Source of the DNA: Draconibacterium orientale
Lineage (GTDB): Bacteria; Bacteroidota; Bacteroidia; Bacteroidales; UBA12170
Reading direction: 5' to 3'
DNA length: 59,450 bases
NCBI GenBank assembly: GCA_020718205.1
Contig: DYSN01000007.1
Location: 1 to 59,450, forward strand
In this document: in pieces, positions 1 to 59,450 of the stretch
Layout of the letters: each line of letters opens with the position of its first letter
Numbering within the stretch: the stretch's first letter is position 1
Position numbers and translations under genes: made by a program
Notes under the pieces: generated by a model
What the model was told of the DNA's origin: nothing
Seen by the model: only the letters and a program-made list of their open reading frames with translations
Databases searched by the model: none

Positions 1-1974
1 CTAATCAGTGGAATTATTTATACTTTTAATGTTACTCCCGTTTACAAGGCAACCACAACAATAATCATCGAAGCAGATATTCCGCAGCTTGTAAACATAG
101 ACAATATATCTACTTTTTCAAAGTCAGAAGAGTTCTTTCAGACTCAATTGCAAATAATTAATTCGATAGCGGTAGCCGAAAAAACAATGCAAAACCTGAT
201 CGCATCAGATCCCGGCTATATCAAAGCGCCTGCAGATGATGATGACGAAGAAGAAAAACCAACCTATGAGACCCTTGCGGAAGGCCTGATTGCGAGAACT
301 GACATAGAAACAGAAAAAAATACAAGACTTGTTAAACTCAGCATCAAAAATACCGACCCTCAGATAGCCGCCAACGAGGTAAATACTTTAGCAAAAACCT
401 ATATAAATTATAATCTGGAAGATAGAAAAGCAACTTCGAACGATGCATTTGTCTGGCTTTCTGAACAACTCGCTGTTCTAAAAGCAAAAGTAGAAAAGTC
501 GGAAATGGATTTGCTAAAATATCAGGAAGCTGAGAATATAGTCTCTTTAGAAAAGAGACAGTTATTGCTCGAAGAGCGAATTGCTGAGACCAATGATAAT
601 TATAGCAAAACAACCACCAAGCATATGGAGCTTGAAACCATGCTGGCGGAAATTAAAAAACTCGAAAATTGGGAACAGGCTGAGTCTTTACCAAGAATAT
701 TAGAAAATCCGCTGGTTCAGCAACTCAAGCAACAACATTCAGATCTCGAAAATCAACTCGCACAAATTTCTAAAAAGTACAAAGCTAAACATCCCAAAAT
801 TGTCAATCTCGAAACTCAGATAACCAGTATTCAAGAGCGTATAAAACTGGAAATTGACAAAACTGTCAAAAGCATTGAGATTGAAGCTAAAATATTTGAG
901 TCGAATATTCATACTATTGAGAACAATCTTTCAACTCTAAAGCTCGAATCTATGGGGCTTGCCAAGCAAGCAATTCAATATGGAGTCTTGAAAAGAGAGG
1001 CGGAAAGTAATAAAAACATGTACGATGTATTGCTTCATCGTTTGAAAGAAACCGATATAAGCGGAAAAGTTACCGCAAACAATATTCGAATTGTTGACGT
1101 TGCCAAAGTTCCTCAGAGTCCTTTTGTTCCAAATACTAAAATGTATTTGATGGTGACTCTGTTCCTTGCCATAGTTTTAGGAGTCGGAATTAGTCTTTTT
1201 ATCGATTTCGTCGATAATACCATCAAGTCGGAAGATGATATTAGAGTTTTCAACAGAGAAATAATTTTTGGGGTTGTTCCAGTGAGTAAAAATATGGAAG
1301 ATGTTTCTGGCGATGGCTTTAATCATTTCTCCAGAGCCTATAACGAAATAAAAAGTAATATCAGTTTTTATCAGAAAGAACATGTTTTAAAAACAGTACT
1401 GCTCACGAGTTCTGAACAATCGGAAGGTAAAACAACCAGTGTGTATAATATTGCTAAAGCTTATGCCAAAACTGGTTATAATACGCTCATGGTTGATGCA
1501 GATCTTTTTCGCCCGCAATTAGGTAAGTTACTCAAAATGAACAATAACTCAGGAATTAGCGATTATATATTAGATAACAAATCGTTAAATGATATTATAT
1601 TTCCAACCACCGAAAAGAATCTCTCCTTCCTGCCATCGGGGCTCATTCCACCCAACCCAGCAGAAGTTATTGGCTCCGAAAAAATGAAACATTTGTTCGA
1701 TCAATTAAAACATCAATACAATTTCGATGTAATTCTGATAGATAGTCCTCCGATAAATTCCACCAATGAAGTATCTGTTTTGAGTTCATACATGGATGGG
1801 GTAATTTTAACCATCAAAGCTCAGCATACAACAAAACAGGACATCAGAAAAGCAATAGCAAATTTGAAATCCAAGGGTGTGAATATGATCGGGACTCTGC
1901 TTACATCAGCCCGATACCACGGGAAATTCTCCTATTATTATCAAACTGGGGAAAAAGCGGATTCTAATATTTAG
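1..1974 (+). CDS. Wzc-like polysaccharide co-polymerase / tyrosine autokinase (5' partial)
   Basis: This inner-membrane protein controls chain length and export of capsular or exopolysaccharide, and its cytoplasmic BY-kinase domain autophosphorylates on C-terminal tyrosines. The frame is open from base 1 with no start, so the N-terminus lies outside the window; the TTG at 148 is not a real start. The first codons look like the end of the first membrane helix followed by a Wzz-type periplasmic segment. A long coiled coil follows (about 430-1000), then a GNVR-like stretch (about 970-1060) and the second membrane helix (about 1141-1205). The kinase domain shows a Walker A motif SSEQSEGKTT (about 1408-1437), Walker A' VDADLFRP (about 1492) and Walker B ILIDSPP (about 1732). 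The C-terminus carries a tyrosine cluster, FSYYYQTG. It ends a plus-strand unit whose other genes must lie upstream. The family is confident; the polymer is unknown. Confidence 0.92.
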   Translation, partial: LISGIIYTFNVTPVYKATTTIIIEADIPQLVNIDNISTFSKSEEFFQTQLQIINSIAVAEKTMQNLIASDPGYIKAPADDDDEEEKPTYETLAEGLIARTDIETEKNTRLVKLSIKNTDPQIAANEVNTLAKTYINYNLEDRKATSNDAFVWLSEQLAVLKAKVEKSEMDLLKYQEAENIVSLEKRQLLLEERIAETNDNYSKTTTKHMELETMLAEIKKLENWEQAESLPRILENPLVQQLKQQHSDLENQLAQISKKYKAKHPKIVNLETQITSIQERIKLEIDKTVKSIEIEAKIFESNIHTIENNLSTLKLESMGLAKQAIQYGVLKREAESNKNMYDVLLHRLKETDISGKVTANNIRIVDVAKVPQSPFVPNTKMYLMVTLFLAIVLGVGISLFIDFVDNTIKSEDDIRVFNREIIFGVVPVSKNMEDVSGDGFNHFSRAYNEIKSNISFYQKEHVLKTVLLTSSEQSEGKTTSVYNIAKAYAKTGYNTLMVDADLFRPQLGKLLKMNNNSGISDYILDNKSLNDIIFPTTEKNLSFLPSGLIPPNPAEVIGSEKMKHLFDQLKHQYNFDVILIDSPPINSTNEVSVLSSYMDGVILTIKAQHTTKQDIRKAIANLKSKGVNMIGTLLTSARYHGKFSYYYQTGEKADSNI

Positions 1975-2001
1975 TAGTGGCTCATAGTTTTTCGAAATTT
2001 A

Positions 2002-2041
2002 AATCACGAACTATTACTGGTATAATGGTATAGTTGTGATT
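2002..2041. other. Long inverted repeat in the convergent gap between the wzc-like gene and priA
   Basis: AATCAC-G-AACTAT (2002-2014) pairs with ATAGTTGTGATT (2030-2041), giving 12 base pairs with one bulged G. Neither side has a T-tract, so it is not a classical intrinsic terminator. It lies between two convergent stop codons and may still end transcription or protect 3' ends. Confidence 0.4.
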
Positions 2042-2077
2042 CCCGAATACAACAAATAGATCTAACTGAGAGTATAT

Positions 2078-4564
2078 TCAATAAGGATCCACATCAATCA
2101 CCACTCTGATTGACCTGTATTGTGTGGTTTGATTAAAAGAATCCAAAACCAGCGCAATTCGTTCTCTTGCCAGATCGGTGCTGTAGCCCTTTTCCAATTT
2201 GAGTAGAATGTCTTTCAAAAATTGCCCTTTCATTTTAGCTATCAGGGGATATTCGGGCCCTAAAATTCTGTTTCCAAAAGCGTTTCGCAGATTCTGTGCA
2301 AATACCGACGAAGCGACATTGAGTGCTTCATAATCCTGATATTTCAGAGTAAACCTAATGAGACGATAAAATGGGGGATATTTAAAGGTATTTCGCTCGG
2401 CAATCTGACTTTGATACATGCCCTTATAATTATTATCCATCACAAGTCGAATTACATTATGAAATGGATTCATGGTTTGAATAATCACTTTTCCACTTTT
2501 ATCTTTTCGGCCTGCCCGTCCGCTCACTTGTACCAACATCTGAAAACTACGTTCAAAAGCTCTGAAATCGGGGAAATTAATCATGTTATCGGCATTCAGA
2601 ACACCCACAATACTCACATTTTCGAAATCCAACCCCTTGGTAACCATTTGTGTTCCCACCAAAATATCAATATTTCCCCGCGAGAATTCATCGAATAACT
2701 GGTCGAAGGCAAATTTTCCACGGGTGGTGTCTAAATCCATCCGCTGAATGCGCGATTGGGGAAGTATAATCCCCAAATCTTCTTCAATCTTCTCGGTTCC
2801 AAATCCCATCATTTTTATTTCGAAGCTTCCACATTTTTCGCATTTATGAATCAAATGGGTGGCGTAGCCACAAATATGGCAGCGAAGGCGGTTTTGGTTT
2901 TTGTGATAAACTAAGCTCACATCGCAATTGGGACACTCCGGAACCCAGTTGCAAATACTGCATTCCAACCGGGGAGCAAATCCGCGGCGGTTTTGAAACA
3001 AAATGACCTGCTCCTTTTTTGTAAGAACATCTTCTATTTGTTCAATAAGGAATGATGAAAAATGGCCTTTAATGGTTTTTCTTTTGGTTTCGTGTTTCAG
3101 GTCAGAAACAATGATTTCGGGCAGGCGCGCTTCGCCAAATCGGCGGTTCAGACTTACCAGACCATATTTTCCGCTTGAGGCATTGAAATAGGTTTCGACA
3201 GAAGGGGTGGCGCTGCCCAGAATTACTTTGGCACCGTGAAGTTGCGCAAGAATCAAGGCTGCATCGCGGGCATGATAGCGTGGAGCCGGATCGAATTGTT
3301 TATAGCTACTGTCGTGTTCTTCGTCAACCACAATAAGTCCCAATTTGCTGAAAGGCAAAAAGATGCCACTGCGTGCCGATAGAATAATCTGAAAAACAGG
3401 TGAGTCTTCAGAATCCTGTAAAATGCTGTTCCAAATCTCAATGCGCTCATGGGTATTGTAGCGGCTGTGATAAACCCCCACTTTTTCCCCAAAATATTTT
3501 CGTAGTCTGTTGATTATCTGGCTGGTTAAAGCAATTTCGGGTAGCAAATACAATACTTGTTTGCCTTGCTTCACCACTTCATCAATCAATTTTATATAAA
3601 TCTCTGTTTTTCCGCTTCCTGTAATCCCATGCAAAAGACAGGTGCTTTTTTTATCAAGTATTTTTTTGATTTCATCTAAAGCAACTCCCTGAGCTTCATT
3701 TAGTTTTATTTCGGAAACCGATTGTTCGGCCTTCAATTGAACCAAACGGCTGATTTTTTGCTCATAGCTGATAAAAATGCCTTTTTCTTCCAAAGCCTTG
3801 AGAGCCGAAGCGCCGCCATGGAGCTGTTCCAGAAGTGCCTTTTTCGAAATATCGCTATTCAATCCACCCTGCGGCATGGCCACTTTTATAAATGCCATGA
3901 GTACTTCAACCTGTTTAAAAGCCCTTTTTTCTAAAATATCGAATAGATTTCGCAACGATTCGTCCGGCTGAAACTCCGGGTTGAGGCGGATTCTTGTTTC
4001 GTAGAGTGGTTTGTATTTCTCGTCGAGCTCCTCTTCCATCACCACAACCTTTTTTTCGAGCAGGGTTTTTATCAAGGGAAAGATTTTCTGCAAATCAGTA
4101 ATTTCAGAAGCTTCGGTTAGGCTGAGTGTTTTGCGGTGTTGTAGCGATTTTACCACAATGCCCTCTTTCTCCGAAAGGGAAATGCTGCCGGGCTCAAATT
4201 CCGGGTGCAAAGCAAGCTTCGATTCGCTGCTCAGCTTAAAGCCACTGGGCAATGCGGCATTCATCACTTCGCCAATAGATGAAATATAATATTTCGAAAT
4301 CCAATCCCAAAATTTAAATTGTTGCAAATGAACAATCGGGGAGTTGTCTAAAATAGCCAGTAAATATTTAGGATGATAATCAGAGGGTACATTTTCGTGC
4401 ACTTGCTTCACCAAAGCTGCATAAACTTTTCGGGATCCAAATTGAACCAAAACCCTGATTCCCGGTTCAACCCAGTCATTCCACTCAAAAGGAATGCGAT
4501 AGGTAAAAGCTCCCTTAACCGGTAAAGGCAAAATAACATCAGCAAAAAGGGTTTTTCGTTCCAT
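2078..4564 (-). CDS. priA: Primosomal protein N' (PriA), replication restart helicase
   Basis: PriA is a superfamily 2 3'-5' DNA helicase that recognises stalled forks and reloads the replisome. The 828-residue product has the full architecture: an N-terminal 3'-DNA-binding domain, a winged-helix region, Walker A GITGSGKT (about residues 313-320), a VVDEEH box, and an eight-cysteine zinc-binding insertion of the CSIC, CPNC, CHIC, CEKC type. The C-terminal helicase lobe has GTQMVTKGLDF and QVSGRAGR. I chose the ATG at 4564 over a GTG at 4576 because the GTG overlaps a TAATTTTG promoter element (4576-4583). It is monocistronic and convergent with the wzc-like gene. The length is normal for Bacteroidota PriA. 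Confidence 0.97.
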   Translation of the reverse strand: MERKTLFADVILPLPVKGAFTYRIPFEWNDWVEPGIRVLVQFGSRKVYAALVKQVHENVPSDYHPKYLLAILDNSPIVHLQQFKFWDWISKYYISSIGEVMNAALPSGFKLSSESKLALHPEFEPGSISLSEKEGIVVKSLQHRKTLSLTEASEITDLQKIFPLIKTLLEKKVVVMEEELDEKYKPLYETRIRLNPEFQPDESLRNLFDILEKRAFKQVEVLMAFIKVAMPQGGLNSDISKKALLEQLHGGASALKALEEKGIFISYEQKISRLVQLKAEQSVSEIKLNEAQGVALDEIKKILDKKSTCLLHGITGSGKTEIYIKLIDEVVKQGKQVLYLLPEIALTSQIINRLRKYFGEKVGVYHSRYNTHERIEIWNSILQDSEDSPVFQIILSARSGIFLPFSKLGLIVVDEEHDSSYKQFDPAPRYHARDAALILAQLHGAKVILGSATPSVETYFNASSGKYGLVSLNRRFGEARLPEIIVSDLKHETKRKTIKGHFSSFLIEQIEDVLTKKEQVILFQNRRGFAPRLECSICNWVPECPNCDVSLVYHKNQNRLRCHICGYATHLIHKCEKCGSFEIKMMGFGTEKIEEDLGIILPQSRIQRMDLDTTRGKFAFDQLFDEFSRGNIDILVGTQMVTKGLDFENVSIVGVLNADNMINFPDFRAFERSFQMLVQVSGRAGRKDKSGKVIIQTMNPFHNVIRLVMDNNYKGMYQSQIAERNTFKYPPFYRLIRFTLKYQDYEALNVASSVFAQNLRNAFGNRILGPEYPLIAKMKGQFLKDILLKLEKGYSTDLARERIALVLDSFNQTTQYRSIRVVIDVDPY

Positions 4565-4575
4565 AATTGAATACA

Positions 4576-4583
4576 CAAAATTA
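4576..4583 (-). promoter_or_regulatory. Bacteroidota -7 element of priA
   Basis: TAATTTTG on the minus strand (TAnnTTTG consensus) lies 11 bases upstream of the priA ATG. No good -33 TTG is seen at the usual spacing. It argues against the upstream GTG start. Confidence 0.5.
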
Positions 4584-4677
4584 GAAAATTTTGATGGGTG
4601 AGCCAGGTTTCAACCAATAAAGTCATTAACAATTCATAAAATGCCTGGTTCATCTTCTCAATCATTACTTTGTTTTG

Positions 4678-4685
4678 TAATTTTG
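4678..4685 (+). promoter_or_regulatory. Bacteroidota -7 element upstream of the GH3-like gene
   Basis: TAATTTTG matches TAnnTTTG and lies 18 bases before the ATG at 4704. No clear -33 element is seen. It would drive the four-gene GH3-like to kdsB unit. Confidence 0.5.
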
Positions 4686-4703
4686 AAGCATAAATAAAAA
4701 ACT

Positions 4704-6221
4704 ATGGCGCTCCTTAACTCGGTAATCACCTGGATCATCAAGCAAAGAATTCATCAAATCGAATTGTTTATTAAATATCCCCACGATGTTCAGGAGGATT
4801 GGTTTGAAAAGCTAATTCAGTCGGGCAGAGATACAGAATACGGAAGAAAATATGGGTTCGATGATATCAGAAATTATCAACAGTTTCGCAATCAAGTGCC
4901 CATCAATAGCTACGATTCGTTCCAGCCTTATATCGAAAGGCTTAAAAATGGGGAGCAGAATTTATTGTGGCCCTCCGATATAAAATGGTTTGCCAAATCA
5001 TCAGGAACAACTGCCGGAAGAAGTAAGTTTATTCCTGTGAGTCGTCATGCCCTCGAAGAGTGTCATTTTAAAGCCGGCAAGGATTTGCTTTCTATTTATG
5101 TGAACAATCATCCGGACACTTTGATTTTCAATGGGCGAAGTATTGCCATGGGAGGAAGTCACAATATCAGCGATGTGAATAACGAAGAGTATTACGAAGG
5201 TGATTTGTCGGCCATTTTAATTGAGAATCTTCCCTTTTGGGCGCAGATGCTTCGAACCCCCAACCGCGAAATAGCCCTTATGGATGAGTGGGAGAGTAAA
5301 ATAGAAAAAATGGCTCAGGTAACCATGCTCGAAGACGTTACCACTCTTTCTGGTGTTCCTTCCTGGACTCTGCTTCTCATAAAACGAATTCTCGAAATTA
5401 CGGGCGAGAAGAATATTAAGAATGTTTGGCCCAATCTCGAAGTCTTTATTCATGGGGGTGTTAAATTTGATCCTTACCGTCAGCAATTTGAGCACCTGAT
5501 TGGCCATACAGGTATCAACTATCAGGAAACCTACAATGCTTCAGAAGGATTTTTTGGCATTCAGGATCGTTCCGATAGCAGCGAAATGCTTTTAATGCTC
5601 GATTATGGAATCTTCTACGAGTTCATTCCTATGGATCAGATTGACTCCGATAACCCCAAAGTAATTCCGCTGAGCGAAGTAGAAGCCGGCATAAACTATG
5701 CCATGATTATATCGACCAATGCCGGATTGTGGCGCTATAAAATTGGCGATACAGTTCAGTTTTCCTCCACAAATCCTTATAGAATTCATATTACAGGCCG
5801 AACCAAATATTTCATCAATCTGGTGGGTGAGGAGGTGATTCTTGATAATGCAGAAAAAGCCCTTCTGGTGGCTTGCAAAAAATGCGATGCCATAGTCGAC
5901 GAGTATATGGCCGGTCCGGTTGATATTAATTCGGGTGATAAAGCCCGTCACCAATGGCTTTTCGAATTTGTAAAACCTCCTGCCGACCTGAATATTTTTG
6001 GAGATGCTTTGGACAATGCACTCAAATCGCTCAATTCCGATTACGAAGCTAAAAGATACCGCAACATGCTGCTCCAGCCACCACATATAGTACATTTGCC
6101 CAACGGAACCTTTTACCAATGGCTTAAAGCCAAAGGAAAACTCGGCGGACAGCATAAGATTCCGCGCCTGCTAAACTCCAGAACCAGTCTCGACGAAGTC
6201 TTAAAAATTAATCATGAATAG
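4704..6221 (+). CDS. GH3 superfamily acyl-adenylate / amido synthetase-like protein
   Basis: The GH3 fold adenylates a carboxylic acid and, in plants, conjugates it to an amino acid such as in auxin-amide formation; bacterial members have no established substrate. The 505 residues include the ATP-binding signature SSGTTAGRSKFIPVS (about 97-111), the central YNASEGFFG motif and GLWRYKIGDTVQF near the hinge, so the adenylation machinery looks intact. No signal peptide is visible, so it is probably cytoplasmic. It is the first gene of a tight unit: its last 8 bases overlap the next start, and deoxynucleoside kinase and kdsB follow. Family assignment is firm; the reaction is open. Confidence 0.9.
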   Translation: MALLNSVITWIIKQRIHQIELFIKYPHDVQEDWFEKLIQSGRDTEYGRKYGFDDIRNYQQFRNQVPINSYDSFQPYIERLKNGEQNLLWPSDIKWFAKSSGTTAGRSKFIPVSRHALEECHFKAGKDLLSIYVNNHPDTLIFNGRSIAMGGSHNISDVNNEEYYEGDLSAILIENLPFWAQMLRTPNREIALMDEWESKIEKMAQVTMLEDVTTLSGVPSWTLLLIKRILEITGEKNIKNVWPNLEVFIHGGVKFDPYRQQFEHLIGHTGINYQETYNASEGFFGIQDRSDSSEMLLMLDYGIFYEFIPMDQIDSDNPKVIPLSEVEAGINYAMIISTNAGLWRYKIGDTVQFSSTNPYRIHITGRTKYFINLVGEEVILDNAEKALLVACKKCDAIVDEYMAGPVDINSGDKARHQWLFEFVKPPADLNIFGDALDNALKSLNSDYEAKRYRNMLLQPPHIVHLPNGTFYQWLKAKGKLGGQHKIPRLLNSRTSLDEVLKINHE

Positions 6222-7071
6222 ATTTACATTACCGGTTTTTATGGCATTGTTTCTGCTCACCGCGAAATTGTATGCCCAGTATTATCAGTTCATTCCTTTT
6301 TCTGCCTCACGCTATGGCGGTCGCATTATTTCGACCGATGACCTGGGAAATATGCTCATTGCCGATGGTGCCAAATTAGTTAAAGTCGATGCCGAAGGTC
6401 AGCTTTTAAATCACTATTATTCCGGGTTACCAGGCGTCATCACTTCGGTGGATTGTAAAGACCCCCGCAGAATTCTTGTTTTTATTAAAGATTATGCCTC
6501 CGCCATTTTTCTTGACCAGGAGCTCAGGATTACCGGAACCGTAAGTAACTTTAATTATATTTCCGACCCCGAACCCATTTCGCTCGATGCCATAAACCTG
6601 GGTTATGCAACCATGGCCTGCCTCCACGATTTACAGGAAGCCTGGTGGATATACGATAACAATACCAGCGATCTGGTGCTTATGGATAGCGACAATCAAA
6701 TCGATTTCAAAGGCGATGCACTCGACCAATTGACCGATTTATCCCCCGAACCAAACTTCATGCTCATGGAAGGCAAAAGACTATTTATTAACAATCCATC
6801 GACCGGTCTTTACATTTTCGACGAAAATGGTAGCTTTGTGAATAAATTGCCACTTCTGGGGCTAAAAAAGTTTCAGGTTCATAAAAACATTCTTTTTTAT
6901 ACCAGCAATTCTTTTTTAGTGGCCTACGATATGGATAACGATAAAGAAACCTTTCATCCGTTACCTGTTATAGGCTTTACCGATTGGGCGTTGAGTTTTA
7001 GTTCTTTTCCCAATAAAATAGCATTTCTTTCGCAACAAGGGGTGCAGATTTTTACTCTGGAAATGGAATAA
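6214..7071 (+). CDS. Secreted beta-rich protein of unknown function
   Basis: I do not recognise a named family. The 285-residue product starts with a clear signal peptide (hydrophobic FMALFLLTAKLYA, probable cleavage after Ala about residue 21). The rest alternates short beta strands and turns with recurring Asp/Gly-rich pieces such as STDDLGNMLIAD and FDENGSFVNKL, as in a small beta-propeller. Its ATG lies inside the end of the GH3-like gene (8-base overlap), so the two are probably translationally coupled. It is likely periplasmic or surface-exposed. Confidence 0.75.
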   Translation: MNRFTLPVFMALFLLTAKLYAQYYQFIPFSASRYGGRIISTDDLGNMLIADGAKLVKVDAEGQLLNHYYSGLPGVITSVDCKDPRRILVFIKDYASAIFLDQELRITGTVSNFNYISDPEPISLDAINLGYATMACLHDLQEAWWIYDNNTSDLVLMDSDNQIDFKGDALDQLTDLSPEPNFMLMEGKRLFINNPSTGLYIFDENGSFVNKLPLLGLKKFQVHKNILFYTSNSFLVAYDMDNDKETFHPLPVIGFTDWALSFSSFPNKIAFLSQQGVQIFTLEME

Positions 7072-7099
7072 TATGGTTTAAATATTTAATTAAAAACTT

Positions 7100-7714
7100 A
7101 TGCATTTAGCTATAGCAGGCAATATTGGCTCCGGAAAAACCACCCTGACCCGTTTGTTAGCCAAACAAATGAAGTGGAAACCCTATTACGAAAGTGTGGA
7201 AGATAACCCCTATCTGGATAGTTTTTACGACGATATGAAGCGATGGTCGTTTAATCTTCAGGTTTATTTCCTCAACAGCCGGTTTCGGCAGGTAATAGAA
7301 ATTAAAGACAGTCATCAAACCATTATTCAGGACAGAACCATTTATGAAGATGCCTACATCTTTGCCCCCAATCTGCACCAGATGAACCTGATGACAACCC
7401 GCGATTTCGACAACTATATATCATTGTTTGAGCTCATGAGCTCTTTTATCGATCCACCCGATTTGCTCATTTACCTTCGCGCCAGTGTTTCTACTCTCGT
7501 TAAGCAAATTGCTACTCGTGGCCGCGATTACGAAGAATCTATCAGGATTGATTATCTGAAAAAGCTAAACGAGCGCTACGAAGAATGGATTTCGGGCTAC
7601 GAATTGGGTAAACTCCTCATTATCGATGTCGATGATATCGACTTTGCCAATAAACCCGAAGATTTGGGTATAGTGATTGATAAAATAAATGCCGAAATTC
7701 ACGGCTTGTTTTAG
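7100..7714 (+). CDS. Deoxynucleoside kinase (dNK/dGK family)
   Basis: This enzyme phosphorylates salvaged deoxynucleosides to 5'-monophosphates using ATP. The 204-residue protein opens with a P-loop GNIGSGKT (residues 7-14). It carries the family signature VEDNPYLDSFY, a QDRTIYEDA motif (the DRS/ERS-like arginine site) and the LID-like segment RGRDYEESIRIDYL. Length and motif order are typical of dGK/dAK-type kinases. It follows the secreted protein by 28 bases and is followed by kdsB after 3 bases, so it is mid-operon. Which base it prefers cannot be read from the sequence. Confidence 0.93.
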   Translation: MHLAIAGNIGSGKTTLTRLLAKQMKWKPYYESVEDNPYLDSFYDDMKRWSFNLQVYFLNSRFRQVIEIKDSHQTIIQDRTIYEDAYIFAPNLHQMNLMTTRDFDNYISLFELMSSFIDPPDLLIYLRASVSTLVKQIATRGRDYEESIRIDYLKKLNERYEEWISGYELGKLLIIDVDDIDFANKPEDLGIVIDKINAEIHGLF

Positions 7715-7717
7715 CAA

Positions 7718-8455
7718 ATGAGAGTTCTGGGAATCATTCCTGCCCGTTTTGCCAGTTCCCGATTCCCCGGAAAACCACTGGCTTTGATTCATGGAAAAAC
7801 CATGATTCAGCGGGTTTATGAACAAGCCTTGAAGTCTACAAGTCTGAATAGGGTAATAGTGGCAACCGACGATGAACGCATATTGAACCATGTGCTCCAA
7901 TTTGGCGGCGAAGCCATGATGACATCCGAAAATCATCAGAGCGGAACCGATCGTTGCCACGAAGTTTTAAATGCTTTAAAAGAAGAATACGATGTTATAG
8001 TCAATATTCAGGGCGATGAACCTTATATAGATCCTGCTCAAATTGAGATGGTTGTAAGAGCATTCGAAAACCCACAAACTGAAATCAGCAGCCTGGCAAA
8101 AAAAATTACCCAATCTGAGGAACTTTTCAGCCCAAATGCAGTTAAAGTAGTTGTTGGAGATTATCATCAGGCATTGTATTTTAGTCGGTGGCCAATCCCT
8201 TTTCTTCGCGGTGTAGAAGAGCAGAACTATCTGCTGAAAGGCAGTTTTTACAAGCATATTGGGCTTTATGCCTATCGTGATCAGGTGCTCAACAGTATTT
8301 GTAGTTTGCCACAGGCAACACTCGAAAAGGCAGAGTCGCTGGAACAACTCCGCTGGCTTTCAGCTGGTTTTAAAATCATTATGAGTTATACTCAACTGGA
8401 AACCCCAGCCATCGATACTCCCGATGACCTTTTAAAACTTACCAACAACAATTGA
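7718..8455 (+). CDS. kdsB: 3-deoxy-manno-octulosonate cytidylyltransferase
   Basis: KdsB activates Kdo with CTP to CMP-Kdo for transfer to lipid A in lipopolysaccharide synthesis; it acts in the cytoplasm. The N-terminus GIIPARFASSRFPGKPL is the nucleotide-binding signature. IVNIQGDEPYIDP and PFLRG match the family, and 245 residues is the usual length. The ATG lies 3 bases after the kinase stop, so this is the last gene of the GH3-like unit. The promoter of the next gene overlaps its stop codon. Confidence 0.96.
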   Translation: MRVLGIIPARFASSRFPGKPLALIHGKTMIQRVYEQALKSTSLNRVIVATDDERILNHVLQFGGEAMMTSENHQSGTDRCHEVLNALKEEYDVIVNIQGDEPYIDPAQIEMVVRAFENPQTEISSLAKKITQSEELFSPNAVKVVVGDYHQALYFSRWPIPFLRGVEEQNYLLKGSFYKHIGLYAYRDQVLNSICSLPQATLEKAESLEQLRWLSAGFKIIMSYTQLETPAIDTPDDLLKLTNNN

Positions 8456-8482
8456 TTTAATCGTGAATAGATTTTAATTTTG
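8452..8482 (+). promoter_or_regulatory. Bacteroidota promoter overlapping the kdsB stop codon
   Basis: TTG (8452-8454), 20 bases, then TAATTTTG (8475-8482). The spacing fits the -33/-7 consensus and the site lies 17 bases upstream of the HU/SPOR gene start, so that gene can be expressed independently of the kdsB operon. Confidence 0.72.
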
Positions 8483-8499
8483 CAGACTCATACAGAACC

Positions 8500-9486
8500 A
8501 TGATAGATATTGCGAAGCACATCAGTAAATTAGTCAGAACCCACGAACTGGTCATTATCCCGGGTCTGGGCGGATTTCTCACTGTGTCTCATCCTGCCAT
8601 GGTTCATCTTATTTCTAACCGAATTACACCCCCCGGACGCAATATAGCCTTTAACGCTCAATTGAAAGATAATGATGGGTTTCTGGCTCACAGCATCGCC
8701 CAGTTTACATCACTTAGCTATAAAGAAGCACTAGGATTGGTGGAGACTTTTGCGGCATTTTGTCATGAAGAGCTACAAAGTGGAGGTCGCATTCTTTTCG
8801 AAAATCTGGGAATTATCTCGTTGAACAATACCGGGCACCTGGTATTTTCTCCCGATTTGTCGCTCAATTATGACGACAATTATTTTGGGTTGCCCGATAT
8901 TTTAGTCATGCCCATTCAAAGAACACGCACCTTTGAGCCCGTAATTACAATCAATCCCAATGCTCGCAAAACCATTCAAAGCTACTATCCACAACTCAGA
9001 CGAGTAGCCGCTGTGGCAATTCCTTTAGTGACAATTGGCGTATTGGGTTGGCTGGTTCGTGAGCCTGTTTCGCAATATTTTCATAAACAATCGGCCTCGT
9101 TGGTTAAAACATCATCGGAAAATATAATTCCAGCGTTTTATAAAAATACAGAAATTGTTGATTCCATGCCTAAAGCAACGCCTGAAAAGGTTGCAAATAA
9201 TACCACACTTACTATTGAATCACAGATTGTTAAAGATGATATTTTGCCCGTTTCCGGTAGTTATCACATTATTGCCGGAGCTTTTAGCAACGAGGAATTT
9301 GCGCGCAGGTTTGTAAGTCAGCTTAAAACAGATGGGTTTAATGCCTATGTGGCCGGACAGAATAGTCGTGGGCTTTACCGGGTGAGCATAGGTAATTATA
9401 GCGATTCTGAGCAGGCTTCGCAGCAACTTAAATGGTACCAATCCAACAAAAATTCCGCTGCCTGGCTTCTTCACGAAGAGCTCTAA
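8500..9486 (+). CDS. HU-CCDC81-like and SPOR domain membrane protein
   Basis: The 328-residue protein has an N-terminal region of the bacterial HU-CCDC81 type (about 1-130, with LVIIPGLGGFL and ILFENLGIISL). A single transmembrane helix follows (about 169-186), then a linker and a C-terminal SPOR domain (about 253-325, YHIIAGAFSNEEFARRF and YRVSIGNY). SPOR domains bind denuded septal peptidoglycan, so the C-terminus should be periplasmic and the HU-like part cytoplasmic. It is a common Bacteroidota arrangement and probably acts at the division site; whether the HU-like part binds DNA is unknown. It converges with the next gene with a 4-base overlap of the 3' ends. Confidence 0.9.
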   Translation: MIDIAKHISKLVRTHELVIIPGLGGFLTVSHPAMVHLISNRITPPGRNIAFNAQLKDNDGFLAHSIAQFTSLSYKEALGLVETFAAFCHEELQSGGRILFENLGIISLNNTGHLVFSPDLSLNYDDNYFGLPDILVMPIQRTRTFEPVITINPNARKTIQSYYPQLRRVAAVAIPLVTIGVLGWLVREPVSQYFHKQSASLVKTSSENIIPAFYKNTEIVDSMPKATPEKVANNTTLTIESQIVKDDILPVSGSYHIIAGAFSNEEFARRFVSQLKTDGFNAYVAGQNSRGLYRVSIGNYSDSEQASQQLKWYQSNKNSAAWLLHEEL

Positions 9487-10274
9487 GGCTTCTTAAATTC
9501 ATCTGGGTTCACCAAATCCACATCAAGTTTTACCGTATCCACAGTTTCAGGAATTTCATAGGGTTTTCCTTCAGCATCTAGCCTTTTCGACAGGGTTCCG
9601 TCGATATAATTTTCCACAAACCACAAAGACCCATCTTCGTTATAGTACTTCCATTCACCTACCTGACTTCCTTTATTGAAAAAACCATCTACCCGCTGAA
9701 TCTTGTTTGGATAGAAAACCTGAAAAGATCCCTGTAGTGAGTCCTCTGAAAATGTCATGATTCGCTTAGGGTTGCCGTCTTCAAAAAACTCTTTTTGGGC
9801 TCCATGAATTTTTCCTTGCAAATAAGTGGTTTCCTTCACCAGTGATCCATTAAAGTTAAACAGTTTCCAGATGCCGGTGGGTGTTCCCATGGTGTAGTTT
9901 TCCTCTGAAACCAAAGTGCCTTCTTCATTATAGAGTAGCCACAAACTGTCTTTTATTTGATTCACATACAATCCCCTGGCTTTTACTGTGGTTTTCCGGT
10001 CGTCGTAATAAAACTCGGCTAAACAAACCGATCCCAGCTCAGAATATACCGATTTCGACATGATTCGGCCACTTTTATAGAATCTGCGGAATTCTCCCTG
10101 AGGCTTGTCATCCATAAAACTCCCTTCGTAGAATTTCACCCCATCTTTATATTGAACCCATAATCCCTGTTTTCGGCCTTGCGCATCCTTTACATTGGGT
10201 TGAGCTAAAATTGATGAAGCGCTTACCGAACAGATAATGATAACTATGATAAACGACAAAATTTTCTGTGACAT
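9483..10274 (-). CDS. Secreted YwqK/MORN-like repeat protein
   Basis: The 263-residue product has a signal peptide (cleavage near SILAQ, about residue 24) and about seven degenerate repeats of 20-23 residues of the form G-x-W-x-x-Y-x-x-x-G-x-L, for example GLWVQYKDG, GIWKLFNFNGSL and GEWKYYNEDGSLW. These match the YwqK / MORN-type repeats often annotated in Bacteroidota as antitoxin-like, although no toxin gene is adjacent here. I therefore call only the repeat architecture. It has its own -7 element at 10306-10313. Confidence 0.85.
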   Translation of the reverse strand: MSQKILSFIIVIIICSVSASSILAQPNVKDAQGRKQGLWVQYKDGVKFYEGSFMDDKPQGEFRRFYKSGRIMSKSVYSELGSVCLAEFYYDDRKTTVKARGLYVNQIKDSLWLLYNEEGTLVSEENYTMGTPTGIWKLFNFNGSLVKETTYLQGKIHGAQKEFFEDGNPKRIMTFSEDSLQGSFQVFYPNKIQRVDGFFNKGSQVGEWKYYNEDGSLWFVENYIDGTLSKRLDAEGKPYEIPETVDTVKLDVDLVNPDEFKKP

Positions 10275-10305
10275 CCTTTTTATATTTTTGTGGATAATTT
10301 GAATG

Positions 10306-10313
10306 CAAAATTA
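10306..10313 (-). promoter_or_regulatory. Bacteroidota -7 element of the YwqK-like gene
   Basis: TAATTTTG on the minus strand, 32 bases upstream of the ATG at 10274. No convincing -33 element is seen. Confidence 0.5.
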
Positions 10314-10389
10314 CAAAAGGTTAGGTAAGTTTTGTGAACCATTCGAACCAACCTTATATTTAACAAGATAACCCTAAAAATATTGCTTC

Positions 10390-11004
10390 ATGGAATTTCA
10401 TTTCTCATCCCGCTTGTTCGAAGATGCCATCAACGAACTTTCAAAATTGCCCGGAATAGGTAAGCGTACCGCTACCCGCCTGGCTCTGCATTTATTAAAG
10501 CAGGACGAAGTGAATGTGGTGAGGCTTGGCGAGAGTCTCATTCGCATGCGAAAGGAAATGCAGCAATGTAAAAAATGTCACAATATTTCCGAGTCGGATT
10601 TATGTAATATTTGCAGCAATCCCAAACGCGAAAAGGACACCATTTGTATTGTGGAAGATATTCGTGATGTGTTGGCCATTGAAAACACCGGCCAGTTTAA
10701 TGGCTTGTATCATGTTTTAGGGGGATTAATAAGTCCCATGAATGGCATTTCGCCCTCCGATTTAAATATTTCCACCATTGCTCAGCGCGTGGTTGATGAG
10801 GAAATTAAAGAGGTGATTTTTGCTTTATCAGCCACAATGGAAGGGGACACTACGAGTTTTTATATCTACAAGCAACTCCGGAATCAACCTGCAAAAACAA
10901 GCACTTTGTCGCGTGGGGTGGCCATTGGCGATGAAATTGAATTTGCCGATGAGGTTACTTTAGGCCGGTCAATCGTGAATCGGCAGCTGTATAATGGGGC
11001 ATAA
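10390..11004 (+). CDS. recR: Recombination mediator RecR
   Basis: RecR works with RecO and RecF to load RecA at gaps. The 204-residue protein shows the helix-hairpin-helix LPGIGKRTATRLALHLL (about 19-35), a four-cysteine zinc finger (CKKCHN and CNICSN), the Toprim motif CIVEDIRDVLAIE and a C-terminal RGVAIGDEIEFADEVTL. This is the standard layout and length. A perfect hairpin directly follows the stop codon; its T-tract lies on the other strand (see the ncRNA entry). Confidence 0.97.
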   Translation: MEFHFSSRLFEDAINELSKLPGIGKRTATRLALHLLKQDEVNVVRLGESLIRMRKEMQQCKKCHNISESDLCNICSNPKREKDTICIVEDIRDVLAIENTGQFNGLYHVLGGLISPMNGISPSDLNISTIAQRVVDEEIKEVIFALSATMEGDTTSFYIYKQLRNQPAKTSTLSRGVAIGDEIEFADEVTLGRSIVNRQLYNGA

Positions 11005-11065
11005 AAAAACCTCCAACCAGAACGGTTGGAGGCCAAATTATTATTCCCACTTAAAATTAACGCAT
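11003..11065 (-). ncRNA. Candidate small RNA (about 60 nt) antisense to the recR downstream region
   Basis: On the minus strand a promoter-like element (11071-11100) is followed after about 35 unstructured bases by a perfect 9-base-pair hairpin, CCTCCAACC-GTTCT-GGTTGGAGG (11010-11032), and then seven T (11003-11009). That is a complete promoter-to-intrinsic-terminator unit of about 60 bases with no protein-coding content beyond a possible two-codon AUG-CGU-UAA at its predicted 5' end. The T-tract lies on the minus side only, so the hairpin is built to end a minus transcript rather than recR. No known RNA family was recognised. Confidence 0.6.
11010..11032 (-). terminator. Perfect hairpin with minus-strand T-tract after recR
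   Basis: Nine base pairs (11010-11018 with 11024-11032), five-base loop, and A-tract 11003-11009 on the plus strand, which reads as T7 on the minus strand. On the plus strand it is followed only by CCAAATTATT, so it may help recR termination but is optimal for the minus strand. Confidence 0.8.
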
Positions 11066-11070
11066 CGGTG

Positions 11071-11100
11071 CAAATATAATAACAATTTCTTAATTGCAAA
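11071..11100 (-). promoter_or_regulatory. Bacteroidota promoter of the candidate small RNA
   Basis: TATATTTG (11078-11071) with TTTG (11100-11097) 18 bases upstream on the minus strand; a TTG at 11103-11101 gives an alternative 22-base spacing. No open reading frame begins downstream. Confidence 0.6.
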
Positions 11101-11243
11101 CAATTTCAAAAAAAATATTTATAATTTTTTTTGCCCTTGTTTTTAACAAATCTTAGGGAAGTTTTTCGCTCACATAAACCTGAAATTTTGTCAGTTTTTC
11201 GTTTACTTTGCAGGTTATTACTCTTATTCATAATTAATATCAT

Positions 11244-12497
11244 ATGGATCTTCAAACCATAAAGCAGCGATTTGGAATTATTGGCGTTTCTTCTTTACTC
11301 GACAGAGCCATCAATATAGCTTCACAAGTAGCTTCGACCGATTTATCGGTTCTCATTACAGGCGAAAGCGGGGTTGGAAAAGAAGTATTCCCCAAAATCA
11401 TTCATCAGCTTAGTAACCGAAAGCATGGCCATTATATCGCAGTTAACTGTGGAGCCATCCCCGAAGGAACCATCGATAGCGAGCTTTTTGGTCATGAAAA
11501 AGGGGCTTTTACAGGTGCCAGCGATAGCAGAAAGGGTTATTTTGAAGTGGCCGATGGCGGTACTATTTTTCTTGACGAAGTGGCCGAATTACCCGTGTCG
11601 ACTCAGGTGCGCCTATTGAGGGTTTTAGAAACAGGGGAGTTTATTAAAGTAGGTTCCAGCAATGTGCGAAAAACCAATGTGCGGGTTATTGCTGCCACCA
11701 ACGTGGACATTCCTAAAGCCATTGCCAATGGTAAATTCCGTCAGGATTTGTTTTACCGGCTCAATTCAGTGCCCATCTATGTTCCAAGTTTGCGCGACAG
11801 AAAGGAAGATATTCATTTACTCTTTAGAAAATTTGCCATAGACTTTTCTGAGAAATATAGAATGCCCGTAATTCGTCTCGATGAAGCTTCTCAACAGCTT
11901 TTGGCCCGCTACAGGTGGGAAGGAAATATCCGCCAGCTAAAAAACGTTACCGAGCAAATCAGTACCATCGAAACAGAAAGAATCGTCACGGCTGAGACAT
12001 TGGCCAAATATCTGCCGCAGTCATACACCAGGGAATTGCCCGTTCTCTACACAAAAAAGGAAGATGAGCACCTGTCGGAACGCGATTTGTTGTATAAGGT
12101 ACTCTTCGATATGCGAAAAGACATTACCGATTTGAAAAAAAATATGGCAGAAATTATGCAAAACAGCAGCAATTTTGCCATTACTCAGGAAGAAAATAAA
12201 CATCAGATTAAAAAAATTGATCAGAATTTCGAAATCCTGATGAACTCTTCAATGCCTGAAGAAATATCTGATGAAGATGCCAATTATGAGGAAGAAATGC
12301 CAGAGCAGGTTTTTGAGTCATCGACCCACTACAGGTCCGAAATTCTTGAAGAGTCGTTGTCTATTCAGAAAAAGGAAGAAGATTTGATTCGGCGAGCCCT
12401 GAATAAACACCATGGAAAGCGCAAGAATGCAGCTCATGATTTAGGAATTTCCGAGCGCACTCTTTATCGAAAAATTAAAGAGTTTGATATCAAGTAA
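11244..12497 (+). CDS. Sigma-54-dependent transcriptional activator without a sensor domain
   Basis: This AAA+ enhancer-binding protein remodels RNA polymerase-sigma54. The 417 residues begin almost directly with the AAA+ domain: Walker A GESGVGKE (40-47), the sigma54-contact loop GAFTGA (87-92), Walker B GGTIFLDE (105-112), VRVIAATN and the arginine-finger region FRQDLFYRLN. There is no N-terminal receiver, GAF or PAS domain. Between AAA+ and the C-terminal Fis-type HTH (about 385-415, RKNAAHDLGISERTLYRKI) lies an acidic, coiled-coil-prone stretch of about 100 residues. It heads a cluster with lptE, a TPR gene and secG. Signal and targets are unknown; control may be by expression or a partner. 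Confidence 0.93.
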   Translation: MDLQTIKQRFGIIGVSSLLDRAINIASQVASTDLSVLITGESGVGKEVFPKIIHQLSNRKHGHYIAVNCGAIPEGTIDSELFGHEKGAFTGASDSRKGYFEVADGGTIFLDEVAELPVSTQVRLLRVLETGEFIKVGSSNVRKTNVRVIAATNVDIPKAIANGKFRQDLFYRLNSVPIYVPSLRDRKEDIHLLFRKFAIDFSEKYRMPVIRLDEASQQLLARYRWEGNIRQLKNVTEQISTIETERIVTAETLAKYLPQSYTRELPVLYTKKEDEHLSERDLLYKVLFDMRKDITDLKKNMAEIMQNSSNFAITQEENKHQIKKIDQNFEILMNSSMPEEISDEDANYEEEMPEQVFESSTHYRSEILEESLSIQKKEEDLIRRALNKHHGKRKNAAHDLGISERTLYRKIKEFDIK

Positions 12498-12535
12498 TTT
12501 TTTCAGATCGATAACCTTAAAAAACAAACAGAATC

Positions 12536-13075
12536 GTGTTAAAAGAATTCCTGCAACATAAAATCCCCCTGAAAGCCATATGGGTCTTTATAGGATTTTT
12601 TGCTTTATCCTTAGGGCTTTCGTCTTGTGTAACCTATTCGTTTACAGGAGCATCTATTACGCCCGATGCCAAGACCATCAGTATTCAATATATCGATAAC
12701 AGGGCGAGTTTTGTGGTTCCGACCCTCAGCGAATCCATCACCACTGCACTCAAGGACAGATTTAGCAGCCAAACCAGTCTCATTCTGGTGAATAATAATG
12801 GTGACTTGCAATTGGAAGGCGAAATCACAGAGTTTAAAACAAGTCCTCAGGCCATCACAGGCGATCAGACTGCCGCTTTGAACCGGTTGAGTATAACCGT
12901 AAAAATTAAATTTACCAATTTATTAGAACCCGATAAAAACTACGAAACCGGTTTTACACGCTACGAAGAGTATGAATCGAATCTGGATTTATCAGCGGTT
13001 CAGGATGGGTTAATTGAAACTATAAATGAAATGCTTGTGGATGATATATTTAACAAAGCCGTCGTAAATTGGTAA
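12536..13075 (+). CDS. lptE: LPS assembly lipoprotein LptE
   Basis: LptE plugs the LptD barrel and delivers lipopolysaccharide to the outer leaflet. The 179-residue product has an N-terminal hydrophobic segment ending in lipobox LSSC. The mature part begins VTYSFTGASITPDAKTISI, which fits the Bacteroidota LptE family, including LSESITTALKDRFSSQTSL. The start is GTG at 12536, since no in-frame ATG lies before the lipobox. It starts 38 bases after the sigma-54 activator and is followed after 5 bases by the TPR gene. Confidence 0.9.
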   Translation: MLKEFLQHKIPLKAIWVFIGFFALSLGLSSCVTYSFTGASITPDAKTISIQYIDNRASFVVPTLSESITTALKDRFSSQTSLILVNNNGDLQLEGEITEFKTSPQAITGDQTAALNRLSITVKIKFTNLLEPDKNYETGFTRYEEYESNLDLSAVQDGLIETINEMLVDDIFNKAVVNW

Positions 13076-13080
13076 GTATT

Positions 13081-14022
13081 ATGAATCCTACTCAATTTCA
13101 ACAATATCTAAAAAACCCGGGTCTGTTAAATAAACAGAGCCTTGCAGAGCTCGAAGAACTCATCAAATCCTATCCTTACGCTTCTGATTTTAGAACTCTC
13201 TATGCGCTTAACCTGCTTATATTGAACGATTATCGCTATCAGAAAAATCTGGTTGAAGCAGCATTTTATGCAGCCGACAGAAAAAAACTTAAAGAGTGGG
13301 TTGATTTTATTCAACATGACGATGAAATTCTTAAGAACGAATTAGTTGAAGAAACAGCAGAAATTTCGCAACCCATCGCCTTGGAGCCGTTGACAGAGAA
13401 GCCAGTTTCATCAGCTGAAACTATGGATGCTGCAGATTCTGCCAAATTGCAGGAGAAAGATGATGCACAGATAATTCCGGAAAAAGAGGAGAAAGAAAGT
13501 ATTCCAATCGATAAATCAGTTTCGGCATCCAATATTGCTGAGATGCCACAAAATGTGCGGAAAGAAAAAACTGTAGTTACCGAAAAGCCGGAGACAAGAG
13601 AAACAAGATCCGCCGGCAATACCATTAAAACCAAGGCCGAGTTGCTCGCAATGGTAAAAAGAAGACTTGCAGAAATCAGCAGTCAGAAAGTTGAAGAGAC
13701 CCCGGAAGAAGTTGAGATTCGGGATGCATTAAACGAAGATAAGAGCATAAGGGCACAGTTAATCGACAGGTTTATAGCGATTGAACCTCGTATTTCGAGT
13801 CCGGATAAAAGCGATCAGGATGGCTCCGAAACCGAATCGGGCGAGGATGGCTTGATGGACGATGATTTCTTTGTAACAGAAACTCTTGCACAGATTTACC
13901 AGCAACAGGGTAATATTCAAAGAGCCATAGAAATTTATCGAAAATTAATTTTGAAAAATCCAGAAAAAAGCAGTTACTTTGCAGCCCGAATTCAAGAAGT
14001 GAGTATAAAAGAAAAAAAGTAA
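13081..14022 (+). CDS. TPR-containing protein with a charged linker
   Basis: The 313-residue protein has a helical N-terminal domain (about 1-85), a long low-complexity linker rich in Glu, Lys, Ser and Pro (about 95-250), and a C-terminal tetratricopeptide-like repeat (about 265-310, with VTETLAQIYQQQGNIQRAIEIY). I used ATG 13081 rather than TTG 13069, which would overlap lptE. No signal peptide or membrane helix is seen, so it is probably cytoplasmic. It lies between lptE and secG (3-base gap), suggesting an envelope-linked role, but no function can be assigned. Confidence 0.85.
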   Translation: MNPTQFQQYLKNPGLLNKQSLAELEELIKSYPYASDFRTLYALNLLILNDYRYQKNLVEAAFYAADRKKLKEWVDFIQHDDEILKNELVEETAEISQPIALEPLTEKPVSSAETMDAADSAKLQEKDDAQIIPEKEEKESIPIDKSVSASNIAEMPQNVRKEKTVVTEKPETRETRSAGNTIKTKAELLAMVKRRLAEISSQKVEETPEEVEIRDALNEDKSIRAQLIDRFIAIEPRISSPDKSDQDGSETESGEDGLMDDDFFVTETLAQIYQQQGNIQRAIEIYRKLILKNPEKSSYFAARIQEVSIKEKK

Positions 14023-14025
14023 GCC

Positions 14026-14358
14026 ATGGGCGCATATATTATTGTTTCAGTTTTAATTTTAATCACCAGTTTATTGTTAATGTTGGTGGTATTGGTTCAA
14101 AATTCAAAAGGCGGAGGTTTAGCTTCTAATTTTGCAGGCAACAATCAGTATTTAGGAGTTAGAAAGACTGCAGATTTTTTAGAGAAATCTACCTGGACTC
14201 TGGCTCTGGTTTTGCTGGTTTTAAGCTTGTTTTCAATTTTTGTGATACCAAGAAATTCTTCAAATCAGGATATCATTGACACTGAGTTGAGACAACAAAT
14301 AGAAAACTCTCAGCCCGTTCCAAGTGGAATGGTTCCACCTTCAGAGGACGCGGAATAG
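14026..14358 (+). CDS. secG: Preprotein translocase subunit SecG
   Basis: SecG is the small auxiliary subunit of the SecYEG channel. The 110-residue protein has two transmembrane helices (about 4-24 and 57-75) joined by the conserved segment VLVQNSKGGGLASNFAG. A short Pro/Glu-rich tail follows, common in Bacteroidota. It is the last gene of the lptE cluster and is followed by a strong terminator. Confidence 0.95.
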   Translation: MGAYIIVSVLILITSLLLMLVVLVQNSKGGGLASNFAGNNQYLGVRKTADFLEKSTWTLALVLLVLSLFSIFVIPRNSSNQDIIDTELRQQIENSQPVPSGMVPPSEDAE

Positions 14359-14381
14359 AAAGTTTCCTAGACCAAGATTTA

Positions 14382-14415
14382 AATGATTTTCCATAACGGG
14401 GAATCATTTTTTTTT
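14382..14415 (+). terminator. Intrinsic terminator after secG
   Basis: AATGATTTTCC (14382-14392) pairs with GGGGAATCATT (14398-14408), including two G-U pairs, with a five-base loop and a run of T to 14415. Confidence 0.85.
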
Positions 14416-14533
14416 ACATATCGTATAACAGATTTTTATTGAATTGTATTGCAACGATAAGTTTTTTGAAGGCATGGAACGTGCCGAATATAATTGGAAT
14501 AAAAGCATTGTTATTCCGGTAACAACAATATTA

Positions 14534-14563
14534 TTGTTTTCTTTGTAAATTCTCTTAATTTTG
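14534..14563 (+). promoter_or_regulatory. Bacteroidota promoter of the carboxyltransferase operon
   Basis: TTG (14534-14536), 19 bases, TAATTTTG (14556-14563). The spacing is optimal and the site lies 55 bases before the ATG at 14619. Confidence 0.8.
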
Positions 14564-14618
14564 TCCCGTTTCAATAATTGGAGAGTAAACAACAAGTTCT
14601 GAATAAAAATAGTTGTAT

Positions 14619-16166
14619 ATGTCTATAAAACAGAAGTCTTTAGAGTTACGAGAACGTATGAAGAATGCCTTATCCGGTGGGGGGTCAAAGGCAATCGAAA
14701 AACAAAAAGCTGTTGGAAAGCTCACAGCCCGTGAGCGAATCATAGCGATTCTCGACCCAAAATCCTTTCATGAATACGATTTATTCGTTGAACATGCAGC
14801 CAAGGATTTTGACATGGATAAAAAATATCTGGCAGGCGACGGTGTAATAACCGGAACCGGAACCATCGACAGCCATCCTGTGTGTATCTACGCCCAGGAT
14901 TTTACAGTGGCTGGGGGATCGCTTGGATATATGCATGCCAAGAAAATTACCAAAATCATGGATCACGCCATGCATTTAAAGGTGCCTATTATTGGCATCA
15001 ACGACTCTGGCGGAGCTCGTATTCAGGAAGGTGTTAATTCATTAGCCGGATATGGCGAAATCTTTTACCGAAACACTCAGGCCTCCGGAGTTATTCCCCA
15101 AATTTCAGTTATTCTGGGACCGTGTGCCGGCGGCGCCGTTTACAGCCCTGCTCTTACCGATTTCGTTTTTGTGGTTGATAAAATCTCGAAAATGTTTATC
15201 ACCGGACCCGAGGTAATTAAAACTGTATTGGGTGAAGAAATTAGCATGGAAGAATTGGGGGGAGCTTATGTTCATGCCTCCAAGACCGGAAATGCCCATT
15301 TTTATGCCGAAAGTGAGCAGGAGTGCTTTGGTCAGATTAAGGAGCTTTGTACCTATATCCCCTGGAATAACTCTAAAAAACCCGATCGTTTTCCCAAGAA
15401 ACCGCCGAAAGTCCGCCAGTATAAACTTGATGAAATTATGCCAACCGACCCCAAAGAGCCTTATGATGTGCGCGATGTGGTGAAGGCAATCTGCGATAAT
15501 TCCGATTTCTTCGAAATTCAGGAGCATTTTGCCAGAAATATTGTGATAGGGTTTGCCAGAATGGATGGACAAACCATTGGTATTGTTGGAAATCAACCCG
15601 CTTATCTGGCAGGGGTTTTAGACGTGGACTCATCGGATAAAGCTGCCCGTTTCATCAGATATTGTAATGCCTTTAATATTCCTTTGCTCACCTTGGTAGA
15701 TTTACCAGGCTATTTGCCTGGAGTGGATCAGGAACATGCCGGAGTTATTCGCCATGGTGCAAAGCTTCTCTATGCTTATTCCGAAGCCACTGTGCCTAAA
15801 CTTACGGTCATTATGAGAAAAGCTTATGGCGGCGGTTATATTGCCATGTGCAGCCATCACCTGAGAGCCGATTTTGTACTGGCATGGCCCATGGCCGAAA
15901 TCGCTGTTATGGGACCCGAAGGTGCGGCGAATATTATATTTAGGTCGGAAATCAACAGTGCAGAAGATCCTGAGAAAATGCGGATTCAAAAAGTGGAAGA
16001 GTATAAGCAAAAATTTGCCAATCCGTTTGTAGCCGCTGCCTATGGTTATGTTGATGCCGTAATTGAACCCTCTGAAACACGCCGCATGATTATCCATGCA
16101 TTGGAAATCAGCGCTTCGAAAGACGTGCAGCGTCCGAATAAAAAACATGGAATTCCACCGTTTTAA
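14619..16166 (+). CDS. Acyl-CoA carboxylase beta / methylmalonyl-CoA decarboxylase alpha subunit
   Basis: This carboxyltransferase moves CO2 between carboxybiotin and propionyl-CoA (or reverses the reaction). The 515 residues begin with the conserved LRERMKNALSGGGSKAIEKQ and include LTARERI and the oxyanion glycines GGSLGYMHAKKI and INDSGGARIQEGV. C-terminal features include LVDLPGYLPGVDQE and IMRKAYGGGYIAM. I chose ATG 14619 over TTG 14613. A biotin-carrier gene follows after 9 bases, but no biotin carboxylase gene is nearby. It could be MmdA of a methylmalonyl-CoA decarboxylase or PccB of a carboxylase whose BC subunit is elsewhere; the sequence does not decide. Confidence 0.92.
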   Translation: MSIKQKSLELRERMKNALSGGGSKAIEKQKAVGKLTARERIIAILDPKSFHEYDLFVEHAAKDFDMDKKYLAGDGVITGTGTIDSHPVCIYAQDFTVAGGSLGYMHAKKITKIMDHAMHLKVPIIGINDSGGARIQEGVNSLAGYGEIFYRNTQASGVIPQISVILGPCAGGAVYSPALTDFVFVVDKISKMFITGPEVIKTVLGEEISMEELGGAYVHASKTGNAHFYAESEQECFGQIKELCTYIPWNNSKKPDRFPKKPPKVRQYKLDEIMPTDPKEPYDVRDVVKAICDNSDFFEIQEHFARNIVIGFARMDGQTIGIVGNQPAYLAGVLDVDSSDKAARFIRYCNAFNIPLLTLVDLPGYLPGVDQEHAGVIRHGAKLLYAYSEATVPKLTVIMRKAYGGGYIAMCSHHLRADFVLAWPMAEIAVMGPEGAANIIFRSEINSAEDPEKMRIQKVEEYKQKFANPFVAAAYGYVDAVIEPSETRRMIIHALEISASKDVQRPNKKHGIPPF

Positions 16167-16175
16167 TCTTCAACT

Positions 16176-16508
16176 ATGACAAAAGAGAATACTAAGGAAA
16201 AACCCAACTACGAGGAATTTCATATCGAAAACTCCGTTTATCTCACCGAAGTTCCTGCTAGTTACAGAAACAGGAAACCCTTTAAACCTATTAATATCAA
16301 CGAAATAGAAGCCCTGATTCCCGGAACCATACTTGAAATTAATATAGAGGAAGGTCAGCAGGTGGAAGAAGGCGAGAGGTTGTTGATTCTGGAGGCTATG
16401 AAAATGCGAAATCTTATTGTTAGCCCCAAGGCAGGAACAATTAAAAGCATTTTGGTTCAGCCTGGCGAAATAGTATCCAAGGGGAAATTATTGATTCTTA
16501 TGGATTAA
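16176..16508 (+). CDS. Biotin carboxyl carrier protein
   Basis: The 110-residue protein is a biotinyl domain with the attachment motif EAMKM, lysine 76 being the predicted biotinylation site, flanked by the conserved IPGTILEINIEEGQ and SPKAGTI turns. The N-terminal 40 residues are a charged extension rather than the Ala/Pro-rich linker of many carriers. It starts 9 bases after the carboxyltransferase gene and is the natural carrier partner. An excellent terminator follows. Confidence 0.92.
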   Translation: MTKENTKEKPNYEEFHIENSVYLTEVPASYRNRKPFKPININEIEALIPGTILEINIEEGQQVEEGERLLILEAMKMRNLIVSPKAGTIKSILVQPGEIVSKGKLLILMD

Positions 16509-16528
16509 ATCATACACTCTTTGAAAAG

Positions 16529-16576
16529 AAATGCGGTCAGCAGAGATTTTGATTCTCATGTTGACCGCATTTTTTT
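16529..16576 (+). terminator. Bidirectional intrinsic terminator
   Basis: ATGCGGTCA (16531-16539) pairs with TGACCGCAT (16562-16570), extended by two A-T pairs, followed by T to 16576. The opposite strand also has a T-rich exit, so it can serve both the biotin carrier gene and the convergent thioesterase gene. Confidence 0.85.
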
Positions 16577-16621
16577 ATATGAAGCAGATTAGAAAAGGCT
16601 AAGAAATATCTTTGGTTTTCC

Positions 16622-17095
16622 TTAGTTTAAAACTCCTTTGTTTTCAGTACTCAATGTCTCGGTTACCTTTACGCTTGTTACCACCAGATTGCTTGTGGCG
16701 GTGCAGATAATGTCTTCGTTTTCGTTATAAACTTTGCACTCCACATTGGCAATTTTTTTTCCTATCCGAACCACCTGGGCTTTTACAACGATGATTTCGT
16801 CTTCTTTGGCGCCAAATAAATAGTTCACGTTCAGGTTGGTTGTGGTGAACATGTTTTGCTCGAACAAGGTGTAAAATGCAAGCCCCATGGTATCGTCAAT
16901 AAGGGCAGCCATAACACCTCCCTGAATGGTGCCTAAGGGGTTTGTCATTTCCTTGCGGATTTGATAGGATATGGTGGCTTTGCCAACGGCAACTTCGAGA
17001 AGGGTTCCCCGAAGCCATAAGGATGAAGGAGAAACACTTTTGGTGATGGGCTTGTTGATTTCGTTTTTTAAATATTCGACTATTGGATTGCTCAT
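16622..17095 (-). CDS. PaaI-type hotdog-fold acyl-CoA thioesterase
   Basis: The 157-residue protein has the hotdog signature GTIQGGVMAALIDDTMGLAF with the catalytic Gly-Gly and Asp region, and the following strand TTTNLNVNYLF. Such enzymes hydrolyse acyl-CoA, often aryl- or medium-chain. It starts 15 bases after the stop of the upstream acyl-CoA synthetase gene on the same strand, so the two are co-transcribed and act on the same CoA-ester pool. The substrate is not determinable here. Confidence 0.88.
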   Translation of the reverse strand: MSNPIVEYLKNEINKPITKSVSPSSLWLRGTLLEVAVGKATISYQIRKEMTNPLGTIQGGVMAALIDDTMGLAFYTLFEQNMFTTTNLNVNYLFGAKEDEIIVVKAQVVRIGKKIANVECKVYNENEDIICTATSNLVVTSVKVTETLSTENKGVLN

Positions 17096-17110
17096 GGGTT
17101 CATGTAGTTT

Positions 17111-18883
17111 TTATGCAAATATATCCTGAATTTTCCGGTTATATTTCACCATGAGCGATCTTCTCTTAAGTTTTAATGTTGGGGATAAATCGCCACTTTC
17201 GGGAGTCCAGCTTTCGCAGACTAAATGAAATTTCTTTATTTGAGACACATGATCCAATTGCTGATTGTAAAAGTCAACTTCTTTCTGATATCGGGCAAGT
17301 ACCACGGGGTTTTGAATGAGCTCCTTGTTGTCGCGGTATTTCACCTGGTGCAACTGACACCAGTTATGTAAATAATTGAAATCGGGGACAATGAGTGCGC
17401 CGGTGAAGCGTTGGTTTTCTCCAACTACCATTATTTGTTCCACAAAATTAGATTCCTTGAGTTTGTTTTCAATCACCTGTGGAGCTACATATTTACCTCC
17501 CGAGAGTTTGAAAATTTCTTTTTTCCTGTCGGTGATATAAAGAAAACCATTTTCGATTTTGCCAATATCGCCCGTGTGAAACCAGCCGTTTTGTATGGCT
17601 TCATTGGTTTTTTCAATATCCTTGAAGTATCCGGTCATTACATTGGGCCCCTGAACCAATATTTCTCCATCTTCAGCAATTTTCACATTGACTTCTTTGG
17701 TAATATAACCCACTGATCCATAGCGCACTTTGTCGTGGGAAAATCCATTGGCTGTTACAATAGGAGAAGTTTCGGTGAGCCCAAATCCTTCCTGAACAAT
17801 AATACCGGCACCCCAAAAAGCTCTGGCTAAACGGGGTTGTAAAGCAGCACCACCGGAGATAACACCTTTTATAGAACCCCCAAGTGCTTCTCTCCATTTA
17901 GTAAAAATGAGTTTATCGGCAATTTTGTGCTTTAAATTGTAGGAGAAGGTTCGGTGAGCCGGATTGGGATCGTATTGGTCGCCCAGTTTCACAGCCCAAA
18001 AGAAAAGCGATTTCTTAATGGGAGAAAGCTCACGACCTTTCATGATAATTTTATCGTAAATTTTTTCGAATATGCGGGGAACAGTAATAAAAGTATGGGG
18101 TTTGGCCTCTTTCATATCATCGGATAGAGTTTCTATGGATTTGGCATAATATATTTCCAGACCACCAAGCTGCCATAGGTAGTTACCAGTGCGCTCCAGA
18201 ATATGCGACATGGGCAAAAAGCTAAAGGCACGGTCTCTGTAGTTGAGATATTCAATGTATTGAAGACCCAGTTTAACATTGCTAACCACATTGTTGTGAG
18301 TTAACATAACGCCTTTTGACAAGCCTGTGGTACCCGAAGTGTAAATGAGAGTAAGCAAGTCATCGGCGTTTACAGCAGCTTTTCTGTTTTCGAGCTCAGA
18401 GAGGGCATCGGCGTTTTGCTGGCTTCCCAAAAGCTCAATATCCGCTAAGTTTTTTGCTCCTTTTACCGGGTCAATGGTGTAGATATCTTTTATGGAATCC
18501 GTTTTTTTAAAAATTGGTAGAAGCTTATTATACAATTCATCTGAGGAAACAATAAGAATTTTGGCTTCGGAGTGGCTTAGGATGTGTTGATATTCTTCTG
18601 TACTAATGGTGGGGTAAATTCCCACATGAACCAGCCCGAGTTGCGACATTCCAAAGTCAATAAAATTCCATTCGGGGCGGTTATTGACAACTGTGGCCAC
18701 TTTATCCGATTTCTGAAGGCCTAAGGCCATTAGCCCCAGACTTATTTTATCAACTCGTTGCCGGTAATCGGAGGTGGAGTAGCTTGTCCAGCCAGAATTG
18801 GTTTTAATGGAAAGTGCCTTTTCCAGGGGCTGATTTTTTTCGTTAAACGTAAGAATATCGAAGGTGCGGGTTACATTATTCAT
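17111..18883 (-). CDS. Long-chain acyl-CoA synthetase (AMP-forming), copy 1
   Basis: This enzyme activates fatty acids with ATP to acyl-AMP and then acyl-CoA. The 590 residues contain the P-loop YTSGTTGLSKG (181-191), the LTETSPIV (A5) region, FHTGDIGKIENGFLYITDRKKEIFKLS... (given here only in outline), and a C-terminal catalytic Lys within SPTLKLKR. No membrane segment is obvious. It has its own promoter (18909-18940) and forms an operon with the thioesterase. It is a clear paralogue of the next gene upstream, sharing motif order throughout. Confidence 0.94.
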   Translation of the reverse strand: MNNVTRTFDILTFNEKNQPLEKALSIKTNSGWTSYSTSDYRQRVDKISLGLMALGLQKSDKVATVVNNRPEWNFIDFGMSQLGLVHVGIYPTISTEEYQHILSHSEAKILIVSSDELYNKLLPIFKKTDSIKDIYTIDPVKGAKNLADIELLGSQQNADALSELENRKAAVNADDLLTLIYTSGTTGLSKGVMLTHNNVVSNVKLGLQYIEYLNYRDRAFSFLPMSHILERTGNYLWQLGGLEIYYAKSIETLSDDMKEAKPHTFITVPRIFEKIYDKIIMKGRELSPIKKSLFFWAVKLGDQYDPNPAHRTFSYNLKHKIADKLIFTKWREALGGSIKGVISGGAALQPRLARAFWGAGIIVQEGFGLTETSPIVTANGFSHDKVRYGSVGYITKEVNVKIAEDGEILVQGPNVMTGYFKDIEKTNEAIQNGWFHTGDIGKIENGFLYITDRKKEIFKLSGGKYVAPQVIENKLKESNFVEQIMVVGENQRFTGALIVPDFNYLHNWCQLHQVKYRDNKELIQNPVVLARYQKEVDFYNQQLDHVSQIKKFHLVCESWTPESGDLSPTLKLKRRSLMVKYNRKIQDIFA

Positions 18884-18908
18884 GAGCTTTGTATAGAATT
18901 AGGGTGGT

Positions 18909-18940
18909 CAAAGATAAAAAAATAACATTAGTTTAAACAA
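18909..18940 (-). promoter_or_regulatory. Bacteroidota promoter of the acyl-CoA synthetase/thioesterase operon
   Basis: On the minus strand TTG (18940-18938), 21 bases, TATCTTTG (18916-18909). It lies 26 bases upstream of the ATG at 18883. Confidence 0.7.
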
Positions 18941-18983
18941 AAATTCAAACATTGCGAATTTGAAATTTCGGGGGTGGATAAAT

Positions 18984-19009
18984 AAAAAAACAGCAGGCAA
19001 AGCTGCTGT
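18984..19009 (-). terminator. Intrinsic terminator after acyl-CoA synthetase copy 2
   Basis: ACAGCAG (18990-18996) pairs with CTGCTGT (19003-19009); the adjoining plus-strand A-tract gives a run of T on the minus strand. It separates the two paralogous synthetase genes. Confidence 0.85.
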
Positions 19010-19013
19010 CCTG

Positions 19014-20816
19014 TTAATTTCCGTTGCCGTTTCCATTTCCGTTGGAGTGCATATAAATCTCCTTGAGAATGTGATCGTATTTCTGATAAATAACTTTTCT
19101 TTTAAGTTTGAGGGTTGGGCTCAATTCACCGGTTTGTGGGTTCCATTCGTCGCAAACGATTCTAAAGCGCTTCACGTTTTCGGTGAGCGAAAGCTGTTTG
19201 TTTATTTGATTTACCTCTTTTTGAAAACGGGTAATGACTTCGGGAAGTTTTACCAACTCGTGGTTATCGCGGTAATGGAGCTTATGCTTCGATGCCCAGA
19301 AATGTAAGTGGTTGAAATCGGGCGATATTAAAGCACTGGCGAATTTCTCGTTTTCGCCCACCACCATAATTTGCTCTATAAATACCGATTCTTTAAACTT
19401 GTTTTCCACGGCCTGAGGTGCTACATATTTTCCCGAAGAAAGTTTAAACATTTCTTTTTTGCGGTCAGTAATTTTAAGGAATTTTCCATCCTCAATAATG
19501 CCTATATCGCCAGTATGGAACCAGCCTTCTTCGTCAATTACTTCGGCGGTTAACTCTGGAGCTTTATAATAACCCATCATCACATTGGGGCCTTTGCAAA
19601 GTATTTCGCCATCGTCGGCTATTTTAACTTCGACTCTTTCGAGAATAGGACCCACAGTTCCAAATTTCAGATTTGGATAATAAGCATTGTTAACAGCAAT
19701 AACAGGTCCGGTTTCGGTTAAGCCATATCCTTCCATCACTTTCATTCCGGCTGCGTGAAATATGCGGGCTAAGCGGGGTTGAAGCGCGGAACCGCCCGAA
19801 ACGATTATTTTTACATTTCCGCCAAGAGCTTCGTTCCATTTGCTGAAAACCAGTTTGCGAGCCAATTTTAGTTTTTGTTCATAAAACCATCCATTGGCAC
19901 CATTTAACTCATAACGCAATCCCAGATTCACCGACCAGAAGAAAATTTGTTTTTTAATTCCGGTTAAGTCTTTCCCTTTGGCAATAATTTTATCGTAAAC
20001 TTTCTCGAGCAAACGTGGCACGGTATTGAAACCATCGGCTCTGATTTCTTTTATATTCTCGGCTATGGTTGCCATGTTCTCAGCATAATAAATTCTGAGT
20101 CCTTTGTACTGAAAATGATAGTTCATCATACGTTCATAAACATGACATAGGGGTAGAAAGCTCAGCACTTTATGACCAAATTCAAGCGGTTGAACCTTGG
20201 ATGTGGAAACTAAATTCGAAACAAGATTGTCGTGCGAAAGCATAACGCCTTTTGAGTTTCCTGTGGTTCCTGATGTATATATTATGGTGACCAGGTCAGC
20301 TGCATTTATGGAATCCTTAATGGCTTTTAGCCTGGCCGAATGTTTTTCGGCATTTGCCCGACCCAGGGTCAGAATGGTTTCCCAGTTTTGGGCATCGTCC
20401 ACTTCATTAATAGTGTACACTGTTTTAATTCCCTGCGAAGCATCGGCAATGGGTTTTAGCTTCTTGTACAAAGCTTTATCGCTGACTATGAGCGATTTCG
20501 ATTCGCTGTTGTCGAAGATAAAGGCATATTCTGCATCGCTGATTGTAGGATAAATGGGTACGTGAACCATTCCTGCCATTGCCAAACCCATGTCAATGAA
20601 ATTCCATTCTGGGCGGTTATTGGAGACTGTGGCTATTTTATCGCCTTTTACAAACCCCAATTCCAGGAGGCCATAGGCAAAATAGTGGGAATTATCGATA
20701 TACTCCTGCGTGGAGAACACATCCCATTTTTTATTTCTTTTTACTGCGAGTGCGTCGACTACCATGTAATGCTTTGCGTAATAATCAAGCAAATCGAAGG
20801 TCCGTTTAATTTCCAT
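19014..20816 (-). CDS. Long-chain acyl-CoA synthetase (AMP-forming), copy 2, with Asn-Gly tail
   Basis: A second fatty acyl-CoA ligase of 600 residues with P-loop YTSGTTGNSKG (180-190), YGLTETGPVIAVN, WFHTGDIG, ITDRKKEMFKLSSGKY and SPTLKLKRK. It aligns with copy 1 along its whole length and is probably a tandem duplicate that has diverged considerably. The C-terminus carries an added low-complexity tail of alternating Asn and Gly (HSNGNGNGNGN) absent from copy 1. It has its own -7 element and terminator, so the copies are regulated separately. Confidence 0.94.
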   Translation of the reverse strand: MEIKRTFDLLDYYAKHYMVVDALAVKRNKKWDVFSTQEYIDNSHYFAYGLLELGFVKGDKIATVSNNRPEWNFIDMGLAMAGMVHVPIYPTISDAEYAFIFDNSESKSLIVSDKALYKKLKPIADASQGIKTVYTINEVDDAQNWETILTLGRANAEKHSARLKAIKDSINAADLVTIIYTSGTTGNSKGVMLSHDNLVSNLVSTSKVQPLEFGHKVLSFLPLCHVYERMMNYHFQYKGLRIYYAENMATIAENIKEIRADGFNTVPRLLEKVYDKIIAKGKDLTGIKKQIFFWSVNLGLRYELNGANGWFYEQKLKLARKLVFSKWNEALGGNVKIIVSGGSALQPRLARIFHAAGMKVMEGYGLTETGPVIAVNNAYYPNLKFGTVGPILERVEVKIADDGEILCKGPNVMMGYYKAPELTAEVIDEEGWFHTGDIGIIEDGKFLKITDRKKEMFKLSSGKYVAPQAVENKFKESVFIEQIMVVGENEKFASALISPDFNHLHFWASKHKLHYRDNHELVKLPEVITRFQKEVNQINKQLSLTENVKRFRIVCDEWNPQTGELSPTLKLKRKVIYQKYDHILKEIYMHSNGNGNGNGN

Positions 20817-20835
20817 ATTTTCAGATTAAAGAAAG

Positions 20836-20843
20836 CAAATATA
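20836..20843 (-). promoter_or_regulatory. Bacteroidota -7 element of acyl-CoA synthetase copy 2
   Basis: TATATTTG on the minus strand, 20 bases upstream of the ATG at 20816; the -33 element is not clear. Confidence 0.5.
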
Positions 20844-21078
20844 GTATTTCTTAAAAAATACAGAAAAATTTTAAAATACAGAATATCAGATATATATGAT
20901 AATATCAGATTTAAAATTCGACTTCGTTTAGTGATATTTCTAATTTTATATCCAATTAATTTTAAAATTAGAACAGCGTATTTTTAAATTAATAGGTCTC
21001 ATATTCAATCAAAAACCGCGAGAACCATGCTTTTTCCATATATTTAGGAAAAATTTTTTCATTAAATAGAAAATATCC

Positions 21079-21110
21079 TTTGGTATTTCGATTATTAATC
21101 ATTAAATTTG
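21079..21110 (+). promoter_or_regulatory. Bacteroidota promoter of ugd
   Basis: TTTG (21079-21082), 20 bases, TAAATTTG (21103-21110); an essentially perfect -33/-7 match with a leader of about 50 bases to the ugd ATG. Confidence 0.82.
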
Positions 21111-21162
21111 GATAGAAAGATTATTAAAAGATTTATATAATAACTTATAAAAAGGAAAGAAA

Positions 21163-22488
21163 ATGAAAATCACAATTGTCGGAACTGGTTATGTAGGTTT
21201 AGTAACCGGAGCTTGTTTTAGTGAAGTTGGTATCGATGTTACATGCGTTGATATTGATGTTAACAAGATCGAAAATCTAAAAAAAGGAATCATTCCTATT
21301 TATGAACCCGGCCTTGATGAAGTGGTTCACCGGAATGTTAAGAAAGGTCGTTTGCATTTTTCCACCAATTTGAGCGAGAGTCTCGATGACGTGGAAGTAG
21401 TTTTTGGAGCAGTTGGAACTCCCCCCGATGAGGATGGAAGTGCCGACTTAAAATATGTGCTCGAAGTGGCTCGGGAAGTTGGCCGACACATGAAAGACTA
21501 TTTGCTCATTGTTACCAAAAGCACAGTACCTGTTGGAACTGCTGAAAAGGTGCGGGAAGCACTAAAAGGAGAATTGGTAAAACGTGGTGTAGATTTACCC
21601 TTCGATGTGGCTTCGAACCCCGAATTCCTCAAAGAAGGCGCTGCGGTTCAGGATTTCCTGAAACCTGACAGAATTGTAGTAGGTTGTGATACCGATCGCG
21701 CTAAAAAAACCATGGAACGTCTCTACAAACCATTCACCATGAACGGCCATCCTGTTATTTTTATGGACATCACCTCCTCCGAAATGACTAAGTATGCAGC
21801 CAACAGTATGCTCGCCACCAAAATTAGCTTTATGAACGATATGGCTAACCTGTGCGAAATCGTTGGTGCCGACGTAAACATGGTTCGTAAGGGTATTGGC
21901 TCTGACTCCAGAATTGGAACAAAGTTCATTTATCCCGGAACCGGCTACGGGGGCTCTTGTTTCCCAAAAGACGTTCAGGCGCTTATTAAAACTGCCGATA
22001 GTTATTCTTATAGCCTCAAAGTTTTAAAGGCTGTTGAAGAAGTAAACAATGCTCAAAAATCCGTGTTGGTTAATAAGTTGATGAAACATTTTAATTACGA
22101 TTTGAAAGGAAAAACCATTGCTTTGTGGGGACTTGCCTTTAAACCCCAAACCGACGATATGCGCGAAGCTCCCAGTTTGGTGATCATCCGTAAGCTTTTA
22201 GAAGCCGGTGCTCATGTAAAAACCTACGACCCTGTGGCTATGAAAGAAGCCGAAAGAATTTTGGGAAATAAAGTAGAATATGGTCAGGATCAGTACGATG
22301 TGCTCATCGATGCCGACGCTTTACTCATTGCCACCGAATGGCCTGAGTTTAAATTTCCCAACTTTAATATCATGAAAAAGCTATTGAAGAATCCGCTGAT
22401 TCTGGATGGTAGAAATATCTACGATCTCAATGAATTGAAGGACAGAGGAATTACCTATTACTGCATTGGAATCGACACAACAAAATAA
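21163..22488 (+). CDS. ugd: UDP-glucose 6-dehydrogenase
   Basis: Ugd oxidises UDP-glucose to UDP-glucuronate with two NAD+. The 441-residue protein has the N-terminal Rossmann motif IVGTGYVGLVTGACF (4-18), VTKSTVPVGTA and the central SEMTKYAANSMLATKISF. The catalytic cysteine lies in GTGYGGSCFPKD. The C-terminal UDP-binding domain includes LWGLAFKPQTDDMREAPS. Its product feeds the UDP-xylose synthase encoded next. It has its own promoter, and a terminator lies between the two genes. Confidence 0.97.
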   Translation: MKITIVGTGYVGLVTGACFSEVGIDVTCVDIDVNKIENLKKGIIPIYEPGLDEVVHRNVKKGRLHFSTNLSESLDDVEVVFGAVGTPPDEDGSADLKYVLEVAREVGRHMKDYLLIVTKSTVPVGTAEKVREALKGELVKRGVDLPFDVASNPEFLKEGAAVQDFLKPDRIVVGCDTDRAKKTMERLYKPFTMNGHPVIFMDITSSEMTKYAANSMLATKISFMNDMANLCEIVGADVNMVRKGIGSDSRIGTKFIYPGTGYGGSCFPKDVQALIKTADSYSYSLKVLKAVEEVNNAQKSVLVNKLMKHFNYDLKGKTIALWGLAFKPQTDDMREAPSLVIIRKLLEAGAHVKTYDPVAMKEAERILGNKVEYGQDQYDVLIDADALLIATEWPEFKFPNFNIMKKLLKNPLILDGRNIYDLNELKDRGITYYCIGIDTTK

Positions 22489-22498
22489 ATAATCCAGG

Positions 22499-22548
22499 AA
22501 ACCACTTTTTGGGTAGGCTCGTCAGCTTTTTCCGAAAGGTGGTTTTTT
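22499..22548 (+). terminator. Intrinsic terminator between ugd and the UDP-xylose synthase gene
   Basis: AAACCACTTTT (22499-22509) pairs with AAAGGTGGTTT (22535-22545) with one G-U pair and a long loop, followed by a run of T. Confidence 0.75.
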
Positions 22549-22569
22549 ATTCAATCCACTCAAAAAATT

Positions 22570-23514
22570 ATGATACGAAAGAAAGTTCTTGTTACAGGCG
22601 GTGCCGGTTTTGTGGGGTCACATTTAATCGACAGGCTTTTAAAAGATGGTCATGAAGTAATTTGTGTTGACAATTACTTCACCGGACAAAAACAAAACAT
22701 TATCCATTTGATGGATAACCCTTATTTTGAGTATATCCGCCACGATATAACCATGCCTTTTTTTATTGAAGTGGATGAAATATACAATCTGGCTTGTCCT
22801 GCCTCACCGGTTCATTATCAGTACAATCCCATTAAGACTGTGAAAACATCGGTCATGGGAGCTATCAATATGCTGGGTTTGGCCAAAAGGATTAATGCCA
22901 GAATTCTTCAGGCATCCACCAGCGAAGTATATGGCGATCCAAAAGTTCATCCACAGCGTGAAGATTATTGGGGACACGTGAATCCCATAGGAAAGCGTTC
23001 CTGCTACGATGAAGGGAAACGTGTTGCCGAAACACTGTTTTTCAACTATCACTGGCAAAATAATGTGAAGATTAAAGTGATACGGATTTTCAACACCTAT
23101 GGTCCGCGGATGCATCCGCAGGATGGCAGGGTGGTTTCCAATTTTATTGTGCAGGCACTTCAGGGGAACGACATTACCATTTATGGCGATGGCGGACAAA
23201 CCCGCAGTTTTCAGTTTGTGGATGATTTAATTGAAGGCATGATTCGCATGATGGGTTCGAGAGAAGATTTTACAGGCCCGGTGAATATTGGTAACCCCAA
23301 CGAGTTCACCATTAAAGAGCTGGCCGAAAAAGTTATAGAGCTTACCGGAACCAAATCGAAGATTATTTACCACGACCTTCCATCGGACGATCCCATGCAG
23401 CGTCAGCCAGATATTTCGCTGGCCAAACGCGAATTGAACTGGGAGCCTAAGGTTCAACTGAACGAAGGATTGCTCAAGACAATAGAATATTTTAAATCGA
23501 CCATGAATCTTTAA
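22570..23514 (+). CDS. UDP-glucuronate decarboxylase (UDP-xylose synthase)
   Basis: This short-chain dehydrogenase/reductase-type enzyme converts UDP-glucuronate to UDP-xylose through a bound NAD+. The 314 residues begin with [16 protein letters not shown], show the YxxxK pair in [11 protein letters not shown], and carry the UXS-typical [23 protein letters not shown] and [20 protein letters not shown]. The length is right for a bacterial UXS. It lies directly after ugd, which makes its substrate, and supplies precursors for surface polysaccharide. Confidence 0.93.
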
Positions 23515-23532
23515 GAAGGAAATGTAAACCAA

Positions 23533-23566
23533 AACGCCAGGTGACTTTAGTTGCCTGGTGTTTTTT
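23533..23566 (+). terminator. Intrinsic terminator after the UDP-xylose synthase gene
   Basis: AACGCCAGG (23533-23541) pairs with CCTGGTGTT (23554-23562) with one G-U pair, followed by a T-tract. Confidence 0.85.
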
Positions 23567-23667
23567 CGTAAATAACAGACTCTGATTGAACAACATATTG
23601 GTGACGCAGGTAACAGATAGCCGTGCGCACAATTGCAAAGTAGTTAATTGAAAAAATTTTAGACAAC

Positions 23668-24534
23668 ATGAATAAAATACTCGTAACCGGAAGTCAGGGA
23701 CAATTGGGAAGCAGCATCCGAAAGATAGATAAGAATTATCAGGAATCGGAGTTTTTTTACACCGATGTGGCAGAGCTCGATATTACCAACCGCGCTCAGG
23801 TGCTTGATTTTGTAAAGGGCAACGGAATTACCCATATTGTAAATTGTGCAGCCTATACTGCAGTTGATAAAGCAGAGCAGGAATACGACCTGGCTAAGAA
23901 AATCAATGCCACCGGCCCAGCAATTTTAGCCGAAGTTGCAGCCATGTTTGCAGCGCGCTTCATTCATATTTCTACCGACTATGTTTTTGATGGTAAAGGA
24001 TATGAGCCCTATGCCGAAACCGATTACTGCGACACTCCGTCGGCCTATGGTAAGTCGAAATTGCTTGGCGAACAAATGGTTTTGGAAGAAGGCGTGGGAG
24101 TGACCATCATTCGTACTTCGTGGCTTTATTCGGAATTTGGGAATAATTTTATGAAAACCATGCTCAAGTATGGAAAGGAAAGACCTGAGCTTAAGGTAGT
24201 TTATGACCAGATTGGCTCCCCAACTTATGCTACCGATTTGGCAACTGCCATATTATCGATTATTCACTCGGGCAAAAAGACTGACAAAAACGAAATTTAT
24301 CATTATAGCAACGAAGGGGTGGCCAGTTGGTACGATTTTGCTTACGAAATTATTATAGGGGCGCAGCTAAACTGCAAAGTAACCCCCATTTTAACCTATC
24401 AGTACCCATTGCCAGCTCCACGACCCTATTACAGTGTGCTGAATAAGGCCAAAATAAAAAAGGATTTCAACATCACTATTCCCCATTGGCGCGATAGTAT
24501 GCTGGAGTGTCTAAGCATTTTGGAAGGGCATTAA
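23668..24534 (+). CDS. rfbD: dTDP-4-dehydrorhamnose reductase
   Basis: RfbD reduces dTDP-4-dehydro-L-rhamnose to dTDP-L-rhamnose with NAD(P)H. The 288-residue protein has the Rossmann motif VTGSQGQLGSSI, the family string NCAAYTAVDKAE, STDYVFDGKG and the catalytic YGKSKLLGEQ. The other rhamnose genes (rfbA, B, C) are not in the window. It is not contiguous with the UDP-xylose synthase gene (terminator between) and converges with ispH with a 4-base overlap. Confidence 0.93.
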   Translation: MNKILVTGSQGQLGSSIRKIDKNYQESEFFYTDVAELDITNRAQVLDFVKGNGITHIVNCAAYTAVDKAEQEYDLAKKINATGPAILAEVAAMFAARFIHISTDYVFDGKGYEPYAETDYCDTPSAYGKSKLLGEQMVLEEGVGVTIIRTSWLYSEFGNNFMKTMLKYGKERPELKVVYDQIGSPTYATDLATAILSIIHSGKKTDKNEIYHYSNEGVASWYDFAYEIIIGAQLNCKVTPILTYQYPLPAPRPYYSVLNKAKIKKDFNITIPHWRDSMLECLSILEGH

Positions 24535-25430
24535 TGGTCTTCTGCTTCCTGGGGGTTTGTTAAACTAATTACCTGATTGTGAACTTTTTCTAATAGCCAT
24601 AAAGGCGTGGATGTGGCACCGGTAATTCCGATATTGTTTTTGTTGACAAGCCATTCCTTTTCAATTTCTTTTTCATTGGAGATAAAATAGCTTTCGGTCA
24701 CTAAGCTTTGGCATAGGTTAAAAAGCTGATGGCCGTTGGAACTTTTTACTCCGCTGACAAAGAGAATTAAATCTTTTTGAACCACAAATTTTTGTAGTTG
24801 TTTATCGCGGTCGGCCACTATTTTGCAGCTGCTATCGAAAAAAACCAGATTGGTCTGCGGATTTACACCTTGCCCCACAAGATATTCTTCCATTGATTTT
24901 CTGATTGAATGGTAGTGGCTGCGGTATTTGGTTGTTTGAGAAAACAGGTAAATGGTTTTGCGTGGGTTTAATTTCCGGATGTCGTCAGCCGATTGGAGAA
25001 TGATGGCTGAGTTTTGGCAATGGCCCTGAAGACCCATAATTTCGGCGTGGTTTGGATCGCCAAATATGGCAATTTGTCCCCCATTGACCCTTGTTATCAG
25101 ATAGGTTTCGGCTATTTGGGTCTGAAGCTTTTTTACGATGGGGCAGGTGGAATCGGCAATATTGATATTCAGGTTGTTGAGGGTAGCATAGGTTTCGGGG
25201 CGTTCGCCATGAGCTCGTAAAAGAACCATTTGGGGTTTTTGAGAAGACAATTCGGCGGGAGCGATTATTTTCATCCCCCTGTTTTTCAGGCGGTTTAATT
25301 CTTCGTCGTTGTGAATAAGATCGCCCAGACAATATAAAACCGATGATTTGTCCAAAATTTCTTCGGCCTGCTCAATGGCTTTTCTCACGCCAAAACAAGG
25401 TCCGGCTTCTGGGTCTATGGTAACTATCAT
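24531..25430 (-). CDS. ispH: 4-hydroxy-3-methylbut-2-enyl diphosphate reductase
   Basis: IspH is the last enzyme of the MEP isoprenoid pathway and carries an iron-sulfur cluster. The 299-residue protein keeps the three cluster cysteines (GPCFGVRKA, DSTCPIVKK, DSSCKIVADR), the substrate-binding LIHNDEE, RAHGERPE and DPNHAEIMG, and SSNGHQLF and GITGATSTPLW near the C-terminus. Several motifs differ from the E. coli form (RAHG for SAHG, SSC for TIC). I chose ATG 25430 (GGAGA just upstream) rather than 25454. It has its own -7 element and is isolated from the FNR-like gene by a terminator. Confidence 0.93.
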   Translation of the reverse strand: MIVTIDPEAGPCFGVRKAIEQAEEILDKSSVLYCLGDLIHNDEELNRLKNRGMKIIAPAELSSQKPQMVLLRAHGERPETYATLNNLNINIADSTCPIVKKLQTQIAETYLITRVNGGQIAIFGDPNHAEIMGLQGHCQNSAIILQSADDIRKLNPRKTIYLFSQTTKYRSHYHSIRKSMEEYLVGQGVNPQTNLVFFDSSCKIVADRDKQLQKFVVQKDLILFVSGVKSSNGHQLFNLCQSLVTESYFISNEKEIEKEWLVNKNNIGITGATSTPLWLLEKVHNQVISLTNPQEAEDH

Positions 25431-25434
25431 TCTC

Positions 25435-25442
25435 CAAAAATA
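25435..25442 (-). promoter_or_regulatory. Bacteroidota -7 element of ispH
   Basis: TATTTTTG on the minus strand, 5 bases upstream of the ATG at 25430. It partly abuts the preceding terminator, so the leader would be very short. No -33 element is clear. Confidence 0.4.
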
Positions 25443-25443
25443 G

Positions 25444-25476
25444 AAAAAAGTCACCCTTATAATAAGAATGACTTTT
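25444..25476 (-). terminator. Intrinsic terminator after the FNR-like gene
   Basis: A 14-base-pair stem, AAAAGTCATTCTTA with TAAGGGTGACTTTT on the minus strand (25476-25463 with 25459-25446), three-base loop, then T. Confidence 0.8.
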
Positions 25477-25498
25477 ATCTTTTTGTTTTTACTACAGA

Positions 25499-26302
25499 TT
25501 AAAACTCTTCCACGTGAACTTGTCCAACCTGTTTGCGGTTATGCTCCACAAACCCATCGCCATGAAGAAGCTCCACCATTGAATTAATCATACGGGGATT
25601 TCCACAGAGGAAGATTTCGGTATTTTCGGGAGTGGGTTTAAATCCCCATTTTTTCTCAGCCAGACCATCGACCCAGATATCCTGGATAAAACGAACATCG
25701 CCATTCCAGCCTGCGGGTTCTTTGGCAGGTTCTGTGATGGTGGGGTAGTAGGTAAACTTGTCGAACATGCTTTCGAGAAGCAGTAATTCGCTGCTATAGC
25801 CCAAATCCCAGCTGTTGGCGGCACCGTGAACAATCATAATGCGGCCATGGCGTTTCAGGGCATCGGAACGGAGCATACTCATATAGGGAGCAACGCCAGT
25901 TCCTGTAGCAATGAGAACCACATTTTTCTCAGCATCCACTTCGTCGATGGTGAACATTCCCACGCCTTTTTTACCCATCCATATTTTGTCGCCAATTTGC
26001 AGGTTGAAAATGCGGGGGGTTAGGGAGCCGGAGTGTACCAAAGTGATGTAGAATTCCACAAACTGAGCAGTGGACGAAGATGCAATAGAGTATGCTCTTT
26101 TGATTAGTTTGTCGGGTTCGGTGGGAGTTTCGAATTCCTCGGTGGCTTCAGCACATCTTTCGGCCGATCCTGGTAAAGCAAGAGCAACAAATTGGCCGCC
26201 TTTAAATTCGGGAAATTCCCATCCCAATGGTTTCACTCTGATGATTTTCATGATGGGTGAAACCTGTAAAATCTGCGTAATTACGCTGTTTAATTCTTCC
26301 AT
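25499..26302 (-). CDS. Ferredoxin-NADP+ reductase-like flavoprotein
   Basis: The 267-residue protein has the FNR module: the FAD-binding RAYSIASSS, the pyrophosphate-binding IGDKIWMGKKGVG, the NADP-binding LIATGTGVAPYMSML, and the C-terminal FLCGNPRMINSMVELL. It lacks the C-terminal cysteine cluster that would bind a [2Fe-2S] centre in PyrK-type proteins, and it ends HVEEF. It starts 8 bases after the DHOD-like gene stop, so both come from one message. It could reduce or oxidise ferredoxin, or serve the DHOD-like partner. Confidence 0.88.
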   Translation of the reverse strand: MEELNSVITQILQVSPIMKIIRVKPLGWEFPEFKGGQFVALALPGSAERCAEATEEFETPTEPDKLIKRAYSIASSSTAQFVEFYITLVHSGSLTPRIFNLQIGDKIWMGKKGVGMFTIDEVDAEKNVVLIATGTGVAPYMSMLRSDALKRHGRIMIVHGAANSWDLGYSSELLLLESMFDKFTYYPTITEPAKEPAGWNGDVRFIQDIWVDGLAEKKWGFKPTPENTEIFLCGNPRMINSMVELLHGDGFVEHNRKQVGQVHVEEF

Positions 26303-26310
26303 ATATATTT

Positions 26311-27291
26311 TTATTCAAATCCTCCAAAATATTTCATAAACTGAATTCTTTCAAATGCTTCGGCATGATGAAATTTCTCATAGCTGATCTGTCCTCTGAA
26401 ATCGCTGAGGCTTTCATATTGATTTTCTTTCATCCAGGCACCCAGGAAATCGTTCATTTTTCGCATATGGGTAATGCCATTTTTGTAAAGTGTGCTCACC
26501 ACCTGAACGGCCTGAGCTCCGGCTAATATTTGTTTAACCACGTCTTCACCCTCGTGAACCCCGGTTGAAGCCACCAACGGAGTTTTAAGTTTCCCCGACA
26601 AAAGAGCAATCCACCGGAGTGAATCGGAGATATTTTCGGGTCGGCTGAGTACACCTGCTGAGGTAATGCTCATATCGTCGATATTGATATCGGGGGAATA
26701 GTATCTGTTAAAAAGCACGAAGGAGTCCACCATTTTGGTAAAACTCAGTTGAGCAATCAGATGGGCGAGTCCGGCGGAGTAGTGGCTCATTTTGAGAGCT
26801 ATGGGTATTTTAACATTTTTCCGAACCGATTCCACGATATCGAAATAGGTTTTTTCGTTTTGAGCGCTGGATTTGTAAATATCTGATGGTAAAAGAGATA
26901 TGTTTAGTTCCAAAGCATCGGCGCCTGCACTTTCAATGCTTTGAGCCAATTCGATCCATTTACCTGCACTCACACAATTGATGCTGGCGATAACAGGAAT
27001 GTCTACGGCCACTTTAGCACTCCTGATGAGTTTTATGAATTGGCTGTAGGAATACTCTGTGGCATAGGCCTTCATGTAATCCATGGCCTCGGGGTAGTTA
27101 TAATCGTTGAGCTCGTTCGATGCTTCCTGCTCTATGAGCATTTGCTCCTCAAAAAGCGATTTGAGAACGATGGCTCCTGCACCTTGTTGTTCCAGATCCC
27201 GAATTTTTTCGACAGAGTTTGTAAGCCCCGAACTTCCAACTATTATTGGGCTTTTCAGGTGAAGCCCCATATAATTAACCGATAAATCCAT
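26311..27291 (-). CDS. Dihydroorotate dehydrogenase-like flavoprotein of unknown substrate
   Basis: The 326-residue TIM-barrel protein resembles class 1 DHODs: GLHLKSPIIVGSSGLT at the start, IPVIASINCVSAGKW, and a C-terminal phosphate-binding VASTGVHEGED. At the place where class 1A/1B enzymes have the catalytic cysteine in N-x-S-C-P, this protein reads ELNISLLPSD, so the cysteine is replaced. It therefore probably does not oxidise dihydroorotate and belongs to the DHOD-like family common in Bacteroidota. I chose ATG 27291 because the longer 27315 start falls inside the -7 element. It is followed by the FNR-like gene. Confidence 0.88.
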   Translation of the reverse strand: MDLSVNYMGLHLKSPIIVGSSGLTNSVEKIRDLEQQGAGAIVLKSLFEEQMLIEQEASNELNDYNYPEAMDYMKAYATEYSYSQFIKLIRSAKVAVDIPVIASINCVSAGKWIELAQSIESAGADALELNISLLPSDIYKSSAQNEKTYFDIVESVRKNVKIPIALKMSHYSAGLAHLIAQLSFTKMVDSFVLFNRYYSPDINIDDMSITSAGVLSRPENISDSLRWIALLSGKLKTPLVASTGVHEGEDVVKQILAGAQAVQVVSTLYKNGITHMRKMNDFLGAWMKENQYESLSDFRGQISYEKFHHAEAFERIQFMKYFGGFE

Positions 27292-27312
27292 TTTTTTAGA
27301 TTTTATTTGCTG

Positions 27313-27320
27313 CAAAAATA
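27313..27320 (-). promoter_or_regulatory. Bacteroidota -7 element of the DHOD-like/FNR-like operon
   Basis: TATTTTTG on the minus strand, 22 bases upstream of the ATG at 27291; no clear -33 element. Confidence 0.5.
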
Positions 27321-27460
27321 CTGTTTTTAGAGGAAATCATCCCTACTATTTAATTCAAAATGAGTCTAAATTGGAGGTAAATGAAGAGCTGTCCGGATTA
27401 AAAGATTTTGGATTTAAGGACATTGAAACGATAAATTCCATCCCCCGAAATACATCCGGG

Positions 27461-28279
27461 TTATTTGTTTTTTATGGGGGTTAGCGATTCCCAGGCAATT
27501 TCGATGGTACGGTCAGCTGGATTGTAATGCAGATAAATAAACCCATTTTTACGGTCATCGGGCAATTGATTCCAGATATAGGTATTGAGCATTAAATCGA
27601 ATATATACGATGCGTGAACCTGTCCGGCATAGCTTGCAAACTCGTAAATATCGTCAAGCGAAATTTCGTCGAGGGAATAAACGAACTCGGTTTCATTGTT
27701 CAAGGCATCTTCTCTATAATGTCCAACTATCTGATCGTTAACGTATTGTTCATCGAAGTAGGTGAAGTAGGCTGAGGAATCTTTTATGGAAATCTCGAAC
27801 CGGCAACCGAGCGAAAGCTGCTCGTAAGGAATCTTTTTAATGACCGATAAATGGCCCAACCCTTCTTCCACCTCCAAAGATGTTGTATCTTCGAGGAGCT
27901 CCATTTGGGCAAACCGAACTATGTATGATTTAAAAGGCTGATTGATAAAATCGCTGATTTGGTCGGGATAATAAATAGTGATGCCATTTTGAGCCAGATG
28001 ATTCTGGAAGGCTCTGAAATAGGTTTCCAAAAAGGCACTGTCGGAAATATATTGAAGAAACTTGCTTTGGTGAAACAATGCCGAATCCTTGTTTTTAAAG
28101 TCTCCATCTACCAGGGCTTTGTCGTTAAACATGAAAAGGATATCGGGGGGAACTATCATCAGGCTGGTTTCAGAGGCTTCTTTCTCAATATACTTCATGG
28201 CCAATTCTTTCTCTAAAGTGCAGGAATTGAGAACGATGGTAGCGGAAAAAACGAGAATGCCGAAAACTTTTTTAATCAT
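27461..28279 (-). CDS. Lipoprotein of unknown function
   Basis: The 272-residue protein has a signal peptide ending in lipobox LNSC (Cys about residue 19), so it is lipid-anchored. The mature part is acidic and mixed alpha/beta; it includes SLMIVPPDILFMFNDKAL and SPTPI-like C-terminal strands, and I recognise no family. It lies downstream of the TamL-like gene on the same strand with its own promoter inside the end of that gene, and may assist outer-membrane assembly, but that is only context. Confidence 0.75.
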   Translation of the reverse strand: MIKKVFGILVFSATIVLNSCTLEKELAMKYIEKEASETSLMIVPPDILFMFNDKALVDGDFKNKDSALFHQSKFLQYISDSAFLETYFRAFQNHLAQNGITIYYPDQISDFINQPFKSYIVRFAQMELLEDTTSLEVEEGLGHLSVIKKIPYEQLSLGCRFEISIKDSSAYFTYFDEQYVNDQIVGHYREDALNNETEFVYSLDEISLDDIYEFASYAGQVHASYIFDLMLNTYIWNQLPDDRKNGFIYLHYNPADRTIEIAWESLTPIKNK

Positions 28280-28332
28280 AAAACTATCATTTGATCATGG
28301 GGTCATGGATGAAAATGACCATAATTTGTGCA

Positions 28333-28362
28333 CAAAATTAGCGATTTAGAATGGATAGCCAA
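28333..28362 (-). promoter_or_regulatory. Bacteroidota promoter of the lipoprotein gene
   Basis: On the minus strand TTG (28362-28360), 19 bases, TAATTTTG (28340-28333). The -33 element lies within the last codons of the TamL-like gene. Confidence 0.7.
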
Positions 28363-30664
28363 TACCAAAGCTCCAGTATATGTCTTTAATTTGAGTTTTG
28401 GGCAAAACAAATCGAAGGCCCGCATTTTTCGACGGATCCTGAATTTTAACAGCGCCATCGACTCTGATGATAAAGAAATCGAAATCGAGGCGGAAGCCCC
28501 ATCCCCCGTCAACTGCAAACTGGCGGTAGAAGCTGTCCCAATTGAATTTTCCGCCGGGGAATGTTTCGCTCTCATGTTGTAACCAAATATTTCCGGCATC
28601 GACAAAGGCAGCTCCTTTTAAATAGCGGTACAGCGGGAAGCGATATTCAATGTTGGCTTCGAGTTTTATCTCACCGGTTTTGTCGTATTCCACCCCCAGT
28701 GTGTTGTTATAAGTTCCGGGACCCAAATCGCGGTAGACCCAGCCCCGCATTCCATTGGAGCCACCTCCGTAAAATCCCTTTTCGAAAGGCATGGCCAGAC
28801 TGTTTCCGTAGGGAATTGCCCAGCCCATATTGAGTCGGTAAATAAATCCCTGATTGTTGGTCAGGGCAATGAACTGCCTGTAATCGACTTCCATGCGCAA
28901 ATATTGGGCATAGCGGATGCCGAACATGGTGTAGTAGTCGTTGGTTTTGGCGGCTTTAAGGAGGCTCGACAAACCATAGGATAGATTTCCGGCAGTTTCT
29001 AATCGGGCATTGAGGTAGGTAAAACTTTCGTGTTTTACGAGTTCCTGTGTATTGTAAACGAAATCGTATTTTATGGCGGCAATAAAATGATCCTGATATT
29101 GGTCTTTATAGCGTGGATTGGTGATGGAGTCGAGATAGGCCTGAAATTTCTCCGATGGAAATATTTTTATCACGCTGATATCGAGCACATTTAGTCGGTG
29201 AAAGATTGATTTTTGCTGTCTCCACTCATAGCCAAAATTAAAATTACTCAAATGGCGCTCGTAGGAAGGTCTGAGCTGATAATTATATCCAAAGCGTATA
29301 TAGGTCCGGGGTTTAAAATATTTGGGGAAACGGCTTTGTTTGATCGGAACAATAAAGCTTGGACTAAAAAGACTCAATTGAACTCCATATTCTATGGTAT
29401 TGAAATACAATAATTTGCGGGTATCTTCGTAGCCGGTATATTTTCGGTTCTCCATGGCAGCGGAGATTCTCAGATTGAGCAATTCGCCCCCTTTAAAAAT
29501 ATTTTTGTTTCCATAATTGAGCCCCAGTCTGATTCCCAAATCGCCGCTCGAGTGGGTTCCATCGGTTTCGATGCTGTAAAACTGAGCTCTGCTTCTGAAT
29601 AATTTTATATGAGCATCGAGTTTATCGGCCAGGCTATCGTTGGTAAGTTTATAGCTGATGTCGATGTATTTCAGCAAAGGAATCCTGTTAAGTTTTTGGT
29701 AGGTTTCGGAAAGGTCGCGGTTATTGAAGTTTTCGTCGGGTTCAATAAAAACAGACTGGGCTATGGTTCTGGGGTTCAGGCGCATTTTGTTTTTATACAG
29801 GAAATGATAGATGCCGTTGGATGCGGTGTTTTTTTTCTCCCCCATATCCAGAACTAAGGTATCGAAGGGTTGTGGGAGCAGATGGTCGTTTTCGAAATTT
29901 GTGTAAATAAATACCTTATTAATGGGATACTTTTTAAAAGATTCTGTTTGAAAATCGGTAGTTTCTGAGTTTTGGGAGCTTATTTGAGTGGTTAAATTCA
30001 CCGCATGATTTTGTAAAGTACTGTCCACTGCAAAGCTCACATACTCAGCATTGAACTCGTAGAAACCATTGTTTCTGAAAACTTCGGTAATGCGGTCGCG
30101 TTCGTCTTCCAGCAAGTAAATATTGAATTTGTCGCCAGGTTTTATGAGGCTTCCGCTTTCAACATTGGAGTGGGTGAGGGCTGTATCGGCAATGACCCAT
30201 TTCGTTTTCTGCACCAGATAAGGTTTCCCCGGAATGATATGGTAGGTAATATTTACTTTCAGCGGTTTGTGTTCGAGTTCCGAAGTTACCTGAGCATTAA
30301 AATAGCCCAGATTGCCCAAATAGGTTTTTATATCGCGCATGGACTGATTGCGCTCGGCGGGATTATAGATAACGGGTTTGTCGCCAAAAACCTTTAAAAT
30401 CCATCGGTTGAACAGGTTGTCTTTTTTTTGAGAGAACTTTTTGTAGATGTACAAATTGCTGTAGAAGAATGCGAAGGCTTTAGGGGTTTTGGGCTGAACG
30501 ATGTATTCTTCAATCTCAACCTTGGTAATGGGTTCTTTACCTTCTATTTTGATGGTGTTTTTGGCAACAATATGTTGATTGGATTCAATGCTTTTGCTTA
30601 GGCTGCACGAGGAGAATGCAGCAGCCATCAGCAGAAATACCAAAATAACATAAATCGTTTTCAT
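28346..30664 (-). CDS. Lipid-anchored BamA/TamA family outer-membrane protein (TamL-like)
   Basis: The 772-residue protein starts with a lipoprotein signal ending in FSSC (Cys about residue 20). POTRA-like repeats follow (about 30-300), and a C-terminal 16-strand barrel of the bacterial surface antigen type (about 370-772) has GFYGGGSNGMRGW and RFPLYRYLKGAAFVDAGN. It ends in an aromatic residue, as barrel proteins recognised by BAM do. Lipidated TamA variants, called TamL, are known from Bacteroidota; the amino-terminal Cys here fits. No tamB gene is adjacent. It could also be another Omp85 member. Confidence 0.88.
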   Translation of the reverse strand: MKTIYVILVFLLMAAAFSSCSLSKSIESNQHIVAKNTIKIEGKEPITKVEIEEYIVQPKTPKAFAFFYSNLYIYKKFSQKKDNLFNRWILKVFGDKPVIYNPAERNQSMRDIKTYLGNLGYFNAQVTSELEHKPLKVNITYHIIPGKPYLVQKTKWVIADTALTHSNVESGSLIKPGDKFNIYLLEDERDRITEVFRNNGFYEFNAEYVSFAVDSTLQNHAVNLTTQISSQNSETTDFQTESFKKYPINKVFIYTNFENDHLLPQPFDTLVLDMGEKKNTASNGIYHFLYKNKMRLNPRTIAQSVFIEPDENFNNRDLSETYQKLNRIPLLKYIDISYKLTNDSLADKLDAHIKLFRSRAQFYSIETDGTHSSGDLGIRLGLNYGNKNIFKGGELLNLRISAAMENRKYTGYEDTRKLLYFNTIEYGVQLSLFSPSFIVPIKQSRFPKYFKPRTYIRFGYNYQLRPSYERHLSNFNFGYEWRQQKSIFHRLNVLDISVIKIFPSEKFQAYLDSITNPRYKDQYQDHFIAAIKYDFVYNTQELVKHESFTYLNARLETAGNLSYGLSSLLKAAKTNDYYTMFGIRYAQYLRMEVDYRQFIALTNNQGFIYRLNMGWAIPYGNSLAMPFEKGFYGGGSNGMRGWVYRDLGPGTYNNTLGVEYDKTGEIKLEANIEYRFPLYRYLKGAAFVDAGNIWLQHESETFPGGKFNWDSFYRQFAVDGGWGFRLDFDFFIIRVDGAVKIQDPSKNAGLRFVLPKTQIKDIYWSFGIGYPF

Positions 30665-30742
30665 GCAAAAACCAGAAAATTAGTAGGGTAATCTAAAAGT
30701 AGCGAATTTAGCAATTAGTAGCAAAAAAAACAGTTTTGATTT

Positions 30743-31912
30743 TTATTGCTGATCCAGTTCCTGATAATTGCTTTTTTTGCTGCCTTTATAGAGTTCAAAT
30801 TTCTCGAATTTGCAGAGCAGCGGGCCGTTCCAAAGCTCGATTTTACGGGTTGGGTGAAGCCCCAGACGTTTAAGTGCTTCAATATCGGATGAGATGACCC
30901 AGGCATTATAGCCGGGGAAATTCTGTTTGAAGCTGTCGCCCATTTTGGCATAGAGCCCCACAATATCCTTGGTTTGCAAACGCTCGCCGTATGGTGGGTT
31001 AACCACCACAGTTCCAGGGCCATCGGGGGGTATAAAGTTACGGATATCGCCATGCACTATTTGAATATCGTGATGTAATTTTGCGTTATTGATATTTCTG
31101 ATGGCTTTTTCCACCATTTCTGTTGACCACTCGTTGCCCACGATTTCATATTCAAATTCATCCTGTTCGGAGAAAGCATCAGTTTTCACTTTTTCCCAGA
31201 GGTCTTTGTCGAAATCGGGCCATTTTTTAAAGCCATAAAACTCGCGGTAGTAGCCGCAAGGAATTCCGTTGGCAATAAGGGCCGCTTCGATGAGCAGGGT
31301 TCCTGAGCCGCACATGGGATCCACAAAATTCGATTTTTTATCCCAGCCACTCAGCAGAATCATTCCGGCGGCCAGCACTTCGTTGAGGGGGGCTTCGCCG
31401 GTTTCTTTGCGGTAGCCTCTTTTGTGCAGCGAGATGGAAGAGCTGTCGAAACTCATGACACAATGGTCGTTGTGCAGAAACAGGTTGATTCGCAAATCGG
31501 GGAAATCGGTATCCACATTGGGGCGGTCGCCCATTTTGCGCGAAAACTGATCCACTATGGCGTCTTTGGCTTTTAGAGCCACATATTTGGAGTGGGTCAT
31601 TTTGCTGTCGCTCACTGATGCGTCGATGGCAAAAGTTTTGTGAAGGTCTAAATATTGCGACCAGTTTATTTTGCTGATTTCGCGGTAGAGTTCGGTTTCG
31701 TTGGCTGCTGGAAATTCGGCAATGGGTTTTAAGATTCTGATGGCAGTACGAGCCTGATAGTTGGCTTTGTACATGGTTTCTTTGGTTCCGTTGAAGGTAA
31801 CAGCCCTATGAGTTTCCTGTACATCGGTGGCGCCAAGGGATTGGAGTTCCTGAGCCAAAATGCCTTCCAGTCCGGCAAAGGTTTTGGCTACAAATGGTTG
31901 TGTTTCTTGCAA
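30743..31912 (-). CDS. THUMP-domain class I RNA methyltransferase (RlmL/RlmK-N-like)
   Basis: The protein methylates guanine N2 in RNA, by analogy to RlmL (23S rRNA m2G2445). It has an N-terminal ferredoxin-like/THUMP region (about 1-150), the SAM-binding FVDPMCGSGTLLIEAAL, and the catalytic NPPYGERL. The longest frame starts at ATG 31969, but a TATATTTG promoter element (31929-31936) lies inside its first codons and homologous proteins begin near FVAKTFAGLE. I therefore prefer TTG 31912, giving 389 residues; the start is uncertain. The length matches stand-alone RlmL-type enzymes without the RlmK half. Confidence 0.88.
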   Translation of the reverse strand: MQETQPFVAKTFAGLEGILAQELQSLGATDVQETHRAVTFNGTKETMYKANYQARTAIRILKPIAEFPAANETELYREISKINWSQYLDLHKTFAIDASVSDSKMTHSKYVALKAKDAIVDQFSRKMGDRPNVDTDFPDLRINLFLHNDHCVMSFDSSSISLHKRGYRKETGEAPLNEVLAAGMILLSGWDKKSNFVDPMCGSGTLLIEAALIANGIPCGYYREFYGFKKWPDFDKDLWEKVKTDAFSEQDEFEYEIVGNEWSTEMVEKAIRNINNAKLHHDIQIVHGDIRNFIPPDGPGTVVVNPPYGERLQTKDIVGLYAKMGDSFKQNFPGYNAWVISSDIEALKRLGLHPTRKIELWNGPLLCKFEKFELYKGSKKSNYQELDQQ

Positions 31913-31928
31913 AGCTTTAATTTTTATG

Positions 31929-31936
31929 CAAATATA
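31929..31936 (-). promoter_or_regulatory. Bacteroidota -7 element of the THUMP methyltransferase gene
   Basis: TATATTTG on the minus strand, 16 bases upstream of TTG 31912 and inside the longer frame from 31969. This is the reason for choosing the shorter start. Confidence 0.45.
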
Positions 31937-32089
31937 AACATCTATCCTTATGGCGGGGATAAATGCCATATTCTTTTGTTAAAGAGGGCGTTATTTATGA
32001 TTTTTCTAAATGGAGATGCCGGAACTATTTCGGGTCGTTGTTTTTATCAATCCGAAAAATTCTTTTTCTCTTACTGGGAATTACCTTTT

Positions 32090-33034
32090 TTAGAATTTCT
32101 TCCGATAAATATGGCAGTAAGGAGAGCCGCCCTTTTTGCTGTAATAGTGTTGATGGTAACCTTCGGCGCCAAAGAATTCGGGGGCTTTCACCACTTCGGT
32201 AACCACATTATGGCCTTTTTCGCGGAGGGTTTTGATGAGTTTTTCGGTGGTTTCCTTTTGGGCTTCGGTGGTATAGAAAACTGCTGACCGATATTGTGTT
32301 CCCACATCGGGGCCCTGACGGTTGAGCTCGCCCGGGTCGTGGGTTTCGAAGTAGAGTTTGGCCAGGTCTTCGAAGCTTGTTTTTTGGGGGTCGAAAACCA
32401 CTTTCAGGGTTTCGGCATGGCCTGTTTTACCGGTACACACCTGTTCGTAGCTTGGGTTTTCCACATGTCCGCCCATATAGCCCACTTCGGTACTGATGAC
32501 TCCTGATTTTTTTTCGAAATGGTATTGAGTACCCCAGAAGCATCCGGAGGCAAAATATGCTGTTTCCATTTTTGATTGTTTAGGTAGGTTTTGAACTTGA
32601 ATTAACGGTTTGAAATCCAGGGAGATTGAATTGACGCAATGGCGGGTGTTTTTATCTGTAAAGCCTTCGCCCACAAAAACATGCCCCAGGTGACCGCCAC
32701 ATTTGGCGCAGGTGATTTCGATCCGGCGGCCATCGGCATCGGTGGTTTGTTTTACGGCGCCGGCAATTTCATCGTCGAAACTGGGCCAGCCGCAGTGGGC
32801 ATCGAATTTATCGGAGGAGCGATAGAGTTCGGTGCCGCATTGTTTGCAGGTGTAGATGCCATCGTCGGTAAACTGGTAATACTTTCCGGTGAAAGGCCTT
32901 TCGGTATCTTTGTGAATAATGACTCTTTCCTCTTCGGGCGAGAGTTTTTTGTTTGGGGAATCCCCCGAATTATTTTGACCGTTCGATATCATGGTTGAAA
33001 GTAAAAAGCTGATTAATAAAATGAAAGTTCTCAT
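32090..33034 (-). CDS. Secreted bifunctional methionine sulfoxide reductase MsrB-MsrA
   Basis: This fusion repairs both R- and S-methionine sulfoxide. A signal peptide (1 to about 20) directs it to the periplasm. The MsrB half (about 30-145) has zinc ligands in CKQC and CAKC (C63, C66, C109, C112) and catalytic C133 in RHCVNS. The MsrA half (about 155-314) has catalytic C165 in GCFWG and GPDVGTQYRS. The B-then-A order differs from the A-B order of many fusions. It probably protects envelope proteins. A pair of 12-base direct repeats lies just upstream. Confidence 0.95.
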   Translation of the reverse strand: MRTFILLISFLLSTMISNGQNNSGDSPNKKLSPEEERVIIHKDTERPFTGKYYQFTDDGIYTCKQCGTELYRSSDKFDAHCGWPSFDDEIAGAVKQTTDADGRRIEITCAKCGGHLGHVFVGEGFTDKNTRHCVNSISLDFKPLIQVQNLPKQSKMETAYFASGCFWGTQYHFEKKSGVISTEVGYMGGHVENPSYEQVCTGKTGHAETLKVVFDPQKTSFEDLAKLYFETHDPGELNRQGPDVGTQYRSAVFYTTEAQKETTEKLIKTLREKGHNVVTEVVKAPEFFGAEGYHQHYYSKKGGSPYCHIYRKKF

Positions 33035-33083
33035 AGTTTGTGGTATTAGATTATTTGCAATACGAATTTAATACCTTAGAACG

Positions 33084-33115
33084 TGCAAATAAACTAAAAC
33101 TTATGCAAATAAACT
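33084..33115. repeat. 12-base direct repeat pair upstream of msrBA
   Basis: TGCAAATAAACT occurs at 33084-33095 and 33104-33115, start-to-start 20 bases (about two helical turns). It could be a regulator site for the divergent msrBA gene, whose start is 50 bases away. Confidence 0.6.
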
Positions 33116-33271
33116 TGTTTTAACAAATTTTCAAGAATTTTGATGGCGTGGGTAGTTGCATGAATGGATGATGTTGTCTTCTGGTTTATTATACTTTGAA
33201 GTGCGTAGTTTGGATGATAAATATAAATGCCAAATGAAGTCAGCAATAATTTTAATTGGGTTTATGCAATT

Positions 33272-33279
33272 TATTTTTG
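33272..33279 (+). promoter_or_regulatory. Possible -7 element of the SPFH/Arc operon
   Basis: TATTTTTG matches TAnnTTTG, 80 bases before the ATG at 33359. No -33 element sits at the usual distance. Confidence 0.35.
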
Positions 33280-33358
33280 TGAAATAATTGACATCAATCA
33301 AAAAAATGTAGTATTATTGTAATATTAAAATGATATCAAATATTAAAAATTTAAACCC

Positions 33359-34213
33359 ATGAAAACTGAAAAAATCTTTACCCCCATGAATGGCTATCTC
33401 ATGCTATTCATTACGCTTATTATGATTATTGCTCCTTTTCCCTTTTTGGTTATTTATCAGCTGTTTATTCTCATTCCGGTCATAGTAATCGGTATTTTTC
33501 TGCTGGGTGGTGTGTTTGTGGTCAATCCCAACGAGAGCATGGTGCTCACCCTGTTTGGAGCCTATAAAGGAACCGTGGTTGCCAATGGGTTTTTCTGGGC
33601 CAATCCGTTTCTCACCAAGAAAAAGGTGTCGTTGCGGGCGCGAAATATCGATCGGGAGCCCATTAAGGTGAACGATAAGGTTGGTAATCCCATTCTTATA
33701 GGAATTGTGTTGGTGTGGAGGGTGAAAGATACCTTTAGAGCCGCCTTCGATGTTGACGACTACATCAAATTTGTGGAGATACAGAGTGAGGCCGCCATCC
33801 GTCAATTGGCAGGCGACTATCCCTACGATAATTTTGAAGCCGAAGAGGCCGAAATTACCTTGCGCGGTGGGGGTGAAGTGGTGAACGATATGCTCGAACG
33901 CGCCTTGAAAGATAGATTGGATATAGCCGGAATAGAAGTTATAGAGGCCAGGATTTCGCATTTGGCCTATGCGCAGGAAATAGCCCAGGCCATGCTGAAG
34001 CGTCAGCAGGCTACCGCTGTGGTTTCGGCACGATTTAAAATTGTTGAAGGCGCCGTGAGTATGGTAAAAATGGCCATAGAGCAGTTGAAAGAAAACGGGG
34101 TGATAGATTTGGACGAAGACAAAAAAGCAGCCATGGTGAGCAATTTAATGGTGGTGCTTTGTTCGGACAAGGATGCTTCGCCCATAGTAAATGCAGGAAC
34201 TTTGCATCAATAG
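33359..34213 (+). CDS. SPFH/band-7 domain membrane protein
   Basis: SPFH proteins (stomatin/prohibitin/flotillin family) form oligomeric membrane scaffolds. The 284-residue product has two adjacent N-terminal hydrophobic segments (about 13-31 and 33-52), followed by the SPFH domain beginning VFVVNPNESMVLTLFGAYKG. A helical tail contains AYAQEIAQAMLKRQQATAVV, the region that oligomerises in relatives. It is followed by a small Arc-type gene starting 13 bases after its stop, a pairing that suggests a regulatory partner. Confidence 0.9.
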   Translation: MKTEKIFTPMNGYLMLFITLIMIIAPFPFLVIYQLFILIPVIVIGIFLLGGVFVVNPNESMVLTLFGAYKGTVVANGFFWANPFLTKKKVSLRARNIDREPIKVNDKVGNPILIGIVLVWRVKDTFRAAFDVDDYIKFVEIQSEAAIRQLAGDYPYDNFEAEEAEITLRGGGEVVNDMLERALKDRLDIAGIEVIEARISHLAYAQEIAQAMLKRQQATAVVSARFKIVEGAVSMVKMAIEQLKENGVIDLDEDKKAAMVSNLMVVLCSDKDASPIVNAGTLHQ

Positions 34214-34226
34214 AGGAGGAGAATAC

Positions 34227-34394
34227 ATGTCGGGTAAAAAAGCCTTTGCACTTCGGTTGAATGAAGACATGATGCTGGCCGTAGAAAAATGGGCTGCCGA
34301 TGAGTTTCGCAGCACCAATGGACAGCTGGAATGGATTATTGCCGAAGCCTTAAAAAAGGCGGGCAGATATAAAAAGAAAGAGAACGAAAAATAG
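34227..34394 (+). CDS. Small Arc/ribbon-helix-helix DNA-binding protein
   Basis: A 55-residue protein resembling Arc-family ribbon-helix-helix repressors: a strand KKAFALRLNEDMM, then two helices (LAVEKWAADEF and STNGQLEWIIAEALKKAG) and a basic tail. I chose ATG 34227 because an unusually strong Shine-Dalgarno (GAGGAGGA, 34213-34220) lies 6 bases upstream, rare for this lineage; the longer frame from 34191 would overlap the SPFH gene. It probably dimerises on DNA, but targets are unknown. A terminator follows. Confidence 0.85.
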   Translation: MSGKKAFALRLNEDMMLAVEKWAADEFRSTNGQLEWIIAEALKKAGRYKKKENEK

Positions 34395-34404
34395 TATTAA
34401 AACG

Positions 34405-34436
34405 AGGGAGTCCGCCAAAAAGGGACTCCTTTTTTT
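34405..34436 (+). terminator. Intrinsic terminator after the SPFH/Arc operon
   Basis: GGAGTCC (34407-34413) pairs with GGACTCC (34423-34429), with flanking pairs, followed by a T run to 34436. Confidence 0.87.
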
Positions 34437-34971
34437 ATTCTGTTAAAAGCGCGGGCAGGTTTTGTTTGGCCCATTCAAAGGCAGCAATGGTTAAAGCGTG
34501 CGACACGTTCATGGAGCGGGTGAGTCCGGGCAAAGGAATAAAAACGGAGCTATGGCATTGGTTGATAAACGATTCGGGCATTCCATGACGCTCGTTGCCG
34601 CAAATAAGAATTGTTTTTTGTGGAAGCTTTGTGGTAAAAATATTGGTGCTCAGGCTGCTGGTTTCCAGTGCAATGGTTTGATAGCCGGGCGGAATCATGG
34701 CAAGGAATTGTTGTTCGGTAACCATTTTAAAATCCACATGGCTGAGGCTTGTATGAGCCACATATTTTATTTTTTGCAGATTAAGCTGAAAGTTTTGGTG
34801 AATGAACCAAACCTGAGCCACCCCCAGGTTTCCGGCTAAGCGGACGATGGCGCCTAAGTTTTCGGGGGTTCGGAGTTCCCAGGCAGCCAAAATGAGCTGA
34901 GCGGGATGTTGCGGCCGGGTCGGAAATTTTTCCTTAAAGAAATCGACCGCGTTGATATATTGATCGTTCAT
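34435..34971 (-). CDS. TrmH/SpoU family RNA 2'-O-methyltransferase
   Basis: The 178-residue protein has the SPOUT knotted-fold signatures: RTPENLGAIVRLAGNLGV (motif 1), ILICGNERHGMPES (motif 2) and VFIPLPGLTRSMNVSHALTIAAFEW (motif 3, quoted in outline). It methylates a ribose 2'-OH in tRNA or rRNA with SAM as donor. No N-terminal substrate-binding domain is present, so the RNA target cannot be named. It is in a single-gene unit after the rpmH terminator. Confidence 0.9.
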   Translation of the reverse strand: MNDQYINAVDFFKEKFPTRPQHPAQLILAAWELRTPENLGAIVRLAGNLGVAQVWFIHQNFQLNLQKIKYVAHTSLSHVDFKMVTEQQFLAMIPPGYQTIALETSSLSTNIFTTKLPQKTILICGNERHGMPESFINQCHSSVFIPLPGLTRSMNVSHALTIAAFEWAKQNLPALLTE

Positions 34972-34990
34972 GGTATTTTGTTGAAACTAC

Positions 34991-35022
34991 AAAACCCGAC
35001 CGGACTCATCCGAACGGGTTTT
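34991..35022 (-). terminator. Intrinsic terminator after rpmH
   Basis: AAAACCCG (34991-34998) pairs with CGGGTTTT (35015-35022), with an inner CGGA/TCCG stem; T-rich on the minus side. Confidence 0.75.
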
Positions 35023-35054
35023 ATTCAAGCCTAAACCTGATATACTAGATTAAA

Positions 35055-35216
35055 CTATTTTCTGTTGGTAAATTCGTCAGAAACAGTTAATTTATGTCTT
35101 CCTTTGGCTCTTCTGCGAGACAAAACTTTTCTACCGTTTTTAGTTGCCATTCTGGCTCTGAAACCGTGTTTGTTTTTTCTTTTGCGTACAGAAGGTTGAA
35201 ATGTCTGTTTGCTCAT
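35055..35216 (-). CDS. rpmH: 50S ribosomal protein L34
   Basis: This 53-residue, very basic protein is L34 of the large subunit. It reads [19 protein letters not shown], continues with [20 protein letters not shown] and ends [12 protein letters not shown], the universal L34 pattern with a Bacteroidota-type C-terminal extension. The gene has a textbook promoter and terminator and is monocistronic; dnaA and rnpA, its usual neighbours in many bacteria, are not next to it. Confidence 0.97.
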
Positions 35217-35238
35217 AATCTTGTTTTTTTTGGGACTG

Positions 35239-35269
35239 CAAAGATAGGTTGATTTTTGGTATTTGCAAA
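35239..35269 (-). promoter_or_regulatory. Bacteroidota promoter of rpmH
   Basis: On the minus strand TTTG (35269-35266), 19 bases, TATCTTTG (35246-35239), 22 bases upstream of the ATG. A near-ideal match, as expected for a ribosomal protein gene. Confidence 0.85.
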
Positions 35270-35385
35270 TATTGGATTCAATTTTTTTAATTGAATTTGA
35301 AAATTATTAAATTGTTAAAAATCAAATTAATAGCTCTTAGTTCTTGAGTTCAGGCTGTGAATAAAGCTGTTTATATATTGGTTTT

Positions 35386-36162
35386 TTATACAATATCGAT
35401 GGTAATATCTTTTTCCAGAAGCTTTTCAATATCTTTTTCTTTCACCCTGTTGTCGGTGATTATGACGTCGATATCCTTTAATTCACCGATTTTAACGAAG
35501 CTTTTTCGGCCAAATTTGGTGCTGTCGCAAACCACAATAACGCGGTTGGCTATTTCGATCATTTTTTGGCTTAGGGCGGCTTCTTCAATCTGGGGGGTAT
35601 AAATTCCGCTTGAAACATCCACGCCATCGGCACCCAGAAAAGCGATATCGCAGTGATAGTTCGACAGGCTTTTTTCGGCCATGGAACCCACCAGCGATCG
35701 CATTTCGGATCTGAGTTCTCCTCCCGGGATAATTACATTTACTCCCGCGAAATCGGCCACCAAATCGGCAATAGGCAAGCTGTTGGTAATGAGTTTTATG
35801 TTTTTTAATCCTTCGAGGTTTCGGGCTACTTCGAGTGTGGTTGAGCCATTGTCCATCACAATAGTATCGTTGTCCTTAATATAGGATGCCGCCCGCCGGC
35901 CAATTCGTTGTTTTTCCTTATAATTGGTTTTAAGCCTTTGGTTGAGGTTGAGATCGAAATTTACGGGCTGTGTCTTAATGGCACCTCCGCGTGTGCGGAT
36001 AAGCAGGCCTTTTTGTTCAAGATGGGCCAAATCGTTCCTTACAGAAACATCGCTAATATTGTGGTTTGAGCTGATTTCCAGCACAGATATTTCTCCTTTT
36101 TCCTGAAGAAGCTCAAGTATTTTGGCTCTGCGGCTCAGGGTGTTTCTTGGTGCTTTTGTCAT
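35386..36162 (-). CDS. DeoR/AgaR-family transcriptional repressor
   Basis: The 258-residue protein has an N-terminal winged HTH (RRAKILELLQEKGEISVLEI, about 11-30, followed by DVSVRNDLAHLEQKGLL) and a C-terminal DeoRC sensor domain with DNGSTTLEVARNL and FLGADGVD typical of phosphorylated-sugar sensing. It diverges from the agaS gene across a 198-base gap, which is the normal place for a local repressor. By analogy to AgaR the likely inducer is a phosphorylated galactosamine or tagatose derivative, but that is inference. It has a -7 element at 36202-36209. Confidence 0.92.
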   Translation of the reverse strand: MTKAPRNTLSRRAKILELLQEKGEISVLEISSNHNISDVSVRNDLAHLEQKGLLIRTRGGAIKTQPVNFDLNLNQRLKTNYKEKQRIGRRAASYIKDNDTIVMDNGSTTLEVARNLEGLKNIKLITNSLPIADLVADFAGVNVIIPGGELRSEMRSLVGSMAEKSLSNYHCDIAFLGADGVDVSSGIYTPQIEEAALSQKMIEIANRVIVVCDSTKFGRKSFVKIGELKDIDVIITDNRVKEKDIEKLLEKDITIDIV

Positions 36163-36201
36163 GATTAAATGTCTGATTTATTTCGAATCTATTCGCATGT
36201 G

Positions 36202-36209
36202 CAAACTTA
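36202..36209 (-). promoter_or_regulatory. Bacteroidota -7 element of the DeoR-family gene
   Basis: TAAGTTTG on the minus strand, 40 bases upstream of the ATG at 36162. No clear -33 element. Confidence 0.45.
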
Positions 36210-36244
36210 CGAATCCTTTCAATCCATTTAATTTTTTATTAAAT

Positions 36245-36357
36245 GAAAGATTAAAATTAAAAAAACTTAAATAAAATAGTAAAAATCACTTGTTTTGATT
36301 GCAAAAACTTATTATTATTGCAATTGAAATTTTAAAGATAAGATAACGAAAGATTAA
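36245..36357 (+). promoter_or_regulatory. Candidate repressor operators in the agaS upstream region
   Basis: GAAAGATTAA occurs exactly twice (36245-36254 and 36348-36357), the second copy ending 3 bases before the agaS ATG. Read on the other strand it is TTAATCTTTC; CTTTC-rich boxes are typical of AgaR-like operators. Between them an inverted repeat ATTGCAA (36298-36304) / TTGCAAT (36318-36324) with a 13-base spacer is a second candidate. Confidence 0.5.
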
Positions 36358-36360
36358 TTT

Positions 36361-37515
36361 ATGAATATAACTAATTTACATACTTATCAGGAAATTTTTC
36401 AGCAGCCAAAGTTGTGGATAGAAGTATTTGAGCTCATTCACAGCCAAAGGGTACGAGTTGAAGAATTTATTAGGGATGTTTTAGAAGATGAGTCAGCGGA
36501 TATCATTTTCACCGGAGCGGGGTCTTCTTTTTTTATTGGCGAGATGGTTGCTGGTTTATATCAGGAGAAGCTCAGGAATACCTGTCGGGCTGTTTCCACT
36601 ACCGAGCTGGTTACTCACACTCAGCAGTATATAGCTCCAACCCGTCGGCAGCTGGTAATTTCATTTGCCCGTTCAGGAAACAGTCCGGAAAGTGTTGCGG
36701 CGGTGAATTTTGTTTCGGAATACAACAGAAATACAAAGCATATTTTTATCAGTTGTAACAGTGACGGAGCCCTGGCATTGAGAGAGCCCAACCCAAACGA
36801 ACTGTTGCTTGTTTTACCCGAAAAAGCCAATGATAAGAGTTTGGCGATGACCAGCAGCGTAACCGCTATGGCATTAACAGCCTTGATAATTCTTCATTTG
36901 GATGAATATGAAACCATGAGCTGGCAGATTCAAAAGCTTTCGGATTTGGGTGGCCATTTGCTGGAAACCAAAAACGCAGATATTGCTCAAATTGCTTCAC
37001 TAAACTTTGAGAGAGCTGTATTTCTCGGTTCAGGAAGTATGATGGGATCGGCCAGAGAAGCGCATTTAAAGCTTCAGGAGCTAACCAATGGGAAAGTAAT
37101 TTGCAAGTTTGATAGTTATCTCGGCTTTCGGCATGGGCCCAAAGCTGTGGTGAATGAAAAAACGTTGATGGTCTATTTTATGACCAATAACAAATACGTA
37201 CAAGACTATGAGCTGGATTTGGTGAACACGCTCAGGGAGACTTCCGGTCCACTCTACTGTCTGGCTGTTGCTGAGATCGAAGGGTTTCGGGCTGATGTGG
37301 ATAGGGTAATAAGTTTTAATAATGACGGAGAACCACTGTGCGAGGGATTGTGGAATATTGCAGTTTTGTTGGTGGCTCAATTGCTGGCTTTTCATAAATC
37401 GTTGCAATACGATTTGAATCCTGATTCGCCCTCGGTAAATGGAAGCATTCACAGGGTAGTTCAGGGAGTTGTGATATACGAAAAAACTCAGGAAAAAATT
37501 AATACTGCCCTATGA
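36361..37515 (+). CDS. agaS: AgaS-like galactosamine-6-phosphate deaminase/isomerase (SIS domains)
   Basis: AgaS converts D-galactosamine-6-phosphate to D-tagatose-6-phosphate and ammonia. The 384-residue protein contains two SIS domains: FTGAGSSFFIGEMVAG (about 50-65) with ISFARSGNSPESVAAV, and FLGSGSMMGSAREAHLKLQEL with DSYLGFRHGPKAVV. This layout matches AgaS rather than GlmS (no glutaminase domain) or GlmD. It is the first gene of the plus-strand cluster, opposite the DeoR repressor, and overlaps the next gene by 4 bases (ATGA). Confidence 0.88.
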   Translation: MNITNLHTYQEIFQQPKLWIEVFELIHSQRVRVEEFIRDVLEDESADIIFTGAGSSFFIGEMVAGLYQEKLRNTCRAVSTTELVTHTQQYIAPTRRQLVISFARSGNSPESVAAVNFVSEYNRNTKHIFISCNSDGALALREPNPNELLLVLPEKANDKSLAMTSSVTAMALTALIILHLDEYETMSWQIQKLSDLGGHLLETKNADIAQIASLNFERAVFLGSGSMMGSAREAHLKLQELTNGKVICKFDSYLGFRHGPKAVVNEKTLMVYFMTNNKYVQDYELDLVNTLRETSGPLYCLAVAEIEGFRADVDRVISFNNDGEPLCEGLWNIAVLLVAQLLAFHKSLQYDLNPDSPSVNGSIHRVVQGVVIYEKTQEKINTAL

Positions 37516-38423
37516 TATTCGCTGTTTGTCCCAATCCTGCCATTGATACTTATTTATTTATGAATAAGTTGGAGCTGAAATCTTCGACGAGGGTTGAAAA
37601 GCTGCAGCGTTATGCGGGAGGTAAGGGAGTGCATGTTGCTTTGGCTGTGGCAGAAATGGGTTATGAGGTGAGTTTGTTGGCATTTTGGGGTGGTAGAAAT
37701 GGAGCCTGGGTTAAACAAGAGTGCGAGGAGAAAGGCATAGCGTGTTATGGGATAGAATTGGAAGGAGAAACCCGCAGTTGTTATACCCTGAAAACCAACG
37801 ATTCCTATACTGATACTGAAATTTTGGAGCCAGGCCCAACGATACAGCCTAAGGAATATGATGCGTTTTTAGCCGAATTCGAAAAGCAGGCAGCTCAAGC
37901 TAAAGTAGTGATTATGAGTGGTAGCTGGCCGCAAAATTCGCCCCAACATGCCTGGGCTGATTTGGTTACCATTTGTAACCGGTTAGATATTCCCCATATT
38001 TTAGATGCTACCGGCGTTCAACTTATGGAGGCCATGAAGAAAAGGCCATTCGGACTTCATTTGAACCGACGCGAGGCCATGGAATATTTCGGCGAGAAGC
38101 ATTTAACCGCCATACTTGATAAAACACAGGAAACCATTGCTTTAATGGCTGTGACCGATGGTAGCAAAGGACTCTATCTACGTTTTCGTGAGCATAAATA
38201 TCATTCCAATACGAAACTTGAAAATATTATAAGTGCCGTGGGCAGTGGCGATTGCCTAACAGCGGGATTGGGCATTTCGTTGCTAAATAATGAAACTGTG
38301 AAAGAAATGGCGGCCATGGCTACAGCTTGTGGAGCGGCCAATTGTTTAAGAGAAGAAATAGGGATGTTGCATCGGAGTGATGTGATGTCTTTGATAAAAA
38401 GAATAGAAATAGAGGATTTATAA
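37512..38423 (+). CDS. PfkB-family 1-phosphofructokinase / tagatose-6-phosphate kinase-like
   Basis: The 303-residue kinase begins with VCPNPAIDTYL and has YAGGKGVHVALAVAEMG and the anion-hole/catalytic motif VGSGDCLTAGL, as in the FruK/LacC subgroup. Next to agaS, the parsimonious role is phosphorylation of tagatose-6-phosphate to tagatose-1,6-bisphosphate. Fructose-1-phosphate is the alternative substrate. Its ATG overlaps the agaS stop. Confidence 0.88.
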   Translation: MIFAVCPNPAIDTYLFMNKLELKSSTRVEKLQRYAGGKGVHVALAVAEMGYEVSLLAFWGGRNGAWVKQECEEKGIACYGIELEGETRSCYTLKTNDSYTDTEILEPGPTIQPKEYDAFLAEFEKQAAQAKVVIMSGSWPQNSPQHAWADLVTICNRLDIPHILDATGVQLMEAMKKRPFGLHLNRREAMEYFGEKHLTAILDKTQETIALMAVTDGSKGLYLRFREHKYHSNTKLENIISAVGSGDCLTAGLGISLLNNETVKEMAAMATACGAANCLREEIGMLHRSDVMSLIKRIEIEDL

Positions 38424-38425
38424 AG

Positions 38426-39373
38426 ATGCAAAAGCAATACGATATATTGGTAGTTGGAGAATTGAATGTAGATTTAATTCTCAATCAGTTACCGTCGATG
38501 CCTGTGGTGGGGAAGGAAATTCTGGCCGGGCAAATGAATTTAGGTTTGGGGAGTTCATCGGCCATATTTGCCTCCAATAGTTCGAGCCTGGGAGCAAAAG
38601 TTGCCTTTGCCGGAATGGTTGGTGATGATATGTTTGGTCGGTATATTTTGGAGCAACTTCAGGCAAAATCAGTCGATACCAGTAATATTATTCAGGACGC
38701 GGAACAGAAAACAGGTGCCACCATCGTGTTTAATCAGGGCGAGGACAGAGCCATGATAACCCATCAGGGAGCCATGAGTTCGTTTGGTGTGAACCAGGTG
38801 CGGGAAGAGTTAATCTGTAATTCGCGACATCTGCATGTTTCGTCGGTTTTTCTTCAACCCCTGATACTAAAAGACATTGTTAATCTGTTTGCCAAGGCTA
38901 AAATTTGCGGATTAACCACATCGCTCGATATGCAATGGGATCCTGCGGAGAAATGGGACATCAGTCTCAAAACCCTGTTACCTTTTGTGGATGTTTTTAT
39001 GCCCAACGAGGCAGAACTATTGGCGGTAACGAAGAGTCGTGAAATTTCAGATGCGATTGCGAAATTAAGGCAAGTGGCCAAAATGGTTGTGGTAAAACAA
39101 GGAGTCCGGGGTTCTACCGCATTTTTTAAAAATACAATACATAGAGTTGATGCGGTTTTAAATACCGAAATAGTGGATGCCATTGGAGCCGGCGATAGTT
39201 TTAATGCGGGTTTTATTTCAAAATTCATCCAAAACAGCAGTATAAAAACCTGTTTGGAATACGGAAGCCTTATGGGAGCGTTGAATACCACCAGTGCGGG
39301 AGGCACGTCGGCATTTGCCAGTTATGAAGAAATAAAGAAAACGATAAAGCAAAAATTTGGAAAAGACATATAA
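38426..39373 (+). CDS. PfkB-family sugar kinase (possible galactosamine kinase)
   Basis: A second, distinct ribokinase-fold kinase of 315 residues: LVVGELNVDLIL at the start, MNLGLGSSSAIFASNSSSLG (substrate lid), and AIGAGDSFNAGF near the end. It lies 2 bases after the first kinase. The pathway needs a kinase that makes galactosamine-6-phosphate, and no ROK-type AgaK is in the cluster, so this is a candidate galactosamine or N-acetylgalactosamine kinase. The specificity is inferred from context only. Confidence 0.85.
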   Translation: MQKQYDILVVGELNVDLILNQLPSMPVVGKEILAGQMNLGLGSSSAIFASNSSSLGAKVAFAGMVGDDMFGRYILEQLQAKSVDTSNIIQDAEQKTGATIVFNQGEDRAMITHQGAMSSFGVNQVREELICNSRHLHVSSVFLQPLILKDIVNLFAKAKICGLTTSLDMQWDPAEKWDISLKTLLPFVDVFMPNEAELLAVTKSREISDAIAKLRQVAKMVVVKQGVRGSTAFFKNTIHRVDAVLNTEIVDAIGAGDSFNAGFISKFIQNSSIKTCLEYGSLMGALNTTSAGGTSAFASYEEIKKTIKQKFGKDI

Positions 39374-39377
39374 CTAC

Positions 39378-40190
39378 ATGACACTCAAAGAAAAGTACAT
39401 ACAGTTACAGGGAAAAAGTGGGGCTTTGCTGGCTACCAATTTTTACAATTTCGAAACCTTGCGTGCCGAGATGCAGGCAGCATCGAAACTTAATAAACCC
39501 ATCATTTTACAACTCACCCAAAGCAGCATAGACTATATGGGTTTAGAGAATGCACTGAATATGGGTCGAACAGCACTCAAATATTACGGAGTAGAAGGTT
39601 GGATACATCTCGACCATGGCGGTTCAGTGGAATTGGCAGAGCAATGCATAAAAGCAGGTTTCGACTCGGTGATGTTCGATGGAAGCGAGTTGCCCATGGA
39701 GCAAAATATAGAACTCACCCAAAAAGTGGTCAAAATGGCTCAGGAAAAAGGCGTTTGTGTTGAAGCTGAGCTGGGTTATGTGGCCAAATTGGGTCAATCG
39801 ACCGAAAAAATGGAATATACCTCGGCAGAAGATGCCAAAGCCTTTGCCGAAGCCACCGGCATAGATGCCTTAGCCATTGCCATTGGCACCGCCCACGGCT
39901 TTTACAAAGAAGAGCCCCGGCTCGATTTTGATCGATTGAGCGAGATAGCCGCTGCCACCAACGTGGCTTTGGTGCTACATGGCGGATCGGGTGTGCCCGA
40001 CGAGCAGGTTAGAAAAGCGGTGGAGTTGGGTATAAAAAAACTCAATGTAGCTACCGAGATTAAAAATGCATTTATGGAAAATCTCAAATATTTATTGTTG
40101 AATAACACAGAAATAGACTTGAGAAAAGTGTTTCCGCCGGCCATTTTAGCCGTTCAGAATCTGGTAGAAAGTAAATTGAATTTAGTATAA
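39378..40190 (+). CDS. Class II fructose/tagatose-bisphosphate aldolase
   Basis: The 270-residue zinc-dependent aldolase splits a ketose-1,6-bisphosphate to dihydroxyacetone phosphate and glyceraldehyde-3-phosphate. It has the metal-binding HLDHGGSVE, the FDSVMFDGSELP segment, GTAHGFY and LHGGSGVPDE. I used ATG 39378 and not TTG 39357, which would overlap the kinase gene. Position after agaS and kinase points to tagatose-1,6-bisphosphate (GatY/KbaY type), completing the galactosamine route. Confidence 0.92.
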   Translation: MTLKEKYIQLQGKSGALLATNFYNFETLRAEMQAASKLNKPIILQLTQSSIDYMGLENALNMGRTALKYYGVEGWIHLDHGGSVELAEQCIKAGFDSVMFDGSELPMEQNIELTQKVVKMAQEKGVCVEAELGYVAKLGQSTEKMEYTSAEDAKAFAEATGIDALAIAIGTAHGFYKEEPRLDFDRLSEIAAATNVALVLHGGSGVPDEQVRKAVELGIKKLNVATEIKNAFMENLKYLLLNNTEIDLRKVFPPAILAVQNLVESKLNLV

Positions 40191-40204
40191 TCAAATCCAT
40201 CATT

Positions 40205-43153
40205 ATGAGAAAATTTATATCATTAGTTTTTGTTCTTCTTCTACCGTGGCTGGCCTCGGCACAGGTTAGGGGAATTGTGTACGACGAAAACAGCAACACT
40301 CTTCCGGGGGTCAGCGTTTTAATTAAGGGGACAGAAAAAGGAGGTATCACCGACGAAAAGGGTCGTTTTAGTGTTGATGCCAAAGCCGGCGAGACGCTCA
40401 TTTTTTCTTTCATTGGCTATTTGACCCGGGAAGTTGTTTATAAAGGCGAAACCGAGCTTAAAGTCAATTTGGTACCCAATGTGGTGAGCATGGAAGAAGT
40501 GGTAGTTATGGGCTATAGCAACAAATCGAAAACTGAGGTTTCGAGTGCGGTTGTGGTTCTAAAAAACGATGAGCTTACTGATGTTAACAGCGACGACATA
40601 GGTTCTATGTTGCAAGGGAAAGTATCGGGTGTTCAGGTGGTTACAAGTAGTGGTCAGCCCGGTCAGGGTTCTCAAATCAGAATCAGGGGGATAAGCACCA
40701 TCAAGCCTGGAAATGAAGAGCCTTTATATGTGGTTGATGGTATTATTGGAGGAACTTTCGATCCAAACGATGTGGAAAGCCTCACCATTTTGAAAGATGC
40801 CGGAGCCACAGGTATGTACGGTGCCAGAGCCAATAAAGGCGTTATTGTAGTAACTACAAAAAAAGGAACCACTGATAAAACACAATTCAATTTCAACAGT
40901 AGCTGGGGTTATAAAACTGCCGACCAGGGAAAACTGAAAATGATGAACTCATCCGATTTCTATGAAATGAGCAAGGAGTTGTTTCGCGATCCCGAAACCC
41001 ATCAGATAGATGTGATTAAATTTTACAGATTTTACCCCAAAGAACTGCTCAACCGCGATTATGACTGGTTGGATGCGGCTTTTAAACCCGCTTTATCGCA
41101 GAAGTATTATCTGTCGGCCAGCCGCAAAACAAAAGATTTTTCATTCTATGCCTCTGGTAATTACTATAACGATAAAGGAACCTTCAGAAATACAGGTTAC
41201 GAGAAGATAAACCTTCGTTTGAATACAGATTATGAAGTAAATAAATTTGTGACGCTGACCAATAATGTGAGCATCAATGCCAACAGGGGAAATTACTACG
41301 ATTATATGAGCATGTATTATAGCTATCTCAATTTGCCCTGGGATAATCCATTCGATGCCAATGGTTCGCCTGTTTTTGTGGATGATAATACCGACGATTG
41401 GTGGTCGAGAGATAATATTAATCCCATGCACAGCATCGATAATTCCGATTATTCGGGTCGTGGAACCGGGTTGGATTACGATTTAATGCTCAATGTTCGC
41501 ATACTGAAGTGGTTATCGTTCAAAAGCTCTAACCGGTTATCCTATGGCAACAATAAATCGCATACATTTATTTCGCCATTGGTCGGAGGAACTTATTTTG
41601 GCAAAGGATATATCAGCGAGTCGCAAACCAATTGGTATGGATATATTTCTACCAATATGTTTAGTTTCAATTTTGAAAAAGGAAAACACAGTATCGATGG
41701 GTTGGCGGGAGTTGAAGCAAGTGCAGGATACAGCGATTTTATGAGTTTGGAAGGCTCGGGATTGCCCGAAGGTTTCGATGTGCCGGATGTGGCTTCGTCG
41801 GAGCAAACCATTGGGGGCTATAATACCACCGACTATTTTCGCTCGTTTATCTCGCAGCTTAATTATAACTACAACAAGAAATACTTTTTAACAGCATCGT
41901 ATCGTATTGATGCCACATCGAATTTTCCCCCCGATAACAGGATTGCACATTTGCCAAGTATGGCAGCATCGTGGTTAGTGAGCAACGAATCGTTTATGCA
42001 GGACCATGTAACTTTTATGGACATGCTGAAATTACGTGTTAGTTATGGAATCACTGGAGATCCGGATATTGGAGCTTCTAGATATATGGGTTTATTTGCT
42101 TTGAGCTCCAGTTACAACGGACAACCAGCAGCATTGCCCTATCAGCTTCAGAACTACGACCTTACCTGGGAAAAAACCAATGAATTGAATTTTGGATTGG
42201 ATATAAGTCTGTTTAAGCGGGTGAATATTACCTTCGATATGTACAAAAATGTGACTGAAAATCTGATAGTTCTGGTGGCTCAGCCCTTGTCGCAGGGGTT
42301 TGAATACCGATGGGAAAATGCAGGCGATGTTACCAATAAAGGAATCGAGCTGGCAATTAATGTCACCGTTTTAAAAAGTCAGAATTTTAACTGGGATTTG
42401 GGAGCCGTTTTTGGCAAGAACAGCAATGTGCTTTCGGGTGTTGGCAATCCATTTTATACCACTGTGGGTGGTGTGAGTCAGGTTTATCGCGATGGAGGAG
42501 AAATCTACACCTTTGTTTTGCCAAAATGGCTGGGAGTTGACGAGCAAACAGGAGCGCCCCTTTGGGAGAAAGTAAATGCTGATGGAAGCACCGAGGCCAC
42601 CAGTAAGTATAGCGAAGCTACTCCACAGGAAGTTGGAAATGCACTTCCTGATTTTGTGGGAGGGTTTAATACCAGCTTTACCTGGAAAGGATTGTCGCTC
42701 TATGCAAGCTTTGCCTATCAGGTTGGAAACGATGTGTACAATTCCACCCGCAGGTATATGGATCACGATGGTCATGAGCCCTATTATAATTATATGGAAT
42801 GGGATCCGGATTGGGTATTGTGGACAAAACCCGGCGATGTGGCCACACATCCCAGCTGGCAAAATGCCGAATTATCGCGCGAAAACTCATCACGCTTCTT
42901 AGAAGATGGAAGTTTTATGAAGTTGCGCAATGTGAGCATTAGCTACCAGCTACCAAAGAAATGGATTCAATCGATAAAACTGCACGATGTAACCCTGAGT
43001 CTAAGTGCCGAAAATGTGTATACCTGGACAAAATACTGGGGACAAGATCCGGAAGTGAATCTGCAGCAAGCCGATTGGTCCATGCCGGGGGTATCGGATT
43101 TTAAATATCCCAATAACAAGCAATATGTGTTTAATATTGATATAAAATTCTAA
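40205..43153 (+). CDS. SusC/RagA family TonB-linked outer-membrane transporter
   Basis: SusC-like proteins import oligosaccharides together with a SusD lid. The 982-residue protein has a signal peptide (cleavage near ASAQ), a carboxypeptidase-D-like regulatory domain (about 20-100, RGIVYDENSNTLPGVSVLI), a TonB plug with MLQGKVSGVQVVTSSGQPG and IRIRGIST, and a large barrel ending in an aromatic residue (NIDIKF). There is no FecR-like extension, so control is by the local regulator, not an anti-sigma system. It starts 14 bases after the aldolase gene. Confidence 0.95.
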   Translation: MRKFISLVFVLLLPWLASAQVRGIVYDENSNTLPGVSVLIKGTEKGGITDEKGRFSVDAKAGETLIFSFIGYLTREVVYKGETELKVNLVPNVVSMEEVVVMGYSNKSKTEVSSAVVVLKNDELTDVNSDDIGSMLQGKVSGVQVVTSSGQPGQGSQIRIRGISTIKPGNEEPLYVVDGIIGGTFDPNDVESLTILKDAGATGMYGARANKGVIVVTTKKGTTDKTQFNFNSSWGYKTADQGKLKMMNSSDFYEMSKELFRDPETHQIDVIKFYRFYPKELLNRDYDWLDAAFKPALSQKYYLSASRKTKDFSFYASGNYYNDKGTFRNTGYEKINLRLNTDYEVNKFVTLTNNVSINANRGNYYDYMSMYYSYLNLPWDNPFDANGSPVFVDDNTDDWWSRDNINPMHSIDNSDYSGRGTGLDYDLMLNVRILKWLSFKSSNRLSYGNNKSHTFISPLVGGTYFGKGYISESQTNWYGYISTNMFSFNFEKGKHSIDGLAGVEASAGYSDFMSLEGSGLPEGFDVPDVASSEQTIGGYNTTDYFRSFISQLNYNYNKKYFLTASYRIDATSNFPPDNRIAHLPSMAASWLVSNESFMQDHVTFMDMLKLRVSYGITGDPDIGASRYMGLFALSSSYNGQPAALPYQLQNYDLTWEKTNELNFGLDISLFKRVNITFDMYKNVTENLIVLVAQPLSQGFEYRWENAGDVTNKGIELAINVTVLKSQNFNWDLGAVFGKNSNVLSGVGNPFYTTVGGVSQVYRDGGEIYTFVLPKWLGVDEQTGAPLWEKVNADGSTEATSKYSEATPQEVGNALPDFVGGFNTSFTWKGLSLYASFAYQVGNDVYNSTRRYMDHDGHEPYYNYMEWDPDWVLWTKPGDVATHPSWQNAELSRENSSRFLEDGSFMKLRNVSISYQLPKKWIQSIKLHDVTLSLSAENVYTWTKYWGQDPEVNLQQADWSMPGVSDFKYPNNKQYVFNIDIKF

Positions 43154-43165
43154 TAATCAGCAGCT

Positions 43166-44689
43166 ATGAAGACTATCATTAAATATATTTGGATATCAGC
43201 AGCAGCCATGTTTTTGTTAACAGCCTGTGGCAAAATGGATGTAGCCCCCACCAATCAAATATCTACCGAGAGCATTGGAAACACTTCCGATGGAATTGTT
43301 AATGTTACCAATGGCAACTATGCCCTATTGAAAAATCAGGTGGAGTTCAATGGATTTGTTGACGACAATAACATGTATCTGCGTCAGTATTTTCAAATGT
43401 CTGATTTTGCCGGCGATGAGATAGTTTGCGGACAAAAAACCGAAGACCCGCTCTATTACAGTTTTACCTATACCCATTCGCCCGACCAGTCGAACAGTCG
43501 TTTCTTTTGGTATGCATCGTATAAAATAGCCAATGGAGCCAATACGGTTATCGAAATTATTGAAAGACAAGGCAATGGGAACTCAATTCAGGATCAATTG
43601 CTGGGTGAGAATTATTTCTTGCGGGCTTTTGTTCATTTCAATCTGCTAAAATTCTATTCAATTCCCTATATGCTGGGCAATCCCGCAACAAATCCCGGGG
43701 TCATTATTCGCAATTCTACCTCCGATGCAGCAGTAAAGGCCAGAGCAAGTGTTCAGGAAACCTACGATTTTATTATTGCGGACCTGTTAAATGCAGAAAC
43801 GCTGATGAACACCTCCCGCGGCAAGCATTATGTATCGAAGGAAGCAGCTCAGGCCTTGTTGAGCAGGGTTTATTTATCCATGGGAAATTACGACAAAGCC
43901 ATTGAATTTGCCGATAAAGTTATAAGCTCAGGACGTTTTTCGATAGAAACAGCGCAAAGCTATCCAGGCTTGTTTGCCAGCTCACTCACCCACAACGAAA
44001 CCATTTGGGCAGTTGCTTTTACCCCCGAAGACAATAGAGGAAAATTCGGCAGCATTGCCTCCATGATTTATTCCGATGGAAATTCGGGTTGGGGCGAAGA
44101 ATTTGCGAGTATGTCCTACAGGCAATTATTGGCCAATAACGTGAACGATGTAAGATTCAGTTATATAGATACTAGCTACAACGACAACGGAGATGTAAGG
44201 AAAAAGAATGGCATAGAAGTTTTCTATATCACCAAGTTTTCCTTTCAGGATGGCGATCCCAACCTGAGCTCGCCCATTTTGTTTCGTTTAGCCGAAATGT
44301 ATTTGAACAAAGCCGAAGCTTATGCAGCCAAAGGCGACGAGAACAATGCCTTTGCCATGATAAATGAAATAAGGAAAAACAGGGGTTTGGAAAACGACTT
44401 AACTACAGCCGTACCCAGCGGAAAAACTTTGATAGATGTGGTGCTAGACGAGCGCAGCCGTGAACTGGCTTTCGAAGGTTTCAGGGTTTCGGATTTGCTT
44501 AGAAATCAGAGAAATATAACACGCAATTATTGGGGATACCATATTATTGGGCTCACACCCGCTGATGTGGATTTGACAACCACACCCACAGGCTACGAGA
44601 ATTTGGTAATTCCATTTAACGATAGCAGAATTGTATATTTTATTCCTATTGACGAAATACTTGCCAATGGATTGTGTGTTCAGAATTAA
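43166..44689 (+). CDS. SusD/RagB family surface glycan-binding lipoprotein
   Basis: The 507-residue lipoprotein has lipobox LTACGK and the SusD fold: an N-terminal TPR-rich scaffold (YFLRAFVHFNLLKFYSIPYM, KEAAQALLSRVYLSMGNYDKAI) and a C-terminal DERSRELAFEGFRVSDLLR motif near the end, which is standard. It follows SusC by 12 bases and forms the substrate-capture lid. Binding-site aromatics cannot be assigned by eye. Confidence 0.95.
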   Translation: MKTIIKYIWISAAAMFLLTACGKMDVAPTNQISTESIGNTSDGIVNVTNGNYALLKNQVEFNGFVDDNNMYLRQYFQMSDFAGDEIVCGQKTEDPLYYSFTYTHSPDQSNSRFFWYASYKIANGANTVIEIIERQGNGNSIQDQLLGENYFLRAFVHFNLLKFYSIPYMLGNPATNPGVIIRNSTSDAAVKARASVQETYDFIIADLLNAETLMNTSRGKHYVSKEAAQALLSRVYLSMGNYDKAIEFADKVISSGRFSIETAQSYPGLFASSLTHNETIWAVAFTPEDNRGKFGSIASMIYSDGNSGWGEEFASMSYRQLLANNVNDVRFSYIDTSYNDNGDVRKKNGIEVFYITKFSFQDGDPNLSSPILFRLAEMYLNKAEAYAAKGDENNAFAMINEIRKNRGLENDLTTAVPSGKTLIDVVLDERSRELAFEGFRVSDLLRNQRNITRNYWGYHIIGLTPADVDLTTTPTGYENLVIPFNDSRIVYFIPIDEILANGLCVQN

Positions 44690-44731
44690 ACATTTATAGA
44701 TCAATTTTTAATAACTTTAAACTAAAACATT

Positions 44732-45649
44732 ATGAAAAAGAGTAATTTATTTTTTATGGCCATGCTGGTCTTAGGACTTGCCATGGTATTTAATGCATGT
44801 AAAAAAGACGACGACAAAGATCCGGTAACCATTACTGGTGAAGCTTTGTTCAGCTTTGCAGCCGATGGGAAAACTGTAACTTTTACCAACGAAAGCACCG
44901 TGAGCGGAACAGTTACCTACGAATGGAATTTTGGCGATAACGGCACATCGACCGAAAAAAATCCGGTTCACACCTACGAATTAAAAGGCGAATACACTGT
45001 TTCTCTAACAGTTAAAGACTCGCAAGGGGGCATGCATCCTGTATCGACCAAAGTTCTGGTTGACAAGAAAACCCGTATTAGTTTAACCGACAACTCAACA
45101 GCCGATTGGGATGTTGTTACCGAAGCTGGATTTGTTGTGCCCGTTGGAGATAATGCAGGTATTGTTGCTGCAGCAAAATTCGACTATGATGCCAATTTCA
45201 TCTATGCTTACCTTAAATTTGAAGGAAGTGTGAATGATGTGTTTCAGAACGATTATATGTTCGATGTGGACAACGATAGTTTAACAGGTGCAAAATCGTG
45301 GTTATGGCCGGCATCGGGTGTTGATTATTTGGTAGAAGTTGCACCATTTACCGGTGAGCAAACTGTATTTACATTTATTTATTCCGGAGCTCCCGGCGCA
45401 AACGAGTGGAGTTGGGCCGAAGAACAGTGGTCGGCCGGAGCCTATATTTTAGGCTCAGTGAAACAAGATGGTAACTACGTGGTAGCCGAGCTTGGTTTCG
45501 ACCGTGAGAAAGTACCAGGCCTGAATGCTGACGTGGTTGGAATTGGTAATTTTCTAAGCAATGCCGACTGGGCAGAGGTGGGTTTTATTCCCGATGCAAC
45601 ACAAGAAGGTGGCTCTAATCAAACTTGTTTTATTCTCGATATGAGATAG
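44732..45649 (+). CDS. PKD-domain surface lipoprotein (SusE/F-position)
   Basis: The 305-residue lipoprotein has lipobox FNAC (Cys23) and a Lys/Asp-rich leader after it, KKDDDKD, resembling a surface-export signal of Bacteroidota lipoproteins. A PKD domain (about 35-110, TYEWNFGDNGTSTEKNPVHTY) is followed by a second beta-sandwich (about 115-305, ADWDVV, YDANFIYAYLKF, FDVDNDSLTG) that resembles CBM9/DOMON-type modules. It occupies the third position after SusC/D, where SusE-like glycan-binding proteins usually lie. It is followed by a strong terminator, so it may close the transcript. Confidence 0.85.
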   Translation: MKKSNLFFMAMLVLGLAMVFNACKKDDDKDPVTITGEALFSFAADGKTVTFTNESTVSGTVTYEWNFGDNGTSTEKNPVHTYELKGEYTVSLTVKDSQGGMHPVSTKVLVDKKTRISLTDNSTADWDVVTEAGFVVPVGDNAGIVAAAKFDYDANFIYAYLKFEGSVNDVFQNDYMFDVDNDSLTGAKSWLWPASGVDYLVEVAPFTGEQTVFTFIYSGAPGANEWSWAEEQWSAGAYILGSVKQDGNYVVAELGFDREKVPGLNADVVGIGNFLSNADWAEVGFIPDATQEGGSNQTCFILDMR

Positions 45650-45702
45650 AAAAAATGGATTTTCATAGAGTTAAAAATGATAGATTGTAAAAAATTGGTA
45701 GA

Positions 45703-45739
45703 GTAGGAGCGCGGGGAAACCCGCTGCTCTTACTTTTTT
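45703..45739 (+). terminator. Strong GC-rich intrinsic terminator inside the locus
   Basis: A 13-base-pair stem of GTAGGAGCGCGGG with CCCGC-T-GCTCTTAC (one bulge) around a GAAA loop, followed by six T (45734-45739). It lies between the SusC/D/PKD genes and the hydrolase genes, so the downstream genes depend on read-through or another promoter. Confidence 0.88.
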
Positions 45740-45770
45740 AAATCAACAAATCAGATTAAAAGAATATAAA

Positions 45771-48700
45771 ATGAAGAAATCAATCATCAAATCAATGATG
45801 GTGCTGAGCGTGAGTATGCTTTTGCAGCAAAGCATTTTTTCTCAAACCCAAATATTTTATCAATCGATCGATAGTATTTTCGGGAATCCTGAACGCGGAT
45901 TTTATCATGCCAACCCTTCACTTGAGTTTGATGACCTGCAGAATATGGTTCACAATGAGTTTATTTCCATTGCATATCATAATTTTGCCATCGATGAATT
46001 TAAAAATACTTTTATTGCTCCCTGGTACTTGGCGAAGATGAATAACGATTTTGCCAAAATGAGGAAAGGGGGAGTTAAAGCAGTTGTTCGATTCACCTAT
46101 ACCGAAAAAGACTCTCCGCCCTATGGCGATGCTCCCATAGACATTGTTCTCAATCATATAGCTCAGGTAGCCCCCATTTTGCAAAACAATGCCGATGTAA
46201 TTCTGGCCGTTCAGGCTGGTTTTATTGGAACCTGGGGCGAATGGTATTATACCGATTATTACTCATCCAGTCCCGGTCATATCACCGAGGAACAAATGGG
46301 ATGGCGACGCCAAATTGTTCATGCATTGCTTCAAGCCACCCCCGACCGAATGGTTCAGGTGCGCACGCCCATTTTTAAAAAAGAAATGGTTCCATTGGAT
46401 GATTTTATGCCAGTTCCCGAAACGCATGCCTTTCAGAATACGGCCTGGGCCCGCATTGCCCATCACAACGATTGCTTTTTAGCAAGTACCACCGATTATG
46501 GCACCTATCAGAATATCGATTTGGAAAAAGGATATTTAGCCGACGACAGCAAGTTTACTATGGTTGGAGGCGAAACATGCAACGATAACTCACTTTCGGA
46601 ATGTGAGAATGCATTGGTAGAAATGGAGCGTTTTCACTGGACCTATCTCAATCGCGATTATCATTCCGGCGTTTTCGGACAGTGGATAGATGGCGGTTGT
46701 TACGAAGAAATTCAGAAGCGGCTTGGATATCGTTACCGCCTTATCAGTGCCCAATTAACCAACGAAAGCAAGCCCGGAGGAGCAGTGAATGTTCAACTGA
46801 AACTTTTTAATGATGGATTTGCCAATGTGATGAATACCAGAGATGTTAAAATCATTCTCAGAAACAGTGAAAATGGTGAAGAATATTCGGCTTTAATAGA
46901 TACCGACCCGCGTTTTTGGCCATTGCACGATACCATTTCGCTAAGTATGGAAGCCGGCCTGCCAAACGCCATAACAGGTGCGATTTATAATGTCTTCCTT
47001 TCACTTCCCGATCCCGCAATTACCTTGAGAAATAACCCTGACTATTCCATTCGTTTGGCCAATGAGGGGATTTACGAGAAATCAACCGCCCATCATTCGC
47101 TTTTGCACAATATTCTTATCAGCCAGGAGAACAATGTGTCCACTTATGAGGGAGAAAATTTCTTTATAGGAAATCAGGGCGAAATTCCAACCGGGATTCA
47201 TATCCATATTGACGGGCAACCGGACGATTGGAGCCAGATTCAGCCAAGCATCGTTTCGGGTAACAGTTTAACATCGCTAAGATTGTGGAATACAACAGAT
47301 AGCTTGTATTTTGCCCTTTCTGGAGTAAACATTGACCAAAACTGGCAATTCTTTATAAACAGCGATTTCGATACCACCACAGGATATCAAAGCCCCCATT
47401 GGAATGCCAGTGGTGCAGATTTATTAATAGAAAACGGAATTTTATTATCATACGAAGGCTCGGGAAATGACTGGAATTGGAGCGAATTGGGGGATGTAGA
47501 ATATTCTCAAACCAATTCCTTTCTTGAGTTTTCTCTACCGCGGGTTCATGAGGAAATGGTTTCGTTGGCTGGAAAAATAGGGCTGGCCATTATCAGCGGT
47601 TTTGACGAAATGACGACTGCAGGTTTTTTGCCATCAGTGAACCGGTCGTTTCTCCATTACAAGCTTTCAGTATTAACAGAAGCTCCCCAATTTATCCATG
47701 TGTTGAATGTGGCAGAAAAAGCCATTGTTTACTGGCCGTTGACAGCACCCACAGCCGGTGTCAATGCTGAGCTGCAACGCTCGTTGAATGGTGGAGGCTG
47801 GGAAAATGTTTTTACTACACTCAATGCCCACCAGTTGGCCTATACCGACGAAACATTGGAAACAGGAAACCTTGTAGCTTATAGGGTTAGATATACCGGG
47901 GGTGAAAACCGAACACCATTCACTACTTCCGAAACCGTAGAAATTGGCGGCTTGGGAGAAAGTTATGCCGACATAGAGCTGGATGGAGATTCATCCGACT
48001 GGATGGTGTTGGAGCCGCTGATGGCCGAATATAAAAGCTCGAAGCTTGTTCTCAGAACATTCAATAACTCCACGCGTTTTTTCTTTTCAATTGCTGCGGA
48101 TGAAATCAATTCCTATGAATTTTTTGTGAGCAATACCAGCACCGATCTTTATAAAATTGCCAACGATTCGCTCTTTGAAAAATCAGATGACAACTGGCTC
48201 TTCCGCCACATGATAGAAGCCGTTAGGGGAAATGGTTTTATGGAGGCATCGTTTGGCTGGAATCAGCTTTTCGACGAGAGTCATACTTCATTTCTGGTGC
48301 ATTTGACCATGAATGATCAGCCTATAGTTCGTGGCGAATTGTTTTATATGCTAAAATACAGCACTTTAGCTATGCCGCAGAATTTTCAAGTGTTGCCATC
48401 CATCGACAATCCTTATGGAAATATCAGAATAAAATGGCGACTCAATACAGCCAATAATGGTTATGTACTTCAGCGCTCAGAGGGCGACAGCTTGCATTTT
48501 GCCCCCTACAAAACCTTCGGAAGTAATGACTTTTATTACTTAGACCAAGATTTAGACAGCTCCCGGGTTTATTATTACCGATTGTTTGCGCACGATGGAA
48601 TTATTCGATCACCCTACACGGCAACCCGATGGCTTCAGCCCAATGGCATCAGTGAGCTCGACGAGTTTGAAACCGATATGAAAGTTTTTCCAAATCCTTT

Positions 48701-48920
48701 CAGGGAATCAGCTAAAATTGAGTTATATAGTCTGGCTCCACAAAAGGTGGACATCCGGTTGGTAAACCATCAGGGTGCGGAGATTATGAATGTTTTTTCG
48801 GGAGAATTGGACAAACAAAAGTTTATTTTCATTCATAGAGAAAATCTTGCAAATGGAGTTTATTACCTGCAGTTGGTGGGAAAGAAAAAAACTATTAACA
48901 AAAAACTGATATTTATTTAA
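45771..48920 (+). CDS. T9SS-exported DUF4832/DUF4874-type barrel protein with beta-sandwich and sorting domains
   Basis: The 1049-residue exported protein has a signal peptide (ending near FSQ) and an N-terminal TIM-barrel-like DUF4874/DUF4832 module (about 30-440). A CBM9/DOMON-like beta-sandwich follows (about 475-620, HIDGQPDDWSQIQP), then an Fn3-like region, a second such sandwich (about 735-820), another Fn3-like part, and a type A T9SS C-terminal sorting domain (about 960-1049, KVFPNPFRESAKIELY). Residue E157 in VQAGFIGTWGEW is a candidate catalytic acid. It is likely a glycoside hydrolase of an uncharacterised family; the bond cleaved is unknown. No close promoter is seen after the terminator upstream. 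Confidence 0.85.
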   Translation: MKKSIIKSMMVLSVSMLLQQSIFSQTQIFYQSIDSIFGNPERGFYHANPSLEFDDLQNMVHNEFISIAYHNFAIDEFKNTFIAPWYLAKMNNDFAKMRKGGVKAVVRFTYTEKDSPPYGDAPIDIVLNHIAQVAPILQNNADVILAVQAGFIGTWGEWYYTDYYSSSPGHITEEQMGWRRQIVHALLQATPDRMVQVRTPIFKKEMVPLDDFMPVPETHAFQNTAWARIAHHNDCFLASTTDYGTYQNIDLEKGYLADDSKFTMVGGETCNDNSLSECENALVEMERFHWTYLNRDYHSGVFGQWIDGGCYEEIQKRLGYRYRLISAQLTNESKPGGAVNVQLKLFNDGFANVMNTRDVKIILRNSENGEEYSALIDTDPRFWPLHDTISLSMEAGLPNAITGAIYNVFLSLPDPAITLRNNPDYSIRLANEGIYEKSTAHHSLLHNILISQENNVSTYEGENFFIGNQGEIPTGIHIHIDGQPDDWSQIQPSIVSGNSLTSLRLWNTTDSLYFALSGVNIDQNWQFFINSDFDTTTGYQSPHWNASGADLLIENGILLSYEGSGNDWNWSELGDVEYSQTNSFLEFSLPRVHEEMVSLAGKIGLAIISGFDEMTTAGFLPSVNRSFLHYKLSVLTEAPQFIHVLNVAEKAIVYWPLTAPTAGVNAELQRSLNGGGWENVFTTLNAHQLAYTDETLETGNLVAYRVRYTGGENRTPFTTSETVEIGGLGESYADIELDGDSSDWMVLEPLMAEYKSSKLVLRTFNNSTRFFFSIAADEINSYEFFVSNTSTDLYKIANDSLFEKSDDNWLFRHMIEAVRGNGFMEASFGWNQLFDESHTSFLVHLTMNDQPIVRGELFYMLKYSTLAMPQNFQVLPSIDNPYGNIRIKWRLNTANNGYVLQRSEGDSLHFAPYKTFGSNDFYYLDQDLDSSRVYYYRLFAHDGIIRSPYTATRWLQPNGISELDEFETDMKVFPNPFRESAKIELYSLAPQKVDIRLVNHQGAEIMNVFSGELDKQKFIFIHRENLANGVYYLQLVGKKKTINKKLIFI

Positions 48921-48942
48921 ACAACAGATATAGAATCTATTA

Positions 48943-49809
48943 ATGAAGAAACTGTGGCTTATTTACGCGCTGGTGACTACCCTGTTCTGGGGTGTTTGGG
49001 GCGCACTCTCCGAGATACCGGCAAAAGCCGGATTTCCGGGCACATTAATCTATGTGGTTTGGGCTTTAACCATGATTGTTCCAGCAATTGTTGCATTACA
49101 ACTTGTAGGATGGAAGCTTGACAGAGATAAAAAATCTGTGTGGCTGGGGCTCATTATTGGGTTCACAGGAGCCGGCGGACAACTGGCATTGCTCACAGGA
49201 GCTATTGTAAACGGGCCAGCTTATTTAATCTTCCCCATTATTTCGTTATCCCCAGTGATTACCATTTTGCTTTCGGTTTTCTTTTTGGGGGAAAAAGCCG
49301 GTTGGACAGGTTGGATTGGTATTGCATTGGCCCTTATTGCCATTCCATTCCTATCCTATCAGGATGGCACAACAGGGAGTGGAGGTTATGGCTGGTTGAT
49401 TTTTGCTCTTATTGTTTTTATGGCCTGGGGCTTACAAGCCTATTTCATGAAAAAAGCCAATGGAGTGATGAAAGCTGAAAGTATTTTTTTCTATATGACA
49501 TTAACCGGCCTGCTGCTTGCTCCCATTGCCTTATATATGACCGACTGGAGCCAAGCCATAAACTACGATTTCAATGGCCCCTATCTAAGTTTTGGAATTC
49601 AATTGCTCAACTCCATTGGAGCATTAACCATTGTATATGCCTTCCGCCACGGGAAAGCCATGGTAGTAAGCCCGCTAACCAATGCGGTGGCACCCGTGAT
49701 TACGGTAATTATCTCGCTGCTGATATATCATCGGTTCCCCCATCATTTCATTCTTACCGGCATGTTGCTGGCGGTTTTTTCCATGTTTTTATTGTCGTTC
49801 GAAGATTAA
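48943..49809 (+). CDS. EamA/DMT-superfamily transporter
   Basis: The 288-residue protein has about ten transmembrane helices in two EamA repeats (first ending about 140; LLGLIIGFTGAGGQLALL-like and GALTIVYAFRHGKAM segments). Members move small metabolites, amino acids or sugars. Within this locus a role in importing a released monosaccharide across the inner membrane is plausible. It starts 22 bases after the T9SS protein and the next gene begins 4 bases after its stop, so it is co-transcribed. Confidence 0.88.
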   Translation: MKKLWLIYALVTTLFWGVWGALSEIPAKAGFPGTLIYVVWALTMIVPAIVALQLVGWKLDRDKKSVWLGLIIGFTGAGGQLALLTGAIVNGPAYLIFPIISLSPVITILLSVFFLGEKAGWTGWIGIALALIAIPFLSYQDGTTGSGGYGWLIFALIVFMAWGLQAYFMKKANGVMKAESIFFYMTLTGLLLAPIALYMTDWSQAINYDFNGPYLSFGIQLLNSIGALTIVYAFRHGKAMVVSPLTNAVAPVITVIISLLIYHRFPHHFILTGMLLAVFSMFLLSFED

Positions 49810-49813
49810 AACA

Positions 49814-51328
49814 ATGTCGTTTATGAAATGTACAGCATTAGTTTTTCTGGCTATTTTATTGACCAATAGTGTTATAGCTCAGCAGAAAGATGATTTTATC
49901 GAAATTGAAATCAATCAGGAGATAACTGAAGTACAGCCCATGACCGGCGTTGTTTTCTGGCAAGACAGTCATACCAATACCGATGCCATTAGTCTCGAAT
50001 TCTCCTATATGCTTTATAACGATGTGGTTACAGACAGTGGCGTTTATAATTGGGATGTGGTAGAAGAAAAGCTGAATGATATTGCATCGCGCAATCATCA
50101 GGCGGTTTTCCGATTTAGGGATACCTATGTAGGTCGTCAGACATCGGTGCCCGAATATATTAAGGCTTTGCCCGATTATCATGAAACCATGGGTTTGTCC
50201 GAAGGGCGCGAAACCTGGTTCTCCGATTGGCGACACGACGAATTGAAGCGGTTTATTCTGGAGTTTAATACCGAGTTTGCGAGCCATTACGACAACGATC
50301 CCCGTCTGGCATTTGTGCAAGTGGGCTTTGGTCTGTGGGCCGAATACCATATTTACGATGGACCTTTTCAATTGGGGGTTACTTTTCCCGATAAAGAATT
50401 CCAGACCGCCTTTTTTCATCACATCGATTCTGTGTGGCAGAACAAGTTTTTTAGCATTTCTATTGATGCTGCGGACGATACCTATTCCCCTTTCGATGAG
50501 CATCCCGAACTTCTCAATATCAGGTTTGGGCTTTTCGACGATAGTTTTATGAGCGATTCGCATTCGGGTTATAATGAGAGCTGTTGGAATTTTTTCGATA
50601 GAAACCGCTTTAAAATTGCTCCTGCGGGGGGAGAATTCAATTACTACACCAACTACGATCAGCAGCATGTGCTCGACTGGCCCTATGGCGCCCATGGCGA
50701 ATCGTTTGAAAGTTTTAGCGCAAGGTTTCATATAAGCTATATGATTGGTGCCGACCAGCCAGATTATCAAACCATGGAAAGAATAAAAGAAGCAAGTATG
50801 GCCACCGGGTATCGGTTTAAAATTGTTTCTTTTAGGGCATCAGCCGATTCATCGGTCGTTCAAATTATCAACGAAGGCGACGCCCCAATATATTATGATG
50901 CCTGGCCAACAGCGAATGGAGTTAGAGCTGTAGAATCGCTCAAATATCTTCAGGACGATGAAATCAGGGAATTTCATATTTCGTCCGGAGGCTCCAATCC
51001 GGTTTTTACCATAGAGAGCGACGCTATTTTGTCCACCCAAACCATTGGTTATTATGGGACTTTAAATTCGCATGTGTATGAAAATCAAAAAATAGATTGG
51101 ATAAAAATTTATCCAAACCAGGTTGCAAAAGGCAATGCAGTTCATTTAAAAACACATAACAATCAAGGGGTGTATGTTGAAATATATGAGCTATCGGGTC
51201 GCGCAATCTTGTCGACTGATTTTAAAAATGAGTATCAAATAGTTACAAGTGATTTACATAGCGGTATGTATTTTGTTAAAGTAACACAAGGAAGCTTGTC
51301 GGATTTGTTTAAAATTGTGATTATTTAA
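49814..51328 (+). CDS. T9SS-exported putative glycoside hydrolase related to the DUF4832-type barrel
   Basis: The 504-residue protein has a signal peptide (ending near VIAQ) and a TIM-barrel-like domain (about 45-340). This includes the segment VQVGFGLWAEYH with E177 in the same setting as E157 of the 1049-residue neighbour. A small beta-sandwich follows, then a T9SS type A sorting domain (about 430-504, KIYPNQVAKGNAVHL). The two proteins probably share a fold and a catalytic glutamate, but the pairing is my own comparison. MSFMKC may start at the second Met. Confidence 0.78.
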   Translation: MSFMKCTALVFLAILLTNSVIAQQKDDFIEIEINQEITEVQPMTGVVFWQDSHTNTDAISLEFSYMLYNDVVTDSGVYNWDVVEEKLNDIASRNHQAVFRFRDTYVGRQTSVPEYIKALPDYHETMGLSEGRETWFSDWRHDELKRFILEFNTEFASHYDNDPRLAFVQVGFGLWAEYHIYDGPFQLGVTFPDKEFQTAFFHHIDSVWQNKFFSISIDAADDTYSPFDEHPELLNIRFGLFDDSFMSDSHSGYNESCWNFFDRNRFKIAPAGGEFNYYTNYDQQHVLDWPYGAHGESFESFSARFHISYMIGADQPDYQTMERIKEASMATGYRFKIVSFRASADSSVVQIINEGDAPIYYDAWPTANGVRAVESLKYLQDDEIREFHISSGGSNPVFTIESDAILSTQTIGYYGTLNSHVYENQKIDWIKIYPNQVAKGNAVHLKTHNNQGVYVEIYELSGRAILSTDFKNEYQIVTSDLHSGMYFVKVTQGSLSDLFKIVII

Positions 51329-51370
51329 AAGCAAGCTGACTCTTGGGGAAGTGGAGAAAAAGGACAATAT

Positions 51371-51480
51371 GAACCATATAGAAACACAGAGAAACTACTA
51401 TGTGCCCTATGTACCCTATGTGCCTATGTTTTTAAAAAAGAATAAACTATGAGCCTTATGTGTCTATTTGATTAAAAAAG
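51371..51480. repeat. Decayed copy of the palindromic ACCACATAG-type repeat
   Basis: The stretch AACCATATAGAAACACAGAG (51372-51391) and the ACTATGTGCCCTATGTACCC and CTATGAGCCTTATGTG pieces (about 51397-51464) resemble the tandem repeat at 59239-59416, with several substitutions. A second partial copy follows (51441-51480). It lies between the T9SS protein and the GH36-like gene; the GH36-like ATG comes 8 bases after it. Confidence 0.7.
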
Positions 51481-51488
51481 CGAAAAAC

Positions 51489-53522
51489 ATGAAAAACTTA
51501 ATCTTATTATTCATTACCTTTTGGCTAATCTCCTGTAAATCAGAAAATCTGCAAGTGGTACATCACGGAAATCTGACTATTCAGATTAACTCCAAAATGC
51601 AAACACAGGTTCTTAAATCGGAGCGGGTAATTTCGAGTTGGAATCATAGTGAACGCATTAATTCCTCCGAACTAAAATCTTACGACTTCGAGCTGAAATC
51701 AGGGGAGAGAAACGAATTTACTGATAAAATAGGCTCAGGCATGGTAAATGAATATCTGGGGGAATCGGTCGAGAAACCGGGAATATTTAAAAAGCTCATT
51801 ATAAAAACATATGTCGGTTTTCCGGGGATAGCCATCTTTAGCGTGGTGTATTACAATAAGTTAGTGGATGATTTTGTGGTTAAAGGATGGCTAAATCATA
51901 ATTATCGCATACAACAAAATGATAAAGACAGCTTATTCTGGTCCTTTCAGGGAAGCTCAACGGAGGAGCGTGCCGATTGGATTTTACCTGTTGCGCCAGG
52001 GTTTCAAAAGCAGAATTATATGGGAATGAATAATTCCGATTATGGGGGAGGGATACCCGTTCTCGATATTTGGCGAAGAGATGCCGGAATTGCTATTGGT
52101 CACATGTCGCTCACTCCGGAACTGGTTTCGTTTCCGGTGAGCTATGGTGTAAATACCGAGATTGCTGAGATTTCACTGCAAAGAGCTTTTAATGACCCAG
52201 TTATACTTCACCCCGGCGATTCTTTGTGTGCGATAGAAAGTTTTGTTATGGTACATGAGGGCGATTGTTTCGAGCCACTGAGCATGTATACGCAAATGAT
52301 TCAAGCCAAGGGAATTGAATTTGCTCCCATTGAAGAGTTGGCCTACGAACCAGCCTGGTGCGCCTGGGGTTACGAACGTGAATTTACAGTGGATGAAATA
52401 CTGGGAACTTTGCCCAAAGTGAAAGAGCTGGGTTTTAAATGGGCTATATTGGACGATGGTTATCAGCAAGCCGAAGGTGATTGGATGGTGAACAATTCCA
52501 AATTCCCGGGTGGAGAAAAGCAAATGAAAGATTTGGTGGAAGCTATTCATAAGCAAGGGCTTAAAGCTCAAATTTGGTGGGCTCCTTTGGCGGTGGATTC
52601 CAATGCGGCTTTGCTTAAACAATATCCGCAGATACTTTTGAAGAATAAAGATGATTCCAATCAACAAATTACCTGGTGGGATAGTTGGTATATGTCGCCT
52701 ATGGCATCCGAAACCAAAGCCCACACCGCAGAAACCGTTAAAATGTTGCTCGGTGAATGGGGTTTCGATGGGTTAAAGCTCGATGGGCAGCATTTGAATT
52801 CTATACCCCCCGATTTCAATCCTACATTGCAATTGACAAATGCTGATGATGCTGTTAAAAACTTCCCCATGTTTTTTAAAGATTTGTATCAAACCGCAAC
52901 AGCTATTAACCCCAATGCGGTGATTCAAAACTGCCCCTGCGGCTGTTGCATGAGCTATTTCAATATGCCTTATATGAATCAGGCAGTTAGCTCCGATCCA
53001 ACAAGCAGCTGGCAAATAAGGCTTAAGGGAAAGGTTTATAAAGCGCTCATTGGCAAAACAGCTTATTATGGCGATCATGTTGAGTTGAGCGATGGTGGTG
53101 ATGATTTTGCTTCGTCCTTTGGGATTGGGGCTGTTTTGGGCAGTAAATTCACCTGGCCAAAAGACAACCCAAAAGCCAGTGGAAAGTTCGTTCTAACTCC
53201 TGAAAAAGAAGTTGTTTGGAAAAAATGGCTTCAGCTTTACAACGAAAAAATGCTTCCGAAAGCCGATTATCTGGGGAATCTCTATGACATAGGTTTCGAT
53301 AAACCCGAGACCCATGTTCTGCAAAAAGGCGATACTTTATTCTATGCTTTTTATGCACCCCAATGGGATGATGAAATAGAAATCAGGGGGTTGGATAAAA
53401 GTCAAATTTATATGGCATTTGATTATTTCAATGGCATTGACATTGGTTCAATTGATGGCTCAAACCCCAAAATTCGTGTTTCGTTTAATAAATTTCTGCT
53501 GATTGAAGTCAGAAAAAAATAG
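51489..53522 (+). CDS. GH36/GH-D clan glycosidase lipoprotein (alpha-galactosidase or alpha-galactosaminidase)
   Basis: The 677-residue lipoprotein (Cys16 in LISC) has a beta-sandwich N-terminal domain, a TIM barrel with FKWAILDDGYQ (about 316-326), KLDG with candidate nucleophile Asp432, and SSDPTSSW with candidate acid/base Asp503, as in clan GH-D. I chose ATG 51489 rather than TTG 51468. It is lipid-anchored, so probably periplasmic or surface-exposed. The substrate may be alpha-linked galactose or galactosamine; the second is favoured by AgaS in the same locus but cannot be read from sequence. Confidence 0.85.
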   Translation: MKNLILLFITFWLISCKSENLQVVHHGNLTIQINSKMQTQVLKSERVISSWNHSERINSSELKSYDFELKSGERNEFTDKIGSGMVNEYLGESVEKPGIFKKLIIKTYVGFPGIAIFSVVYYNKLVDDFVVKGWLNHNYRIQQNDKDSLFWSFQGSSTEERADWILPVAPGFQKQNYMGMNNSDYGGGIPVLDIWRRDAGIAIGHMSLTPELVSFPVSYGVNTEIAEISLQRAFNDPVILHPGDSLCAIESFVMVHEGDCFEPLSMYTQMIQAKGIEFAPIEELAYEPAWCAWGYEREFTVDEILGTLPKVKELGFKWAILDDGYQQAEGDWMVNNSKFPGGEKQMKDLVEAIHKQGLKAQIWWAPLAVDSNAALLKQYPQILLKNKDDSNQQITWWDSWYMSPMASETKAHTAETVKMLLGEWGFDGLKLDGQHLNSIPPDFNPTLQLTNADDAVKNFPMFFKDLYQTATAINPNAVIQNCPCGCCMSYFNMPYMNQAVSSDPTSSWQIRLKGKVYKALIGKTAYYGDHVELSDGGDDFASSFGIGAVLGSKFTWPKDNPKASGKFVLTPEKEVVWKKWLQLYNEKMLPKADYLGNLYDIGFDKPETHVLQKGDTLFYAFYAPQWDDEIEIRGLDKSQIYMAFDYFNGIDIGSIDGSNPKIRVSFNKFLLIEVRKK

Positions 53523-53600
53523 GATTAAAATGTGTTGATAAAACCCAGGTATAAGGAGTTTTGAAAAGCATCACGGGCAATTCAAAAGAAATTGAGTCAT

Positions 53601-55157
53601 CTATTTGGTCAATACACGAATTATTCCTGTTTCCCCTTGAATATCGAGCCCTTTTAGTTTTACATATAATTTCTTGGCTGCTTGGTCGAAGGTAATGTCA
53701 ACCAATTCTATAGCATCATTCTCCGAAATTATTTCCAGGGGCTTATCAAGACCGGAAATTTCAATGGTTTGTTTTCCATAAATCCGTGCCCGAAAACTAA
53801 ATTCCCCCGCTTTTTCAGTTGTTGAATAAATTAGGTAGCTATCGGTGTGGTTGATAAATGTTTTGGGGAGATTTGCTCCCAACCGATAAATGAGCTCATA
53901 TTTTTTGGCATCTAATTGCGCAAGCTCAATAAATCCATAGCCAGCTTCTTCATAATATGAAACCATGGATATACCATTCAACATGGCATATTGCACATGC
54001 TCGGCGGGCTTTAGGGCAATTTTTAAGACCAGGGTACTCAATAAATGATTTTTATAAACTTCATTCGGCATGGCACTATTGTCAATCAATATTTTACCGG
54101 GTTCGGACTCAATTGTTTTGGTGTATTTTTGATATAGCCATTGACTGTAAAATTGTTCGGTGTTTTTGGCAATATAGCGGTTTGGAATTTGTTGAACCAT
54201 CCGAAAATAGTTTATCCAGTTTTTATTGGTTTCGGTTTGGAGAAAATCATCCTGAGCCAGCCAATTGCTCCAGTGCGACTCTATCATATCCGATTCTTGC
54301 TGCTCCACAGGAATTGTTGGGAGCGAAGATAAGGCATACCAGGGGTTTCCGTAGTTTATGCGATTCACCACCAAAACGCCATGGTCAATTCCTCCACCGT
54401 TGGGCTCGCCGGGCGGATTGAGTTCACTTACTTCGGCAAACAAGGTATTTGTAAATTTTACACCTTCAGGTTTCAGCATGGTTCCTGTACTGTAATCTCC
54501 TGCTGGATTCCAGTGATAGCTGTAAGCGCAGGGTACAAAACTTTCAGGGAAACTGTGTCCTTTATCTGGCGAAATACCATACTGTCTCATGATGAGTTTA
54601 AAAGCTTCGATGTGCAAAGCTATTTCTTGCCCAGGCCAGGGTTCATTGTCATCGGTATTATACCATTCGGCTCTACGTCTTTGGCCATTCTCGAGCCAGA
54701 ATTCATGTCCCACTCCGTGCAACCCAAATTCTAAAAAGGCTGCATTTTCTTTTATATAAGCCATTATAGAATCAGCTTCATTTGAATTGATATAGATATT
54801 GTCCCAGTTTTTCCCCATTTTTGTGGTGCTGGGATAGTTTTTTAAAATGTTCTCCTTGTCAAACTCCGAAAGAATAAACAAGCCCTGAATTCGGATATTT
54901 AAAGAATCGGCAATGGCCACAATACACGCATAGTCATTTAGTCCCATTTTTCTGTTTAAACCAATTCTGTAGGGCCCGTTTAACCCATCATAACCCTCAT
55001 TATTGCCAATATTCCACCCCAAATCGTCAATGGCAAATGCAAAGGGTCTGGGAAAAATAACACCCCCTTTTTTTTCAATTATTTCATTTTGTCCATGAAT
55101 CTGAAAACTAACCAATAAAACAAGTAAACAAGAAAAACAAACATTTAAAAATTTCAT
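53601..55157 (-). CDS. Secreted NodB-like polysaccharide deacetylase candidate
   Basis: The 518-residue protein has a signal peptide (cleavage near HGQ) and, in its N-terminal half, AIDDLG (D44, D45) and FGLHGVGHEFW (H147, H151). These resemble the Asp-His-His metal site of NodB-like (CE4) deacetylases: TFDDG and H-x3-H. Spacing is about 100 residues, longer than the usual 50. The C-terminal half (about 330-518) is beta-rich, possibly a binding domain. The gene is convergent to the GH36-like gene and has its own -7 element. I would call it deacetylase-like with moderate confidence. Confidence 0.65.
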   Translation of the reverse strand: MKFLNVCFSCLLVLLVSFQIHGQNEIIEKKGGVIFPRPFAFAIDDLGWNIGNNEGYDGLNGPYRIGLNRKMGLNDYACIVAIADSLNIRIQGLFILSEFDKENILKNYPSTTKMGKNWDNIYINSNEADSIMAYIKENAAFLEFGLHGVGHEFWLENGQRRRAEWYNTDDNEPWPGQEIALHIEAFKLIMRQYGISPDKGHSFPESFVPCAYSYHWNPAGDYSTGTMLKPEGVKFTNTLFAEVSELNPPGEPNGGGIDHGVLVVNRINYGNPWYALSSLPTIPVEQQESDMIESHWSNWLAQDDFLQTETNKNWINYFRMVQQIPNRYIAKNTEQFYSQWLYQKYTKTIESEPGKILIDNSAMPNEVYKNHLLSTLVLKIALKPAEHVQYAMLNGISMVSYYEEAGYGFIELAQLDAKKYELIYRLGANLPKTFINHTDSYLIYSTTEKAGEFSFRARIYGKQTIEISGLDKPLEIISENDAIELVDITFDQAAKKLYVKLKGLDIQGETGIIRVLTK

Positions 55158-55182
55158 AACCTTTCGATAAATTATTTAAATA

Positions 55183-55190
55183 CAAATATA
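55183..55190 (-). promoter_or_regulatory. Bacteroidota -7 element of the deacetylase-like gene
   Basis: TATATTTG on the minus strand, 26 bases upstream of the ATG at 55157. No clear -33 element. Confidence 0.5.
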
Positions 55191-55260
55191 ATAATTAATA
55201 GAAAGATATTTCATTGTGTTATGAAATTAAAAAACTGGAAATAAATTGGTTTTTCCAAGG

Positions 55261-55306
55261 CAAAAAAATGTCAGATAACAATTTGTTTAAAATCGTTATC
55301 TGACAT
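55261..55306 (-). terminator. Intrinsic terminator after pepD
   Basis: ATGTCAGATAAC (55268-55279) pairs perfectly with GTTATCTGACAT (55295-55306); the adjoining plus A-tract (55262-55268) gives T on the minus strand. Confidence 0.88.
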
Positions 55307-55330
55307 CATTTGAATGAAATATGGTTTTAT

Positions 55331-56791
55331 TTACTTCACCGCAACATTTTTCAAGGTTTCGACTAAGTAAATCCAGAATTTATCAACGCTGGCAATGAGA
55401 ACTTTTTCGTCGGGGCTGTGGGGGCTGCGGATGGTGGGGCCAAACGAAATCATATCCCAGTTGGGATAAACTGCGCCCAGTAAACCACATTCCAAACCCG
55501 CATGAACCGCCTTAATTTCGGGAATTCTGCCAAATATGGTATTGTAAACGGCTTTCATGGTTTCCAGAATTTCGCTTTTGGGGTTGGGTTTCCAGCCTGG
55601 ATAACCCCCTGCAAAGCTAACATCGGCACCCGCCAGTTGAAAAACGCTGTCCATCATCTCCACCAAATCGGTTTTGGCCGATTCCACAGAGCTGCGCAAT
55701 AAACATTGAACTTCCACAAAACCATCGTTCATTTTCACAATGGCCAGGTTGGTGCTGGTTTCTACCAAACCTTCCATATCGGCACTCATTCTGATAACGC
55801 CATTGGGGCAGCCGTAGATGGCGTAAACCAGCGATTTTTGACTGGCTTTATCCATAACAAATTCGGTGGTTTCGGTGGTTTTGCAGGTGAAAGACAAATC
55901 GGCCTCCACTGAGCCCAACTCGTTTTTCAGAATTTTTTCGTATTCGGCCACTGCTGCTTCAAATTGAGCAGAAAGATTGGCTGGGATGGTCACAGTTACG
56001 AAAGCTTCGCGGGGAATGGCATTGCGGAGACTTCCACCCACCACATGAGCTATGCGGGCGTCGAAATTTTTGGTAGCATCCTTAAGAAAGCGGAACATAA
56101 TTTTGTTAGAGTTTCCTCTTCCAAGTGGAATGTCCATACCCGAATGTCCGCCACGGAGTCCTTTAACAATGAGTTTATAAGCTGCCGAATCAGCAGGAAT
56201 TTGTTCTTTCCGGAAATTAAAACGGGCAGTGGCATCAATGCCGCCGGCGCAGCCGATATACAATTCGCCTTCGTCTTCAGAGTCCATATTCAGCAGAATA
56301 TCGCCCGAAAGCACGTCGCCTTTTAAACCAAAAGCACCAGTCATGCCGGTTTCTTCGTCGGCGGTAAAGAGTGCTTCGATGGGGCCATGAACCAAATCTT
56401 TCGATTCGAGAACCGCCATGGCAGCTGCCACACCCATTCCATTGTCGGCGCCCAGCGTGGTTCCGTTGGCAGTTACCCAATCGCCATCAATATAAGCCTC
56501 AATGGGGTCGGTTACGAAATTGTGCACCTTGTCGCTGTTTTTTTGAGGAACCATATCGAGGTGACCTTGCAAAACCACCCCTTTTCTGTTTTCCATGCCC
56601 GGAGTGGCAGGTTTTTTAATGATGATATTGCCTGTTTCATCTTGAATGGTTTCCAGGCCAAGGCTTTGGCCAAATTTCATCATGAAATCCTGAATGGCAT
56701 CTTCGTGTTTCGATGGACGGGGAATTTGAGTAAGACTATAGAAATGTTTCCACACTTCTGCAGGCTTTAAACTGCTGATATCTTTGTTCAT
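55331..56791 (-). CDS. pepD: Aminoacyl-histidine dipeptidase (PepD)
   Basis: PepD (M20 family) hydrolyses Xaa-His dipeptides such as carnosine. The 486-residue protein begins LKPAEVWKHFYSLTQIPRPS and carries zinc-site motifs VVLQGHLDMVPQ, GTTLGADNGMGVAAAM, FTADEETGMTGAFGL and LLNMDSEDEG, with late LECGLLGAVYP. It is cytoplasmic by lack of signal. It has its own terminator, is on its own, and is divergent from the YjjG-type gene. Confidence 0.95.
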   Translation of the reverse strand: MNKDISSLKPAEVWKHFYSLTQIPRPSKHEDAIQDFMMKFGQSLGLETIQDETGNIIIKKPATPGMENRKGVVLQGHLDMVPQKNSDKVHNFVTDPIEAYIDGDWVTANGTTLGADNGMGVAAAMAVLESKDLVHGPIEALFTADEETGMTGAFGLKGDVLSGDILLNMDSEDEGELYIGCAGGIDATARFNFRKEQIPADSAAYKLIVKGLRGGHSGMDIPLGRGNSNKIMFRFLKDATKNFDARIAHVVGGSLRNAIPREAFVTVTIPANLSAQFEAAVAEYEKILKNELGSVEADLSFTCKTTETTEFVMDKASQKSLVYAIYGCPNGVIRMSADMEGLVETSTNLAIVKMNDGFVEVQCLLRSSVESAKTDLVEMMDSVFQLAGADVSFAGGYPGWKPNPKSEILETMKAVYNTIFGRIPEIKAVHAGLECGLLGAVYPNWDMISFGPTIRSPHSPDEKVLIASVDKFWIYLVETLKNVAVK

Positions 56792-56893
56792 AGTGTTGAA
56801 TTATTTGTGTTATCTAATGCGGCTAAATTAGCTTTTTTTACAGAATGCCTCACCATATGCAGTCGTTTTATTAAGAATTGATAACTATAATTG

Positions 56894-56901
56894 TAGATTT
56901 G
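56894..56901 (+). promoter_or_regulatory. Bacteroidota -7 element of the YjjG-type gene
   Basis: TAGATTTG matches TAnnTTTG, 19 bases before the ATG at 56921. No clear -33 element. Confidence 0.5.
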
Positions 56902-56920
56902 CAGCCAAATTTTTCGAACC

Positions 56921-57628
56921 ATGAACGCTCCCAATAATAAATATAAACACCTGTTTTTCGATCTCGACCGAACGCTTTGGGATTTTGAAACCAACTCGGT
57001 GATGGCTCTTGAGGAGATTTTCTATAAAAGAAATATTGGGGTATTGTATCAGGTTGATTTTCATGATTTTCATGAGTTCTATAAATCCTATAATGCCCAT
57101 TTGTGGGATTTGTATAAGCACGGCGTCATAGATAAGGAGCATTTGCGGGTGGAGCGGTTTAGGGGGAGTTTGAACCATTTCGATATCGATAACGAAGATT
57201 TGGCTCATAAAATAGCCGATGACTATGTGGTGGTTAGTCCCCGGAAAACCCAACTTTTTCCACATACCATAGAAGTACTCGAATACTTGCATCAGCGTTA
57301 TCCAATGCACATCATCACCAATGGATTCACCGAGGTTCAGTTTGTAAAGCTCACCAATTGTGGTCTGGATGGATTTTTTAAAGAAGTTATCACCTCCGAA
57401 ATGGTGGGCGTTCAAAAGCCCAACAAGGCAGTTTTTGAGTTTGCCATGCAAAAGGCCGGTGCCTTAGCCGAAGAATCCATTATGATTGGCGACGATCAGG
57501 TTTCGGATGTACAGGGAGCCAGAGAAGCGGGAATGGATCAGGCATTTGTGAATTACTACAAAGAAGATTTGATTTTCGAGCCCACTTTTCATATTTTTCA
57601 GCTCAGGGAATTAAAAAATCTGTTATAA
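56921..57628 (+). CDS. YjjG-type noncanonical pyrimidine nucleotidase (HAD family)
   Basis: The 235-residue HAD phosphatase removes phosphate from noncanonical pyrimidine nucleotides such as 5-fluoro-dUMP by the YjjG paradigm. Motif I is FFDLDRTLWDFE (Asp nucleophile and +2 Asp), motif II HIITNGF, motif III Lys in GVQKPNKAVF, and motif IV MIGDDQVSDVQGA. Length and the C1 cap helices match YjjG. It is a single-gene unit. Confidence 0.88.
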   Translation: MNAPNNKYKHLFFDLDRTLWDFETNSVMALEEIFYKRNIGVLYQVDFHDFHEFYKSYNAHLWDLYKHGVIDKEHLRVERFRGSLNHFDIDNEDLAHKIADDYVVVSPRKTQLFPHTIEVLEYLHQRYPMHIITNGFTEVQFVKLTNCGLDGFFKEVITSEMVGVQKPNKAVFEFAMQKAGALAEESIMIGDDQVSDVQGAREAGMDQAFVNYYKEDLIFEPTFHIFQLRELKNLL

Positions 57629-57754
57629 TTTTATTCATAATTATTAACAATTGTATGTTTGCTAAAAATCTTGTCTATTAGGTCATTAGGGATTTTTTGA
57701 TATAAATTTATCGAGGTAAAATAAGTTGTTTCCTTACAATAATATTAAGAACAC

Positions 57755-59173
57755 ATGAAAAGAAGTTCAAAGCATTTAATTTTAATTTTAGGGGTGGCCC
57801 TGGCCTTCATGTTCAACCCTGTTTTTGGTCAGCAAGAATCTGTGACAGACAGCACGGCCAATCCAAGTCCGGCGGTAGAGGAGCAAACAGAAGCTCAGCC
57901 AAAAACTGAAGCGGTAGCTGAGAAAAAAACCAATACCGAAGCAGTTAAAAAAGACAGTCAATCGAATTCCAACGGATTCTTTAAAAACTGGTTTTTTGGG
58001 GTTAAAGGGGGAGCTACTTTTTATCTCTCGCCACTCAAGGAAAATCCCTTTAGTTGGGGAGCTGCAGCCACTCTGGGAAAACAACTCAACAGTAAAGTTG
58101 CCTTTAGAGCCGATTATCTCTATGGGAATATGAAGTCGGAGGGTTATTTTGAGCGCGAAGAGCCTGACGGAAGCTATTATAAAAACGATTTGAAATCGAA
58201 TGTAGATTTCATGGAGATTTCCTTACTGATGAAAATGAGTTTGAACGACTTTTTCTACTCCAAATCGCCTAAATATTTGCGTGAATTGTATGTTTTTGGT
58301 GGAGGAGCTTATACCATGTATCGCACTGAAATTACCGATACCAAAGGCAATTTTGTGATGGGTTCGGGATACTCGGCCACTGGCGATCAGGAAGCTATGA
58401 AATCTGTTATTGCTGTTCCACTGGGGATTGGAGTAACCTATAAACTGGGGAAAAGCGATATTGTGAATCTGAATGCAGAATTTGGTTATCGTTTTGTACA
58501 AAGCGACGAGTTTAACGGTGGGCTTACAGCAAATGCAAGTCAATATACTTTTTCATCGTTGGGTCTTTTGTTCAATCTGGGTCGTCCCACACTCACCCCT
58601 CAGAAAATCACTGCCGACTTGGTTCGCGACGATGTGAAGAGGGATGTTACAGAGATGTTGGATAAAGAGTTGAATACCAGAATCAATAAAGAAACCAAGC
58701 CAATTAAAGATGACATGGCTAAACAAGCCTCGGTAATTGCCGAAAATAAGAACCAGATAGCCATTCTACAAGAAGAAATGGAAGCCCGTACCAATGCCAT
58801 TAAGGAGCAAGTGGCCACCATTCCTGCCCAGGGAACTGCTGGTGGTGGAGGTATTGATGTGGTTGGGGTTTATTTCGCTTTCAACTCAACTTATATAACT
58901 CCGGCTATGGAACGCGAGATTGCAGTGTTTGCCAAAGTGCTGAAGAAAAACAAGAATTTAAAGTGCGAAATTGTAGGCAATTCGAGCAATGTGGGAAGTC
59001 CGCAGTATAATATGCAGTTGAGCCAGAAACGTGCCGAAGCGGTTTACAATCTGCTGATTAACGAGTTTAGAATCGATGCCGACCGACTCACAGTTGTCAA
59101 TAAAGGGCTCGAAGAACCCTTGGCCGAAAAAACCGAAGGCATCAACCGTAGGGTAGATTTAATAATAAAGTAG
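57755..59173 (+). CDS. OmpA-family outer-membrane protein with coiled coil
   Basis: The 472-residue protein has a signal peptide (ending VFGQ), an Ala/Glu/Lys-rich segment (about 30-70), a small beta-barrel domain (about 80-285), a coiled coil (about 300-350, EENKNQIAILQEEMEA in outline), and a C-terminal OmpA peptidoglycan-binding domain (about 365-472) with VYFAFNSTYITPAMERE and GNSSNVGSPQYNMQLSQKRAEAV. It tethers the outer membrane to peptidoglycan. It is followed by a 12-base-pair terminator. Confidence 0.94.
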   Translation: MKRSSKHLILILGVALAFMFNPVFGQQESVTDSTANPSPAVEEQTEAQPKTEAVAEKKTNTEAVKKDSQSNSNGFFKNWFFGVKGGATFYLSPLKENPFSWGAAATLGKQLNSKVAFRADYLYGNMKSEGYFEREEPDGSYYKNDLKSNVDFMEISLLMKMSLNDFFYSKSPKYLRELYVFGGGAYTMYRTEITDTKGNFVMGSGYSATGDQEAMKSVIAVPLGIGVTYKLGKSDIVNLNAEFGYRFVQSDEFNGGLTANASQYTFSSLGLLFNLGRPTLTPQKITADLVRDDVKRDVTEMLDKELNTRINKETKPIKDDMAKQASVIAENKNQIAILQEEMEARTNAIKEQVATIPAQGTAGGGGIDVVGVYFAFNSTYITPAMEREIAVFAKVLKKNKNLKCEIVGNSSNVGSPQYNMQLSQKRAEAVYNLLINEFRIDADRLTVVNKGLEEPLAEKTEGINRRVDLIIK

Positions 59174-59197
59174 AGCATTTTTTTCAAAGGGAAATTC

Positions 59198-59231
59198 AGT
59201 CCTGTGCAATTCTTGTGCGGGACTTTTTTTT
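59198..59231 (+). terminator. Intrinsic terminator after the OmpA-family gene
   Basis: A stem of about 12 pairs, AGTCCTGTGCAA (59198-59209) with TTGTGCGGGACT (59213-59224), including G-U pairs, loop TTC, then eight T. Confidence 0.85.
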
Positions 59232-59238
59232 GTTTTAA

Positions 59239-59450
59239 CAGAAAAAAATAAAACCACATAGAAACATAGAACACATAGGGAAAACAACTATGTACCTTAT
59301 GTGCCAATGTGGTTAAAAGACAAAAAACAGAAAAAAATAAAACCACATAGAAACATAGAACACATAGAGAAAACAACTATGTACCTTATGTGCCAATGTG
59401 GTTAAAAAAGGAAAAATATAAACATCAAAGAAACATTGAAAACATAGAGA
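59239..59450. repeat. 89-base tandem palindromic repeats, running off the window end
   Basis: Two near-identical tandem copies of 89 bases begin at 59239 and 59328. Each contains ACCACATAGAAACATAGAAC followed by ACTATGTACCTTATGTGCC and ending AATGTGGTTAAA, so the outer arms (AACCACATA / AATGTGGTT) form an imperfect long hairpin. In the roughly 78 aligned bases I count one difference. A third, more degenerate copy starts at about 59417 and is cut by the window end. It resembles dispersed intergenic repeats that I recall from Bacteroidota genomes. No ORF here is credible. Confidence 0.8.

What the first reader, a model, noticed from the sequence alone, without database searches (positions are those of the whole stretch)
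36361..55157. Utilization locus combining galactosamine catabolism, SusCD and T9SS-exported barrel enzymes
Seen: agaS, two PfkB kinases, class II aldolase, SusC, SusD, PKD lipoprotein, two T9SS-exported barrel proteins, EamA permease, GH36-like lipoprotein, and a NodB-like candidate, all beside a DeoR/AgaR-type repressor. Known: AgaS, tagatose-6-phosphate kinase and tagatose-bisphosphate aldolase form the D-galactosamine route. Inferred: the target is an alpha-linked glycan containing galactosamine or N-acetylgalactosamine, for example a galactosaminogalactan- or Pel-like polymer, or alpha-GalNAc-capped glycans. No chondroitin lyase or sulfatase is present, which argues against glycosaminoglycans.
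Basis: partly seen in the sequence, partly recalled or inferred. Interest (0 to 1): 0.75.

Follow-up and report, generated by a model that had tools for sequence, protein, structure and literature searches.

The report
Galactosamine-polymer eating gene cluster
A Bacteroidota gene cluster that very probably lets the cell cut up, import and burn sticky galactosamine-rich slimes such as Pel or fungal galactosaminogalactan, a diet for which no such cluster turned up in the papers searched.

Summary
In detail: 36361-55157 carries agaS, two PfkB kinases, a class II aldolase, SusC/SusD, a PKD lipoprotein, two T9SS-tailed barrel enzymes, EamA, a GH36 lipoprotein and a convergent NodB-like gene, beside an AgaR-like repressor (35386-36162). 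The GH36 is nearest, among solved structures, to FpGalNase (alpha-galactosaminidase; E about 1e-62, other GH36 3e-14 or weaker) and keeps three residues whose mutation nearly kills FpGalNase. The large barrel is DUF4874-DUF4832; a DUF4832 enzyme of a streptococcal pel operon disperses Pel aggregates in print. NagA/AgaA and the EII-Sor PTS permease were not found in the genome, pointing to free galactosamine and a kinase. With the GH36 as bait, agaS lies nearby in 36 of 80 loci, each time with the second PfkB, and a DUF4832-type gene in 39 of 80; none in 20 control stretches. Relatives swap the first PfkB for GatZ/KbaZ or add GH109. Against: DUF4832 as bait finds agaS in 2 of 19 neighbourhoods, so that family is broader. 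Best reading: a PUL for alpha-linked galactosamine polymers with a deacetylate-then-cleave step and a PTS-free, PfkB-kinase galactosamine route. All activities are inferred.

The parts
35386..36162 (-). DeoR-family repressor, AgaR-like, divergent from agaS
   Evidence: PF00455, PF08220; NCBIfam AgaR best hit 250.5 bits, cut-off 260
36345..36352 (+). candidate operator A[AT]CGAAAG just upstream of agaS
   Evidence: motif picked from these intergenics and then found in 9 of 26, shuffles mean 0.55, largest 3; but 8 occurrences in the whole window and the 9-mer AACGAAAGA occurs once against 0.78 expected: weak
36361..37515 (+). agaS, galactosamine-6-phosphate deaminase/isomerase (to tagatose-6-phosphate)
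   Evidence: TIGR02815 338.8 bits, cut-off 529.2; PDB 3odp E 9e-80
37512..38423 (+). PfkB kinase 1, LacC/FruK type: tagatose-6-phosphate kinase candidate
   Evidence: TIGR03168 213.7 bits, cut-off 216.4; GatZ/KbaZ takes its slot in relatives
38426..39373 (+). PfkB kinase 2, ribokinase type: galactosamine kinase candidate
   Evidence: IolC 141.5, ribokinase 130.3, tagatose kinase 114.7 bits, all under cut-off; present in 36 of 36 agaS-bearing GH36 loci
39357..40190 (+). class II ketose-bisphosphate aldolase (tagatose/fructose bisphosphate not distinguishable)
   Evidence: PF01116; TIGR00167 239.2 over cut-off 215.6
40205..43153 (+). SusC/RagA TonB-dependent transporter
   Evidence: TIGR04056 727.9 bits, over cut-off
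43166..44689 (+). SusD glycan-binding lipoprotein
   Evidence: PF07980, PF14322
44732..45649 (+). PKD lipoprotein, candidate surface glycan-binding protein; C-terminal module shared with the DUF4832 enzyme
   Evidence: PF18911; hhalign of the two module families prob 98.8, E 1e-16
45771..48920 (+). secreted DUF4874-DUF4832 glycoside hydrolase candidate with T9SS tail (proposed to cut alpha-GalN/GalNAc polymer)
   Evidence: PF16173, PF16116 (1e-63), PF18962; DUF4832 enzyme SIR_1591 disperses Pel aggregates (PMC12345266, passages)
48943..49809 (+). EamA/DMT permease, candidate inner-membrane galactosamine importer
   Evidence: PF00892; found in 27 of 80 related loci
49814..51328 (+). second secreted barrel protein with T9SS tail, remote DUF4832 relative
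   Evidence: PF18962; AF2 pLDDT 86.2, Foldseek hits are barrel glycosidases at low TM-scores; relatives reach PF16116 at 25.2 and 29.0 bits, both under the 29.2 cut-off
51468..53522 (+). GH36 lipoprotein, FpGalNase-like exo-alpha-galactosaminidase candidate (likely start about 51489)
   Evidence: PDB FpGalNase chains E 2e-62 and 8x1b E 1e-63; equivalents of D463, C513, D532 in 78 of 78 relatives
53601..55157 (-). secreted NodB/CE4-type deacetylase candidate (proposed to de-N-acetylate GalNAc residues)
   Evidence: D44 D45 H147 H151 invariant in 21 sequences; AF2 pLDDT 89.8; CE4 2cc0 prob 1.00, TM 0.57 by target, rank 44; in 21 of 80 related loci
55161..55168 (-). same operator-like motif after a TATATTTG promoter-like box upstream of the deacetylase gene
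   Evidence: post hoc, weak

Best explanation
A polysaccharide utilization locus for alpha-linked galactosamine/N-acetylgalactosamine polymers of the Pel or galactosaminogalactan kind. Proposed steps: (1) the two T9SS-exported DUF4832-type barrels cut the polymer outside the cell; (2) the PKD lipoprotein and SusD hold, and SusC imports, the fragments; (3) the NodB-type enzyme removes acetyl groups; (4) the GH36 lipoprotein releases galactosamine from the chain end, as FpGalNase does after FpGalNAcDeAc; (5) EamA carries galactosamine through the inner membrane; (6) PfkB kinase 2 makes galactosamine-6-phosphate, AgaS turns it into tagatose-6-phosphate and ammonia, PfkB kinase 1 makes tagatose-1,6-bisphosphate and the aldolase splits it; (7) the AgaR-like protein represses all this until the sugar appears. 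Shown here: gene content, conserved linkage, kept residues, no NagA/AgaA or EII-Sor match in the genome. Inferred: every activity, the order of steps, the polymer.
For: GH36 nearest to FpGalNase among solved structures: 218.5 bits (8x1b, titled alpha-galactosidase by its depositors but almost the same sequence in the printed alignments) and 214.4 bits (9awt, FpGalNase) against 55.5 for the next chain. Equivalents of FpGalNase D463, C513 and D532, whose mutants are nearly inactive (PMC11762096, first part of the text), are kept in 78 of 78 relatives (residue numbers mapped by hand, offset 26, and the Lys-x-Asp stretch realigned by eye). DUF4832 enzyme of a pel operon disperses Pel aggregates (PMC12345266, passages), and DUF4832 genes are accessory in streptococcal and clostridial pel operons (PMC7112168, passages). 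NagA/AgaA (TIGR00221): 0 matches in a 99.08% complete genome, 14 of 14 control genomes ring; agaS without agaA is a published mark of galactosamine as against GalNAc use (PMC5583593, passages). EII-Sor PTS permease: 0 matches, 3 of 14 controls ring. Linkage: agaS 36, pfkB2 45, aldolase 42, SusC 48, DUF4832-type 39, EamA 27, NodB 21 of 80 GH36 loci; in 20 control stretches only SusC (2) and PKD (1). GatZ/KbaZ, shown in E. coli to be a C4-epimerase of fructose-6-P/tagatose-6-P (PMC11907403, passages), sits in the slot of PfkB 1 in relatives. GH109 in 10 of 80 GH36 loci and 11 of 17 other agaS loci, 0 of 20 controls. PKD lipoprotein and DUF4832 enzyme share a module. All four other genomes of the phylum draw that have both agaS and DUF4832 hold them on one contig, at most about 32 kb apart (places).
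Against: DUF4832 is wider than this system: as bait it finds agaS in 2 of 19 stretches and a strong GH36 in 2 of 19, though 7 of 19 have agaS, the GH36 or GH109; it also occurs in a Klebsiella capsule cluster and a Ruminococcus dockerin protein (passages). FpGalNase Y464, whose mutation lowers activity, is Gly in all 78 relatives, so specificity may differ. The second barrel matches DUF4832 only weakly (hhalign prob 24). Eleven of 36 agaS loci have neither LacC type nor GatZ, leaving part of step 6 open there. None of the proteins scanned matched a known endo-galactosaminidase family. For the NodB model Foldseek ranks GH98 and AlfB fucosidase first, at TM-scores of 0.37 or less; CE4 comes at rank 44 with E 5e-3. 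The genome has 6.23% estimated contamination and 393 contigs. PTS families other than EII-Sor were not searched.
Confidence: 0.6

Rival explanations
1. The locus feeds on alpha-GalNAc-capped glycoconjugates (mucin or blood-group-A-like O-glycans, bacterial O-antigens) and not on a galactosamine polymer; deacetylase plus GH36 work as the Flavonifractor pair does on the A antigen.
For: FpGalNase and FpGalNAcDeAc were characterised on the A antigen; GH109 enzymes occur in related loci.
Against: A DUF4832 barrel is tied in print to a Pel polymer; record titles of relatives name marine genera (Maribacter, Aquimarina; habitat recalled), a reactor bin and a water-buffalo omasum bin, so a host is not needed; Pfam found no fucosidase, sialidase or hexosaminidase among the window's locus proteins.
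Confidence: 0.2
2. The polymer is a mixed heteropolysaccharide (for example a Gal/GalN capsule or exopolysaccharide) and galactosamine is only one part of it.
For: GH31 in L045 and a cluster of seven loci, GH123 in L031; DUF4832 in a Klebsiella capsule cluster; galactosaminogalactan itself contains galactose (recalled).
Against: The window's locus holds no other sugar's catabolic genes and no further known hydrolase family.
Confidence: 0.15
3. The GH36 is an ordinary alpha-galactosidase or beta-L-arabinopyranosidase and the aga genes serve another, separate sugar.
For: GH36/Melibiase domain; weak NCBIfam hit to a beta-L-arabinopyranosidase (23.3 bits, cut-off 1100); the top structure 8x1b is titled alpha-galactosidase.
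Against: 8x1b is nearly the FpGalNase sequence and both beat the next GH36 by about 160 bits; tight linkage of this GH36 clade with agaS.
Confidence: 0.05

Closest known systems
Aga/Gam galactosamine pathway of enterobacteria and streptococci (AgaS, tagatose-6-P kinase, tagatose-bisphosphate aldolase, AgaR)
   Same: AgaS, a LacC-type kinase, class II aldolase and an AgaR-like repressor in one cluster
   Different: No EII-Sor permease and no NagA/AgaA match in the genome; a second PfkB is the likely sugar kinase; joined to SusC/D and secreted hydrolases
FpGalNAcDeAc/FpGalNase pair of Flavonifractor plautii
   Same: A deacetylase candidate and a GH36 with the equivalents of D463, C513, D532
   Different: Separate subclade (Y464 is Gly), deacetylase of NodB type (FpGalNAcDeAc was not compared here), set in a PUL
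SIR_1591, DUF4832 hydrolase of the Streptococcus intermedius pel operon
   Same: DUF4832 domain; beta-amylases and beta-galactosidases are among the structural hits of the second barrel, as is said of SIR_1591
   Different: SIR_1591 belongs to the producer of Pel; here the enzymes carry T9SS tails and sit in a degradation locus; SIR_1591's sequence could not be fetched for comparison
Endo-alpha-1,4-galactosaminidases GH114, GH135, GH166, GH191
   Same: Expected substrate class; TmGH191 is hit 48 of the second barrel (TM 0.54 by target)
   Different: No sequence match to these families; TmGH191 itself showed no activity in print, Env-GH191 did
GH109-linked agaS clusters of Bacteroidota
   Same: agaS - LacC/GatZ - PfkB 2 - aldolase core, complete in 10 of 17 stretches
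   Different: GH109 in 11 of 17 and, where tested, a sodium:solute symporter; GH36 in only 2 of 17

Membership tests
Polysaccharide utilization locus (SusC/SusD type) | adjacent SusC and SusD genes with carbohydrate-active enzymes | tested here: met
Polysaccharide utilization locus (SusC/SusD type) | co-regulation by the glycan | not testable with these tools
   only an operator-like motif in 9 of 26 intergenics, post hoc
Galactosamine (Gam) catabolic pathway | AgaS present | tested here: met
   below the TIGR02815 cut-off, but best hit and AgaS-type structures on top
Galactosamine (Gam) catabolic pathway | AgaA/NagA absent (galactosamine, not GalNAc) | tested here: met
   0 matches at E 0.001 in own genome, 14 of 14 controls ring
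Galactosamine (Gam) catabolic pathway | PTS importer of the Aga/Gam (EII-Sor) type | tested here: not met
   a kinase must stand in
FpGalNase-type GH36 | GH36 domain with equivalents of D463, D532 and the second Cys of CxCG | tested here: met
   78 of 78
FpGalNase-type GH36 | Tyr at 464 | tested here: not met
   Gly in 78 of 78
FpGalNase-type GH36 | activity on alpha-galactosamine | not testable with these tools
   none
DUF4832 glycoside hydrolases | PF16173/PF16116 domains over cut-off | tested here: met
   45771-48920; the second barrel 49814-51328 itself has no PF16116 hit, its relatives weak ones
CE4/NodB deacetylases | Asp-Asp and HxxxH motif | tested here: met
   invariant in 21 sequences; the motif's meaning is recalled
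CE4/NodB deacetylases | NodB fold | tested here: inconclusive
   2cc0 prob 1.00, TM 0.57 by target, but rank 44 and E 5e-3
CE4/NodB deacetylases | match to a Pfam deacetylase model | tested here: not met
   no Pfam or NCBIfam hit
T9SS cargo | C-terminal sorting domain | tested here: met
   PF18962 in both barrels

The most novel reading that the evidence does not exclude
A widespread, undescribed class of Bacteroidota utilization loci that eat galactosamine exopolysaccharides (Pel of bacterial biofilms, galactosaminogalactan of fungi), bringing a DUF4832-type hydrolase pair, a new NodB-type GalNAc deacetylase family, a new GH36 galactosaminidase subclade and a PfkB-family galactosamine kinase.
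Probability: 0.45. Interest if true: 0.75.

Novelty: new variant of a known kind. Interest (0 to 1): 0.6.

Why it matters
Galactosamine is described as an integral part of bacterial and fungal extracellular polymers (PMC11014887, title and abstract start in the listing), and Pel and galactosaminogalactan are matrix polymers of medical note, yet no utilization locus for them came up in the papers listed. If right, the locus supplies enzymes that take such biofilms apart, a candidate importer and kinase for galactosamine without a PTS, and a genomic marker for organisms that recycle this material.

Tried and rejected
Glycosaminoglycan target: no lyase or sulfatase among the locus proteins; ten other window proteins scanned, none a sulfatase; the rest of the window and genome were not scanned for them. 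Self-made Pel: PF11997 (its link to PelF is recalled) has no match in the genome, with only 1 of 14 controls ringing, so turnover of the cell's own Pel is unlikely, not excluded. Close kinship of the two barrels: whole-protein hhalign found only the shared T9SS tail, the trimmed comparison is weak. Secreted Amidohydro_2 gene of relatives as a stand-in for NodB: in loci of 8 kb or more both in 5, NodB alone 14, amidohydrolase alone 30, neither 19, of 68 (one-sided Fisher p 0.01); p 0.04 over all 80, 0.014 at 12 kb, 0.07 at 15 kb or more; relatedness not corrected, so only a lead. Genome-level co-occurrence of agaS and DUF4832: 4 of 394 other genomes have both, agaS in 19, DUF4832 in 16, Fisher p 0.005, relatedness not corrected. 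The operator motif was chosen from the same sequences in which it was then counted, and its 9-mer is not enriched in the window. The paper listings were cut: 20 of 97, 20 of 818, 15 of 24, 15 of 181.
Full report
WHAT IS THERE. In order: AgaR-like repressor (minus strand), agaS, PfkB 1 (LacC/FruK type), PfkB 2 (ribokinase type), class II aldolase, SusC, SusD, PKD lipoprotein, DUF4874-DUF4832 protein with a T9SS tail, EamA permease, second T9SS-tailed protein, GH36 lipoprotein, and a convergent NodB-like gene. The genome (G000) is a 4.1 Mb assembly in 393 contigs, 99.08% complete with 6.23% contamination. Two of the four genomes drawn from that genus carry the GH36 at E 1e-40 or better, so the locus looks accessory.

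THE HYDROLASES. The GH36 protein matches FpGalNase (9awt), the alpha-galactosaminidase of Flavonifractor plautii, at E 2e-62, and 8x1b, titled alpha-galactosidase but almost the same sequence in the printed alignment, at 1e-63; the next chain is at 3e-14. FpGalNase residues D463, C513 and D532, whose mutants are nearly inactive (PMC11762096, first part of the text), correspond to residues kept in 78 of 78 relatives; Y464, whose mutant is impaired too, is Gly in all. I mapped the numbers by hand from the alignment (offset 26 fits all four) and realigned the Lys-x-Asp stretch by eye. The large secreted protein is DUF4874-DUF4832. In Streptococcus intermedius a DUF4832 protein of the pel operon, SIR_1591, is a hydrolase that disperses Pel aggregates, and that Pel is GalNAc-rich (PMC12345266, passages); DUF4832 genes are named as accessory genes of streptococcal and clostridial pel operons (PMC7112168, passages). 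The second secreted protein has no catalytic-domain Pfam hit. Its AlphaFold model (pLDDT 86.2, pTM 0.73) hits cyclodextrin glycosyltransferases and an alpha-amylase first, then beta-amylases, GH35 beta-galactosidases, PslG, GH36 and, at rank 48, TmGH191; query TM-scores are 0.37 or less, so this says barrel glycosidase and no more. Relatives from G066 and G109 reach DUF4832 at 25.2 and 29.0 bits against a cut-off of 29.2, and a trimmed profile comparison with the DUF4832 group is collinear over 217 columns but weak (prob 24). The PKD lipoprotein and the DUF4832 enzyme share a C-terminal module (hhalign of 24 and 12 relatives' modules, prob 98.8, E 1e-16), as expected if both hold the same glycan.

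THE DEACETYLASE. The 53601-55157 protein has no family hit, but D44, D45, H147 and H151 are invariant in 21 sequences, and the model (pLDDT 89.8) aligns to a CE4 esterase (2cc0, prob 1.00, TM 0.57 by target, E 5e-3, rank 44); the higher-ranked GH98, AlfB fucosidase and other hits have TM-scores of 0.37 or less. It directly follows the GH36 on the same strand in 18 of the 21 related loci that have it (my count from the rows). In the window it is convergent, with a promoter-like box and an operator-like motif before it, which is weak evidence.

THE CATABOLIC ROUTE. AgaS without AgaA marks galactosamine rather than GalNAc use (PMC5583593, passages). NagA/AgaA has no match in the genome, nor has the EII-Sor PTS permease (other PTS families not searched), so free galactosamine would need a kinase. 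Of the kinase genes I profiled, PfkB 2 is in all 36 agaS-bearing GH36 loci; GatZ/KbaZ is in 22 and the LacC type in 1 of the 32 agaS loci of 15 kb or more. GatZ/KbaZ was confirmed by Pfam in the two examples scanned, in the slot of PfkB 1. GatZ/KbaZ is a C4-epimerase between fructose-6- and tagatose-6-phosphate (PMC11907403, passages), so PfkB 1 fits tagatose-6-phosphate kinase and PfkB 2 fits galactosamine kinase (inference). Eleven of 36 agaS loci have neither GatZ nor LacC type; a general phosphofructokinase might serve there (inference).

CONSERVATION. A draw of 295 genomes of the order found the GH36 in 11, the window's own included. Of the eight other genomes with 45% identity or more, seven have the agaS cluster beside it and the eighth sits on a 4.9 kb contig; the two at 40% do not show it. 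A scan of named genomes found 528 relatives, 80 kept, mostly titled Bacteroidota (Bacteroidales, Saprospiraceae, Cyclobacteriaceae, Flavobacteriales and others) with single records titled Chlorobi, Caldithrix, KSB1 and Rickettsiales. Isolates with agaS beside the GH36 include Maribacter orientalis, Prolixibacter bellariivorans, Alkaliflexus imshenetskii, Reichenbachiella faecimaris and Barnesiella sp. An55 (L068, L075, L081, L082, L088). Among the 80, at 60 bits or more: deoR 30, agaS 36, pfkB 2 45, aldolase 42, GatZ 27, LacC type 3, SusC 48, SusD 37, PKD lipoprotein 35, DUF4832-type 39, EamA 27, NodB 21, Amidohydro_2 39; 52 of the 80 are 15 kb or more, and many are cut by contig ends. Profiles were built from the window and from loci, seven of which recur among the 80. 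Twenty control stretches of 20 kb from three of the genomes had SusC in 2, PKD in 1 and nothing else of these.

REVERSE TESTS. With DUF4832 as bait in 395 genomes of the phylum, 17 have it, the window's own included. In 19 stretches from the other 16 genomes agaS is near in 2 and a strong GH36 in 2; GH109 is near in 5; 7 of 19 have at least one of the three. So DUF4832 is not confined to this system. With agaS as bait, 20 of 395 genomes have it. Four other genomes have both agaS and DUF4832 (G303, G452, G402, G465), each time on one contig; in G402 and G465 they are about 18 and 32 kb apart, outside my stretches. In 17 further agaS stretches the full core agaS - LacC/GatZ - PfkB 2 - aldolase stands in 10; the rest lack one or more members or are cut by contig ends; 2 of 17 have the GH36 and 11 of 17 have GH109. 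The core thus looks like a general galactosamine/GalNAc module, and the window is its GH36-DUF4832-deacetylase branch.

JUDGEMENT. The target is almost surely an alpha-linked galactosamine-containing glycan (my estimate 0.85); a Pel- or galactosaminogalactan-like polymer is the best guess (about 0.55 to 0.6). Searches of the open paper library for DUF4832 (4 papers, passages of all four seen), for galactosaminogalactan or galactosaminidase with SusD (one paper each), and for Pel or galactosamine with utilization loci (cut listings) showed no description of such a locus; papers outside that library or below the cut were not seen. It is a known kind of thing (a PUL) with a new predicted diet and several uncharacterised enzyme families.

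Noticed in passing
L022:234-1325 and related loci: A secreted Amidohydro_2 protein of about 360 aa stands between the aldolase and the GH36 in 29 of 80 related loci (my count; family) and tends to be absent where the NodB gene is present; a candidate periplasmic GalNAc deacetylase of another fold.
   Followed up: partly
L194, L196-L199, L202-L205, L207, L210: Other agaS clusters of the phylum carry GH109 and, in L194 where tested, a sodium:solute symporter and a different Amidohydro_2 protein: probably a GalNAc-eating sister system.
   Followed up: partly
L161, L162, L163, L165, L166: DUF4832 genes next to SusC/SusD and the PKD lipoprotein but with no agaS in the stretch; GH109 is near in L162, L165 and L166. 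A second setting of this hydrolase family.
   Followed up: partly
window 51329-51467: Short degenerate repeats (variants of CCTATGTG) in the gap between the second barrel and the GH36 gene.
   Followed up: no
window 17111-20816: Two neighbouring AMP-binding (acyl-CoA synthetase-like) genes on the minus strand.
   Followed up: no
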